Positions 1 through 64,000 of a DNA stretch of 64,000 nucleotides are shown here, piece after piece; positions within the stretch are counted from its first letter, which is position 1, and every line of letters begins with the position of its first letter. This stretch comes from Prosapia bicincta (lineage: Eukaryota > Arthropoda > Insecta > Hemiptera > Cercopidae). The position numbers and the translations under genes are program-made. The stretch is taken from NCBI GenBank assembly GCA_036971475.1, contig JBAIZL010000002.1, positions 21,763,567 to 21,827,566 of the forward strand. Reading direction: 5' to 3'. The notes beneath the pieces were generated by a model. That model was not told where the DNA came from. It saw only the letters and a program-made list of their open reading frames with translations, and searched no databases.

Positions 1-2
1 AT

Positions 3-143
3 TATCAAAATATTAAAATAGAAACTTCTGATGATGATGGTTGCAATGTAACTGAAGCAAACAGAAGGCAATCTACTTTAAAGAAGCATTCGAAGCTCAC
101 GGAACCATTTTTTATGATAGGAAACACACACTTGCTGAACTGA
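3..143 (+). other. Open 46-codon tail at left window edge, unidentified
   Basis: A frame open from the window edge runs 46 codons to a TGA at 141-143. It is acidic then basic (ETSDDDG, then STLKKHSK) and looks more coding-like than its AT-rich surroundings. It could be the end of an exon or of a transposase; I do not recognise it. From 144 to about 690 I see only AT-rich sequence. Confidence 0.2.
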
Positions 144-864
144 AAGCCCCTTAGCGAGAAGTTAAGATAGATATATAACATGCAGTTTGGTGAGTTATAA
201 GCAACGCACTATAATTTAGTGCAAAGTTCCCTTTGCCTTTATTTATTTAGATTCCCCACTAATAACAATGACGGTACTTTTACATTAGATTATAATCTGG
301 TTTATGAAAAGAGTCCTGAATATATCACTTCGAAAATTTCTAACAGGCTAGAAATTAAAAACAACTTAAAGATTACAACTGTAGTACATTAGAACCAGTT
401 CTAAGCCACTAACCTGTACCTCAGTGCAAATGCTATCCTTTGGAATATCTGTTATATAAAAAGACAACAGCAACTGTGGCCCAAGGACTCTTGCTTCCTT
501 ACTAACTCCCAGAACTCTGTGCCAAGCTTCCATTATCTGAAATTAAACACTAAATACTGTATATAAATATAAGAGTGAAAAAAACATTTACAGACATTTA
601 TTTTGTCTGATATTAAAGCTAAACATATAAAAAAATTTATTCATATTTATATAGGACTACATTTGACTTAATATATGACTAAATTTTAATAATAAACCAG
701 CAATTTAAAAAAAAATTTCAAATCAATTCCTACTTAGGCCAACAACAAAAGATTTTTTTAAAGACTTTTCATTAAATAATTACAATGACTTATTACACTT
801 TTGCTATTGCTTGCGACTAGACTTTTTGTTAACTAAAGGTTGTTAAATTGTTAACTTATACTTG

Positions 865-900
865 GAGGAAACGTTTTTGTCTTATGATTTCTTCAGCCTC
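865..900 (-). ncRNA. Hammerhead-like ribozyme motif (left arm)
   Basis: On the minus strand, helix I GAGG (897-900) pairs with CCUC (865-868). The core CUGAAGA (890-896) is intact. A short helix II hairpin follows, then a self-complementary AACGUU (870-875) as helix III and U at 869 before the predicted cleavage point. The G12 position reads A, so this arm is probably weak or dead. Confidence 0.5.
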
Positions 901-914
901 GTCGTAAGACATCG

Positions 915-953
915 AGAGCACTTAAGAAGTCGTAAGATGAAAACGTTTCCTCC
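915..953 (+). ncRNA. Hammerhead-like ribozyme motif (right arm, core damaged)
   Basis: This is the inverted partner of the 865-900 motif. GAA followed by AACGUU and U, then CCUC (949-952), are intact, and helix II is GUC/GAU around GUAA. The core reads CUUAAGA, so G5 is changed and activity is unlikely. Confidence 0.4.
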
Positions 954-2429
954 AGGTTTAAGTTAACAGTATAAAAACCTTTAGTTAACAACAAGTCTGG
1001 TCGCAAGTAATATCAAAAATGTAATAAGTAATTAACAACCAGCTCATCATGAACAACAACAAGATTTTGATATTTAATTACAATTAATATAAATATGTAT
1101 ACACATATGACAGAATCACAATAACAGGTAGCAAAATAAGAAGCAAAACTAATTATTCACATTAACCTAGCCTAAAAAGTCTAATTTTTTCTAAAGCATT
1201 ATTTACGATAATGTATGGTAACTATTGCAACAATTTGTATGGAGATTTCGAGGACAACCAGGTGGAGGCAAAAAAAAATTCATACACTTCTCTAAGAAAA
1301 ACATTTCCACCTATCGGGATGTTGGCTAAGTGCCAAACATCTAGCCACACAGTTCGAATTCGAACTAAAGATATCATCTTTTTTAAATTAAAATAATGAA
1401 TTATTATTTGAAAATACTCTATTAACATCAAATATCATCCACTACAAATTTAAAATCTATTTGAACTTGAGTGATTGAAGAAAAAGAATTTGATTAACAA
1501 TTGAAATTTTGAACAAGATATGCACATATAGGGAGAGTGTGAACTTATAGAAGGAATTGAATTAGTAAACCATATTAAAAATTAGGTCAAAGGTGACATT
1601 TAAAATATTTTTAGTAAGATGAATTAAAAGTAACATGAATTTAAAAATAGATGAGTTACATTTAAAAAGTTACATGAATGTTAATTTAATTAAAATTTTA
1701 AAGCAAATATAACATAAGGCAACCACTGCTTGACAGGTAGTAAATAAAAGGAGCAATATAGATAAAATGGTCAATAGATAGTATCAAGTTAGAGACATAC
1801 ATAGATTTATAATAATATTGAAAGAATTATGCCTCTACAAGAAGTAAAGAGTTGTATTCATTACTCACAAGTACATTGAAATCAAGTGGTACGAATATGG
1901 CTAGATAGAATCTTTATTTCCCCCTCCTTGTTATAATCCAAAAGGGTCATTATTTATTCAATGCATAGAATAGTACAAACTTTACATAAAATATCAGACA
2001 CCGTCATACTTGCAGCCACTTTGGTTCACTTGCTTTTTGAATATTCCGCAAATCTAATATTAAAATTGATTTGAAGATCTATAACATCCATATAAAAGAT
2101 AGTCTCTTGGGTGTTGCCTATGGCAACTGAACCAAGCCTGTAATATCTTAATTACTAACTGAAAATGTACTGTCATTAACACACTTCAGACACATACGTA
2201 CAACAATTATACACAAAGAACAATACACAAAAGAATGCAAATTATCAGTGACACACTTAGTACATAATTGAGTACATTTTTCTGCTTTTTACAACATTAG
2301 AAAATAGTCAACAAAGGTAAATATTGTAGTATTAGGAAAGGCAGAAAAATGTACTCAAAAATATACAAATATTCCTAACAGAAATGAAGATGAGTATATT
2401 AAGAACACACACTGTAAAACACCATTTTC

Positions 2430-2604
2430 CAATCAATAATAATCTGTTATTGTAATCCCAAGGTAGGAAAACAAATATTTGATGAAAGAATATTCCTTGC
2501 CTATTCCATGATTTCAAGGTGTTTAAAATTCTTCTGCTCCTCGGCATATCATATCCTTTTTCTAAGTCAAGAAGTATAATAACAATGTCTTTAAAAATTG
2601 ACAA
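2430..2604 (-). pseudogene. Non-LTR retrotransposon reverse transcriptase fragment
   Basis: The minus-strand frame contains VIILLDLEKGYDM, which matches the catalytic A region of Jockey-like reverse transcriptases (usually FLDLEKAYD), followed by RILNTLKSWN and a degenerate continuation. Only about 55 codons are recognisable and the flanks are non-coding. It is a dead fragment downstream of the visible Cep120 exons, probably in a later Cep120 intron. Confidence 0.5.
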
Positions 2605-3816
2605 AAAATGTCTTTAAATGTATTCAGAGTGGTTTGAATAATTTTTGCAAACATTTAAATATAAGGTCTTTAAATACTTTGATTTATAACACATAGTCAA
2701 ACCTGAAAATAGAACAACTGAAACAACCACTTTCATCTACTATTACAAAATGACTATATGCAATTGGCAATATTCCAAACAGAAAAATTGTAGTAGCTAG
2801 CTTTTGAACAATTATATTGCATATCTAATACCTTTTCCTCACTGGAATGTCCTCATCCCAGCTTATCTACCTACAATGCCAATCCATGCAACAAGCCTGG
2901 TCTCCCGTAAAATATAATTCCAGAGAGCCTTGATTTATTTTTCTACTAGTCATTGCAAATAACATAACCAACTATCCCAGAATTCCAAATAAAAATAATC
3001 ATTCTTAATAATTAATAACTATACTGGTTACTTGTTTTATTACATATTAGTCCAAGGTATAAGAAGTAAAAACTTTTATAGCAACGCCTATAAAAACTTA
3101 TTTTTATAGACAAACATACAATTTCACGTTAATAATTTCCGACAGGTTATGCTATGAGTCGCCTTAAAGAGAATTAAATAATAACATATGATTTCACACA
3201 ACAGCTGATTTTGTGTTATAGGTTATGTTGTAGAACAGCCGTTTTACACTTAGGTTATGTTACATTATTTATTGAATACTGTTAAGAGAAAAGATTATTA
3301 TTAAATATTTATGATCAGTTGAATATATAATTTATTTAGTTCTTTATAAATCTCAATATAATTAATTCAATTTAACTATAATAATAAGATATGTATTATT
3401 AATACAATTTTTTAAATGAAAACATTTTTAGGCATGTCTGATACATTTTTTTTGATACATAGATTATTTTATTATTAAGTACAATAAATTAAATATTAGT
3501 TTTTATTAAATATGACGTTAAATAAAAATATAAGTATTGAATGAAAAATGTATAAATTCATATTTTTTGGCGACTTTCATTGAGAATTTTGCAAAATTAT
3601 TACCATACTTCAATTTGTTATATGTAGTTCAAAGTTTAGTCTTAAGTGTAAAAATTCTGTATTATTGTTTCTTATATTATAATAATTGTTTAGGTAATTT
3701 CTTAATATGCAAGACTAAATGTTTTTTTCAATTCAAAATTTCTGTACATGTGGCTATAAAAATTGTCATTTTTTGTTGGAACTCCCCCTAGTGCAAGAAC
3801 CAAATTTTTGTTTTAC
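2605..3816. other. Non-coding, AT-rich, with a dispersed repeat A copy
   Basis: About 3000-3250 is an inverted copy of the repeat at 27160-27260, sharing ATCAGCTG and GGTTATGTT phrases. The rest is AT-rich with only chance open frames. It is presumably Cep120 intron, because exon 3 ends at 3817 with a splice donor. Confidence 0.4.
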
Positions 3817-3940
3817 CTGCCCTCCTTGAAATACAATTTGCAGCTCTTTAAGGTTAAGAAAAATATAACCGATACGGTCCTCCCTGCCATTGTCTACAGT
3901 GTAACAATCTATTTTCAGAGACGTGTTATCCACTCTTAAT
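3817..3940 (-). CDS. Cep120: Cep120 exon 3
   Basis: Acceptor TTTTTTTCAG precedes ATTAAGAGTGG, and the donor is GGGCAG|GTAAAA. It encodes R-LRVDNTSLKIDCYTV...DRIGYIFLNLKELQ and ends in phase 0 with CAG. The IGYIFLNL strand is the conserved C2 beta-strand of the CEP120 family. Confidence 0.75.
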
Positions 3941-6900
3941 CTGAAAAAAAACCAAAATTAACCAATAATTAATAAATAATATACAAATAATCTCTAATAA
4001 AGTAATATTTTAATAACCTTGTGTATATTTTGACTGCAAAGCAAACATACTCAGAGGCAACAAAATATGGTTTTTAATATGGATTATGTTTCTGTTACCT
4101 CTGAAGATGGTTCTTTAGGAGGTTAAATATATATGTATAAGGCTAATAACATATTATTATGGTTAGAGTGTGTTTGTGTTTTTTTTACAAATGTACCTTT
4201 CAAAATGATGAAACCAATTTGCTGTTAATTGAAACAAATAAACCTGAAAACTTGATAAAAATGTGACAATAGTCAAAACATTTCTATTTTTCTTACAGGG
4301 TACTAGACCCTGTAAATCATGAAATATTATTGGGAAAATTTTATAATTATACATAAAAGGTAATATGGAAGATCTTAACAGTTAGTTCGATGTAGACTTC
4401 AAACTTATTTAAGATTTTTTTATTAGATAGGGTACTACAGACTTAAAAATAATAATCTTGTTTATTTTCATGAAATAGATACACATAAGCATAATAAAAT
4501 ATTTGAAATATTTAGAATGTATCGCACCTTTGTTAATCAGAAAGAAAATACTGATAATCTATGTCTGGTAAAATTATATCTCAGAATGTGGTTTATCTTT
4601 GTAGAGGCATAATAGAAATAATTTAAGTAATTATTAAGATCAGCGACTACCACTCCAATCCGCTATGTTTTTTCTTGATTAATTTGACCTTGCTGAACAT
4701 GAATCTGAAGTTATTTTTAACGCCAAACACATATTAAACTAAGAAAACCAGGTCAGGTTAGGTTAGGTTATTATTATTTTTTTAAAAATATGTTTGCAGT
4801 AGAAAAAAAATTCAGATTCGTGTTCAGCAAGGTCAAATTGATCAGGGAAAAAAATTCGCAGATCGGAGCGGTAGTCGCTGATCTTAATTACTATAATTGA
4901 ATAACGTGTATATAAACTTTGCTCAACATGTCCCCCGTTGCAGTATACTTTATTGAAGGCCTCGGTAATATATTCGTTTAGTTGTGTTATTGTGCAGAAT
5001 GTGAACTTAACATTTTGGAAATCTTTTGAATTTTAATTTATACTAATAACTGTATATATACTCCATTGATTAAAGTGCCGATTCCAATTCTTGTATTTTT
5101 AACTGATAAAATACATATGTGGTGTAATTTATACGAAATATAATTAGTTATCAACTATGTTTTATTTGAGTATGTATTAGCTACTTTGAATGAATTAAAC
5201 GTTAAAGCAAATGTCTATGAGATCACAAAAATATTATTATTACTTATGACGCAACAACAAAGACAATCGGAAGCATTTCTGGTCCATTTGTCCAGTACCT
5301 CCTCGTAGTAGGTACTAGTTTGTCACCGTTCTTCTCGATCTGCTGTCTCACTCTCACTTGGTAGGGTTCGACACTCACCTCTCTCCCCATCTCTGGCAGC
5401 CACTACTCTGCCACCGCATCATAGATGTCAAAACAAAACACAAAGAAAACATAGTTCCAATTTGTCTGCTTATACAAACTGAATTGGCTAAAACTGAAGT
5501 TATGTATCAATTGTGAACTAAAGTTCATATTTGTAATTTCAAGTAAATCATTACCTTTATCCAATATGTTTATCACCCTTTCAGAAATGTCTATTCATAA
5601 AACAAGGTTGAAAACTTTGTGTAGCCTATTACATTAAGTTTCCAGCCATGGCTGGATTATTAACTCAAGTTATCCCCACCCAGAGGGTTGAACAGTAAAG
5701 ATCCAAATATAACATTAATACAGGCACTCCTGAGCCACTCCAACTCTACCGAACGTTTTTCACTGTAACACCTGCAAAACATCTGTCCCTTCTGGAACAA
5801 AGATCACCTAAATATATGGTAAACTCAGAGAAGTTGAGTAAATGTGCCTTGAAAACCATCCAAACACTCTACCCAAAAGAAAAAAAATGGCTGCATGTTT
5901 ATACGGATGGCTCAAAAATCCCAAACTTTGGAGTTGGTGCTGGTGCTTTTTGCAGTTTGTTTGAAGTGTACAGAGGAGTGGGAGCCATTTGTAGTAATTA
6001 TGATGGTGAGATTGCAGATGTGCTCTTGGCAATCGAAGAGCTGATAAAAGTTGTAGACAAGACAATAATCCGTCAAGTGGCCTTTTTCATTGACCCGCAA
6101 TCTGGCTTAACTGCCCTGGTTAGCAATACACCAACAGTCTGTAGCAGAACCATCGAAGGGAGAAGAACTATCCACAAACTAGTTATGGAGGGATGGATGG
6201 TACACCTACAATGGATGCCAAGCCATGTCGGTATCAGTGGAAACGGCGGACATATTGGCAAATGGGGGAACCCGCGAAGAGTGACCTTTTATCTTTTTAT
6301 TGCCAAGGGCAGGAATTGGCTAAATCAAATCATCAATCACATTAAAACAGAACTTTTAAAAGCCTTCACCTTATATGACCAAGATGTTTACTAAATTCAT
6401 TAATAGAGAATATCATGGTAGGCCTATGCAACTTGAAAGAATCGAGATTCGACTTAAGAACTGAGAATCAAAAGATAAATTTGAGAATCGAAAATTAAGG
6501 GATTGGCCCGTCCCTAATTTAGCATATATTTAATACTGATGTAAACCATCTAACGAAGAATTAATTAAGTGAAAGAACTTTACCTTTTAACCAGCTTCTT
6601 GTTAATTTCATATGTCAATTCATAATCAAAATGTGGATCAGGGGAAGCGAGTTCAACGTCAGTAGCTAAAACATGTCCAAGCAATGATGATGTAACTTTT
6701 ATAGGAGAAGTTAGAAATCCAAATCCATGTCCTGTAGTATACAAGATAAAATAATTTTTATTAAGTAATATTTATTCTATTAATTTTAATAAAGTACTTT
6801 ATAATTTGAAATGCTCAAATTTAATTATAGGCTTCACAAGAGATTAAGTATTAAGGCAAGAAGTTATTTTTGTACTTTTTATACTAACTAGCCATCAGAG

Positions 6901-9900
6901 ACAACCCTCCCCCAGCCTGAGCGTTACATACCTACTAAATTTGACATAAATGTTAAAAAAGCTATTTTCTTTATCCAAACCTATCCTAAATAAATAATTT
7001 GTTGCTAGATTGTAAATGGTTCATAATAATTTAATTCAGTAGAGAATGGATAATCTATTGATACAGTTTCAAATAAGTTTGTCTGTTAAGGTTATGTATA
7101 TATTTTTAAAAATTTAATAACTATTTATGTTTTTTGACACTTAAAATCACTTGTTTGTTGTTTAAGTTGTATTTCTGAGAAGCATATATTAAACAACCAA
7201 GACTTGTGTTAGCATAACAAAAGATAGTGTAATTATAACTTTTATAATTAAATAATACTCAACTAAGTGATTACATAAGGACTTACTTCCTGACGCTTTT
7301 CGAAACAATCCTTTCTTTTACGAAGCAAAGCCTCTACTGACTAAGGTATAAAGGTTGTCGGAATGAGATTTATGAGTGTAGTGGGGGTAGGTTAAGTTGG
7401 TTGTTTATTATGTAATAAAACAGGGTGTTGGCTTAGAAGTATGTCGAACCAGCAAGTAAGCCCTTACATATTCACTTAGTTAAGTATTATTTAATTATAG
7501 TTTAAAATGATTACTATTTACTTTAAAAAAGGCAACTATTATAATTTCATAAGAAATTAATTCAGTAACAAATGAAATCTATTAACTTACTTACTAACAA
7601 TCTTCAAAACAGTTGTTTTATTGAAGAAGCTAATTTACTACTCATTCAATCTTGGTTACAGCATATGATTTCAGCATAGGAAGTTAGCTTCGTCAATGAA
7701 ACGACTGTTTTGAAACATGTCAGCAAGTAATGTCTTGTAATGATTTATTCAATATCATTACAACAAGTAACTTTTATAATTTACATTTGAACTTACTAAA
7801 TAATAATAAATACCAATTGAGTTCATTAAAGCTAGGGTACAATCCCTCAAAAAACCTATATAATCATGTTCGGAACCTTGTATTAACTCAGCTATTTTTA
7901 AAGGGGTAAAAAATGAGTAAAAAAATAATTGGAATAGGTTTAAGGCTAACTGAAATTGGTTTACCTTTTTTGTAAATTAAACTCTTAAACAATGTACAAG
8001 AGTTTATAAAAAAATATCATACCTGTTTGGCTATACAAATAAAAATGTAACATTTGTTGATTCCATCTTCGCGTGAGCTACTAGTAATCACTTACACTTT
8101 TAAAAAAATGTTTTAACTTGCCTATAGTAGCACTTATACTTTGCTTGTTGAGGACGGCCGTTTCGGGAGATGTGTCCCTTTGTCAACTCAGACCGTAACT
8201 GATCTCAAGGTTTACGTAGGTTAGGGTGGGATATTTTGGTGGTGTGGGTGTATTTTGTGTGTATTAGGAGTTATGATGTCAAAAAGTGCGTGTGAGTTGT
8301 AATGTAATTGTGTATTGAGTATGTGTGTAGGGTGTAGTTTGAAGTGCCTATATATTTCGTATTGTTCGGTTGTGTAGCGTTGGTTATTTCTGTGTTGTTT
8401 ATGAAGAATTTGTAGGTTAGATGGTATGTCTATGTAGTCGTGTTTTGTGGAGTTGAGATGATCTGCGAAGTTTGATTGGTAGTTATTGTTTTTTAGTGCT
8501 TTTACATGTTCTTGGTAACGTGTGTAGAATGACCTCCCTGTCTGGCCTATGTAAAAACTAGGGCATGAACTGCAAGTTAGTTTGTAAACTCCAGTGGTGT
8601 TGTAAATGTCGTTGATTTTGCTGTTGGGTTTAAATTGTTTGTTGAGAGTGTTGTGTGTGGAGTAAGCTATTTTGTAGTTGTATTTTCGTAATGTGTTGGT
8701 TAGATTGTGGGTTTTGGATGATCTGTATGGTATTGCTAAGTATTTTATGGGATTGTCATCTTGTGTGTTTGTATTTGGGTTATTATGTTTATTTTTTAGG
8801 CGGTTGTATAATTTGTCAATCATTGTTGGGTTGTATCCGTTTGTTTGTGCTATATATTTTATGGTGTTTAACTCCTGGTAGTGTTCATCTTTGTCTAGTG
8901 GTGTTTTAAGGAGGCGATATATAATGGTGTTGTAAGCAGCTAGTTTATGTTGTTGTGGGTGGTTTGAGGAACTGTGTATGGTCGTATTGGTGCTGGTGGG
9001 TTTTCGGTATATGTTGAATTTATGTGTTTGTTTGTCTGTCCGTTTAATTGTGAGGTCTAAGAAGTTAAGGGAGTTTTGTTGTTCTGTTTCGATGGTGTAT
9101 GTTAGTTTAGGGTGTATGGAATTTAGGTGTTTTAGAAATATGTGTGCTCTGCGTGTGTTGCCTTTATATAATGTTATGATGTCGTCGACGTATCTGTACC
9201 AGTAAATTATGTTATCTGAGTATTTGTTGTTGTGTAAAATGTGGTTTTGTTCGATATGGTGTATGAATATTTCTGCTAAGATGCTAGCTATGGGGGACCC
9301 CATAGGTAGTCCATCTTTCTGGTTGTAGTATGTGTTATTGTAGGTGAAGTAATTTTGAGATGTGATTAATCTTGTGAGGTGGATGATTTCGTCAATGTGT
9401 GTATGTGGTGTATTTGTGTCTATTAGCATGTTTTTGAGGATGTCGATGGTTTCTGGAATGGGGATGTTTGTATATAGATTTGATATATCAAAAGAGACTA
9501 AGGTTGAATTGTGTGGAATATTTACGTTTTTAATTTTGTCTATTAGATTTAGGCTATTTTTTATACTACAATGATTATTAAATTTTATATGGTTTCGGAT
9601 AGTTTTGTCGAGGAATTTGGCTAGAAGATGAGAAGGGGCGCTTGTGTGGTTAATTAGTGGACGTATTGGGATGTCTGTTTTGTGAAGTTTGGGCAGGGCG
9701 TTTAGTTTAGGGGCTATTGGCTTTATTTGTTTTAGGTGCTTTTTGGTGTGGTGCAAAACAAAACTTATAATCCCACACCATAGACATACACCATATTGAA
9801 CGAAACCACATTTTACACAACTATAAATACTCAGATAACATAATATACTGGTACAGATACGTAGATGATATCATTACATTATATAAAGGTAACACATGCC

Positions 9901-11627
9901 AAGCACACCTATTTTTAAAACACTTAAATTCCATACACCCAAAACTAACATACACCATCGAAACAGAACAACAAAACTTTCTCAACTCCCTAGACCTTAC
10001 AACTAAACGTACAGACAAACAAACACATAAATTCAACATAGTGCCACTAGTACCAATACGACCATTCACAGCCCCTCAAACCACCCATACCAACATAAAC
10101 TAGCTGCTTACAACACCATGATATATTGCCTGCTTAAAACACCGTTAGACAAAGAACACTACCAGGAGTTAAACACCATAAAATATATAGCACAAACTAA
10201 TGGATACAAAACAACAATGATTGACAAATTATACAACCGCCTAAAAAATAAACATAATAACCCAAATACAAACACACAAGATGACAATCCCAAAAAATAC
10301 TTAGCAATACCATACAGATCATCCAAAACCCACAATCTAACCAACACATTACGAAAATACAACTACAAAATAGCTTACTCCACACACAACACTCTCAACA
10401 AACAATTTAAACCCAACAGCAAAATCAACGACATTTACAACACCACTGGAGTTTACAAACTAACTTGCAGTTCATGCCCTAGTTTTTACATAGGCCAGAC
10501 AGGGAGGTCATTCTACACACGTTACCAAGAACATGTAAAAGCACTAAAAAACAATAACTACCAATCAAACTTCGCAGATCATCTCAACTCCACAAAACAC
10601 GACTACATAGACATACCATCTAACCTACAAATTCTTCATAAACAACACAGAAATAACCAACGCTACACAACCGAACAATACGAAATATATAGGCACTTCA
10701 AACTACACCCTACACACATACTCAATACACAATTACATTACAACTCACACGCACTTTTTGACATCATAACTCCTAATACACACAAAATACACCCACACCA
10801 CCAAAATATCCCACCCTCACCCTAACCTACGTAAACCTTGAGATCAGTTACGGTCTGAGTTGACAAAGGGACACATCTCCCGAAACGACCGTCCTCAACA
10901 AGCAAAGTAAGTGCTACTATAGGCAAGTTAAAACATTTTTTTAAACATTTGTTGATTCCATCTTCGCGTGAGCTACTTGTTTTTTAAAAGTGTAAAAAAT
11001 GTAAAGTAACAAATTTTGGGATATTATTTTGATGTTGGAAGTTTTTTAATGATTCAACTACTATAGTAAAACACACTAATTACTGAAATTTCTCAGCAGA
11101 TGCTGAGCCAGTGGAAAAGCCAACTGTTGGAAATATTTAGTGAATTTGGTGTTTTTCAAGTAGTTAAATCTTGAAATAATTAATTAAAATCTGTTGTAAA
11201 ACCAACTACAAATACAAACTACTGCATCAAGAAGAGAATATTTATTAAGTATATCTGTTAAAATCTAGAACAGTCATAATCACTAATTTTTTTATTGTTA
11301 CCAAGCTCCTTCTTTTAGCTAAAATTACTGATGATAAAAGAAATTTGATCATATCTAGGTTATGTGAGCATAACAATATAAATAATTCACATATTTGTTA
11401 AAAGTCTATGCTTACCAAATTAATAATGAGAATATTATATGTATTTTCCTTCATGCAGTTATTGTTAAACTTATGTGTAGCATTTTAATGTATTTTTTTA
11501 AAAAAAAAGCGTTAAAGCAAATGAAAACATAACCTAAAACCTTTAGGCAAGAAACAAACTGAATCTTACCTTCTTTTATGTAAACTACTAACTGAATAGT
11601 AGAACCTACTAGTTGGTCTATTGACAT
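3817..11627 (-). CDS. Cep120: Cep120 N-terminal part (three exons; gene continues left of window)
   Basis: The start ATG is at 11627. Exons are 11627-11570, 6731-6584 and 3940-3817, with GT-AG introns and phases that join exactly (58+148+124 nt, 110 codons). The product begins MSIDQLVGSTIQLVVYIKEG, then has a stretch with LLGHVLATDVELASPDPHFD, then LKIDCYTV and RIGYIFLNLKELQ. Order, spacing and motifs match the N-terminal C2 domain of CEP120, a centriolar protein needed for centriole elongation and assembly. CEP120 proteins are about ten times longer, so most exons lie outside the window. Intron 1 holds a Penelope pair and intron 2 an RNase H relic. Identity is inferred from remembered family features, not a search. 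Confidence 0.75.
4015..4146. repeat. Small palindromic Penelope-like end pair (degenerate)
   Basis: The left arm reversed and the right arm both read CCTCTGA, a short stem region, and a tail ending in AAGG. This matches the better preserved motif at 57228-57270. The left arm has lost the core (CTGAGTA) and the right arm lacks most of helix II. It is an eroded copy in the Cep120 intron 2. Confidence 0.35.
4637..4884. repeat. Inverted-repeat MITE with TTAGG-like centre
   Basis: Arms start AGATCAGCGACTACC and are inverted at the far end. Inside, TGACCTTGCTGAAC is also inverted. The centre holds GGTCAGGTTAGGTTAGGTTA (4751-4770). A rearranged relative lies at 40959-41345. There is no coding capacity, so the mobilising superfamily is unknown. 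Confidence 0.6.
5816..6394 (+). pseudogene. RNase H domain relic of a non-LTR retrotransposon
   Basis: The 192-codon frame carries RNase H motifs in order: YTDGSK (first Asp), an E near GEIADVLLAIEE, FFIDPQSGL where the family has FSDSQSAL, and WMPSHVGISGN, the usual W(I/V)PSHVGIxGNE block. The last Glu/Asp cluster is lost (GNGGHIGKWG), so the enzyme is dead. No reverse transcriptase is adjacent. It resembles the C-terminal RNase H of Jockey/R1/I-type elements. It lies in intron 2 of Cep120, on the opposite strand. Confidence 0.65.
6584..6731 (-). CDS. Cep120: Cep120 exon 2
   Basis: Acceptor TACTACAG precedes GACATGG, and the donor is GTTAAAAG|GTAAAG. It completes the split Gly codon from exon 1 and ends two bases into an Arg codon. 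The encoded segment (GHGFGFLTSPIKVTSS...ELTYEINKKLVKR) fits the CEP120 C2 region. Confidence 0.75.
7225..7507. repeat. Palindromic element (AGCAAGTAAG family)
   Basis: Two arms of about 65 bp are inverted: AACTTTTATAATTAAATAATACTCA-like at left, mirrored at 7470-7507. Next to the centre the arms contain a GAAAC-like box and CAGCAAGTAAG. Related palindromes are at 7580-7755, 46100-47350, 52610-52745 and 54830-55190. Confidence 0.5.
7580..7755. repeat. Palindromic element (AGCAAGTAAG family), second copy
   Basis: The left arm (TTACTTACTAACAATCTTCAAAACAG) and the right arm (CTGTTTTGAAACATGTCAGC) are inverted. The right arm has GAAAC then ATGTC, and AAAC/GTTT could form a short hairpin, as in the hammerhead-like ends elsewhere. 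The usual CUGANGA core cannot be placed, so I list it only as a palindrome. Confidence 0.45.
8137..8198 (-). ncRNA. Hammerhead-like ribozyme with U3/A8 core (left Penelope end)
   Basis: Minus strand: an outer helix strand near TTAC (8198-8195), then helix I GAG, core UUGACAA, one extra A, helix II GGGA/UCCC with loop CACAUC, GAA, helix III ACGGCCGU (a perfect palindrome), the GUC cleavage triplet (8155-8153), and CUC closing helix I. The canonical core is CUGANGA; here positions 3 and 8 are U and A, which could still pair with each other. Confidence 0.55.
8221..9756 (-). CDS. Penelope-like reverse transcriptase with GIY-YIG endonuclease (5'-truncated)
   Basis: An open frame of 511 codons with no in-frame stop. 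In order it has APKLNALPKLHK (start of the RT fold), SFDISNLYTNIPIP (catalytic Asp), GLPMGSPIASILAEIF, YWYRYVDDIITLY (YVDD catalytic pair), a thumb region, then [21 protein letters not shown] and a following YxxH, a GIY-YIG nuclease with the CxxC found in EN+ Penelope elements. No ATG precedes the first RT block: the frame runs into the inversion junction near 9760, so the N-terminal region is missing. It is possibly still translatable but not a complete element. AC-rich codon use differs strongly from host exons. Confidence 0.85.
   Translation of the reverse strand: MHHTKKHLKQIKPIAPKLNALPKLHKTDIPIRPLINHTSAPSHLLAKFLDKTIRNHIKFNNHCSIKNSLNLIDKIKNVNIPHNSTLVSFDISNLYTNIPIPETIDILKNMLIDTNTPHTHIDEIIHLTRLITSQNYFTYNNTYYNQKDGLPMGSPIASILAEIFIHHIEQNHILHNNKYSDNIIYWYRYVDDIITLYKGNTRRAHIFLKHLNSIHPKLTYTIETEQQNSLNFLDLTIKRTDKQTHKFNIYRKPTSTNTTIHSSSNHPQQHKLAAYNTIIYRLLKTPLDKDEHYQELNTIKYIAQTNGYNPTMIDKLYNRLKNKHNNPNTNTQDDNPIKYLAIPYRSSKTHNLTNTLRKYNYKIAYSTHNTLNKQFKPNSKINDIYNTTGVYKLTCSSCPSFYIGQTGRSFYTRYQEHVKALKNNNYQSNFADHLNSTKHDYIDIPSNLQILHKQHRNNQRYTTEQYEIYRHFKLHPTHILNTQLHYNSHALFDIITPNTHKIHPHHQNIPP
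9786..10825 (+). pseudogene. Second Penelope-like copy (partial RT plus GIY-YIG)
   Basis: It begins at the segment equivalent to HHIEQNHILHN of the left copy, includes YWYRYVDDIITLYKG, and then loses frame near 10045 through a small deletion. A clean frame resumes at 10118 and carries the remaining RT C-terminus and the complete GIY-YIG domain ([17 protein letters not shown]) to a stop at 10825. It is nearly identical to the left copy over the endonuclease, so the two arms are of similar age or were copied together. Confidence 0.8.
10848..10910 (+). ncRNA. Hammerhead-like ribozyme with U3/A8 core (right Penelope end)
   Basis: Plus strand: TTAC (10848-10851) pairs with GTAA (10907-10910) as the distal part of helix I, and GAG (10857-10859) with CUC (10894-10896). 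The core is UUGACAA (10860-10866) plus one extra A. Helix II is GGGA/UCCC with a 6-nt loop, followed by GAA (10882-10884), a short helix III ACGACCGU (AC/GU pairs) and GUC at 10891-10893. Predicted cleavage is after 10893. Apart from C3 to U, G8 to A and the extra A it fits a type I hammerhead. Confidence 0.6.
11570..11627 (-). CDS. Cep120: Cep120 exon 1 (start codon)
   Basis: ATG at 11627-11625 opens MSIDQLVGSTIQLVVYIKE and ends one base into Gly at GAAG|GTAAG. An initiator Met, a DQL-like turn and a hydrophobic strand ending in (L/K)EG is the pattern at the CEP120 N-terminus. The upstream 5' UTR is not delimited. Confidence 0.7.
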
Positions 11628-12245
11628 TTTTATAAATATGGTTGTAATTAGAAATACAAAGATTGATGTTATAATGACACAAAAACTAATTCCCCTTCCT
11701 ACATTTTATTAAAAGTTATTCAAGTTTGCACTTCATCACCATGACAACCGTCACATATTGCTATGTATTTAACCCCAAATTAGGATTTTTACTACGCCAT
11801 CTACCAGAGAACTCTCTGAACTATTATCACATTAAAAAAAAATATATAAAAGAAAGTATAAACCCTATGTTTTCATAATCTAAATTGTATATTTATATTG
11901 GGATTGAAACTTATTTTGATCCTATATTGAGGCTATATTTAATAATCACTTTTACTATTAAGAAATAAACAATGTATAAAGCATAAAAAGTGTTAAACAA
12001 TTGCTATTAAAGTATTTAAAATTTTTTTCCTAAATGTAAAGCTGTGATTGTTATGAGATTCTAATATACTGCTAACCTCTATATAAATATGGTTAGTACA
12101 ACCATATTCCACATTTCTTATTTTTAAATTTGAATAATGTGTTTCAGATGCCATTCATCAGTCAAGCCTATCTACATTCTTTCCTTTATAATGCTAGGAG
12201 AAACAGGAGATATTGTTATTTACTAAACACTTTTAAATGTTTTAA
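11628..12245. other. Upstream region of Cep120, no gene seen
   Basis: It should contain the Cep120 promoter and 5' UTR (minus strand). I see no TATA box or CpG-rich block I would defend, only AT-rich sequence. Confidence 0.3.
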
Positions 12246-12350
12246 ACTTGCCTATAGTAGCACTTACTTTGTTTGTTGAAGACGGCCGTTTCGGGAGATG
12301 TGTCCCATTATCAACTCAGACCGTAACTGATCTCAAGGTTTACGTAGGTT
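12246..12350 (-). repeat. Solo Penelope-like 3' terminus
   Basis: It matches the outer ends of the 8120-10925 element (CTTGCCTATAGTAGCACTTA through GGTTTACGTAGG) but has no coding part beside it. It includes a hammerhead-like motif with the same U3/A8 core. Confidence 0.75.
12264..12326 (-). ncRNA. Hammerhead-like ribozyme with U3/A8 core (solo terminus)
   Basis: Minus strand: TTAC (12326-12323) pairs with GTAA (12267-12264). GAG pairs with UUC. The core is UUGAUAA plus one extra U, helix II is GGGA/UCCC, then GAA, helix III ACGGCCGU and GUC. Position 7 differs from the copies at 8.1 and 10.9 kb, while U3 and A8 are the same in all three. Confidence 0.55.
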
Positions 12351-12367
12351 GTGGAAATATATATTAA

Positions 12368-13359
12368 CACATTGACTGTGGGTAGTTTTGCCATTGTCGT
12401 TCCTTAAGAAGTACCTTAGTGACATTTTACACGTGTTCGTTTTTGTCTCCGGTTTTTTTCTGTTTTGTTGTTTGAGTAATATTTGAGATATAACTTTTTT
12501 AAAAGTATTTTAGTGATGAATATTGATTTACCTAGACCTAGTAGGGGTAATTCTCGACAAAATACCCCATGGCAATTACCCCTAGCGACCAGATGATGAG
12601 CTACTATCCATCTGAACGTAAAACATTACGTTGGTATAAAAAGATTTTCCTTTATGTGCTCCAAATGGTGATCAACGCTCACTACCTTTTTAACGAATTG
12701 CAAGTTTCAACCAACGGGAAAAGAATGAAAATGTATGATTTTCATCTGTCAGTGTTTGATTCTTTGCTTTCCACCCTACCTGCTCCAGAAAGACCATTGA
12801 AGCGCAGAGATGTGTCCCACAGGTACCTTCAAAAATAACTGAGAAAAGGGGCGACAGAAAAGGTTCTGTGGCAAAACAGTGCCGTGTTTGTCATTCGCGT
12901 GGTATTCAAAAACGTGTTGAATGAAAGTGAGTGGCATGCGTAGGACAGCCAGGACTATGCGTCTCAAAGTTTTTTGATGACTACCACAGTAATTAATCAC
13001 AACTAAGCAAGATATTCGGATGGGTTTGTGGGGCTGTATATATATTTGACTTTGGCTTATTTTTTTCATCTCTCATTCTTTTAATAACAATTATTTGATA
13101 TAAATAGAGACAAAAATTACTAGTGTTATAATATACGTGTTACAATGGAAAACTTACCTTCGTTAGTGCAAACCAGTGCAGACTACTTTTCCCAGATGTG
13201 CATGGTAGGAATCCATACCACAATTTTTAAATGGTTACCATGGGGGTTTTATGGCTGTAACGACATTTTATATTCATATTTCTTCATTTCACACATTTTG
13301 GTAAGTAAATCTTTTAGCATTTGTCATACTACATCGCATGTATTTTAGCAGTTAACATG
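12368..13359. mobile_element. piggyBac-type deletion derivative, 992 bp
   Basis: Flanked by TTAA at 12364-12367 and 13360-13363, the piggyBac target site. The ends are inverted (CACATTGACTG at left; CAGTTAACATG, imperfectly complementary, at right). Inside are a short N-terminal frame (12516 on) and the C-terminal part of the transposase, joined by an internal deletion. It cannot encode transposase, so any movement would have been in trans. Confidence 0.7.
12569..12930 (+). pseudogene. piggyBac transposase C-terminal fragment
   Basis: The frame carries DQMMSYYPSERKTLRWYKK, the block after the third catalytic Asp of piggyBac transposases, then the helical C-terminus. After a stop at 12838 the same frame shows CRVCHSRGIQKR, the start of the C-terminal Cys-rich zinc domain. 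The catalytic Asp triad is absent. Directly upstream, GTAGGGGTAATT and AATTACCCCTA are inverted around the deletion joint. Confidence 0.7.
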
Positions 13360-13360
13360 T

Positions 13361-13445
13361 TAACTTGCCTACAGTATTATTTACTGCTAAATAGGATAGG
13401 TATTTTGGGAGATGTTCCTAATTATTAACTTGGATTGCAGTTTAT
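13361..13445 (-). repeat. Degenerate Penelope-like terminus
   Basis: It matches the solo terminus at 12246-12350 (AACTTGCCTA, GGGAGATG, AACT..GATTGCAGTT) with many substitutions. The hammerhead region reads UUAAUAA then UAGGA/UCCC then AAAA, so it is inactive, but U3 and A8 are again present. It abuts the right TTAA of the piggyBac element. Confidence 0.5.
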
Positions 13446-14223
13446 AATTATTATATACTAGTATGATGGAGATTGTAACAACAAAAAATATAATCAGAAA
13501 ATGATTGTATTTCTCCAGCTCAACAATCCAAAGGAAATAAAATACTGTTTTTAAAAGATATTTATAGAAGGAACAATATTTGGTATTAAAGAAACATATA
13601 AAAGGACATTTAATTACATAAAACCCTATCTTGATATTATTAAAAGTAATAATTAAACAATTAAGTACTAATGTAGGCAAGTGTAACATACAAAGTATGT
13701 TCATGTGTTTATATTGACATATTATAATGAGAATGACAGTTTTGGTATATCCTTTTGCCAACTCCTAAGACGTTTTTTCAATACAGTATTTTGAAGTATT
13801 TAAATGAAATTAATTCTTTCTGAAGTAATTTAGTTATAACAGAAGTAACTTTATGTCAATCACTGCTAAACTACATCTGTTATAAATGAACATTTTTAGT
13901 GAAATAAGAACAAGAAAAGGTAGAATTAAATAGAAAAAAATGTTGGATAGTATTAAGTGTTTACTTGATGAAATTGTTACAAATAAATCACAGTTGCTCC
14001 TTCTAGGGTTAGTGGAAAGCTTTAAGAAAATGAAGTCAATATCCAATCATCACTTGCAATACAGAACGGAGTAGCTATAACAACATTCAGTTGCCACCCA
14101 CTATCAATGTGTTAAATACAATAATTAATATTTACAGTTTTCATTGGTATAGGTTTTGTTGCATTTACCAATAGTACAGTATCAATCTTTTTATATGTAA
14201 TTGACAATGTTGTGTTCCAGATA

Positions 14224-14830
14224 CAGTAGAGGGTCAGTAATCAGGACGTCAAAAGTCCGGAGTGTCGCAAATCCAGACCGTGGTGTCAGTGTGCACTGCA
14301 CTCGGCGTGAAGAGTGTGGTGCTTACTATAGCGCAAGTGCTGTGTTTAGCAATACATACTAAACTATATGTTATCTTTAATTATAAATGTAAAGAAGGTA
14401 AACCAATTCTGAAAAAATGTGTCATAACTAAATTTAAAACGCAAATTACACTAAAACCAATCAGCAAAATGATAAAATTTATTATTTAACTTACCCTTTA
14501 CCTAACTTGTCATATAATATGCTTTTGTTCAAAAATCAATAAACGACTTTTTCACTCAGTAAGATTGTACTGGTACATGTTTTGGCTTTCTGTGCTATGT
14601 ATTAGTATGTACATTATATGTTCTTTCACTAAATTCTTTTGTATTTTTGAAGCCCTCTGACCTAATTAGTTATAATTCAAACCTACACAATAGTCTAAGC
14701 AATAAAATAAATTATGGTCAATGAAATTTCAATAATACGCAGTACTTTAAAGATCATTTAAAAATCCAGATAAATCAGTAGTCTGAATGGGTCCTGGTCC
14801 CAACTGATCTGGATTTTCGACGCTTTACTG
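14224..14830. mobile_element. pogo/Tigger-like MITE
   Basis: It begins TA|CAGTAGAGGGTCAG and ends with the inverted CGACGCTTTACTG|TA, with AATCCAGA-type subterminal sequence inverted on both sides. Flanking TA dinucleotides fit Tc1/mariner/pogo insertion. The internal 75-codon frame is not recognisable. Confidence 0.5.
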
Positions 14831-15157
14831 TATTGAGTTAAACTGCTTCAGTGGAGTTGGCTATTATTAAAGTACAGTATATTCACTAAATATATTTCAT
14901 GTTATATGTTTAAGAATACGTTAAAGACTACATATTTAGTATGTGGATTGTTATGGGTTTAAAGATTACTTTTAAATGGTGGTATAATTTATCAATTACT
15001 GATGTTTTAGCATATTCTTATTGATCAAGATGTACAACAAAAGAACTGCAGGTTTTAACCTCATGATGTAAAACACAAAATCAGCAAGTTTTAGTTTGTA
15101 CTATATGTCTGATGCTGTTTAATCGTTATGATTAAACAGCTTTGTGCATAAATAACA

Positions 15158-15445
15158 CACTTTTTTGTATTAACTTGGCAAAAAACCACTACTTACTGAT
15201 TTATTCAGCAGACACGTTTTGCGCTAGGTCAGCGCATTACTCAATGCTGTGAATTACTGACAAGACTGTTGCTCAGGTGTGTTGTGTTGGTGTGAGTCTG
15301 TGGTGTATTTCTGTTCTCACCAATACTACACACTTGAGCAACAGTATTTCACGACATCGAATAATACACTGACCTAGTGCAAAATGTGTCTGCTGAATAA
15401 ATCAATAAGTAGTGGTTTTTTTGCCAAGTTAATACAAAAAAGTGC
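15158..15445. repeat. Palindromic element, 288 bp
   Basis: The arms (TTTTTTGTATTAACTTGGCA ... GATTTATTCAGCAGACAC) are inverted with roughly 90 percent agreement over about 75 bp. A second pair TGTTGCTCA(A/G)GTGTG lies nearer the centre. Read outward, the arms give CTGACCTAG(C/T)GCAAAA(C/T)GTGTC, resembling a hammerhead with helix II worn away. Penelope origin is inferred from layout only. Confidence 0.5.
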
Positions 15446-15769
15446 AATTTATACAAAAACTGCAAGTTATACATAACACAATGTCATACATAAATAACAT
15501 GATTATTTAAAAACAAAGTTTCCTCATCAGTTCAATGACAACCAATATGGCCATTCTCATTCAAAATAAAAATAAGGGCTATTTTAGGTGTGTGCATACA
15601 TTTCTAATAGCACAAGCTATTTTAAATCTAAATTGTGTACAAAATAGGGGTTTAGAAGAACAACTGTTCTTTAAAACATATAGATTTATATTTGACATAA
15701 CTTTTGGATGAACACTAGAGTTCCTTTTATTATATAGTTTCTACTTACTAATCTCAGTTAGTTGTTTCT

Positions 15770-15813
15770 TTACATCAGCTGATATATTTGAAAGAACCTC
15801 CATCGTTCAACCT
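15770..15813 (-). CDS. Candidate terminal exon of unidentified gene
   Basis: Acceptor GAATTTAG precedes AGGTTGAACG. The frame inherited from the exon at 19216-19447 gives K-VERWRFFQIYQLM and a stop. Alternatively an ATG at 15796 opens an 18-residue first exon in another frame ending at GTAAGTAG near 15746. Confidence 0.25.
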
Positions 15814-18800
15814 CTAAATTCAAATAAGTATGTTAAATAAGTTGACTTTAAAATTCATGAAATAATATAACGAAAAAGGAATAGCAGGCAATTCTACTCA
15901 AGTTTATTATCAAACCCAAATCAATGTTAAAAATTACGTAGTTTCTTATCACGAAGTTTTTCTATTTTTCATTTGAAATATTGTTTCTGAACACTTATGT
16001 TACATCTTATTTAAAGTAAGCAAGTGCTTCACAGTAATACCAAATCAGTGTTATAGTCAAATTAAATGGTAAATTAATGAATGCAGATAAAGGGCCTATC
16101 CCTAACTCACCTCTATATTCTTTACTTTATTAGTCGTTTTTCAAATACGATGCATTATTTCAATTAGTTTTTTATTTTATTTATTGTTATTAGCTGTAGT
16201 TCATATTACATATTTATTGTTATAGAGTACTTTTTGACATAACCTATTTGGTTCAAGATGGCCGATCATTGTTTGTTGGTCCAGGGTAGAGAGAGTCAGT
16301 CAGTTAGAGAAGGAGGGGGTTAGAGACCTGAGGTTATATAGCGTCTGTCACCGACAATGGCTATGGGTAGGAATATGGAAACAGGGCTTTTGGTAGGGAC
16401 TGGATGTAGGAAGGGCATCTGCAAGGCAGGACGTTTTTTGGGTGGGATGGTAATAAAGATTTTATTCTGGGAGACTATGTTTATTTAAAGATTTGGTCTG
16501 GCTGACTTTTTTTTTATGTGGGTGACATTTTTCATTTTGTATGTATCACTTCATGTATGTAGTAAGGGTGTTTGTGGGACATAAGATAGTGTAGAAATCT
16601 GTAATAAAACTTAGAGCTACAATGGAATAACAAAGTTGTGATGGATGATCTTCAACTGACTTAACTATCATTTTACATGATAAAACTTAACAGATAGATG
16701 ATGAGATTAATAGGAATAAACAAGCAGGAGTTAAATACTACTTACAATTTAAGCATATTAAGAGTGAAACTTAAAAACTAGTAGCCTATTCTAGGAGGGG
16801 AGAGGGAGACGGCTGGGAGAGGAAGTGTGATATAGAGAGGAAGCGAGAGATAGATAGTGTGGTTCAAGATGGCCGATCGATGTTTGAGAGTAGAGAGGGA
16901 GCTTACCTCACACCTATATATAGTGACCACAGAGAAGAGTTGGTGTCAATCTTGTTTGTAACTTCATGTTTGCTAGATAATTTTTTAATAAGACCCTCTG
17001 ACAAAGATGACATGGTCATCGAAATGTACATGAGGATTTAAGCTTAAGTAACTTGTATTATTTATTTTTTTGTGATATTGGGTTCTTTCCAATATTTTCA
17101 TAATACCAAACATGTTGTCCACTTGAAATTTTAGATTCATATAAAGCTAATCTGGAGGAATATTAAATAAATGACCATAAAATATTTGTTACAAAAAAGT
17201 TTGTACTAAATTATTTAATATGGTTTTCATGTGCTATGATCCTAAAAACTGTGTAACTAATAACAAGTCCTTTCCCTAAATAATTATACTATTTTTACAA
17301 AATTATGTCTCAGAATATCTTCACAAACTTCAGGAACAAAAATGTTATTTTATTAACTGATTTTGTAAGTAATAGGTCAAACATCTACTGAAGTTATAAA
17401 TACAATAGAATTCCAATAATCCAAATTGCTGATTAACTGAATCACTTTCAGATTTTCATTTTTTTTAAAATTTGATCTCAAAATAATGATTTTGTCTATA
17501 CGTGCTATTGGTCTTTTCTCCACAAAGCTATCATACGCACAGCGCAAACATTATTTGCATGCAGAGTCATAGTCTCAGTACAGTTCTACATTCAGTACTT
17601 GACTGTCGTCCGTCGCTGGCCTGGACCAAGTGTATAACTTTTCGTTTTAATCAGTGTACTCTTTGTATCAGTCTGGTTTGTTAGCAAGTGTGTTTCCCCT
17701 TAGCGATGGCTTCTAAAACAAAATGAGTTGTCTTATTGTCAGAGGATAAACTAATTACAGGTCAATCAGACAAAGGAGTTGGGTGAGATGTATGGTGTTG
17801 AACAATCGACTATTTTAGACATTAAAAGGAGCAAACCTACGAGGTGTGACAGTTAAGTAATGAGACTGATTTTATTGACTGTGGTGAACCTGCGACCTCA
17901 AAATTTCTTTCTTTTTCCCCAGCATCCTTCCCCTCTCCATTGATATGTTTCCCATCGCTCTAGTTTGTTTAGTTCGGCTTCTGTGTCATGTTTAGCAGAT
18001 GTGTGTTGGTGGTGCCTGTCACGAAAATGGAGAAGCAAAATTCAACACGTCTCTATAGAATTTTGCGCCAGATTGGGTGAAACAGCTTCGGAAATGTACG
18101 CTAAAATTGTTAAAGTGCATGGTGATAGTGCTCTCAGTCGTGCCCAGGTGTTTCGATGGCATAAAGAATTTAAGGAGGGGCGCAAAGCGTAGAAGACGAG
18201 GCGCGGAGCAGGAGACCAGTCGAAGTGTGAACTGACGAGAATGCACAGCGAGTGCGCATCATAATCTGTGAAGAGTTTAACAGTTTCAATGTTGGCGGAC
18301 ATCCAAGTGGCTGTGACAAGGGTACTTACAGACATCCCAGTCGAAGCGTTCCAGAAATGTTACGAATTGTGGAAAATGCGCTGGAATCGTTGTATAGCTG
18401 CCCAAGGGGACTACATTGAAGGGGGTGGCAGAGTTATAGAATAATTTTTAAATATACGGTTTATATGGAATTAGTCTCATTACTTGTCACAGCTCGTACA
18501 CTTTTAAACTTCGTGTCAGTGCTTGAAAATGAAAGTTCTTCAAGAAAATCAATTAAGACAGCAAACAACTAAGAATTAGAAGATGCCATTTTCAACTGAT
18601 TTTTTGTAAGAATGATCTACAGGAAACTCAATGTTGAGTCTGATTCTTTGTGAAAAGCTGAGATCTTTGGTCAGAGGCTTATAAAAAAATATAGTTTTTC
18701 CTCCTATTTGCAACATATAGCAATTAATTAAAACTGACTCTCTTTTTTTAAAAAATTCCAACTATCCAAATGGAGTCCTAATTGATTCAGATAACTGGAG

Positions 18801-20374
18801 TTCTACCATAGTAGATATTGGTAGCTCTATTGAGAAATTTTTTTTACAAGCAAATGTAAACAGATACACCTGAAATCCATAGAACACAAAAGTATGATAT
18901 GAAGTTGTGTTGTAATTTATTTTTCGTAGTAGTTTTAACTAGCTGATGATTATAAAATTGTCATGGAAACAAGTTTGAGTAAACAAATTATTAATCGGTA
19001 GTCAGTGTGCATTAATAATTATTACCTCTCTATTAACCCTGTATGAGGTATTACCTCTCTATTGATAGCCTGTATGTCAATCCTGAGTACATGTTCCACA
19101 ATCCTTCCCTAAATTGCAGACTGAGATTTTATACATTTTTATCTTAATCTTATTTGCACAATCCTTTCCATTTGCTTAAAAGATTATAATAACTATGATG
19201 CATATCTTTACTTACTATCTCTGCACACACACAAAAACTCTTTGCTTTCTTTGAACACAAGGTTTATGATGATTGAATTACCAGATGCAGGAGTTGCATT
19301 AAATAAAACAGTTAAAAATTCCTCTAGTTCTGCCACATCTTTTTTACCTGTAACTCCAGTTGTATTTTCAATTACTCTCATATCTGGACATAATATGAAA
19401 ATAAAGTAAGTGTCTTTATTCCTTAAGGGTGGCCGTTGGGCCAATTTCTGGCATTAGCAGTGGGCTCTTTGTTCTTTCCCGACTCAGCCAGTGGTGTTAG
19501 AGTCTCTGTATCATTCAGTTTACAAGTGTTTTACTGATTGGTGTATTACCCAACTTAATTCATTGTGTTTGAGTGGTCCTATCACTCAACTACTGACTGA
19601 AACCGTCTAAAACATATACTGAGCTTCTCACTCCAGTTGACATAAAAACTGCTGAAGCATTCTATTATGTTTAGATTTCTGACAGACGATCAATGGGCCA
19701 TAAATATTTTTCTTTATTTACACTGTAAGTTTTGAGATCGATAAATATCCCTTAGAAAGCACAGACATCTAGTCTTGTGCATGTCATATCAGAAAATAAA
19801 CTCCCTTGAAGCAAACAAATCAATTAACCAATGGCGACATTCATAATTAGCTGGGCTGGTCTTTATTCATCGTACATAAACCCCAATGGGTTAAAGAACT
19901 GTACATAAAGGCATGTAACTAAATTGTACGTACAGTTCTATATTGCTATTAAAATATAATTACAATCTTCAATAAGTGTAACTTATTTACTTAAAACAAT
20001 CATACATCTACTTTCAATTGGAATGGTTGTAATTATATAGAAGAAACATGCATCGTTACATAACCCCTCCCATATCCAGATTTTTCGTTATCCTGACTGG
20101 GTTGTCGTCTTATTGATCCGGATATGAGAATATGATTAATGTGTTATATTTGTGAAACTATTAAGTCACCTACCAAATTTAAAATTCTATTGCTAAACTT
20201 TTATCAGATATACGATTTTTTAAATATTTTCAAGGATATTTAACAGAAAGTACTCTTAACAATAATCAGAACGAAATTTTATTTCTTATTTACAAAATTA
20301 CTGATGACTTAGTAATCCATCATGAAACTACCTGTTTCTTGCGACACCATCCACAGAAACTACATTTGATTAAA
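15770..20374 (-). CDS. Candidate 3' part of an unidentified gene (three exons)
   Basis: Exons 20374-20332, 19447-19216 and 15813-15770 each have a GT-AG boundary at the internal ends and join in matching phase, ending in TAA. The product would contain LIKCSFCGWCRKKQ (a CxxCxxC cluster), then KLAQRPPLRNKDTYFIF..., a soluble-looking region with LFNATPASGNSIIINLVF, and a C-terminus VERWRFFQIYQLM. I do not recognise the protein. The middle exon is the strongest; the small flanking exons could be chance. Upstream exons were not found. The last exon overlaps another possible reading, MEVLSNISADVKKQLTEI, also followed by GTAAGT. Confidence 0.35.
16250..16878. repeat. 18-bp direct repeat bounding a G-rich segment
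   Basis: GGTTCAAGATGGCCGATC occurs at 16250-16267 and again at 16861-16878. Each copy is near purine-rich GAGAGAGGGAG sequence that stands out from the AT-rich surroundings. No open frame links them. Meaning unknown; a short direct-repeat element or a segmental duplication is possible. Confidence 0.4.
16955..17100 (+). repeat. Solo Penelope-like terminus (ATGTACAT family)
   Basis: It matches the termini at 55.3-55.8 kb: TTTGCTAGAT, AAGACCCTCTGA, GATGACATGGTCATCGAAAT, CTTAAGTAACTTG and GGTTCTTTCCAATATTTTCA in the same order. The hammerhead-like motif (16991-17035) has core CUGACAA and a G at the cleavage position, so it is likely dead. Confidence 0.6.
17403..18808. mobile_element. pogo/Tigger-like element relic, host of a mariner insertion
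   Basis: Ends carry TA and inverted termini (CAATAGAATTCCAATAATCC at left; a GGTAGAACTCCAGTTATC equivalent reversed at right). The halves flanking the nested mariner encode pieces of a CENP-B/pogo N-terminus: GEMYGVEQSTILDIKRS before it and SVLENESSSRKSIKTAN then LEDAIF after it. Several stops interrupt the frame. Confidence 0.6.
17838..18498 (+). mobile_element. mariner deletion derivative, about 660 bp
   Basis: TIRs begin TACGAGSTGTGACA and run into AGTAATGAGACT on both sides (34 vs 32 bp, one small gap), bounded by TA. It keeps the transposase N-terminal helix-turn-helix (FCARLGETASEMYAKIV, ALSRAQVFRWHKEFKEGR) and the last about 30 codons (LWKMRWNRCIAAQGDYIEG). The DDD catalytic core is deleted. 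Confidence 0.8.
18809..19215. other. No gene seen
   Basis: AT-rich intergenic or intronic sequence. ATTACCTCTCTATT occurs twice around 19020-19065 as a short direct repeat; nothing else stands out. Confidence 0.3.
19216..19447 (-). CDS. Candidate internal exon of unidentified gene
   Basis: It is 77 codons plus one base, bounded by CTAATGCCAG| and |GTAAGTAAAG, a near-consensus acceptor with a branch-like CTAAT and a perfect donor. Amino-acid composition is soluble and balanced, unlike the chance frames nearby. Key stretch: DMRVIENTTGVTGKKDVAEL. Confidence 0.45.
19495..20075. repeat. Dispersed repeat B (copy 1)
   Basis: It matches 58735-59312 in inverted orientation, sharing AATGGGCCATAAATA, TTTGAGATCGATAAATATCC-like, CTTCAATAAGTGTAACTTAT and ATAACCCCTCCCATATC. 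No coding sequence recognised. Confidence 0.6.
20332..20374 (-). CDS. Candidate small exon with Cys cluster, unidentified gene
   Basis: 43 nt between TTTTGTTGCAG and AACAG|GTAG. In the frame compatible with the exon at 19216-19447 it encodes LIKCSFCGWCRKKQ. Very short, so chance is a real alternative. Confidence 0.3.
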
Positions 20375-20399
20375 CTGCAACAAAACAAAAAAATGAAAA

Positions 20400-21770
20400 A
20401 TAAAAATATCGAATATCTCATGAAAATTTTTACACAAACGAAATACAACACATTAAAACTACTATTAAAGTTTGAATGCTTTTAACAAAAGTGGAGACCA
20501 AAAATGTCTTAACAATGTATGCAATTAATTACAAACCATTATCTTCTTCCAGTTTGTTCCTATCATTGGCGATTAACAACGTTGTTCTGAGTTTAACTGT
20601 TGAGTAGATAATGACTTGAACCATTGATGCAAGTTATGGAGCGAAGAGTGTCTCCTCTTACCAGCCCCTTGCTACTGTAATTTTCCCTGAGTGATGACCT
20701 GAAGGCTAATAGTTAGTGTCTCATAAAATAACCTATATATTCCAGTTTTCTTCTCTTAATCATTTTTCATACGTCTCTTCTCATCCTACTAACTTGTTAG
20801 TGACATGGTCAGTCTAAAATATTCACAGAATACATCTATAAATCCACATTTCAAAACCTCAATTTTTTTGTAAACATTTTAGTTTTTATCTGTTTCATTC
20901 CATGTAATAGAACTAGATTGAGAAGTGATTTTGAGGGGTTGTGCTAACACAACTGTTTGAGGTAAATATCCACTTAAATTTATTGAATGACACTTTTGAG
21001 TTTTTCCCCATTCCTTTGCTTGGCCCTTCTTGAGTTTACTGTTGTTATTACAAGATAAGTGCATCATTCTACAAGTTTAATTCTTTGATCACCTAGTATT
21101 CTTTGTCTTGATGGCTGTCAAGTTCTGTTTATAAACATCCAATTTGGTTGTTTGTGGTTTTCAGTTTTAGTACATAGTGTTCAATTGCTGTTTGTATTTT
21201 AACCTTTAGACGATTCAACTTTTCTATGCTACTAGCTTGAACCAAACTGTTCTGCAGTCTCTGTATCTTAATTTTATCAAGCGTTTTTCCATTTGTTTTT
21301 ATATCTTTGGTGGTTTCTCTAGTACTGTCTTATTTACTTTTTGGAAAATATGTTAAAGATGATAGACATGATGGGAGACTTTTTTCTTGATTTGAATATT
21401 ATTGGTCAATGAACTCTCTACTTTTGTTCTAGCTAACTAGGCCAGTATAAATTTATTATTGTCTAAATACCTCTACAGTAAATTCTGCAGTATTTTAAGC
21501 AGCAGGTCTTGCTTAACACTTTCAAATACTTTTACAAAAAATTGTCAGAAGGCATTTTAATCATTTTTACAACAAAGCAATCAGTTTCCCAAAAGTTATA
21601 GTCAACTTTTGAGGCCAAAACGAAAAAACATTATAAGAACTTGAATTCCATGTAAATACTTATAACCAACATACCTTATTTATCATCACTCACATCCACA
21701 ACAAATTCATAATGATATTGAATGTTTGTCTTTCTTTACAACAGCCTAAAGATGTCTATGCATCTTCAAT
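20400..21770. other. No gene or element recognised
   Basis: AT-rich sequence with no convincing exon, terminal repeat or transposase block on either strand. Confidence 0.3.
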
Positions 21771-22310
21771 CTCTTGTAGTTTTTTTATATAGGCTAATGA
21801 CAGATCACAGAGAATTTTGCTTTTTTAAGCAGTCAACATTTCGAATTTCTTTCCGAAATTCCTTTTTAAGAGCTCAGTTTTAATTAAACAATTATACAAC
21901 ATAACTTATGATTTATAAAATACATAACATTATATAAAACAATAAAAATCAACAAATTACAAATCTCTTAATAAATATCCATTTACAAGTCAAAATTTTT
22001 TTTCCTATCACAATAAAACAGACAAATCACTGATCTGTAATTTGACTGTTTTATTGTAATAGAAAATAATTTTGACTTGTAAATGGATATTTATTGAGAG
22101 TTTTGTAATTTGTTGATTTTTATTATGTTTTACATAATGTTATGTATTTTATAAATAAATCGTAAGTTATGTTGTATGATTGTTTAATTAAAACTGAGGT
22201 CTTGAAAAGGAATTTCGGAAAGAAATTCAAAACATTGAGTGTTTAAAAAAGCAAAATTGTCTGTCATCTGTCATTAGCCTATATAAAAAACTCTATGTAG
22301 TTGTAAATGA
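21770..22310. repeat. Large palindromic element, about 540 bp
   Basis: Two arms of about 240 bp are inverted around 22035 (GACAAATCACTGATCTGTAA). The arms share TTAGCCTATATA at the outer ends and AAATTACAA nearer the centre. Read outward, each arm has GGAATTTC / GAAATTC as a 7-bp hairpin followed by (G/A)AAA and a TTGA(C/G)TG tail, the layout of a hammerhead with a long helix II, but the core is too eroded to confirm. Confidence 0.6.
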
Positions 22311-22628
22311 AGATAGCATACTGAATTTAGTTCTTCCACAAACTTCCATTCACAACCAATATTAGCAAAACAAACAACATATTATTTTTAAAATATTTGC
22401 TGTTTTAAAGTTTTTAACATAGACAAACATTAAAAACTGTATTAAAATTGGTTACCTGCCGTCATTATGAAATAAATAGTTCAGAAGATGTATTATAGAA
22501 ATAAAAACACAATGCCTATATGGTTATCATATTCAAACAATATGCAATAAAATTTATCAATGGAGTTTCTCTAAAATGGACAACTAGAGAATTCAAGCAT
22601 ACTGAAAAATTTAATCTAACATGGTAAC

Positions 22629-22882
22629 CAGGGGCATAGCCTGGACGATGGTTAAGGGGGAGGTTACAATCTGAGAATACAGGGGTCAAAACTTCCCTAG
22701 GAAAATTTTGAATACTTTTATCTCTAGAAATAATATTTTATGCTATTTTGGCATTAAAATTACATAATATTTGGGTCGTTGGGAGGCTATTTTGCTAAAA
22801 ATTAGCACTGTTCTATAGGTTAATATTTTTTGCTGAAATTAATTGGTTTTGGAGGGGCACGTACCCTCTGGCTATGCCACTA
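22629..22882. mobile_element. hAT-like MITE, about 254 bp
   Basis: It begins CAGGGGCATAGCC and ends GGCTATGCCACTA, inverted with mismatches. Flanks ATGGTAAC and AAGGTAAT fit an aged 8-bp target duplication. Length and ends suit a non-autonomous hAT element; no coding. Confidence 0.5.
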
Positions 22883-22962
22883 AAGGTAATGATCCAAAAT
22901 ATTAGTGAATGAGTTTAAATAAATGAGGTTGATTTGTGAATCAGGTACAACTATTTATTTAA

Positions 22963-25301
22963 CACCTTCATTGCCAATATTTAGAAACGTTTTATTATGT
23001 ACTTATGAATTATGGTCTCTTATATCCATCATGAAGAGATTGGCCATACATGAAGGGATTTTTGCCCATATGGCAAAAACACGCAATATCGCGTGATGTA
23101 TTATTCAACCAAATAGGTTACGTAGTTTACAAATAAACGCCATTTAAATGTATTAACAGTAATTACTTTAATTAGCAGACATTTATAATCAGATAAAATT
23201 TGCAAAATTCACTCTAGATTGGAATTATACACTCAAAATTTACAAAATGGTTTCAAAATATATAACTATTTAGCATTGCAATCATGCAATTTAAAGAAAC
23301 AGTGAAAACATAATGGTGGAGCACCTGAACAGTTTTTACAATCAGATGTGGTGTTTACCCTTTTTTTTATAGCAATTTCTGCAATCTTTACTAGAAGTTG
23401 CATTTATTGTTTTGCCGGTGCAGAGACTTCACGGTTTGGCTTTCTCAATTTTAGTTAGCTTGTGTTGGACTCAGTCTTCTCGTGTCTTCTGTGTTGTTTG
23501 TGAGTCAGAGGTTATTTCTGTCAAATAGGATTCAATAATTTGTTCCCTGAAATCATAAAGTGACATGCTCTTCTGATTAGAATATTTGTTATAGATTACC
23601 CGGGCGATTATCAGACTCATCATCAAAGTATGTATAAAAATTTTCATATACCATCGTACAGTTTTCCTTTCGCATGGGTAGTAACTTAGCATTTGATCTT
23701 GTAAATCAACGCCGGACATACTTCTGTTGTAATTTATGATGGCTGCAGATTTTGTTACCACAATACCACATTTTGTGGTCACTTCTTGCATTTTGTCAGG
23801 AAATTCAGTAGATATATAATTAATCTCTCTCTTGTCCTTCCATTTTCCAATATGAACACCGGTACGACACTGCGAAACATTTTCGCTTTTTTTTTTAGTG
23901 ACTATACTACTTGGGTTATCTTTACGTTTCTTGTTAAATGTGACAGTGCTATATGTATTTTGCACCAAGAGTTTTGCAGCTAAACCATAGCTGTTATAAA
24001 AATTGTCCATAAACACTGCATGGCCAACATTCAATTTTCCCTCGAATAACTTTTCCACTATTTTTTCGGTGTTCCCTGCAGTTGGATCCAACGTACTGGC
24101 AAACACATGCACTTTTAGGATGGTACCATTTGGTTCTGCAAGTACATACAACTTAATTCCATATTTGTGTCTCTTCCCCTTGATGTACTGACGGAAAATA
24201 AGTCGACCACACCATAAAACCATTGATTCGTCCAGAGACAAATTTTTACCGGGGTAATAAATACACTCCATAACATTATTAATTTGCATTTATCCATGCT
24301 ATTGTCATTACTTTGTTCAACAAAATGAAGGCATCTCAGAATTATTTGAAATCTATTTCTCAAAATATATTGAGGAAAAACTGATTTATATAGACGGTGA
24401 AGTTTCCAGTAATCAACAAGACGATTCATTTTTGCTGTACTAGTGTGTAATAGTAACCCAATAAAGATTTTCAGTTCTTCTAGGGTGAGCGACTTCCATT
24501 GTGTAATACGAGACTAAACCTGACTAGATGAATGTTTTAGGGTTTCAGTGTATCCATTTGAGTAATCAACTATTTTTTGTAAATAATTTTCACTGACAAA
24601 TAAATTAAAATAATCCCTTGGACTATTGGGTGCTGGCCCTAGTAGTGCATTTGTCCGAGTAAAGAGAATATCCTTCATAGAACTAAAGTCAACAATCCAA
24701 CCATTTGTGGAAACTGGTGTTTGTATAGCATTTATAGTGTCATTATTTTGTCTCACCTGCAATTGTGAAGCTTCGTCTTCATCAGATTCCGAATCACTTT
24801 CACTATCAATAAATTCATAGTTTATATCATCGACATCACTTCCTGTAGAAAAGTCGTCGTCAGAATCTAGTAATAATTCTTCTACCTCGGTAGTTTTTAA
24901 ATGTTTTTTGAACGATCCGGCATTTCACTGAGCCTTTTCGAGGGTCCTGGTTGGTCACACATATTAGAGCAACAAAATTAACACTCAAATTAGTAAAAAC
25001 CTAACCTCAAAATGCTAAATCAACGATTAACTAGACAAAATTATTTTGTAATTACCTTGTTTGAACGCTACTACTCTAGGCACTGGCTGATAAGAACAAA
25101 ACAAAATGGCTGGTGGCCATTCCCCTACAACAAGGTCAATCCATTCCCTAGCGGCCAATATAAGTACGACGCAGCATTTCGCAGTGGCCTCTACAATAAT
25201 GCACTTAGAATTTGGATAGGAACGACCATGCGATATCGCGTGATCGGCCATCCAGTAAAGATCTGACATCACGTGATATCGCGTGATTGGCAATGAACGT
25301 G
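22963..25301 (-). mobile_element. piggyBac element, 2339 bp, complete ends
   Basis: Bounded by TTAA at 22959-22962 and 25302-25305. TIRs are 16 bp: CACCTTCATTGCCAAT at left and CACGTTCATTGCCAAT (reverse) at right, one mismatch. Subterminal ATATCGCGTGAT occurs at 23086, 25233 and 25276 in the same orientation, likely internal binding repeats. The transposase gene fills the middle on the minus strand. Confidence 0.85.
23290..24923 (-). pseudogene. piggyBac transposase (frameshifted)
   Basis: ATG at 24923, an acidic N-terminus (LLLDSDDDFSTGSDVDD), then the dimerisation part (LTLEELKIFIGLLLH), the catalytic core with NLSLDESMVLWCGR, VFMDNFYNSYGL and MSGVDLQDQMLSYYP holding the three Asp, and a C-terminal Cys zinc domain (CRNC...CKNC...CFHC). 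Breaks: a frameshift just after the ATG, an in-frame TAG at 24514-24516, a frameshift near 24290 between CK and INNVMECIYYP, and one in a poly-A run in the zinc domain near 23350. The longest uninterrupted piece (23471-24289) contains all three catalytic Asp. It is dead as it stands but not old. Confidence 0.85.
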
Positions 25302-25736
25302 TTAAACAGACGTTTCACTAACGGCTACATTATCGTCCACAGGCTTACAATACATAAGTACACACATAAAATTACCAACAATAATAACAATAGCTCACAA
25401 TTAAACACAGCTATATTAAAATTTCTTATAATTATAAATCATCACATAACCACTAAAATGAGTATTGTCAAACAGGTTTTTAATATCATCAACATAACAA
25501 TTACAACCTATTACGGTAACCTGTATGAAAACTGTAGGGTCAAATAATACAAAAAAATATTTCGAGGTTTTTTAAGAAACTAGGGCCTTGAGGATAGCAA
25601 AAGGTAAAAACATTACAAGCCTATGACAGATACAAAGTAAACCTTAGAAAACATTAAGATACCAACATGAATCCTTCTAAAACTTGACAGGAGTATAATG
25701 GTTTGTATAGATACTTTTCTCTTGAACTTACGGAAT

Positions 25737-25947
25737 TTACGGAGTCCACAAATTGAATTCCAAAAACTTTGCTTTTTCTTTTGGATCGGCGTTGATGTAA
25801 AACTCAGTTGCTGATGGACGTACAAGTGTGTCAGGAGGCAGTGTTTTGAAAATTTTCTCTCCATATAATGTTCCAGTTTCCCAACCTTCTACATTGGCCA
25901 TCAATTTCGATTCTTCATCTCTGTTTTTACGCAGTTGTTTCAAAAAC
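25737..25947 (-). CDS. NDUFA13: NDUFA13 exon 3 (stop codon)
   Basis: Acceptor TTTTGTGTAG precedes GTTTTTGAAACAAC; stop TAA at 25739-25737. It encodes FLKQLRKNRDEESKLM ... NVEGWETGTLYGEKIF ... TEFYINADPKEKAKFLEFNL and WTP. The VEGWxxG block is typical of the family. Confidence 0.92.
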
Positions 25948-28900
25948 CTACACAAAACGTTATTTAATGTTAACAGTACTAATTTATTCTTATAGTCAAC
26001 ATTATGGATGAGAAAAAAAAATATATTTATTAATTGAAAAAAGACAGATTTAACTGTAAAAAAGTTAACGGCATATAAAACATAACCTTCCATTCCATGA
26101 TCTCTGTCTCTAAGATATAAACTAGCACTATATAAAAATAAATTGTCCCTCGTTCTTTACATAAATAAGCGAAAGAGAAGGAACAAATAATACTAAACAC
26201 ATATTATAATTATCACAACAACATTATTTTTAAATGATGCTACCAACTTACTGGGTATTTTAGGGTATTTATACCTTATTGTTAAAAAAACAAATAAACT
26301 ATAAATAAAAAGAAAAAGGATTGAAGTGAACTTTCATTAACATATACTTTTATAAACATCAGTTTGTACATAAATTAATAAAAAAGGAAGCTGGCATAAG
26401 GGAACTAGATTCCCTCGTAAATTATTTTGGCGTAAAATTATATCACCATGGAAATTACAATAAATAAGCTAGTAAAAAAATTATCACTAAAATAATCTTG
26501 TAGTAAACTATTTTGTAAAAACAAGACTGAACTGTTTACAATTTTTTTCTGAAATTTAACAACCATGATTTAACATTATGAAATACTAAAACCTGATGTG
26601 TTACTGAAAGCAAAATTTTATGGATGAATTGGATTGGTCCCATCTAATTGGATTGGTCACAGCTATATGCAGATTTCCCTAGAATAGGATTGTTCTATAA
26701 CCCAACATATACTTTGGCACAGTATAAAAAGTATTAAAAGACAACAAAGAAGTTTTAATAGAGGGATATGGAAAAGTCTTGAGGATTCTGAAAGATATAA
26801 TTTGAAAAAAAAGAGAATATTTCATGAAATGAGTCAGTATGAGCTGGATTAGAATAACCAAAAAATCTAGAGAAGGAATAAGATCCATTTACCATCTGGG
26901 GATTAATGACTCCTTTGAAAAGAGAAACTGTTAAGAGAATAAAGGTAGTGTGATAAAGAAGAATAAAGTGTGAACAAATTTGTTAGCAAAAAGCAAGAAG
27001 ATTCTAAAAGCATGCTAATTTAAATTAAGTCTGAAATTGTCATGAGAAGAGCTATATAAACAATATAAAAAATATTTTTTAAAGTCAATTCCTACTTGAG
27101 TCAACAGAGAAAAAATTTTTTTTAGTTCCTATTTACTAAATAACTGCAATTAATATGAATTAAGTAGCATAACCTATGCATTAAAACACCTGTTCTACCA
27201 GATAACCTGTAACATAAAATCAGCTGTTTTATGAAATCATGTTATATATTTTAAGCCAAATGGGATGAAATAACAGTACTACATAACTCCCCATTTTGTT
27301 AAAAGTTTTCTCCCATATAAAAACTAAAACTAATTCATTATTAAATTTAATTAATTATTTGAAAAAAAACTGTATTAACATCAATTGTCATCCCCAACCA
27401 GCTTTAAAAAATGTATTTGTACTTGAGTGGATAAATAAAAAGTATTTTATAAATGATTGAAGGTTTGAACAAGATAATATATAAGGAGAATGTGAACTAA
27501 CAGAAGGAACTGAAAAACGAGCTCCAATATAATTTAATTTTATATCTGAAGACAGGGATTGATATATACTTTCAAAGCATATTTTTTGTAATACATAGAT
27601 GGTGACAAATCTTTTAAAATCCTGTTAAAATTAAAAATTTGTTTTTCTAATACTGTTACTTTAGAACATTACACATTTAAAAAAAATACTTATATTAATT
27701 TTAAACAATTTTTTTTTTTTTTACCAACTCATTGGTAAACAACTCGATGGATAAATGTATATAAAATTCAAAATTAGTTACCATTTTGAAAAATATTTAT
27801 TTTTACTACCCATATATGCTGCATTGTCATAGAAATGCTACTGTTAAATGTGTTTATTAAAAAATCATGATATCATCAAACTAATCATTAATACTATTCT
27901 GTATACTACAACACATCAAAGGGTATTTTAATTTTATAAAAAATATGTTGGAAAATAATAAGAAAAAGAATAAAAAATTGAGGGCCTTGGCAGTCAAGAG
28001 TTAGATGTTCATATTTCTAAATATAGGCACTTGGCCGTAATTAGCAGATATATACTTACGCTCTATCTCTCTCAGCCAATAACAAAGGTGTAATAGCGTT
28101 CATTGAGCTTCTAATCTCAAGCCTGTCTCTTTCTATTTTCTTATATCCTATATAGTATAGATAGAGTCCAGCAGAGGTAATACCAATCAAACCAGCAATC
28201 ATTGTAGGGCCTGGAAATTTATATATTAGCACAAAATTTTAATAAGTAAACAATGAAATTTAACTACAGTAAACTCCCGATTATCCGTGGGCGGTTTAAC
28301 CGGTTTGCGGATTATCCGGGGTCTGCCATTGTTTTACAAATATCCAATTTTTATTCCAATCAGATTCATGTGTTTAAATTTCCAAACGGTGAATTACAAC
28401 GTAAATATATATAAGGTGTTCGAGTCAGCGCTCGAAGTTTCAAGTTACTTTGACCTACCTAACAGCTGTACCGTGACGTATTGGCCACGTGATCTCTGAC
28501 CTGCTAATCGATATCCGAAAATTATTGATTTTCTCTGGATGAACGCTTGCACCCCCACTCCCTTCTTATTTTCTAAGCTTTCTTCCGCTTCAACACAAAG
28601 TAGAAGCGTTCTGATCCTCGAATAGTGCAGTCCTATGCTAACCGCGACGCTCAATCCGCATGGGCTTTGTTTCAGACAATTTAAAGTACCACTTTCTTTC
28701 GTTATTTGTGCTTAAAGTGCGGACCGCGTTAATGAACTTTTAATGAACATTTTAACGGTATATTTTCGCCGTGTTAGTAAAAGTGTCGCCCGATTTCGCC
28801 GGTTGCGCAATCTTAGTGCGTGTACTCACGGTAATAAACTAAGTGCTTGTAAGCTTAACTTTTACGTTTACTCATATTTCAATTGAGTTTTTTAGTTGCG

Positions 28901-31900
28901 TGATCGCCTTCAAGAATTCTACGCTGCCTGAGACGACCACAGTACTGTGGAGACTTCACCGCGATTCCAACATTGCATCACTTCTTACCTATGGTAAGTG
29001 CGTAGTTAAGGAATATGAACAATTTATAATTTATTTGTATTAAATTCAGTGTCATTGCGGTGTTAGTGTTAAATGACTCTATTTTGCTTAGAACAGTGCT
29101 TAAACTTGCTATGTTAAATATTAACGTAAATTACGCAATCCAGAGTAACCTTGTTAACAATAGGGCTTACCGCACCTCGTGGTTTTATTTCTAACTTTTT
29201 TAATCTGCGGATTAAACATTGGTCCCCACTGGGCCGGATTATTTGAATTATTTCAGTGACCTAGGGTTTTTCTTTAAATTTCACGATAATGTATTAGTGA
29301 CCAGGAAAACTTTAACGATAATTACCGGTGCCACATTGCGCAATAAGCCACGTGGCTCATAGTTGCACGATTACGAGCAAGGAAGTGTTTATGCTTGCTA
29401 CGACTTACAAATTTTATACAGTCCACTTTATTATCGCGTTTGAACTTATAGTGAGGTTTTTAATTTCAATTGTTTGTGGTTTGAAATTTATTAAAATGGA
29501 AATTAATACGGAGTATTATTTGTCTAAATTGAGAGATATTGTAGGCGAGCTGGAACAAGTGAAGAATGTACTTAACGATAAAGAAATACCAGAAGGCCTC
29601 GCACGGGAAATCCGCCGCATTCAATCCAATTTTATCGAAACGTATGAGATATTAGAGAAAACGTTCGCCAGTCAAGTTGCCGATCTTGCTGAAAGTGCAT
29701 TTAAGATTAAAAAACAATTTCAGGACACGTATTTGCCAATGTTGGCTAAATACCCGAACATTATTAAGACCGAGGTGAAGTTAACCTCGCAGGTCAACCC
29801 CGGCACAAGTTCGCCTCACTTACCTAACCTTACAATGCCTAGCTTTTCAGGCAATAGTAATGAATGGATTGACTTTATTTCAATGTTTGACTCAATGGTG
29901 CATTGCAATAGCAATATTAATGCCATACAGAAATTTCAGTACTTAAAATCAGCGCTTAAAGGAGACGCTTTAGCCATTGTTACGGGACTAACAATATCTG
30001 AACATAATTATGATATCGCATATCAAGCCTTACGCAATCGTTATGCTAACCCTCGCCGTTTAGCCGATCATTATTTTCAAATCATTAAAGACTTTAAGCC
30101 TATTAAGAACGCGTCTCAGAGTGAACTTAACCGATTTTTAACCGCACATTCAAATGCTGTGTGCGCACTAAAGGCTGTCCAGTTAGACGACTTAGCGGAC
30201 TTCTTACTTTTTCAAATGTCTGTTGGTAACTTAGATGCACAGACTCGACTTAACTTTGAAACCAGATTGGGAACAAATCAAATGCCCACGTACAGATTTC
30301 TAAATGATTTTGTCACTGAGCAGGCTAGAGCAATGGAGTTGCTCAATCAACCCTCTGCCGCGACTGCAGTTAACTCAAGAGTAGGTCAGCAACCTCGAGT
30401 GATGGTCTCTGCGTTGAATGACTCAAATAACAGCGGTGCCCCTGATTTAAATATTGACCATGTCGAAGCTAACCTCGAAGCTGAACATAGTCCAACGGTC
30501 CAGCCGTCGACGTCTTATGTTAGTACGGCTACGTCTCAAATGCTACCACGCACTTATACGCCCAGACCTATGATGCAGAGCCCCATACGGCCGTCTGCGG
30601 GAGAGAGACAAGGAAATGTGCCGCCAATTATGAACGCGCCTAGGCTTTCAGTTTTCCGACATCGGTTGCCACCGCTTCACTTGGCTCAAGCCAACATCTC
30701 AACCACTCATACTGGGATGTGTTATTATTGCGGCTCAAACCATAATGTTTTTAATTGCCAGTCGTTTCTGGAATTAACTGTGTCCGAACGTAAAAGTGCC
30801 ATTGTAAAATTACGACGTTGTTTTAACTGTCTGGGATCACACTTTCAGTCCAAATGTAAATCTGTGAAACAGTGTAAACATTGTGGAGAGTCACACCACA
30901 CATTGTTACACGACAACTCTCCTGCACAACAATGACTAGTTTCATCGCGACACCCTCGTTCAACAGCCAGACCCGACCTCGTTACTCAATCGCTACCGCA
31001 TGCTCTTTCTTGTAATATTGAAACTTCTCTCGCCCTGTTAGGCACCGCGCAGGTCATCATTCAGGACCAATTTGGCCGACCGCTTCCATTTAGAGCACTT
31101 ATAGATCCAGGCAGTCAAATCTCTGTCATAACTAAACATGCGAGCACTCTGTTGAATTTACCCGCTCGGAAATCAAATCTTTCTTTGATTGGTGTCGCAG
31201 CCAAGACAACCCGCATTCATGAGTACGTCACTTTGCTTATTTTCTCGAGACATGACCCAGGTGTCATGCTCACCGCAGAAGCCGCTGTGCTTCCCCGCAT
31301 TACTGACCCGCTTCCATCTACTGCTTTGGCGCCTTGCATACGCGCTCAATATCAGCACTTACCGCTGGCTGACCCTCAGTTTGACACCCCGTCCGGTGTT
31401 GACATCATTCTAGGTGCTGACATTTTCACACAGATACTTGTGAACGGACCTTGTAATATTATCCACGGACAACCCTCGGCACTCAACACCAGGTTAGGTT
31501 GGGTCATCATGGGTTCCATACCTTATAGCATGCCTCAGCAGCCACGTGTATTCATCACTACTCTGAAGTCAATCGATGATAACATTAGACGCTTTTGGGA
31601 AGTTGAGGAAGTCGCACCAGCAAATCACCTCAGCCCTGAAGATCAACTGTGTGAAGAACTGTTCGCAACTACTACTGATCGTGACGCAACGGGAAGATAC
31701 ATCGTAGCACTTCCATTTAAGCCGGAAGCTATCTCGCTTAAGTCTAACCGTAACACTGTTCTTGCGAGTTATCATGCGTTAGAAAAGCGTTTAAACCGCC
31801 AGCCTGAGGTAGCCATACAATATCACCAGTTTATGGCCGAGTATATCGCTCTAGGGCACATGTACCCTGCCCTCCAGGCTTCTGACTATCTTATTCCGCA

Positions 31901-34900
31901 TCATTGCGTATTTAAGACCACCAGCTCTACTACTAAGCTTAGAGTGGTATTCAACGCGTCATCACCCGATTGCCACGCAAACACTCTGAATCAGCAAATG
32001 TTATCCGGTCCTAAACTGCAAAAGGACTTGGCTAATTTAATCATCTCTTTCCGTTTATATACTTACGCTGTTTGCACCGACATCAAGATGATGTACCGTC
32101 AAATTTTGGTCCGACCTGAGGATCGTTCTTACCAACACATACTTTACCGTGCTTCACCTCAATCTCCGTTAACTGAGTATGAACTTGCTACGGTCACCTA
32201 TGGCCTAACCCCTTCCGCTTACTTAGCTTTGCGAACGCTTGAACAACTAGTAAAGGATGAAGGAACCCGCTATCCTACAGCCTCCGAAGCAATCCTTCAT
32301 CAGACCTACGTAGATGACGTCGTCGCTGGAGCCGACACGCCTGAGGCCGCTAAGACGCTAATACAAGAACTTATTGGCATTTTCGCTCGCGCCAGCCTGG
32401 AACTCAGAAAATGGTCGTCGAATGAACCCTCGCTACTCGCAACGCTACCTGCCTCTCACTTGGAAAATCCGCTGTTGTTTCAGGACGAATCCGCTGCAAT
32501 TAAAATATTGGGTTTGCAATGGAACCCCTCGTCAGACTCGTTTTCATATCAAACTCAAACTTTCACGCTGGTGCCTACCAAACGCACCATCTTATCCTAC
32601 GTCGCTCGCACTTTTGACCCGCTTGGCTTCTTAACGCCTATTACCTTTTGGATTAAGGCTTTTCTTAAACGCCTGTGGTTGGAGAAACTGGACTGGGACC
32701 AGCCTCTGCCAACCCCTCTACTCGATCAATGGGACAGCTTCATTGTCCATTTCGCTTGTTTGTCCGATATTCAAATTCCTCGCCATGTAGGCACGCGATC
32801 AGCTAGTCATCGCATCGTTGGGTTTTGTGATGGTTCCGAAGCAGGCTATGCTGCTTCTATCTATTTGAGATCTGAGCTTAACGGGTCCGTCAACGTCAGC
32901 CTGTTGAAAGCTAAAAGTAAGGTAGCCCCTGTTAAATTACTTACTATACCTCGTTTGGAACTTTGCGGCGCAGTACTGCTAGCTAAGTTATACAAATCAA
33001 TTCAACCCGCTCTTGATTTCATTCCAATCGCTAACACTCTCTTCTTTACTGATTCTGAGATAGTACTTCATTGGATTCAGACCCCGCCTCATCAATTGAA
33101 AACTTTCGTAGCCAACCGCATCACTGAGATTGTGTCATTCACCTCCATGGATCATTGGTTTCATGTCTCGACTCTTGATAACCCCGCAGACGTCGCGTCT
33201 CGCGGTTGTTTGCCTGATCAACTTGCTACACACCCACTCTGGTGGCATGGACCTCCTTGGTTATTACATTGTCCTACCACTTGGAATCTGTCCAGGCCTA
33301 AAGGCACTAACCCGGATCAGACTGAAACAAAGGTTGAGGCTAAGGTTAATTGCGCCGCTGTGCAAGAGCCCAACCGTCTTATGGAAATCATTGAGCAGCA
33401 TTCGAGCTTAACTACTCTTCATCATGTCTTCGCGTACGTATTACGATTCATCGACCACTGTCGCAACAAGAGCCTAGCGATCGTCCATCATCACAACACA
33501 CGCTATAAGGCCAAAGCAGCCTCAGTTAAACCTACGCTACGACCGCTGTCAGTACAGGAGTTGGATAACGCAAAGGCCGTATGCGTTAAGCTGGTACAAA
33601 CCTCTGTCTTTAGTGAAGCTCTGCAAAAGCTTCAAACTGGTAAACGCGTCAGCGACCATTTACGCAACTTAACACCATTCATCGACGCCCATGGTCTACT
33701 CAGGGTGGGCGGTAGACTTGATCATTCGTCTCTTAGTTACGATTCTAAACACCCGCTTCTGTTACCAAAGCGCCATCATTACGTTGACCTCATCTGTGAC
33801 CATTATCACAAGCTGGCCTTGCATGCCGGACCGCGTACCACTCAAGCCTTGATAAATAGTGAATTTTGGGTCATAGCTCTGCGATCATTACTTCGCCAAC
33901 GCATCCATGCGTGTATTCGATGTTTCCGCATGCAAACTAAACCACGCCAGCCCATGATGGCACCTTTGCCCTCATCGAGAGTTACGCCGTCTCCACCTTT
34001 CTATAGAGTCGGAGTAGATTTCGCTGGACCTTTTGACACAAAGGCCAACCATTTGCGCACCTCCAAGCTATTGAAAGCTTACCTCTGCTTATTCGTATGT
34101 ATGACTACTAAAGCAGTTCATTTGGAATTGGTGACCGACTTATCTACTGATGCCTTCCTCGCCGCATTACACCGTTTCACCGCTAGACGAGGTTTACCTT
34201 CAGAAATTTATTCCGATAACGGCACGAATTTTACTGGCGCTGCTAACAGACTTAACGATGTCTACAAGTTTCTGGACCGCTCTAGCTCACTTATTGAACG
34301 CAAACTAGCTGACCAACGCATCAGTTGGCATTTCAACCCTCCGGCTGCCCCTCATTTTGGAGGACTTTGGGAAGCCGCTGTTAAATCCGCTAAGTTGTTA
34401 TTGCGACGCACTGTAGGCAACACCACCCTCACCGCTGAAGAGCTATCTACTCTGTTCATCCGGATAGAAGCCATTTTGAACAGTCGTCCTATTTTCGAAG
34501 TTTCGCCAGACCCCAGTGAAGGAGCGTCCTTTCTCACTCCTGGACACTTTCTGATTGGCCGTCCACTACTGTCGCTTCCCGAAGAATGTTATACTGAGCC
34601 TCCGCTTAAATCTCGATGGTCTATGCTCCAACAGATGTCCAACCGCTTTTGGAAAATTTGGTCCACTCAGTATCTACACACTCAGATTCAACGACACAAG
34701 TGGAATAAGGACTCGACGCCACTCAAGGAAAATCAACTCGTCTTCATAACTGGAGAACACTCAAGCCCCCTTCATTGGCCTATGGGAAGGATCATCAGTC
34801 TGCATCCTGGAAAAGACCACGTCTCTAGAGTAGCCACCATTCAGACCGCTCACGGACAGCTGAGACGACCAGTCAACAAGCTCGTCGGCTTTCCGCTTCA

Positions 34901-37900
34901 TCCTTAGTTTTCACCGCTTGTCTACAGCTTCTTTCTTCGGCGCTCTCGCCCTTGTTGTTTCTTTTGGCTGTCTTCGTTTTCCCTGCCACTTTCTTCTTCG
35001 GCACCCTCGGGTCCCGGTGCTTTATGGTTCTTCGCCCCCCACCCACCTGGCGGATTAAAAACATTCGTTTTGGTGGGCGGTATGTTCGAGTCAGCGCTCG
35101 AAGTTTCAAGTTACTTTGACCTACCTAACAGCTGTACCGTGACGTATTGGCCACGTGATCTCTGACCTGCTAATCGATATCCGAAAATTATTGATTTTCT
35201 CTGGATGAACGCTTGCACCCCCACTCCCTTCTTATTTTCTAAGCTTTCTTCCGCTTCAACACAAAGTAGAAGCGTTCTGATCCTCGAATAGTGCAGTCCT
35301 ATGCTAACCGCGACGCTCAATCCGCATGGGCTTTGTTTCAGACAATTTAAAGTACCACTTTCTTTCGTTATTTGTGCTTAAAGTGCGGACCGCGTTAATG
35401 AACTTTTAATGAACTTTTAATGAACATTTTAACGGTATATTTTCGCCGTGTTAGTAAAAGTGTCGCCCGATTTCGCCGGTTGCGCAATCTTAGTGCGTGT
35501 ACTCACGGTAATAAACTAAGTGCTTGTAAGCTTAACTTTTACGTTTACTCATATTTCAATTGAGTTTTTTAGTTGCGTGATCGCCTTCAAGAATTCTACG
35601 CTGCCTGAGACGACCACAGTACTGTGGAGACTTCACCGCGATTCCAACATTGCATCACTTCTTACCTATGGTAAGTGCGTAGTTAAGGAATATGAACAAT
35701 TTATAATTTATTTGTATTAAATTCAGTGTCATTGCGGTGTTAGTGTTAAATGACTCTATTTTGCTTAGAACAGTGCTTAAACTTGCTATGTTAAATATTA
35801 ACGTAAATTACGCAATCCAGAGTAACCTTGTTAACAATAGGGCTTACCGCACCTCGTGGTTTTATTTCTAACTTTTTTAATCTGCGGATTAAACATAAGG
35901 CTTAATAGATGTTAAGATGAAGGGAATAGATATGTAAATATGTACGTACTAATTTTTACATTGAAAGGGAAGCATCCCGACGCCGGCCAGCGAAATAAAA
36001 GGGGGGAGCAGACTACTGTATATAAGAGACAATGACAAAATGCTTGGATGTCCGAAAACCTAATATGTATCATAAGATTGTAAACAAATGTCAGCTAATC
36101 TCGGCTATAAATAGTCTATGTCATATACATTATCGATCTTTATGGCTTGTGATACAAGTAGACACTGTGCGACAAAATGGTTCTCAAGAAACTTAGATCG
36201 CACATTAAAGCTAAATCAGTGCTCACAAAAAAAAGACGAAAGTGACAGATTTTTTATATTATGTGTAAAGGAAATTGCATATGTACATACATACTTACTT
36301 TTGACATATACTTATGTACGTATTGTAAATAGTTAGACATATAAATGTACATGTTATAATCCGTCAAATACATCGACATTTTAAATTATTTTCTGTATTT
36401 ATTTTGTCCTCTGAAGATTATTTGTGAATTGCATTAACCGGGGTCATTATTTGTGTAACTTATGGTATAATAAGCGATTATCGATCGTTTTGCGTATTCT
36501 TTTTTCATAGCGGATTATCCGGGGAATTTGTTATCCGGCGTTGCCGGGCCACCCTATTCCACGGATAATCGGGAGTTTACTGTACTTCTTTTGACACACA
36601 CAAATAAATTAAAACAAACAAAATGTAAATTGTTTAAACCCTACGTATTTAGACACATTAGCCCACCTATACATCCCACAGATGTACATGAGAAAATAAG
36701 TAACAAATTACAATTTAAAACACTAATAAAATAATGTTTTCTTATGTCACTTTACCAAGAAATAGAAACAATTTTTCTGTCTGACTTGGCCTTTTATTTG
36801 TTTTTTTGTAATTGTTGTGTAGATATACTAAAAATTAATTGATGCACACAATGTTCAGCATACTATAAAAATATCTTCATTGCTGGCCTAAACTTCTAGA
36901 AAAATCTCATCCAGTGTTAAATCATGGCATCCACAATATCACCAAGCGGCTCATAAATTGGATCTTAGCCAGAGTCGTTTGAATCAAAATCTAATTCTTT
37001 CTCAGGCTTATCATTTGGATCACCCTCTTCTTCAACATATGATTCCAATTCATCCCAAGTGTCTATATTGACGTCTAATAAGTCCAACGTCTCTAATATT
37101 GGTCACTGTTTTATAGAAAACTTAAAAAAACATTTACATTTTACAAATTTATTAGAAAAATTAATTATATACCACTGATAATTATATTATACATATCAAA
37201 TTACATTTACAGAGATTGCACTTGCCTGTTTTAATTGAGAAATCGTAAAATATACTGCTTAACCCCACTTCTATGTCAAGGAGACATACATAAAATTAAC
37301 TACCTACCTAACGTTATTAAACGATCTATACGTTCCATAGATGTAGTTACTTTGGTAAAAATATAGTTTTAATGGCGTTGGTTTAAATAAATTTTTTGTT
37401 TTTAAATTACTCGTTTTAATGTGTAGAACACGAATATTGACTTTTTTCCGCAGAAAATACGGAAAGTTACTTTTTTCACATTTTAAATGTTAGGTTGTAA
37501 AGGCTTGTAGGCCTATAGCGTGAACTGGGCGCGCAGTAGTTCCAGCGCACTGCACTACATCTAGATTTGTAATGTTATACAACATTACTATATACCTACA
37601 TTAAAATATACCTATGAAGTATCAAGTCAGGATAGATTTGGTTATAATTTTATTCAATATTGTTATCTACCTATATTAAAATATACCTATGAAATATCCA
37701 TTCAGGATAGATTTGGTAATACTTTTGGTAAATATTTAGACATATTGCCGATGCAGAAAATTACAACCAAATCTATCCTGACTGGATACTTCATAGGTAT
37801 ATTTTAATGTAGGTGTATAGTAATGTTGTATAAAACTATAACCAAATCTATCCTGACTTAATACTATATAGGTGTATTTCAATATAGGTAGATAGTAATG

Positions 37901-38841
37901 TTGAATAAAATTATAACCAGATCTATCCTGACTGGATACTTTGTAGGTATATAGTCATGTTGTATAAAATTATAACCAAAAGTTAAATATTTAGATTTTA
38001 AGTTTAGTACTAAAATAAACTGACTGACGTAGTTCAGTGCGCTGTAGCTACTACGCAGCCGGTTCACACTATACATGCTATTACAGACTAACATTAAAAA
38101 GTGTGCAGAAAAATTAACTTTTTGTATTTCCCGCAAAAAAAAGTTAACATTAATGTTCTACATATTTAAATGAGTAATAAAAACAATTTTTTTAACAATA
38201 TCAATAACACTCGTTTACGCTTTACATGCCATTACAACCTAACATTTAAAATGTAAAAAAAGTAACTTTCCGTATTTTCCGCAAAAAGAAAAGCCGATAT
38301 TCGTGTTCTACACATTAAAAAGAGTAATTTTAAAACAAAAAATTTTTTAAACCCACGTCTTAAGACTATATTTTTACCATTACTTTTATGAAAACCATTG
38401 TAACTCATACATAACCTACGTAGCCCATCCAACTGTACACTGATCAGGCAATGCACTAGCCATTAGATGAATACCTAAAATCTGGGTATTCTGGAATTTA
38501 CAGGAGAGTTGGGAGAGACAAAAACTTTTGGCTATAAGTCTGTGAGACATAGAGGTGGGCCTTCAGGAAAAGTTTTAAAATAGATAACTACTTTCTCCAC
38601 AACCCTGTGATATACCATAAAGTTGGTTATTTACAATTACTATAACAGTAATTTAATAATTATTCCAAGTACGATATAAAAATGATGGTGTACTATGGTA
38701 AAGGTACTGAACTTTCAATATAAAATTAGTTTTAAAAATTTACTTACCACTAAAATAAGTTTTAGCAGGTACTCTTTCAAAATTTATTGGTCTAAAACCT
38801 CCAGTTGGAGGCATATCTTGTTTTCTAGCTGCAGTAGCCAT
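25737..38841 (-). CDS. NDUFA13: NDUFA13 (GRIM-19), mitochondrial complex I subunit
   Basis: Three exons: 38841-38748, 28210-28060 and 25947-25737 (94+151+211 nt = 152 codons with stop, 151 residues), all GT-AG. The protein starts MATAARKQDMPPTGGFRPIN, the conserved KQDMPPxGG(F/Y)xPI(N/D) opening of this subunit. It has one membrane helix (MIAGLIGITSAGLYLYYIGY) followed by the charged RDRLEIRSSMNAITPLLLAE segment and a soluble C-terminus ending FNLWTP. Length and order match the family (about 144-155 residues). It is an accessory subunit anchoring complex I in the inner membrane. Intron 1 is 10.5 kb, swollen by a BEL element and repeats, yet the coding sequence is intact. Confidence 0.93.
25948..28059. 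other. NDUFA13 intron 2, with a dispersed repeat A copy
   Basis: 27060-27560 matches repeat A (TCAATTCCTACTT, ATAACCTGTAACAT, GAACAAGATA). The remainder is AT-rich with no recognisable element. Confidence 0.4.
28060..28210 (-). CDS. NDUFA13: NDUFA13 exon 2 (membrane helix)
   Basis: Acceptor AAATTTCCAG precedes GCCCTACAATG; donor GATAGAGC|GTAAG. It encodes GPTMIAGLIGITSAGLYLYY then KKIERDRLEIRSSMNAITPL. Phase 1 at the start and phase 2 at the end join the neighbours exactly. Confidence 0.93.
28417..29218 (+). repeat. BEL 5' LTR (802 bp)
   Basis: TG...CA termini, GC-richer than its surroundings. It has one copy of the TTTTAATGAAC unit fewer than the 3' LTR. Confidence 0.92.
29496..30935 (+). 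CDS. gag: BEL Gag
   Basis: The likely start is ATG at 29496 in AAAATGG context; in-frame ATG at 29391 is an alternative. It begins MEINTEYYLSKLRDIVGELE with a helical, coiled-coil-like N-terminus, then PNLTMPSFSGNSNEWIDF, the conserved LPxFxGxxxxWxxF block of BEL/Pao Gag (DUF1759 type). It ends in three Cys/His knuckles (CYYCGSNHNVFNC, CFNCLGSHFQSKC, CKHCGESHHTLLH). Stop UGA at 30933-30935 is followed by CUAG, and the same frame stays open into Pol. Confidence 0.9.
   Translation: MEINTEYYLSKLRDIVGELEQVKNVLNDKEIPEGLAREIRRIQSNFIETYEILEKTFASQVADLAESAFKIKKQFQDTYLPMLAKYPNIIKTEVKLTSQVNPGTSSPHLPNLTMPSFSGNSNEWIDFISMFDSMVHCNSNINAIQKFQYLKSALKGDALAIVTGLTISEHNYDIAYQALRNRYANPRRLADHYFQIIKDFKPIKNASQSELNRFLTAHSNAVCALKAVQLDDLADFLLFQMSVGNLDAQTRLNFETRLGTNQMPTYRFLNDFVTEQARAMELLNQPSAATAVNSRVGQQPRVMVSALNDSNNSGAPDLNIDHVEANLEAEHSPTVQPSTSYVSTATSQMLPRTYTPRPMMQSPIRPSAGERQGNVPPIMNAPRLSVFRHRLPPLHLAQANISTTHTGMCYYCGSNHNVFNCQSFLELTVSERKSAIVKLRRCFNCLGSHFQSKCKSVKQCKHCGESHHTLLHDNSPAQQ
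30936..34907 (+). CDS. pol: BEL Pol (protease, RT, RNase H, integrase), in frame after Gag UGA
   Basis: Open frame of 1323 codons plus stop, same frame as Gag and lacking its own early ATG, so probably made by stop-codon readthrough. Protease: FRALIDPGSQISVI, with D-P-G where D-S-G or D-T-G is usual. RT: LRVVFNASS, YTYAVCTDIKMMYRQI and TYVDDVVAGADT. RNase H: FCDGSEAGYAASIY, then a second Asp in LFFTDSEIVLHWI. Integrase: HHCC zinc region (HYHKLALHAG...CIRCFR), FYRVGVDFAGPF, IYSDNGTNFTG and the catalytic Glu after PPAAPHFGGLWEAAVKSAK. A BEL-type end domain follows. No internal stop. The Asp-Pro-Gly change could weaken the protease. Confidence 0.9.
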   Translation, partial: LVSSRHPRSTARPDLVTQSLPHALSCNIETSLALLGTAQVIIQDQFGRPLPFRALIDPGSQISVITKHASTLLNLPARKSNLSLIGVAAKTTRIHEYVTLLIFSRHDPGVMLTAEAAVLPRITDPLPSTALAPCIRAQYQHLPLADPQFDTPSGVDIILGADIFTQILVNGPCNIIHGQPSALNTRLGWVIMGSIPYSMPQQPRVFITTLKSIDDNIRRFWEVEEVAPANHLSPEDQLCEELFATTTDRDATGRYIVALPFKPEAISLKSNRNTVLASYHALEKRLNRQPEVAIQYHQFMAEYIALGHMYPALQASDYLIPHHCVFKTTSSTTKLRVVFNASSPDCHANTLNQQMLSGPKLQKDLANLIISFRLYTYAVCTDIKMMYRQILVRPEDRSYQHILYRASPQSPLTEYELATVTYGLTPSAYLALRTLEQLVKDEGTRYPTASEAILHQTYVDDVVAGADTPEAAKTLIQELIGIFARASLELRKWSSNEPSLLATLPASHLENPLLFQDESAAIKILGLQWNPSSDSFSYQTQTFTLVPTKRTILSYVARTFDPLGFLTPITFWIKAFLKRLWLEKLDWDQPLPTPLLDQWDSFIVHFACLSDIQIPRHVGTRSASHRIVGFCDGSEAGYAASIYLRSELNGSVNVSLLKAKSKVAPVKLLTIPRLELCGAVLLAKLYKSIQPALDFIPIANTLFFTDSEIVLHWIQTPPHQLKTFVANRITEIVSFTSMDHWFHVSTLDNPADVASRGCLPDQLATHPLWWHGPPWLLHCPTTWNLSRPKGTNPDQTETKVEAKVNCAAVQEPNRLMEIIEQHSSLTTLHHVFAYVLRFIDHCRNKSLAIVHHHNTRYKAKAASVKPTLRPLSVQELDNAKAVCVKLVQTSVFSEALQKLQTGKRVSDHLRNLTPFIDAHGLLRVGGRLDHSSLSYDSKHPLLLPKRHHYVDLICDHYHKLALHAGPRTTQALINSEFWVIALRSLLRQRIHACIRCFRMQTKPRQPMMAPLPSSRVTPSPPFYRVGVDFAGPFDTKANHLRTSKLLKAYLCLFVCMTTKAVHLELVTDLSTDAFLAALHRFTARRGLPSEIYSDNGTNFTGAANRLNDVYKFLDRSSSLIERKLADQRISWHFNPPAAPHFGGLWEAAVKSAKLLLRRTVGNTTLTAEELSTLFIRIEAILNSRPIFEVSPDPSEGASFLTPGHFLIGRPLLSLPEECYTEPPLKSRWSMLQQMSNRFWKIWSTQYLHTQIQRHKWNKDSTPLKENQLVFITGEHSSPLHWPMGRIISLHPGKDHVSRVATIQTAHGQLRRPVNKLVGFPLHP
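35083..35895 (+). repeat. BEL 3' LTR (813 bp)
   Basis: Same as the 5' LTR with one extra 11-bp TTTTAATGAAC unit near 35400-35425, followed directly by the TAAGG target duplicate. Confidence 0.92.
36900..37110 (-). pseudogene. Acidic C-terminal tail of a pogo/Tigger-like transposase (possible)
   Basis: The minus-strand frame reads PILETLDLLDVNIDTWDELE, then SYVEEEGDPNDKPEKELDFD, a stop, then IYEPLGDIVDAM. Tigger/jerky-type transposases end in similar acidic tails. There are no catalytic blocks, so the call is tentative. It lies in intron 1 of NDUFA13. Confidence 0.3.
37385..38345. repeat. Composite foldback element with internal tandem repeats
   Basis: Outer arms: TGTAGAACACGAATATTGAC and TTTTCCGCA(G/A)AAA...GGAAAGTTACTTTTT at left, mirrored at 38190-38345. 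A second, diverged right arm lies at 37990-38180, so one left arm faces two right arms. The centre has about five copies, in both orientations, of a unit with AGGATAGATTTGGTTATAA and ACCTACATTAAAATATACCT. No coding. It lies in NDUFA13 intron 1. Confidence 0.65.
38748..38841 (-). CDS. NDUFA13: NDUFA13 exon 1 (start codon)
   Basis: ATG at 38841-38839. It encodes MATAARKQDMPPTGGFRPIN then FERVPAKTYFS and ends one base into Gly at TTAGTG|GTAAGT. Confidence 0.93.
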
Positions 38842-39652
38842 AATTAGTTATTACTTATACCCCTTAAATTAAATAATTTTTAACGTCCAATATTATAATT
38901 AAAAAACATTAACCTATAACATTGCATTGAAAATTCTAATACAATTAAAATAGTACAGCTGATCAAAGGAGAAAAGCTAATGCCTAATAGATTGTTCAAG
39001 ATCTGACTTCATAAGTAGATATCAGATAACGTCATACGTATATTAGCTGTACGAAATAATTTTTTTCAACAATACAGATTTTTTTTATTCAATATAATAC
39101 AGAGGGTATGGAATTTTTTTTTAATTATCAAAAACTAAACTCAAAATATATTGCTATATCATCTGACCACAGAATAACAATTGGTTGACACTGCGTGAAG
39201 AGAAGTAATTTAGATCAAGTTGGTTGGCATATTTAACGAAATAGCTAAAGATCTTAACATCACTGGTGACGTCAATAATTATGAAGTTATTTGTTGTTTT
39301 TAGTTTGTAAAATTCATAATAGTTGTTTTAAGTTACTTCTGTAGTTTTTACGCATTGTTTTAATGCTGTAACAAAGTAGAACTTCAAATATTAGGGGCAC
39401 CGTTACATTTTGTTTTGAAATTGTGGCCAGATTTTTTTCTTGAGTGACCTATCTAGCCATATTGGTTAGTGCGTTTAGGTTATGATTTTTCCAACTATTA
39501 ATTTTTATGAATATTTTTTTTCTCTTTACATCTTTATGAATATTTTTGTATGGACATTAAATAAATAGTATTTTGTTTATTAGTTCAATTATGCATAAAT
39601 TTCCCTCTACTTTGCATATGCAGAGTGAAACATAAGTGTTATTAATGCAGTA
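38842..39652. promoter_or_regulatory. Shared 5' region between NDUFA13 and DCAF12
   Basis: 811 bp separate the divergent start codons. It must hold both 5' UTRs and probably both core promoters. I see no TATA box or CpG-rich stretch that would decide between one bidirectional promoter and two separate ones, and no transposon in it. Confidence 0.4.
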
Positions 39653-40063
39653 ATGGCAGAAACTAGAAGGTGTCCAGTTTTTGGTAGGAAACCTCCGTGT
39701 GCATATTTTTCTCGTATAGAAGAAAGAAAGTGTCGTGCAAAAGCACTAAAGTTAGAAAGATCACGAAAGCCTGAAAAACCCGACGACTTTGTGTGTTATG
39801 AAAATTCTGATGATGAAGAGGAAGCTATAGGTCAGATTTCAGAAAAAGAACTTTATTCATCTTTTAGTTTTGTGGATTATATACGTAGTAGAGAATCTAA
39901 TTTTAATGAATATAGACATTTTAAACCAGACTATGGAACTAGACATATATTAACCCATGATATGTTTAAAGAGCGACCAATTTCATTAGCAAATATGAAT
40001 AAAGTATTTTGTTCTCAGTGGCTGAGTGATCGACAAGTTGTTTTTGGAACAAAATGTCATAAG
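39653..40063 (+). CDS. DCAF12: DCAF12 exon 1 (start codon)
   Basis: ATG at 39653; it encodes [20 protein letters not shown] to [17 protein letters not shown] and ends CATAAG|GTAATT, phase 0. It contains the first recognisable WD40 strand. Confidence 0.88.
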
Positions 40064-43000
40064 GTAATTTCATTTTAAAATAATACAATATCTTTTATTG
40101 GCGAAGCATGTATTTAATACATAAATACAAATGAAAATACACTCACACAGATGTTCACAAAAACAGATGCTCAAGTATTTATATCTTTCAGCTAGTTTTG
40201 TCTCAGTTTATCTAATCTAAGATTTTCTTGAAATAATTGTGGTAAATGTTTAGATTTGTAAATCCACCTAAATATTAGTCTGGAATATTCCTAAGACTAT
40301 TTTGATTGATATTTTATTTCTTTTATGTGTCAGAAAGTTAATATATAGGTATATAAACTTAACTTTCCATGGCAATATAAAAAATAATAGTATATAGCTC
40401 CATGATATCTTTTTGTTACATTTTGTACGCATTTTATTGGGGGTGGGTAATATGTGTATTTATCAAAGTTTAGATGCCTAAAACACCAATTACAGTTGTG
40501 ACATCACTGTATGACTCCGCAGAGGCAGGCAGCCATTGCACAACTTACTACTGCACACTGAATTTTTACCCAAATAAAAATTTATAAAAAAACTTTCTGA
40601 ACAAAAGAAAAAAAAATATTAATGAAAATAGCCTTAGGATGTGTTTAGGGATATTCCAGACTAATATTTAGCTGGATTTGCGAATCTAAACATTTACCAT
40701 AATTGTGTGTATATTATGTAGATAGATCTGTATGCTTTATTGTTTTGTGTTTTGGAAAAAACAGTTTAGGCCTAATTAGTTTTTTTAAATTGTGTGGTGT
40801 GTTTGATTTCCAGTGATGAGACATTAATGTCTTTATACATTTTCTAAGTTAATTTAATGTTTATACAATTTTTGGATCTAAATGTTATTGCTTGTAAAGG
40901 CAATTTTATACAAGTTTATATAGAGTCTTTAAGAACACGAAAAAAATGGTAAATATTATGATCAGCGACTACCACTCCGATCGGCAAATTTTTTTTCCTG
41001 ATCAATTTGACCTTGCTGAACACAAATCTGAAGTTTTTTTACTGCTAACACATTAAAAAAATAATAATAATAACCTGACCTGACCTGGTTTTCTTAGGTT
41101 AATATGTGTTTGCCGTTTAAAATAACTTCAGATTCGTGCTCAGCAAGGTCAAATTTATCAGGTTAAAAAATTTTGCAATCGGAGTGCCGGTAAGCACCAA
41201 ATTCAAGTCAGAACAGGTTAGGTTAGGTTATTATTTTTTAAAATGTAAATATGTGTTTGCAGTGAAAAAAATTCAGATTAGTGTTCAGCAAGGTCAAATT
41301 GATCAGGAAAAAAAGTTTCACCGATTGGAGCGGTAGTCGCTGATCTTAATAATTACCTGTCTTTATGTAAATATGGACAATATTATTTGTAAAATATCAC
41401 ATAAGGTAAAAATTAATTGCACTTAGTGGTGGAATAATTGTTTACAATGAACAACAGTAACTTTATAAATATACATTTTGCTTCAAATTACAAAGCAAAA
41501 TAACTGAAGATTGAACCTTCAGTTGTAAATGGTACGGTGGCATGCTTGGCAAATCCAATGAGTTTAAAAACTCTACTGCATAATTTACAGCTTCATTGGT
41601 ATCACAAACTGTATCGATAGATTTGTATGACACCAATTCTCCTGGCAACAACTGTATCTTGAAATTCAAATCATTGACTTCCAAATTTTTTGCTACAAAA
41701 ATTGCTCTTTATGCTAGCCACTCATGATTCGAGTATTATGTGTGTATATCGGGAAATATCTGGTTAATGAGATCATTTTGAAAATTAATGATTGTGCAGA
41801 AATCGGTCGGCAATTTTATGCATCCAGTATTTTATCCAGCTTTTCTATCGCCGATACCTAGCAGTTGTTTTGAAAATGTTTCAGCAAATGGATCTTGAAG
41901 CATTTGAACGCACATATTTACTTTCAACTGTACTATTTCAACATCACATCACAGTGGCGATGATTTCAAGCAAGCGTTGATCCCATCAGTGTACGTTGAA
42001 CTTTGAATGACAGTAAGTGTTTGTCTTTAGTCACGTGAAAGGAGTAACAGAGTGCCGCCAAATAGTTTATCATTTTTTTATGTCTTTCAATGTCCTGTTC
42101 AGCGCCTCAAGCAAATATTTGTGTGCCATATTGCATTCATCCCAGACGATAATTTTACACGGTTTCATTACTGTGGCCATGGAGGATTGTTTTTTTATGT
42201 TGCACACTGCGTTTGGATTATTTTGAATCTTTAGTGGCAGCTTAAATACTGAATGAGCTGTTCTGCCTCCTTCCACTAAAGTTGCTGCAATGCCAGATGA
42301 TCCGAATGCTACTGTTATGCCATCATTTGATCATATTTCGGCGAGAATTAGAGAAATGAGGAATGTTTTGCCAGTTCCACCTGGTGCATCAAAAAAAAGA
42401 ATCCACCTTGTCTTTCCGAAACTGCAAGCATAATGCTGTCATAAATGGTTCTTTGTTCCTCAGTCGTTTATGCAGTTCACGATTCATTTCAGTATTTATT
42501 AAATCAGATGCACTTTGATTTGGCGAATGCATACTGAAAAAAATGAGAATGAGTGGTAAATTGGGAATAACAAAGCAAAGATCCTCAATAGCAATCAATG
42601 CTTCATTATAATAAGCATTGCTGAATGTTATTGTTAGATTGTTTCACTGTGTACGAGGTTGATGCAATATTTCATCAGTCATTGAATCTTTGTGATTATC
42701 GGAGAATGTCTCTGCTCGGGCTGGGAAAAATGTAACGACACTATATATTTAATAATAACAGTTTGGCCTGGCGGGAACTGATGATGGGTAACTGATGAAT
42801 TATCGACCGCTGAGAATAATTACTAATAACGCTTTAAAAAAATAGGGGTTGGGGGTAGACATATCTTGCAATAATACATCACAATATCTTATATTATTGT
42901 ATTATTCATTCAGTCAATTCTTTATCAACGAAAAGCTTTGAATAAAAATTAATAAATAATTCTTGTATTTGAATAGCCGTAGTTGTTTTTGATATATATA

Positions 43001-46000
43001 GACAGAAATAGAAAGAGATAAATAAACAAATTTTTTATGTAGAACCAATGTTTTAAAAAGAATCGTGAATTTATGAAACACAAATACCATATGTATATAA
43101 TTTTAATTAAACAACTTAGAATCTTGTGTTTCAGTTAATGGTGTTTGATGTGGTCACACAGAGGTTCGACCAAATCCCTTCTCTTAGTAGTAAAAACACA
43201 AATATTGCTGAGATTCCTCCAGAACAACAGTGTGGGATCCATTCATTGCAGATTAATCCCTCAAGAACTCTGCTGGCTACTGGAGCTAAAAACTCAAATG
43301 ATATTGCAGTATATAGATTACCAACATTAGATCCAGTTTGTGTTGGAGAGGTAGGTAGAGTGATTTTCCTTTCAAGCATATACAGTCCAGTGGCCCCAAA
43401 ACAGTATGGGACAAATATATATTTAATCACAACATCCATACATAAGTCCAATTGCTAACCTGTTCTTTAAAACTTATTACATTAGAACTTCTGTAATTCA
43501 TCACAGTAGTAACAAACATCTTCTGCACTCTCACGTAGTGTAGGTGAAAAAGAATTCTTCAGGCATCAGAAAAGAATCCTTTAGTACAAAAGAAAATGAC
43601 AGTCTCTTTTAATAACTAAAACGTAAATAGATTTAATATACCGTAATTTTTCTGGTTAGTGTTTTTGTTCTTACAAGGCTACTAGTGTTTTTATAGTGTT
43701 GAGCTTTTCGGCCAACATAAATAACGTAAGTACAACAATAATTACATTACATACCTATTTACAAATTTTTGCTATCTTTACCAATAATTATATGTTAATT
43801 TCACGACCTCCATAATTCATCCTTTTCTCCCTCGGCTCCAAATGTGACAAATTAGAGAAGTTTTCTACTTTATTTTATTTACCTTGAAAATTATTTATAC
43901 TCAAATTTTTATAATTAAAAACTTGGCTTAAACAATTTATTTATGGGAATTTCTCAGACAACGAATACAGTGATCACTCTTTATAAGGATATTCACAAGG
44001 CTGGACTATTTTATTTCTTCTTTATATGTAGATCTTAGTAAAACCTTTCTCCCAAAAAATGTTGAATGAAGTTAAAATAAAAGTACAAAACATTTAAATG
44101 AATAAATTGCATTTCATTGCTGGAATATACAATGATAATATAACTGTAACGAAAATATAATAAGTACTTTCAGTATACTATATAAAACTTAATTAATCAC
44201 TTTAACATTAGTTTATGACTATCCGAACTTTAAATTTTGTAAAAACTTACTGAGACAGAACGTTTTTGATCACTATATGGTGATCTTCAGTGTCTTCTGC
44301 TTGGAGTTGTTAGGTTAAGCTGTGACGGTTTTAAAGGCAGGTTTTTGACAGTATCAAAGATTATGTGTGATTTGTATTGGGTTTGTTTGTTTAATATGTT
44401 CGTATTTTGTGTGTTTGTAAATTGTTCTAGTGTGGAGATGTGGTCCTTTTTTGTTGAAGTGTAAGATTTCTAGGTTATGGTAAATGTCTGTATTTCTGTC
44501 CTGTTTCTTTTATGTAATTATAAAATGCTGAGTTGGTGTTCTGTTTGTGTTTCTTGACTCTTTGTTTGAAGCTGCGACCTGTTTGGCCAATGTAGAATTT
44601 GTTGCAGTTTAATTTGTATATGCCTGAGCTTGTAGTTTATCTTTAAAACCGCTTAACCTAACAACTCCAAGCAGAAGACACTGATGAATATCGCCACATA
44701 GCGATCAAAAACGTTCTGTCTCAGTAAGTTTTTACAAAATTTAATTTTCAGATAGCCATTAATAATAAAGTGAATAATTAAGTTTCATTGAATGTTATGA
44801 ATTACAAAATTCAAGAGTATATAAAACTGTCCTCTCTACTAACTTTCTTTTTTTTCCACCGATCTCATTCTCTCCTGAAGTAGCACAACAGCTTTAGCCT
44901 CTTTGGTCACTGAAGGACTGAAGTTGTGGGATCAGAACAGTTGTTGAAGAAGAGTAAGATTTTCTACTCTTAGAATTCACCTTTCGATTTCTGATTTCTT
45001 GAAAACTTCTGTAGTCATCCGTACAATCTTTATAATTGACAAATAGATCCTTGATGCTTTTGAATCAGTACAGGTTTTGGTCTTTACAGTTAACATTAGT
45101 CTCATCGTCTCTGAGCTGATCACTAATCGTGGCCTGTAACACTGTTATTCTATTTATCCTGTTCATATTTCAGTTCTGAATTTTAAAGTTCTGTCTGGTA
45201 TCACTTTATAAAAGAACCCAATTTCATTAGCATTGACAATGTCTTCCTCCAATTATTGCACCTTTCACACAGGCTGTATATTTTTCAGCACCTCAGCCAC
45301 AAGCCATATGTTTTTCAGCCATAGCCATTTCTTGTTATAATGTTCCTCTCCATTAAAACGACAATAGTAGATGTACTTTTTGGATGTGTTATGTCTGCTA
45401 CACCAAACTAAGATGTAAAACATTCCGCTTTGGTTCTAATCAGAGTGTCAGTTTATCTGTTAAATTTGTCTTATACACCTATTCTCATTACTAAAACTTA
45501 CTACAATAGCAAAAATAATAAATATAAAACCCCTTTTTGTGTTACAATATAAAATTGCTGTTGATATTTATATTGATTTGCCATTGGAATGTTTTATTAT
45601 TGAGAATGGCCTTGAGGTTAACAGTCTTAAGTAAATGACTCAACAGACAAAAATCTTTAGTTAAATTAAATAAATAGTTATATTTTGTCTAGTGCTATTT
45701 ATCAGAATCCTGATTATATATTACTACATACAAGATGTCAGATTAACTTTATTATTAATATAGGACTTGTTATAAATAATTCTATAATTATGGTATAATT
45801 ATATAAATAGGCTGTACACAAATATCATCTGTCTTTCCTAACAAAGTACACTTGAGTCCAGCTAATCCGAACTAATTGGTACTGAACGCTGTTCGGATTA
45901 GATGAAATAATGTAAATAATGGAGAACGAAGCAACTTAATGAATCTGTAGTGTTGTAATATGTAAAAATAATACACTAATAGAAGTGTAATAATGGGCTT

Positions 46001-49000
46001 GGTAATAATCCAGTTTGTTTTCTTGAAATAAAGAAACATAAACAAACTGAAATAAAATTGCTTGTAATCATCTTGAATTTACTGATTAAATTATAAGTAA
46101 TTACTGAGCAACTGAGTGAAAACTTTTGAATTTACTTGCTGACCTATTTCATTGACGAACCCGACATGCTACTGACAGTGATCATTTAAGGTTGCAGGGG
46201 TATGATTTGTGAAAACAAATTTCAGAAAAATTTGAAATTTCCTAACATCACACAATATAAAAGCAACATACAGTAAACTCCCGATTATCCGTGGAATAGG
46301 GTGGCCCGGCAACACCGGATAATGAATTCCCCGGATAATCCGCTATGAACAAAGAATACGCAAAACGATCGATAATCGATTATTATACCATAAGTTACAC
46401 AAATAATGACCCCGGTTAATGCAATTCACAAATAATCTTCAGAGGACAAAATAAATACAGAAAATAATTTAAAATGTCAATGTATTTGACGGATTATAAC
46501 ATGTACATTTATATATAACTATTTACAATACGTACATAAGTATATGTCAAAAGTAAGTATGTATGTACATATGTAATTTCCTTTACACATAATACTTTCA
46601 CTTTTTAACAAAAAAATCTGTCACTTTCGTCTGTTTTTACGTGAGCGTTGATTTAGCTTTAATGTGCAATCTAAATTTCTTGAGAACCATTTTGTCGCAC
46701 AGTGTCTACGTGTGTCACAAAGCCATAAAGATCGATAATGTATATGACAGACATGGATAAACATATTTCACGTCCTAGACTATTTATAGCTGAGATTAGC
46801 TGACTTTGTTTACAATCTTATGATTCACATTAGGTTTTCGGGCGTCCAAGCATTTTGTCATTGTCTCTTATATACAGTAGTCTGCTCGCCCCTTTTATTT
46901 CGCTGGCCTGCGTCGGGATGCTTCCCTTTCAATGTAAAAATTAGTACGTACATATTTTCATATCTATTCCCTTCATCTTAACTTCTATTAAGCCTTATTT
47001 GTATTTACACCGTAAATTCACCGTTTGGAAATTTAAACACATGAATCTGATTGGAATACAATTTGGATATTTGTAAAACAATGGCAGACCCCGGATAATC
47101 CGCAAACCAGTTAATCGGGAGTTTACTGTATTTTAAACGACCACATACACTTTTAATCCAATACCCTATTCTATTCTAAAGTAAACAGCCTGATTAACCC
47201 AACTCCACACTCATAAATCATATGCCTGCAACCATAAGCGATCGCCAGCAGAAGTGGTCGGCTTCAATAATTAAACAATTGTTTCGAGATGCATCAGCAT
47301 GTAAGTTCATAAGTTTTCACTCAGTTACGCAATAATTACTTATAAACTAAAATATTTGTTTTATTCAGATGCACTTTATCTTTTGTTAATCAGAAAGAAA
47401 AAACTGATAATTATCACAGATGGATAGATTTCGTCAAATGCCAAAGGTTGTGGTTCAGCTTTGCTTCGGCGTATAGATGTTGCAGATGTATTTTTAACTT
47501 GAAAATGCAGTACACTCGGCAGATACTCTTGATTTGATCTATGATTGGTATAGCAATTCCTAACTTTTCACTTCTAAGAAATTAGAATCTATAAGACGTG
47601 ACAAGAAACACATTGAGCTGTTGGCTTCTCAGTATGCATATCTCTAATGTCGCATCTGTGGCCATTCAGATATTTATACTGACACTGCATTGATTGTCTT
47701 TTGCTCTCAGGTATGTAGTGATTAACACACTTGCTACCGTAATCTAACCAAAATAACTGTTGGTATAGACCAGCTGACACATATGCGCCGTACAGTCTCT
47801 TTTCCTAGACTGATGTCCCATTTATGGGCCGCTAGGGATAGTTGAAATGGACTGACGGCTCGTATTTGGGACATTGTTTGTGTGTTACTTTTATTCCTCT
47901 GACAAATATGTGGTTTATTTTAATGGCTTGATATATTTGTATCTGTCTATAGAAATGTCTGACATTATGTGGGACATTTGGTCTCTCAGTTATTCAAAGG
48001 TCAGTGGCTCCAAAATATAGTTGGCACCCTTGTTTATTCTTTTGTGCCACTGGGGCAGTTTTTGTTTTGAATGATTACGTTGTACGAGGTTTACTCTAAA
48101 TGACATTTAATACCAAAGTTATAAAAGTGTCACAATTGATGGGTGCGTTTGTAAATATTCTATACTGTGTATGGAACTCAAATGTAAGCATATTTCAATT
48201 CTGTTATAGTAATATTAATACTGTCAAATTTTTTCAATATGCCTATCCAAGCAATCTGTCTAGTATGACTAGCCAAGATGAATTAGTTGGGTGTTTGTTG
48301 ATACAAGCCTTTGTGGTGGCTGTTACGTGGGACGCTCTGTCTATCATAGGATTTTCGTACTACAGACCGACCAGCCATCGTTTATACGCCATCCCAAAAA
48401 ACACTAAAAATAGCAAATACAAAAATATGTCCAATAACAACTAAATTAATGTTCACTTATATTTCCATTACAGTATGTACAATATTTTTATAGCATATTC
48501 TTCACGTTGTTTCAATTTACATTAAACAAAACAATTGTATTCCTCAATAAATTCCTTTTTTCATTTCTTTACAACATTATTTACATTTCCCATTATCTTT
48601 TCTATTTTACAAAAAATTTCCGAACTTGTTAGGATTACCAGTGTTCAGACTAGCCGGACTCAAGTGTACATGGATAGTTGTAGTAAATAGGGATATCTGA
48701 ACTGCAACAGCTACATTGGAGATAACTTGGATAGGAAATGCATGATCTTTGTACTGAGCACATTTGTAGTAGATCTTAACATCTATTCTTAAACATTAAG
48801 TATTCTATGGATTGTTTTGTGATTATCCTCATTTGTCAAGTGAGGTCCACTGCCCATATGGAGGTTTGAATTATTGATTTTCATATTTTAACCAATTGTT
48901 TACCATTATCAAATTACATATTTTTTGATAATCTCTTTTTCTGATAATAATCTCTTTATTGGTATACAATGTGTGGCTATAAAATAAGGACACTTTTGTT

Positions 49001-52000
49001 GTAACTCATTCAATTTTTACTTTTTTTACAATTTTCATTTTACCCCCTTCAATATTCTCCCCTGCCCTATCCCTAAACTTCTCCTTTCGAATTTTCCACT
49101 GTTTGAAGCCATTATCCGAAAGGTTGTTTATGAGCTCCGTCACTTTTTCCTTCACTGCCTCCACTGTATAAAATCTGATTCCTTTCAAGGCTTCCTTCAA
49201 TTTTGGGAACATAATAAAGTCCCACGGAGCAAGGTCAGGTGAGTAGGGTAAATGCTCCAACACAGGAATACCATGCTTGGCCAAAAATTACTTTACAACC
49301 AGTGCTCTGTGTGCTGGAGCGTCGTCTTGATGCAGAATCCACGATTGGTTTTTCCACAACTCTGGTGGCATTCTTCTGATTCGCTCACAGAGAGTAGCCA
49401 AAACCTCAAGATAGTACTCTTTTTTCACTGTCTATTCCTCAGGACCCAATTTAAGTATACAACTTCACAGATGTCAAAAAAAAAATCATCATGACCTTGA
49501 ATTTCGATTTCTACAATCAAGCTTTCTTCAGTCGTGGTGAATTTGGGCTTTTCTAATGCATTGATTGGCACTTAGTTTCTGGGTCATATGTAAGACACCA
49601 TGATTCATCACAAGTAATGACTCTCCAACAGTTTAGGATCCTTCTTGATGTTTTTCAAGATGTCGCAGCAAATTTCTAATTTTGTTCATTCTTTAGGTTT
49701 TTGATACACACTTTTCTCATGTTGAAATGCGTGTGTAAATTTTGACAAACTGACTCCTTATGGATATACAGTTGTAGTTAATGCATAAATACTCAACTGC
49801 CGATCTTGACGGATAGGATTTCCATTTTTTTCAATGGTTTCATCCGTTTTCAAAGTTGATGGCCGCCCTGAGTGTGGATCATCCTCATCTTCTCGTCCTT
49901 CTTTAAAGCGTTTTTACCACTCAAAAACCCATCTACGTGACATACATTCTTCCTCATACACTTGTAGGCGACAATGGGCCTCTGGGGGAGATGTACCAAG
50001 TTTCACTTAGAACATTGCTCAATCAAAACATGTATAATGTTTCTGACGAGCAAGAAAACACGATGCAACTCTAATGAAGGCTGTAGCCCGACTGAGCAAG
50101 CTAGAGTCATTCAGCCGGCTAGAATGTGGAGGGGGATATTATTGAACATGACTATATTATGGGTGACCTTGAAACTTGCACAGCATGTCCCACAGAGAGT
50201 CAGTCTCGCTACTTTATTGCCACACCTCTTATTCTGGAAACCATGTTTTTTCTTCTGTATTACGGTGGAGTTCTAAGTTAAGCTTGTTCGTAGATATAGA
50301 CTTTAAGATTAGTTCTAAAAGCAGACTTTTAGGTAGAGCTTTAAGCTTATTTGAGCTTTATTGGATTTTATAGGTAAATCCAACAGATTTATGTAAGCAG
50401 TAGTCAGTAGCCCAAGATTATTTTATAGTTATTCCTTGAACTTTAAAACTGAGACCACACAATATGCTTTCATGTATTTTTTGTTGTGCATGTAAATATA
50501 AAATGTCTAATAAACATATTAAAATTTAAAAAATTATCTAGATCTGTCCATGATGTAAACTCTCAGGTATACGAGCGTATGTTCTAGTTAGTTATTTTTC
50601 AATTACTTTCAAGTATGTTTGTTTTGTTTAGTTTAGACTGTATTTGTAACAAGTAATACAGTATAAAGAAACATTTTAAAGTCAATTCCTACTTAGGTCT
50701 ACTAAGAAAAGTTTTATTTTAGTTACTTTTTTGATTAAATAGTTGCAATTAATATAAATTAAGTAACATAGCCTATGGATTGACACAGCTGTTCTGCCAG
50801 ATAACCTATAACATCAGCTGTTTGGATGAGAAATATCTAATAAACTTCAAATTATGAAAAGAACTTTGGGGAAGAGTATATTTGGGCAATATGAAAAAAC
50901 TTTATTATTAATAATAATATAAGAAAAGAAATTATACTATGAGTACTTAGAAACTCACAGAACTGATATTCCTAAATTGGGCAAAATTAAAATTAATAGC
51001 GGCAAAAGTTTAGTGGCCACTTACATAAAACCCTTTTCACCTTTCTATGGAATATTGCCTTGCTTCCTTACTCATTGCTCTCATAACAATTGCTAAATAG
51101 GGTTGTTGTTTCGTATTCAGAAAAACAGTGTGCAAGTGTTGAATTTGTTTTTAAAGCTGGAAAATCTGACGTTGAAACATTTTTAGTGTTGGAACAATTT
51201 CAAAATTTAGATTTAACATTTTTTTCCAGGGAGCGCATAGAGATTGGGTATTCGATATGTGCTGGCTTGATGATCAGTTCTTAGTCTCTGGTTCGAGAGA
51301 TGCAAAAATGGCACTTTGGAAAATAGAAGACCCGTATTGCAGTGAAATGGAAGATAAAGACAGTATCCCCTCGTACTCTTCTGTGACACCACTTACTAGT
51401 AAGGAATGCAAAGCAGCTCAGAAAGTCCGTGCTTTTGCATTTAACAAAGGCGCTAAGGAAATTGCAGCACTTTCTTTAAATGGCTATATTCATATTTGGA
51501 GTGCAGAAACGTTTCAACAGGTAAGACAGAGTCTTGGTTATTATTTTTAATGCATTGTTATCTATAGACTAAGGGGGAAATTATTTCACCTCGGTACCTT
51601 TATTTTAATATAATAATTCTTTTCTGGTTAATTTAGTTTGACGTGGTATTGTATTGAATTATAACCCTCCCAAATCAATCATTAAACAACAATAATCCTT
51701 GCTACAAATATTAAAACAACTCTGATATACATTTTGCTAACACGGTTACAGAATACATTTTGCAGAAGGTTACAAATACACTGGGATCTAAAGACCTAAA
51801 GACTACTCACAATAGACTCCCAGCGACCATTTAACCAATACCAGGGCTTTATATAGGACCAAGACCACGCCCATCACTGGCCTAACGTGACACATTTAAC
51901 TTGAAAACTAATATACAAAACAACATTAATAATAATAAATATAATATCATTGACAATAGTAAAATATCATACCTATAATTACAACTAAAGAAAAATGTCA

Positions 52001-55000
52001 TGTACTAGCTCGTAATAGGAAAATAAACTACAACTAGGAATTGGACCTCTATCAGCGTTCATCAATAAATTTCCCTTAATTGTAGCAATGAATTTACTTT
52101 CATAACTATTAAGCAACTTTTTGGAGAACACCATTTTTCCCATCTTAACCATTTGGCTCCCAAATCAACTTGTATTTTATTTTAATTTCTGTTGATTGTC
52201 AGCTGTTTTTATTGTATTAATTTCCGTGCTATTAAATACAGACCTATCTGTATTTGCAATCTTGTTGAAGTTCTCATCGGTTAATAATAGACAATTTGAC
52301 TCAAAAATTATTTCTAAAATGTTCAAAAATAATAGTTGAAGATTATCATAGTTATTTTAGAATTTATTACTTTTTTTAGAAAATTTCGAGGAAACTTCCT
52401 TCATGCCAAGATAACGTTTGTATAGCTGTACGTGACAATGGCTCTATCTATTCTGTCGGCTGCAGATCCTATACACTACTGTTAGATTCTAGGACATTGC
52501 AGGCTGTCAAGAAAATATCCTCACGCTATAGTGGATGTGGTAATTATTCGTATGGTTGCTTGTTGTAATCATCTTGAATTCATTGAATTAATCCCAAGTA
52601 ATTATTGCGTGAATGAAGACTTTAAACTTACTTCCTGATGCGCTTCGAAACAATTGTTCCATTGACAAAGTCAACCCACTTCGAAGCGTGTCAGCAAGTA
52701 AGTTGAAAGTTTTTACTCAGTTACTCAATAATTACTTTTAAATTATTCATAGAGTATCTATGTTACTGAGTTAGTTCTAAGTTATTTTCTCCTAATGAGT
52801 CTTAATTTTAATTTGTTTTCTTTCTATTTAATACTCAATGTTTTATTTGAGTAGGTTTTAGCTTTCAGTAGGTGCTCTGTATTTTATCATGATGTCAAGA
52901 TGTTTTGCAGAATACAGTGCTAATTCTGCATAAAAACTAGGTCCAAGGTAGTCACTAAACCAGGAAAAATCATGGAATTATTTCATTAAACAGTTTTTAG
53001 CAGGGGTGCAGAATATGTCCGATCCGGTGATCTAGGACTGGGGGAAATCTGAGGGATATTCTTGGGTTTCTGGGAAAAATATAGTTTACGCATTTTTTAA
53101 AAATAATTTCTTTCCTTAATAAGAAGAATTTAAAAAGTTTCTGAATAAAAGAAAATTAAAAAGGTACTAAAACTCGTTAAACAAACGGACCAATAGGTTA
53201 GGATTTATATTAGTTGTCTTTTATTATTTTCTTTCAGCTACAGTAGTGTATTTTGTTCTTGATTCGGCAGCACGGAGCAGCTTATATTCACACGGATGAA
53301 AGATTGTGATCTGACGCTGCAAAAACTAATGTGTTCCTCACATTAGGCGGTGTATTACGGATATTTCGTATCGTAATAAAAGAAGAGATTTAGTGCATAT
53401 TAATCACATTAGTTCTTATTTGTTTGTTTAGTAGCCTCCCTGACTTAAAGAGGCTGAAGAAATCGTAAGACCAAAACGTTTCCTCCAAGTGTAAGTTAAC
53501 AATTTAACAACCTTTAGTTAACAAAAAGTCTGGTTATAGTAATATCAAAGTGTAATAAGTAATTAATAACAAGCATGAACTACAAATTCAAAAATTTTAA
53601 AAGACATTTTAATTGATCATCTGAAATCTAGTGCTCATAAATGATGTGACTTTTCGGGATCATTAAAAATTAAAGAAAAGAAACCAACGAAGAACATGAG
53701 CAATTTTTGGGAAAGCTTTGGCTAGGTAGGACAGGTTATATTAAAGAAGGTAAAGGGGAAAGTTTTTTGAAAGGCTGTTGAGTTTAAGTGATTTAAATAA
53801 TGATATTGGTGAACTTAACCATTCCTGGGAATTTTATAGAGAATTTAGAAGAAAAATATTTTTTACATGAAGTCAAAAATTATAGATTTTTCAAGTAACG
53901 GCAATCCTTCAACAAATCAACTACCTTTAGTGTCTATTGCAGTAGATATAATAACAAGACAACACAGGACTTTCCAAATTACTTGTCTGATTACTTCAGT
54001 TAGTGTACAGACATGTATAATCATTGACATATCTCCCTGTGGCACTTCTTACAACACCGATGCCCTTTCGAAAATCAAATCCGTCCTTGACAATTAGAAT
54101 TACAACTAAATGAAATGTTTTTTGATGGGCAATATTTTTACAATTTAGTTGCAAAATTTTCACTTCATTGGTAATAATATAGAAATTTCGTAATCTGGTT
54201 GGCCTTTATCTACATGTTCCATAACTTTCAGGGAAATTTGAAATATGCCTAAACGGGATTGGGGGAAATATTGAGGGTAAAACATATTCTGCACCCCTGG
54301 GTTTTTAGTAATGCAAAATTCAAAAAGAATGAAAATGCCAAAATGTTTGTAAGCAGATTCTCTTTTAAAGTAGCTATTTAAATTGTATTTGTTGTCCCAT
54401 AATGGGTGAAAGTGTAAACAGTACAGTAAAGGAGTAAGAGAAAGATTTTGTTGGGCAAAATCTTAGCGTTCATTAAGGTTGAATATGTTTAACAAGAATA
54501 GTGAAGACAGCTGGAGTATAAAGATGGTTTTAAACTGTAGCTACACTTATAAAGTATATTGAGCAAGAAATCTACTTGAATTTTTATAAGATTCTTTGGT
54601 AATGTACTTTTATATCACCAGGTATGTGTGTGTGTGTGTGTGTGAATTTGTGCTAGTTGTGGCAAAGCTTATTTGAGATGTTTTGGATTAGGTATGAGAC
54701 TGACAGATTTACATTGGTAATAACCCAGTTTGTTTTCGTTACATAAACACACATAAACAAACTGAAATAAAGATGCATGTTGTAATCATATTGAATTTAC
54801 TGATTAAATTGTAATTATTGCGCAACTGAGTGAAAAATTTGAACTTACTTGCTGACCAGTTTGGAAGCAATCGTTTCATTGACGAACCCGACAAGCTACT
54901 GCTAATGATCGTTTAAGGTTGCAGGAATGATTTATGAAAAAAAATTTGAAATTTCCAAACATCACACAACATAAAAGCAATATATCTTAAAGGACCACAC

Positions 55001-56598
55001 ACACTTTAAACCTAATCCCCTATTCCAACCGCTTATCCCGAACCTTCCTCCACACTCGTACATCATATGGTTATAACCTTGAGCGATCGTCAGCAGTAGT
55101 GGTCGGCTTAGTCAAATAAACTATTGTTTTCAAATGCATTAGCATGTAAGTTCAAAAGTTTTCACTCAGTTATGCAATATTTACTTATTAACTAGAATAT
55201 TTGTTTTATTCAGATGCACTTAATTCTTTATCAATCAGAAAGAAAGAACTGATGATTATCACATGTGGATAGTACACAATATCAAGAGTACAGTGGTACA
55301 ATATATTACAATGAAAATATTGGAAAGAACCCCAATACCACAAAAATAACATATAAAACAAGTTACTTAAGATTAAACCTTTATGTACATTTCGACGACC
55401 ATGTCATCATCATCATCATCAGAGGGTCTTATTACAAAATATAATCTAGCAAACAAGAAGTTACAAACTAGAGTGATGAAATCTATCCATATATTACAAT
55501 GAAAATATTGGAAAGAATCCCAATACCACAAAAATAACATATAAAACAAGTTACTTAAGATTAAACCCTTATGTACATTTCGACGACCATGTCATCATCA
55601 TCAGAGGGTCTTATTACAAAATTACAATCTAGCAAACAAGAAGTTACAAACTAGAGTGACGAAACCATCACTGTAGTTTGTAACTTTTTGTTTGCTAGAT
55701 TGTTATTTTGTAATAAGACCCTCTGATGATGATGACATGGTTGTCGAAATGTACATAAAGGTTTAATCTTAAGTCACCTGTTTTATTTGTTATTTTTGAT
55801 TATTTTTGCGGTATTGGGGTTCTTTCCAATATTTTCACTGTAATATATGGATAATTTTATCAAATGTTAAAGGTTGTGGTTCAGCCTTGATTAGACGTAT
55901 AGACGTTACAGATGTATTTTTTAACTTAAAAATGCAGTATACTCTTGATCGTCAGATACTCTTGATTTTATGTATGATTAGTGTAGCACTCCTATCTTCT
56001 CATTTCTGACAAATTAGAATCTATAAGACATGACTAGTAACAACACATTGACCTTTATGGTATTTTACAAAAAAAAGATTTAACAGATAATTTTTAGCAA
56101 ATAAATTGTCAGTAAACACAAAGTAAAGTTTGGTTAACATGAGAAAATAAGTAAATAAAAAAAAATATTAACAAATATTACTATAATTTAAAAAATTGGA
56201 GAAAAATTTAGAAAAAATTAGAAAAAATATAGTGTTAAAATCTTTCAAAAATATGTTGCTCCCAGGGGCCATATCGGGGCAGGCACATGTTGCTAATTAA
56301 AGGGTTAGTAAAAAGATTTGCACAGAATTTTTGTTAAATTTTTACAATTTATTAATATCTACATATTTTTCAAAAGTTGTGTTCATGTAAAACTATATAT
56401 AGTTGAAAACTATATATTGAAAACTAATGTGTAATTTTTTATGCAGGAATCAGATCTGTTAGCTTTCAGGGAAATGTTCTAACAATAGGCACAGGTGTGG
56501 GTATGATCATGTTTTATGACTTGAGAGCAGGCAAATACCTGGAATCCAGTATTAACTCCAGTCGCACAGTTGTCCTAAAATCTTCAAGAGGTTATGTG
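39653..56598 (+). CDS. DCAF12: DCAF12, WD40 receptor of CUL4-DDB1 ubiquitin ligase (3' end beyond window)
   Basis: Exons 39653-40063, 43135-43350, 51230-51520, 52380-52539 and 56447-56598 join in frame (410 codons), all GT-AG. Matching family landmarks: [20 protein letters not shown] and GTKCHK, then [59 protein letters not shown] (WD40 strands), [41 protein letters not shown] and [20 protein letters not shown]. The N-terminus is basic and acidic, as in orthologues. Vertebrate DCAF12 is about 450 residues, so one last exon (about 50 codons) is missing to the right. It recruits substrates, including C-terminal degrons, to CUL4. Introns 1, 2 and 4 are full of transposons. Confidence 0.9.
40959..41345. 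repeat. Rearranged inverted-repeat MITE (relative of 4637-4884)
   Basis: Starts ATCAGCGACTACC and ends GGTAGTCGCTGAT. It has one left half and two right halves (about 41105-41200 and 41210-41345), each with CAGCAAGGTCAAATT. The second right half carries CAGGTTAGGTTAGGTTA at 41214-41230. It lies in DCAF12 intron 1. Confidence 0.6.
41463..42720 (-). pseudogene. Helitron (Pif1-like) helicase relic
   Basis: Read on the minus strand in order: IEDLCFVI and [40 protein letters not shown] (Walker A GGTGKT), [40 protein letters not shown] (Walker B region), then the late segment YKSIDTV...[18 protein letters not shown]. Stops and frameshifts separate the pieces. The order matches the helicase half of Helitron Rep-Hel proteins; the Rep nuclease is absent. 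It lies in DCAF12 intron 1. Confidence 0.8.
43135..43350 (+). CDS. DCAF12: DCAF12 exon 2
   Basis: Acceptor TTGTGTTTCAG, donor GGAGAG|GTAGGT, 72 codons. It encodes [17 protein letters not shown] ... [20 protein letters not shown] ... [13 protein letters not shown], among the best conserved parts of the family. Confidence 0.92.
43351..44230. other. DCAF12 intron 2, first part; nothing recognised
   Basis: AT-rich sequence without an element I can name. Confidence 0.3.
44253..44295 (-). ncRNA. Hammerhead-like motif (left end)
   Basis: Minus strand: AGACA (44295-44291) pairs with UGUCU (44257-44253). The core CUGAAGA is at 44290-44284. Helix II is UCAC/GUGA with loop CAUAUA. Then CAAAAACGUUC, with AACGUU as a palindromic helix III. 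G12 reads A, so it is probably inactive. Confidence 0.45.
44330..44640 (-). pseudogene. GIY-YIG endonuclease fragment of a Penelope-like element
   Basis: The minus-strand frame begins [20 protein letters not shown], then [20 protein letters not shown]: the GIY-YIG catalytic strands and following Arg/His. Stops and frameshifts interrupt the C-terminal remainder. It is a different family from the 8-11 kb element. Confidence 0.75.
44676..44721 (+). ncRNA. Hammerhead-like motif (right end, consensus CUGAUGA core)
   Basis: Helix I AGACA (44676-44680) pairs with UGUCU (44717-44721). The core CUGAUGA (44681-44687) is perfect. Helix II is AUCGC/GCGAU around CACAUA. Then CAAAAACGUUC with palindromic AACGUU. 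The changed G12 and two unpaired bases before helix II argue against full activity. Confidence 0.5.
44850..45480 (-). pseudogene. pogo/Tigger-like transposase relic
   Basis: Minus-strand pieces read [20 protein letters not shown] then [10 protein letters not shown] and ENLTLLQQ, which line up with the (C)FKxIKSLPVxYxxNKxAWM ... FxEWL ... KVLLFxDNC stretch of Tigger-type DDE transposases. Many stops and shifts. Low sequence quality but correct order. Confidence 0.4.
45999..47616. repeat. 760-bp repeat C (copy 1), split by a pogo MITE
   Basis: It matches 54714-56051 from TTGGTAATAA to CACATTGA. An inner palindrome (AAGTTTTCACTCAGTT arms with CAGCAAGTAAG-type ends) is centred on the MITE insertion. 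The two copies were hit by different elements: a pogo MITE here, a Penelope cluster in copy 2. Confidence 0.75.
46271..47128. mobile_element. pogo/Tigger-like MITE, 858 bp (intact copy)
   Basis: CAGTAAACTCCCGATTATCC at left and its inverse at right, flanked by TA duplicates. Same family as the element split by BEL at 28267-36582, opposite orientation. The equivalent position in the repeat at 54714 is uninterrupted, giving the empty site. Confidence 0.85.
48970..50010 (-). pseudogene. mariner transposase pseudogene
   Basis: Read on the minus strand: MSRRWVFEW then KRFKEGR (helix-turn-helix end), [81 protein letters not shown], a stop, then [20 protein letters not shown] and KEALKGIRF. This is the full mariner order. 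More than eight stops or shifts. The second catalytic Asp (HQDDAPAH) and YSPDLAP are visible; the first is lost. A TIR-like CTATAAAATAAGGACAC lies near 48975; I could not find its partner. It lies in DCAF12 intron 2. Confidence 0.85.
50280..51229. other. DCAF12 intron 2, last part, with dispersed repeat A copy
   Basis: 50660-50850 matches repeat A (AAGTCAATTCCTACTTAGG, TAACATAGCCTATG, ATAACATCAGCTGTT). Otherwise nothing recognised. Confidence 0.4.
51230..51520 (+). CDS. DCAF12: DCAF12 exon 3
   Basis: Acceptor TTTTTTCCAG, donor CAACAG|GTAAGA, 97 codons, phase 0 at both ends. It encodes [20 protein letters not shown] and [13 protein letters not shown], an acidic insert, then [20 protein letters not shown] and [13 protein letters not shown]: two WD40 blades. 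Confidence 0.92.
52380..52539 (+). CDS. DCAF12: DCAF12 exon 4
   Basis: Acceptor TTTTTTTAG, donor GATGTG|GTAATT, ending one base into Gly. It encodes [20 protein letters not shown] and [20 protein letters not shown], matching the KLPxCxxNVC region of DCAF12. Confidence 0.9.
52610..52745. repeat. Palindromic element (AGCAAGTAAG family), in DCAF12 intron 4
   Basis: AACTTACTTCCTGATGCGCTTCGAAACAA-type arm at left, mirrored by TTCGAAGCGTGTCAGCAAG at right. The right arm keeps CGAAGCGTGTC, the equivalent of GAA, helix III and GUC in hammerhead-like ends, without a clear core. Confidence 0.45.
53001..54299. mobile_element. hAT-like element, 1.3 kb
   Basis: Inverted ends CAGGGGTGCAGAATATGT, and GTTTTTAG on both sides (52993-53000 and 54301-54308), an 8-bp duplication typical of hAT, with one extra G at the right. 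No hAT transposase block found; the 76-codon frame at 53867 is not recognised. It contains the solo Penelope-like end at 53450. Confidence 0.65.
53450..53485 (+). ncRNA. Hammerhead-like motif in a solo Penelope-like end
   Basis: GAGG (53450-53453) pairs with CCUC (53482-53485). The core CUGAAGA (53454-53460) is intact, with a short helix II around GUAA, AACGUU (53475-53480) and U before cleavage. G12 reads C. The downstream tail (to about 53580) matches the 788-1034 element. Confidence 0.45.
54621..54645. repeat. (GT)n microsatellite
   Basis: About ten GT units in intron 4 of DCAF12. Confidence 0.8.
55374..55428 (-). ncRNA. Hammerhead-like motif with expanded TGA triplets
   Basis: Minus strand: CUGAUGA then extra UGA triplets before helix II GAC..GUC, GAA, palindromic AUGUACAU (helix III) and A. 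Here the triplet run has two more units than at 55562, pushing helix II away from the core. Confidence 0.45.
55562..55611 (-). ncRNA. Hammerhead-like motif (near canonical)
   Basis: Core CUGAUGA (minus 55604-55598), one extra U, helix II GAUGAC/GUCGUC around AUG, GAA and AUGUACAU. The flanking GACCCU and AGGGUUU-type strands can form helix I. Confidence 0.55.
55716..55764 (+). ncRNA. Hammerhead-like motif (near canonical, plus copy)
   Basis: Helix I AGACCCU with AAGGUUU (one mismatch and one wobble). Core CUGAUGA (55723-55729), one extra U, helix II GAUGAC/GUUGUC with a G-U pair, GAA (55746-55748), helix III AUGUACAU, and A before predicted cleavage. Confidence 0.55.
56447..56598 (+). CDS. 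DCAF12: DCAF12 exon 5
   Basis: Acceptor TTTTTTATGCAG, donor TATGTG|GTAAGA. It completes the split Gly and encodes [20 protein letters not shown] and [14 protein letters not shown]. Ends phase 0 at Val. The C-terminal exon was not found up to 64000. Confidence 0.9.
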
Positions 56599-57227
56599 GT
56601 AAGACATTTTTTTTCATTGTTAATTTTTAAAATTAATTTCGTAGCAGTTGAAAGCAAGTTTAGATATAATTTGATTAAGAAGTGCCCTGACCCATCAAAA
56701 CAATTAAATACCTGGTAATCATCAACAAAAGGGATGCAGTTAATGTTAATAGATTTACAAATTTCCTAAGGCAAATAACCATGTAATTTAGTTTTTTTTT
56801 TATTAATACTTTCTTGTTACTCACCTCACTTGTCTATTAGCTGCTTTATTGACTACACTTTCTTAAATGTATGTACAGTTGTACCTCCGTATCTACGGGT
56901 AATGGGACCCAAAATTACCACGGTAATATGAAACCGTGAATAATAAAGATGAATATTAACACACAAATATACATTCAGACATTAACAGTATACTGTAGTA
57001 CATTTACATAGATATGCGAATTACATAAGTACATTATATACTTTTTAATCTTAAAAATATTACAGACAAGTACGTAAGTATTGTTATGTAAAGTAGGGCT
57101 ATTGTGATTATACTGTTTGTACTTACCATCACATGGTGTACAGTACTAACAACTGTACATATTTACAGTATTTCCTTTATATTAATTAAAACAACCTCTC
57201 ACCACAAATTCAACAAATTTTATTTTA

Positions 57228-57270
57228 ACCTTATGTACATTTCGACTACAAAGTAATCATCTTCAGAGGT
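57228..57270 (-). ncRNA. Hammerhead ribozyme candidate (best preserved)
   Basis: Minus strand: helix I ACCU (57270-57267) pairs with AGGU (57231-57228) directly at the core. CUGAAGA (57266-57260), one extra U, helix II GAUUAC/GUAGUC around UUU, GAA, helix III AUGUACAU (57240-57233, perfect palindrome), A at 57232 as the cleavage base. C3, G5, G8, A9, G12, A13 and A14 are all present. It is a minimal type I layout with a very short helix III. Confidence 0.7.
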
Positions 57271-57513
57271 ATTTTTACAAATAACTAACTTCAGAAAAAG
57301 AATTGGGATGAATTTTACAATAAAGTTATCATAGTTAATGAGCATAAATATATGAAGGAAACGGAAAAATTAGAAAGAAAATTAAATGGGTTGGGTAAAA
57401 ATAATTTTGATACAAATATGAAACCTAACCTAAAAAACGATGTAGAGTTAGTTAGGAATGAAACTAACATAAAATTTAAACCGATGGAATTAGAGTTAGT
57501 TATTTGTAAAAAT

Positions 57514-57556
57514 ACCTCTAAAGATGATTACTTTGTAGTCGAAATGTACATAAGGT
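57514..57556 (+). ncRNA. Hammerhead-like motif (right arm, G5 lost)
   Basis: Identical to the left arm except that the core reads CUAAAGA. ACCU (57514-57517) pairs with AGGU (57553-57556). Loss of G5 should inactivate it. Confidence 0.55.
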
Positions 57557-58734
57557 TAAAATAAAATTTGTTGAATTTGTGGTGAGAGGTTGTTTTAATT
57601 AATATAAACATTTACGCTACATTTGCTTTAAGTTGTTGTAGTATTTCCTTTGTACATACTAACAACAAACGTTTGTTAACAAATGTGATGACAATTATTT
57701 GACTTTGAAACTTATTTAATAGAGCTGTACAGAGAGTATGTATGAATAGTGCACTTCACAATTTATACATTAAAACTACAAAAAGAAGTTTCAAGTTGAA
57801 GTTAGGAACAAGAAACTTTTAGTCAGAAATATATTCATCATAAGTGGAAAAGACTCGGTGTTTGAAAAAGAGGAGTCTATTACATTTAGTGATGCTGACG
57901 ATTTTATTAGTACAGATGAATCAATAATTGGCATTTTTGTTTCTACTTGGAAAAACATTGTGATAGGAGGCTGTTATTTTTTCTTTACATTTCACTGAAG
58001 AAGCTGTGCGGTATCTGTAATCATTCGGGTAACTTTAATTTCGTATTCCGTAAGTGGGTTGTAATACATTATTTTTTCTTTAAAACTTCTGCAGTGAATA
58101 AGCTTCTGTAACCGCTAGAACAAGACAGAAGAGATTTCAGAGGAAAACAATAAGTCTATGGAAATCAATGATTCAACAATCAACAAACGAAATGCTATAG
58201 GTTACTGAATGTAAACAAAAAGGTACTGGATACAAGGGGAAAAACTGACTTAGACATGAGTGTTTACGAGCGGTTGAACATTAATTGTTCTTTGATTCTA
58301 AGAGTGACAGCATACCACGGGTAATTGGAACCGCTGATACCAATACAATGGATATGGAGTCACAACTGTATTGCTTTTATGAAGAATATCTCCCATAACT
58401 ATAATTATCCAAGTGTGGCTTCATGAAACATATTATAGGGTAGAAAAATACAAGACACTAAATATTGATAATGCTGTTTGATTATCTGCATTGCACATAT
58501 TTTGAAGAATAAAGCCATACTTTCTCGACTCCATCAACATATGTAAATGAAAGATTGATGAAATCTTGGTATCTCAGACAAAGAAATGACTAAATATTTA
58601 TTCATACTAATTAAATTACTTTTACAAAATATTATCTTCTTCAAAGATGTACGAAAACTTTCCACAGGAAATACAGAAAAACCTTTCATATCTAGATCAA
58701 TGTGGAAACAGCCAGATCTGGATAGCGAAAACTA

Positions 58735-59312
58735 TTGATATGGGAGGGGTTATGTAATGGTGTATGTTTGTACTACATAATTACAACCATTCCAAATGGT
58801 AGTATATGTATGTATGTTTAAAGTAAATAAGTTACACTTATTGAAGATTATAATTATATTTAAATAACAATATAGAACTATACATACAATTTGGTTATAT
58901 TGTCTTTGTGTACTGTTCTTTAACCCATTGCGGTTTAACGCTAGATCAGCTAGTCACGACAATTTATTAGTAGCGGGTAATAATAGTTGGTAACATGAAT
59001 GCCGTCATTGTTTGAATCATTTGTTTGCTTCAAGAGACTTTATTTTCTGATTTGTCTCACACAAGATTAGACTTCTGTCCTAAGGGATATTTATCGACTC
59101 TCTAAACTTACAGCATAAATAAAGATATTTATGGCCCATTGACCTTCTGTCAACATCTAAACATAATAGAACACTTCAGCAGTTTTCAAGTCAACTGGAG
59201 TGAGAAGTTCAGTGTACATTTTACTCGGTGTCGGTCAGTAGACACTCAAACAACTATTTTGGGTAATACCAATCTGTAGAACACTAGTGAACTGAACGAT
59301 AGGGAGACTAGA
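58735..59312. repeat. Dispersed repeat B (copy 2, inverted)
   Basis: Inverted match to 19495-20075, including GATATGGGAGGGGTTATG, TAAGTTACACTTATTGAAG and TATTTATGGCCCATTGA. No coding. Confidence 0.6.
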
Positions 59313-59344
59313 ACACAACTAGCTTAATCAGGAAATCCCATGGC

Positions 59345-59770
59345 GGTCCAGTTGTTTGTTTATAGTATTTATTGTTTAATTGGAAGTAGTTTTGGTTACA
59401 TATTTGTTAGATTAGTGTAATAATACTATTTATTGTATTTTCTTTCTTGTTATTGTGTATTAGTTTGTTTTGTATTATTTCTATGGTTTTTTCTATTGGA
59501 ATGTTAGGGTACATATTGATTATATCATAACTAATTATTTTTGTGTTACTGTTTGTTTCTGTGTTTTTCATTTTATTAATTAATCGTATCAGTTTTTTAT
59601 ATTGTATGTGTTATTCTCTCCATGTGTTGTTAGGACTCCCCATAGCATACCCATATCATCAGTCATGTCACAAATATATCTACAACACTTCGAACAAATA
59701 GTAATTAAACTTATAATAATACACACACATAACATTTTACTATGGACAAGATTTGTAGATCATATACTTG
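59345..59770. pseudogene. Penelope-like reverse transcriptase relic, head-to-head
   Basis: Minus strand (59630 to 59370): KIISYDIINMYPNIPIEKTI, a stop, then NQNYFQLNNKYY, matching the SFDI..LYTNIPI and QNYFTYNNTYY blocks of the 8-10 kb protein. Plus strand (59632-59770): ISSVMSQIYLQHFE and LLWTRFVDHILV, the GSPISSxLAxI..HxE and RYVDD blocks, with the second Asp lost. The two halves point apart. The LTR element at 59771 cuts the plus part. Confidence 0.65.
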
Positions 59771-60751
59771 TGTAACGTTCTAGCCTTAAGTTACAGTTCA
59801 GGCAAATTACTGTCTGTCTGTAACGCTCTTCATATCTTGAAGGTAGAACTAGGTTACTTTTAAAATACAAAGTTAAACCATTTAGACTAGCAGAGTCTCA
59901 TTAAATTCTTATTTAAAGGCTTATTAAGTTTAGATGTATGGGATTTGTGTGCTCGTTAAATAATTGCTCTTTTAAACTTTAATTAAAACAAATCAAACCA
60001 ATTTTATTTAGCCAAAAAAAATTATAATATTACAACCAAAATACACATTTCTTAGACATTTCGTTAGTTACTGATTAGTGAACATTTAATATTTGACTTG
60101 TGAGGAAATTTACGTATTAACAATCAATGGCTGAAATGGCTCTGTTTTAGAGTTTGCTTGCTTGTTCTTTTCATAATTAATTCTTACAATTTAAACTGAA
60201 AACAAATGCACCAAATAATGCATAAATTACATTTATGTACGTATTGAAAAATTTAAAGTTTATTAATTTTGTATTAAACTGTTTAAGCATTTAAATTTGT
60301 GATAGTTCACCAAAGTTTGAATTTGTTCACTTAGCTGTTTTAACAAGATGTAGCCTCGCATCCTTCTATTGGAAAAACCTTACAAGATTCCCTCGGTCAT
60401 GATTTTGAGAAAGGCTTCAGTAACTCAGCGTTCCATCTTCGTACTTGGCGACGTGCGCTGTCTTCTATATTATGATTACAAGAAATTAAAAAAATGACTG
60501 TTACATTAAAAATTGAAAACTAAACCTTTCCTCGCTCTTGGAAACGACCGTTGCCTTCTACATCCCGATTGTTAGAGGGTTAAATTTATCGTCGCAAGCA
60601 GGCCTCCTAGCTACCGCGCATCGGGTGTGCGCATATTACTGTAATTTTAGTTTTTAAACTCTTCCTACAGATGCCACTACCAACCAGAGATTTGATTTAA
60701 ATTAAAACAAATCACAATGTTTGATCTAGTTATATATTGTCACATTTTCGA
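59771..60751 (-). repeat. LTR-like direct repeat, left copy
   Basis: 981 bp, from TGTAACG to TTTTCGA. Contains GTTTGATCTAGTTATATATT near the end and a GC-richer block near 60540-60650. Confidence 0.7.
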
Positions 60752-61959
60752 TCTGAAATTTCCTTTTTTAATATGTAACACCATCTAAAGTGTGTTACAT
60801 ATTTTTCCCCTCTTTTGAAAAAAAATTGTGTTATTTCATATTCCCTTTAATTATTTTTTATTAAATTTAACGATATACAAACAACTCTTAAGTTAACAAT
60901 CAAACTATTTTCTTTGGGAAAACATATCATAAACCCTTTTGATTCTATTATTAGAACAAACTTAATTTGACATGAAGCATAACATTAACAATATTAATTC
61001 TTGGATTTAATATCCTTTCCAAACAAATAATGAAATTTTTAAATAAATCAATAATCAATTTTTCTTTTGTATTCATAAACATTTTATATTGACACATACG
61101 CTTTATACCATTACACAATGTTCGTTAATTACTTAATTACCTTTATCTTTGATTTACTTTGTTAAAAAAAATGTGTCTTAGTTTCAATTTAAATCTCATA
61201 ACTTCTTACATTATTTATTAATCATTTAATTTACATTATAATTTTTTTTTTAAATTTACATACACCTATCACTCACTTTGAAATTCTAACTTCTTTGTAA
61301 ACTTTTCATTTATCAAACTTTATGATTACATAGTTACATCTCTTCAAATTTTTAAACTCATTACTATATCTCTTATAAATTTCACTCACTATAAAATCTT
61401 TCTTCAAATTACTTCTTATTAACATCCTTAAAATCATCTATTAAATAAACTTTTCTTTGAATTTGTCTCTTTTTATGTCAACAAACCTAACCTACTGCTA
61501 GCTGTATTTATCACAGTCCACTTCCTGGGATCTGTTAAACTGCTTACCCCCTGTAAGCCACAAAATTACCACATTTAAATGACGCTATATATTTTCAAAA
61601 ATTCTCTCTCTCTTTTTTTTACCACTAAGTATGTACCATTGCCTAATAACCTCTCTCTCTTATTTTTACAATACTTGTACCTCTTAAAACCATTGGATTT
61701 CAAATCCTACACTTTGAATCCAAATATTCTTAAATCAAATCCCATACTTTGATTTAAAAAGCATACAGCTACTCTTGACTCAAAAAGGACTTTATTCATT
61801 TCATCATTCTTAAATTTTCTTTCAAACATTGGTATAACAATTTGATTTTAAAATTTGTTTAAGCTCTTGCATTAATAAAATAAGAATCAAATCAAACAGA
61901 AATTAGGATTGTACATTCACATACAATTTTTGGTCAAGTGTTTTAGTCTCTTCATGTAG

Positions 61960-62170
61960 TATTATGTATTTTGAGATTTTTGTCGGTGTCTATCTCGTGT
62001 ATAAGTAAGATTGCATGCCATTTGGGCCCTTTGACACAATATGCAAAGTGTCGTCATGAGTTTCTAAAATTGTATATCAAGGCACTTCCCACTTTCCTTG
62101 TTAATCAATTCCCCTTTTAAAAATTAACAAAGGCTTGAATTTCTCTCCAAGATTAACTTTTCTAAAATTT
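61960..62170 (-). pseudogene. Gypsy integrase C-terminal fragment
   Basis: The minus-strand frame reads KVNLGEKFKPLLIFKRGI, then (G)KWEVP, a stop, then YTILETHDDTLHIVSKGPNG. This fits the (L/P)GEKF..P...GPY.V....DD..Y.V.GP.G pattern at the end of gypsy-type Pol. The rest of Pol is not recognisable. Confidence 0.45.
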
Positions 62171-63006
62171 AACTATATTTGAAGTTATAAATTTGCTTGT
62201 AACCTTACACAACTTCTACATATATTTAATTTGATTAAACATTGGTTTAAATCCATTTACATAATTTCTCTTTTTATTATTATAATTCATTAGTCCTATT
62301 ACTTTTATATAAATTGTTTATCAGACAGTTTTACATTTATCTTCAAATTATTTTAACTTTAAATCATTTTGATTCTACAATTCATACAAGTTTCATAACC
62401 TCTTTTATCGTCTAATAAATTGATTTACTTCAGGGGCTCATAAAACAAACGGAATGTTTATAGCATAGAAAGCAAAGCAAACTCGATACACTTTATGTAA
62501 ACATTGTGCTTCAGGCTGGATACAAATTTATAAAAACCGGCAATCAATTCTAACTTGTCTGACATTTGGACTATGCAGCTGCATAAACACGCTTGAATAA
62601 CACTTGTGTAAATATTCTTGACCAAAATCCGGCTTTAAGGCTATGCACAAACTTACAAAATCTAGCTTTACTACCCATAGATATGAATCATATTTTAAAC
62701 GACTCTCATGGCCTTGAAACTCTACACTATACAAAACAAGTTATAACTGGTTTGGACCCCTCTGTTACAAACCATTTCCTGCAAGCCAATTCTTTTACGT
62801 TCAACTTATATTTTAAAACAACTTCCAGTGTTAAATTATTATTGAATACAAAATTTTATCTTATTTAATATACTGAATTATTTAAGTTATTTTCAGCCAT
62901 ATTTAGTTTTCTTTTAGCTAACACACAAATTTACATCTCAAATTAAGCAGATTTAATATCAGCAAAGTTTTAGCAGAATTTTAGCCTCTAAGCAGAATCG
63001 CGCATT

Positions 63007-63986
63007 TGTAACGTTCTAGCTCTACGTTATAGTTCAGGCAAATTACTGTCTGTCTGTAACGCTCTTCATATCTTGAAGGTAGAATTAGGTTACTTTTAAA
63101 ATACAAAGTTAAACCATTTAGACTAGCAGAGTCTCATTAAATTCTTATTTAAAGGCTCATTAAGTTTAGATGTATGGGATTTGTGTGCTTGTTAAATAAT
63201 TGCTCTTTTAAACTTTAATTAAAACAAATCAAACCAATTTTATTTAGCCAAAAAAAATTATAAAATTACAACCAAAATACACATTTCTTAGACATTGCGT
63301 TAGTTACTGATTAGTGAACATTTAATATTTGACTTATGAGGAAATTTACGTATTAACAATCAATGGCTGAAATGGCTCTGTTTTCGAGTTTGCTTGCTTG
63401 TTCTTTTCATAATTAATTCTTACAATTTAAACTGAAAACAAATGCACCAAATAATGCATAAATTACATTTATGTACGTATTGAAAAATTTTAAAATTATT
63501 AATTTTGTATTAAACTGTTTAAGCATTTAAATTTGTGATAGTTCACCAAAGTTTGAATTTGGTCGCTTAGCTGTTTTAACAAGGTGTAGCCTCGCATCCT
63601 TCCTGGAAAAACCTTACAAGATTCCCTCGGTCATGATTTTGAAAAAGGCTTCAGTAACTCGGCGTTCCATCTTCGTACTTGGCGACGTGCGCTGTCTTTC
63701 TACATTATGATTACAAGAAATTAAAAAATTGACTGTTACATTAAAAATTGAAAACTAAACATTTCCTCGCTCTTGGAAACGACCATCGCCTTCTACATCC
63801 TGATTGTTAGAGGGTTAAATTTATCGTCGCAAGCAGGCCTCCTAGCTACCGCGCATCGGGTGTGCGCATATTACTTTAATTTTAGTTTTTAAACTCTTCC
63901 TACAGATGCCACTACCAACCAGAGATTTGATTTAAATTAAAACAAATCATAATGTTTGATCTAGTTATATATTGTCACATTTTCGA
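63007..63986 (-). repeat. LTR-like direct repeat, right copy
   Basis: About 980 bp, matching 59771-60751 with scattered substitutions; sequence diverges in the last 14 bases of the window. Confidence 0.7.
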
Positions 63987-64000
63987 ATACATTCTCGTTC

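Follow-up and report, generated by a model that had tools for sequence, protein, structure and literature searches.

Mirror-image insertions in the window

Our analysis of the window, i.e. the whole 64,000-nucleotide stretch of Prosapia bicincta DNA, revealed mirror-image insertions that are most likely several families of endonuclease-bearing Penelope-like retroelements (PLEs). The initial annotation had named seven places at which minus-sense sequence on the left faces plus-sense sequence on the right, and this arrangement holds at all seven. Pair A (777..1084) comprises a minus arm (784-904) and a plus arm with a longer tail (914-1059), each with a decayed hammerhead, and shows a candidate target duplication TAATTACAAT (777-786/1075-1084); window self-comparison gave an inverted match of 86% identity (784-896/921-1033). 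Pair B (4010..4150) is an old, diverged relative of the family at 57 kb (family E) with hammerhead-like sites at 4011-4061 (minus) and 4094-4148 (plus). Its arms gave no BLAST self-match and no target duplication was found; they are 71% identical across the first 100 alignment columns, and both were found by a profile built from the ends at 57 kb (E 4.9e-6 and 0.023).

Pair G carries a 34-bp target-site duplication (left copy 8049..8082, right copy 10944..10977, both plus strand). Its left arm (8099..9768, minus) is 5' truncated and contains a PLE pLTR, a hammerhead-like site with a U3/A8 core (8146-8192) and an open frame with an RT (YVDD) and a GIY-YIG-like C-terminal part, and its right arm (9755..10945, plus) is a 5'-truncated PLE with a pLTR and a hammerhead-like site at 10854-10900. 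Inverted matches join 8219-8886 to 10154-10821 (99%) and 9010-9270 to 9780-10040 (90%). The arms are identical over about 480 columns in the 3' half and differ by about 10% toward the centre, with 11, 5 and 21 differences at the three codon positions (135 sites each) and 21 synonymous versus 12 non-synonymous codon differences. Such differences, mainly at third codon positions, would fit two diverged templates; the identical 3' half goes beyond two templates alone and needs a template switch or gene conversion. Solo pLTRs of family G (12227..12350, minus, hammerhead-like 12274-12320), family D (16944..17101, plus, hammerhead-like 16991-17041) and family A (53448..53585, plus) lie further to the right.

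Pair C (44179..44828) has a minus arm with an endonuclease-end coding fragment (44182-44636), a plus arm (44641-44788) with a tail, hammerhead-like sites read by eye at about 44253-44297 (minus) and 44675-44722 (plus), a candidate 11-bp duplication (44179/44818) and an inverted match of 84% in a gapped alignment (44182-44336/44641-44788). Group D (55266..55853) consists of two minus units (55304-55480 and 55492-55663) and one plus unit (55666-55845) with hammerheads at 55373-55429 (minus), 55561-55611 (minus) and 55716-55766 (plus); 55529-55659 matches 55668-55798 in inverted orientation at 94%. The host sequence is itself a repeat, of which a related repeat at 47129-47619 represents the empty site without any copy, and the duplication is about TGGATA. 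The two tandem units of about 188 bp in group D recall metazoan retrozymes (non-LTR), which are tandem non-coding units of 150-300 bp that carry type I hammerheads and are separate from PLEs. We do not favour this reading, because the ribozyme region of group D matches family E, whose copies have upstream PLE coding sequence. Pair E (57167..57651) has a minus arm (57176-57290) and a plus arm (57494-57608) followed by a 31-nt tail to 57639; the arms are 99% identical and an N-terminal PLE coding fragment lies in the middle. Its hammerheads are at 57228-57270 (minus) and 57511-57561 (plus, one core letter changed), and a 12-bp duplication (57167-57178/57640-57651) surrounds both arms jointly, as the 34-bp repeat does in pair G. 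Pair F (59341..59808) is made up of PLE RT fragments (59341-59631 minus, 59638-59808 plus); its outer ends are lost and no ribozyme was seen.

The reading frame at 8221-9870 (minus) matched RVT_1 in a Pfam domain search (E 7.5e-14) and returned 602 homologues, the top one 54% identical across 89% of the frame, which relates its RT to those of PLEs. GIY-YIG (PF01541) was precomputed on 12 of the 120 homologues listed out of the 602, and the frame holds an 18-residue stretch in columns that are invariant among ten homologues. The Pfam GIY-YIG model gave no match to the frame itself at E<=1, and reached E 0.0021, below the curated cut-off, on homologue P0097. A search for PDB chains with sequence similarity to the frame yielded none at E<=0.01. 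Since no record named Penelope was among the homologues returned, our assignment to the PLEs is based on domain order and on insertion anatomy, i.e. pLTRs, 5' truncation, an inverted pLTR, a variable tail and a target duplication. Viral contigs, when searched for PLE relatives, gave 14 distant RT loci (23-38% identity), which were set aside. Of the listed relatives of the BEL/Pao element, those with names are insects, including several hemipterans.

Hammerhead-like ribozymes

A hammerhead-like motif, often decayed, is kept near the outer ends at six of the seven places; the exception is the 59 kb pair with its lost ends. The initial annotation had described CUGANGA-like letters, helix II and GAA at each surviving outer end. 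The motif as such was confirmed at the six places, but its core is often changed, with altered letters in the 57 kb right arm and in the arms at 0.8 kb and 44 kb. Family G (8-12 kb) has UUGAYAA where CUGANGA is expected, and the U3-A8 core occurs in 11 of its 13 copies in 264 kb, the remaining two being without that part of the end. Helix III is a self-complementary run of 8 or 6 letters. In our reading, A9 and helix II are separated in these families by one extra nucleotide, which departs from the canonical core.

A hammerhead descriptor without this nucleotide and with a helix II of at least 4 bp gave no matches in the window. A revised descriptor, which was shaped by the copies themselves and allowed one extra core letter and a self-complementary helix III, found two sites (57228-57270 and 55563-55611), versus a single site across 200 dinucleotide shuffles; with it, the core C3UGANGA9 ... 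GAA ... NUH and three helices are in place. The Rfam hammerhead families gave no match to the window at E<=1 and none to two short stretches at E<=10, perhaps because these models presuppose a longer helix III and a core without the extra letter. MicroRNA-like and other Rfam matches, all below the curated cut-offs, were apparently drawn by the inverted repeats and were discarded.

While the Rfam covariance models thus did not recognize these sequences, a covariation control exceeded shuffled sequence. It comprised 15 copies from 264 kb and omitted 55373-55429 (which has a 6-nt expansion), two L024 copies and 4094-4148. In this set 82.5% of cells pair versus 73.3% in shuffles, and the covariation score is 0.358 versus 0.195 in shuffles and 0.05-0.10 in slid versions; none of 500 shuffles reached either value, although kinship of the copies alone can beat such shuffles. 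Helix II is 94% paired, with changes on both sides in three of its six pairs, so that helices appear to be kept by compensatory change. Two of the five measures match the shuffles, namely both-side changes (6 vs 5.7) and further pair types (18 vs 17.8). The fold is supported by this covariation, and self-cleavage is predicted. A covariance model built here and trained on these same copies gave 29 matches up to E 2, of which those over E 0.1 may be chance; the pair B site 4094-4148, outside the training set, scored only E 0.1. In two-strand folding of four D and E copies, a shared 8-bp helix III formed; it did not form in the A and C copies. The idea that CAA in place of GAA marks a dead design in families A and C was dropped, because L030:392-502 keeps GAA and the pattern of change resembles CpG decay. 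Overall, the earlier proposal of Penelope-like elements with hammerhead-like ribozymes is supported.

Orientation of copies and anatomy of the outer ends

Among same-family neighbours within 3 kb of each other in 264 kb, 13 were head-to-head and 2 tail-to-tail (one-sided binomial 0.0037); the count used 41 ends, 39 detected and two weak window ends added by hand (4096-4150, E 0.023; 13357-13433, E 0.0025). From 1603 genome-wide candidates for family E, 39 of 40 scored copies were used. These are the most query-like and therefore probably the youngest. Twenty-two have a head-to-head partner, 4 are doubtful, and 11 run beyond the fetched ends. Two (L049 and L064) are clear singles, so that two-sided priming is not obligatory or that one side can be lost. 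Resolved family E copies are thus not mostly single, and the head-to-head layout is common both in 264 kb and in the genome-wide sample. The initial annotation had considered several families with this layout in 64 kb unusual, which does not hold.

The outer ends were compared in the 15 family E pairs that show both of them, including the window pair; L058, taken as a duplicate because its structure is the same as that of L056, and L074, nested in an older pair, were omitted. Fourteen of the 15 show end repeats of at least 10 bp (10-15 bp, mostly 12-13 bp), compared with 1 of 210 cross-pairings. Each of the 15 pairs has one short outer end and one that is about 31 nt longer, with minus arms ending at reference positions 712-718 and plus arms at 744-746. 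The query held the long tail and plus arms are therefore long by selection, so that the set speaks to long-long pairs, which are absent (0/15). A similar picture emerges from families A, C, D and G and a second D pair, in which one arm ends at most 8 nt from the repeat and the other carries an additional 16-41 nt. At 10-11 bp, the repeats of A, C and the second D pair have a length that random flanks reach by chance in 0.8-2.3%. Of 13 pairs examined in 264 kb, clear end repeats are missing in B, E117, G72, G118 and both pairs near -49 kb, and in pair E86 the repeat is only 9 bp long and the tails measure 6 and 19 nt. For the family G pair at 72 kb, a 13-bp end repeat was set aside, as it lies inside the element's own end.

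The predicted ribozyme cut falls at reference 659/660 and is read through by 28 of the 30 family E arms. Arm starts instead cluster at 597-605 (8/15 plus arms, 7/15 minus arms), with a TATAAAT about 26 nt upstream of the cluster. The two arms of a pair are frequently truncated at different points on their inner side. Private variants common to the arms of one pair proved uninformative (divergence 1.44% within and 1.40% between pairs).

Origin of the pairs

That pairs arise in one insertion event, as the initial annotation had proposed, is supported by the end repeats around both arms and by the empty site at 47129-47619. We consider it probable that this event is a staggered cut of two strands after which both 3' ends prime, at two start sites about 31 nt apart. 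The element protein would cut the target strands with an offset of about 10-15 bp (34 bp for the pair at 8-11 kb) and leave 3' overhangs. Each free 3' end would serve as primer on a separate element RNA, with one of the two start sites near the pLTR/ORF border used per end for reverse transcription. Each cDNA would head for the RNA 5' end or halt early, and the two cDNA ends would be joined in the middle. The product would be two arms joined head to head, with 3' ends that point outward and carry a short tail on one side and a long one on the other, and with a single target duplication around both. A hammerhead would come to lie near each outer end because the pLTR includes it, at a position upstream of both start sites. 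We infer cutting and priming on both strands, and the order of the steps, with the constant combination of one short and one ~31-nt-longer end fitting priming by both target strands in one event.

Self-priming, in which a single cDNA or antisense template folds back and primes the second half, would also be one event, and has been proposed for bdelloid Penelope elements (PMC3846280). It would leave one end repeat around both arms, and some centres are nearly mirror-symmetric (L060, minus arm 601/plus arm 601; L078, 601/593; L068, 257/257), L068 being as fold-back predicts. Other centres are asymmetric (L062, 416/562; L071, 356/576; L051, 474/157), however, and each of the two outer ends has a fixed site of its own; the near-symmetry at 597-605 is explicable if both cDNAs reached the RNA 5' end, given the upstream TATAAAT, and pair G looks as if two diverged templates had been copied into its arms. 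Fold-back thus appears unlikely to us. We give very little credence to two independent side-by-side insertions or to the later duplication and inversion of one copy. With PLEs this dense, some neighbouring copies are to be expected, and the solo copy at 12.2 kb lies 1.3 kb from pair G, but the excess of head-to-head over tail-to-tail neighbours, the single end repeat around both arms in nearly all family E pairs and the empty-site relative of the 55 kb group all speak against it.

The initial annotation had further assumed that the ribozymes help to process the inserted RNA. If cleavage set the end of the reverse-transcribed RNA, the pairs would be by-products. The fold with its compensatory changes would agree with a working ribozyme, as would the recurrence in family E of one intact and identical 44-nt ribozyme (36 of 40 plus arms, 9 of 15 minus arms), although this conservation could reflect family recency or overlap with coding or promoter sequence; a PLE ribozyme has been reported to cleave, but only when the element's protein is added (PMC11167929). 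Against this stand the arms that cross the predicted cut, the remaining two starting at 666 and 692 and none within 5 nt of it, and the cluster of starts at 597-605. The two sites at which reverse transcription starts are both downstream of the cut, so that an RNA severed there would lack them, and ribozyme mutants are described as inserting normally in vitro (PMC11167929). Cleavage at this site therefore seems unnecessary for making the inserted DNA. Processing of the inserted template by the ribozyme is not supported, and we regard this explanation as highly unlikely. As a tentative generalization, which we hold to be possible, PLE insertion might normally be two-ended, with a protein dimer making a staggered cut with 3' overhangs and each strand taking a different fixed RNA site, typically leaving an asymmetric short/long pair, and the hammerhead might play no part on the RNA destined for insertion and serve another step, e.g. 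releasing or inactivating other RNAs.

Comparison with known systems

PLE ribozymes and the head-to-head layout have both been published, so that neither the element type nor its arrangement is new. The role of the ribozyme has been called unknown (PMC7761336) and experiments to tell insertion models apart have been requested (PMC3846280). With its many near-identical insertions and readable end repeats, this genome allows PLE insertion and the purpose of the ribozyme to be addressed by counting the start site of each arm, arm starts relative to the ribozyme cut, and the joining at the centre. The new detail is the short/long asymmetry of the ends, the end repeats and the read-through of the predicted cut.

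The Poseidon PLE PAc of the lizard Anolis carolinensis, as described in PMC11167929, likewise has its hammerhead where pLTR and ORF meet, upstream of the point at which reverse transcription starts. It also has two adjacent start sites on its RNA that match the genomic tail, AT-rich targets, and a protein that cleaves and extends both target strands, as we infer here. It is described as tandem repeats, unlike the head-to-head pairs here, and in vitro its strands show no difference in start site, whereas the arms of natural pairs here end at different sites. The Penelope elements of the bdelloid rotifer Adineta vaga (PMC3846280) share with ours pLTRs with an adjacent inverted pLTR, head-to-head as the commonest inverted arrangement, one inverted pLTR that bears a 31-bp tail, a pLTR TATA box and initiator, and other sequence captured between pLTRs. 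Their target duplications are 8-10 bp, as compared to mostly 12-13 bp in family E, and the one-short/one-long pattern is counted over 15 pairs here, unlike in that study, which favours self-priming and in whose main text the word hammerhead is absent.

Minimal PLE hammerheads are described as type I, located in pLTRs and thought able to dimerize, with a helix III that is short or absent (PMC6155905, PMC7761336), as compared to the self-complementary 8- or 6-letter run here. A viroid hammerhead with an extra core nucleotide is already in print. As in family G, the C3-G8 pair is changed to U3-A8 in several natural ribozymes, which also share with ours a palindromic helix III that would allow dimers (PMC3088659); unlike in those ribozymes, the U3-A8 form here runs through a PLE family.

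Penelope-like elements in the window

Protein comparison placed coding sequence of Penelope-like retroelements (PLEs) at 8224-9771 (minus strand), 9755-10822 (plus), 44257-44636 (minus), 57283-57567 (plus, E 8e-4), 59326-59631 (minus) and 59638-59808 (plus) of the window, which belongs to a genome of 2.2 Gb. The minus-strand frame 8221-9870 matched reverse transcriptases, its best homologue being 54% identical. Five families of PLE terminal repeats (pLTRs; A, C, D, E and G), together with an older relative of E (B), cover the head-to-head pairs at 0.8, 4.0, 8-11, 44, 55 and 57 kb. The same pLTR families also occur as solo copies, three of them at 12.2, 17.0 and 53.5 kb and a further, faint copy at 13.4 kb. 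The 59 kb pair consists of coding fragments only.

Frequency of head-to-head pairs

Our analysis revealed that head-to-head pairs, with the minus arm on the left and the plus arm on the right, are common, both in 264 kb (the window and 100 kb on each side) and among sampled family E copies. Based on 41 pLTR ends placed in the 264 kb, same-family neighbours at most 3 kb apart were head-to-head in 13 cases, tail-to-tail in 2 and in the same direction in 4. A genome-wide search with the 57 kb end of family E including its tail yielded 1603 candidates, 40 of which were scored (97-100% identity), and 39 copies, leaving out the window's own, were fetched together with 400-600 nt of head-side sequence. 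A head-to-head partner was present in 22 of the 39, including locus L058, probably a duplicate of L056, whose structure it shares, and L055, whose partner is known from coding sequence alone. Two copies (L049, L064) were clear single insertions with end repeats of 11-12 bp, four appeared to be single without proof (L054, L075, L077, L080), and eleven extended beyond the fetched end. For the sampled family E copies this provides the count of inverted versus single insertions proposed in the initial annotation; its view that several families with this layout in 64 kb are unusual is not borne out by these numbers. At a further locus (L030:4327-6221) an E-like pLTR runs directly into PLE coding sequence of the same orientation, and minus-sense PLE coding sequence lies to its left; this is perhaps a larger pair.

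Outer ends and origin of the pairs

Fifteen family E pairs, that of the window included, show both outer ends. Their longest exact end repeats measured 7, 10, 11, 12 (three pairs), 13 (eight pairs) and 15 bp, while left and right ends taken from different loci as a control shared at least 10 bp in 1 of 210 pairings. In family E coordinates (hereafter reference), plus arms ended at 744-746 and minus arms at 712-718. The plus arms are long by selection, since the query contained the tail; the minus arms were free to be long, and none of the 15 was. Pairs A, C, D and G and a second D pair, all found without such selection, likewise had one arm ending at most 8 nt from the repeat, while the opposite arm, which could be the left or the right one, was 16-41 nt longer. 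This pattern does not fit E86, a second E pair with tails of 6 and 19 nt, cleanly. A clear end repeat was absent in 6 of 13 pairs tested within the 264 kb; some of these are decayed, but the arms of one (G118, family G) are well preserved. The inner stop points of the two arms were unequal in many pairs.

If the end repeats are target duplications, outward 3′ ends inside one duplication imply that the two target strands would be cut with 3′ overhangs and that both cut strands would prime synthesis in one event, leaving a pair inside a single duplication. Self-priming, as proposed for rotifer elements (PMC3846280), is at odds with this reading. Two-sided priming agrees with a lizard PLE protein that is reported to cut and extend both strands, starting at two adjacent RNA sites (PMC11167929). 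No strand difference in start site was seen for the lizard protein, whereas the arms described here end at different sites. In pair G the inner arm parts differ by about 10%, mainly at third codon positions, and the 3′ half contains about 480 columns identical between the arms; this would fit two diverged templates combined with a template switch or gene conversion.

Head-to-head inverted pLTRs, a tail on one pLTR, short duplications and pLTR hammerheads are already in print. In the literature covered (titles and beginnings of abstracts among the papers listed, and passages, with most subscription papers, the two main PLE ribozyme papers among them, outside its scope), neither the pattern of one short and one long end nor a derivation of the pairs from two-sided priming was stated, which is weak evidence for the novelty of both.

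Predicted hammerhead ribozymes

The ribozymes of families D and E are predicted, with putative cleavage, on the following plan of the sense strand: stem I, CUGANGA, an extra U, a 6-bp helix II, GAA, the self-complementary AUGUACAU and, after an A, the second strand of stem I. A descriptor of this plan, revised after a first version had failed, was passed by two window copies and matched once in total over 200 window shuffles. Covariation was present among 15 copies from the window and its 200 kb of flanks, strongest in helix II, with three of five measures above every shuffle and two not. A covariance model built from these copies scored them at E 1e-8 or better. Outside the training set it found 55373-55429 (E 1e-10), two copies at locus L024 (E 0.008) and, in the 4 kb pair, the right arm (E 0.1). 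At L025 it found a minus match facing a plus match on its right at a distance of 55 nt (E 0.005 and 0.35). Rfam models found none of the hammerhead-like motifs of families C, D, E and G.

When folded in silico as two strands, copies of the D or E ribozyme joined through a shared 8-bp helix III, which was not seen for A and C copies. Dimer action of minimal PLE hammerheads is suggested in reviews (PMC7761336). Read by eye, family C follows the D/E plan, the extra nucleotide being A and helix III AACGUU; in the window its copies carry CAA in place of GAA, which a flank copy (L030:392-502) keeps, a change that looks like CpG decay. Family G has UUGAYAA instead of CUGANGA in 11 of 13 copies, the remaining two being without that part. 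This corresponds to U3-A8 in place of the C3-G8 pair, a core known from other natural hammerheads (PMC3088659).

It had also been suggested that the ribozymes help process the RNA, and the arm starts speak against this for the inserted template. The predicted cut (reference 659/660) lies upstream of both start sites of reverse transcription and is crossed by 28 of the 30 arms of the 15 E pairs; the other two start downstream of it, at 666 and 692. Half of the arms (15 of 30) start at 597-605, about 26 nt past the beginning of a TATAAAT, and this start position looks like the native 5′ end of the RNA. Most copied RNAs were thus uncut at the predicted site, and the inserted template seems to be made without use of the ribozyme. 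Ribozyme mutants of the lizard element are reported to insert normally in vitro (PMC11167929). Identical copies of the family E ribozyme are present in 36 of 40 plus arms and in 9 of 15 minus arms. This good conservation may reflect a function at another step of the cycle or mere youth of the family.

Other elements

The repeat entered by the 55 kb group (54983-56054) has an uninterrupted relative at 47129-47619. About 15 letters at the target of this group recur at the border between its two tandem units, which may indicate priming by homology or reuse of the same target. By eye, related inverted DNA transposon ends (56877-58370) seem to surround the 57 kb pair, and 56446-56600 looks like an exon for part of a WD-repeat protein resembling DCAF12. 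Direct repeats of about 980 bp (59771-60751 and 63007-63986) are 97% alike and enclose 2.3 kb with no frame above 93 aa; the unit is perhaps a non-autonomous LTR element. Inverted repeats are densely clustered at 37567-37960, together with weak Rfam microRNA matches, and a fragment at 23471-24289 matches the DDE_Tnp_1_7 transposase family. A BEL/Pao retrotransposon with insect relatives is represented at 29322-34907 by long open frames (DUF1759, Pao peptidase, RT and integrase).
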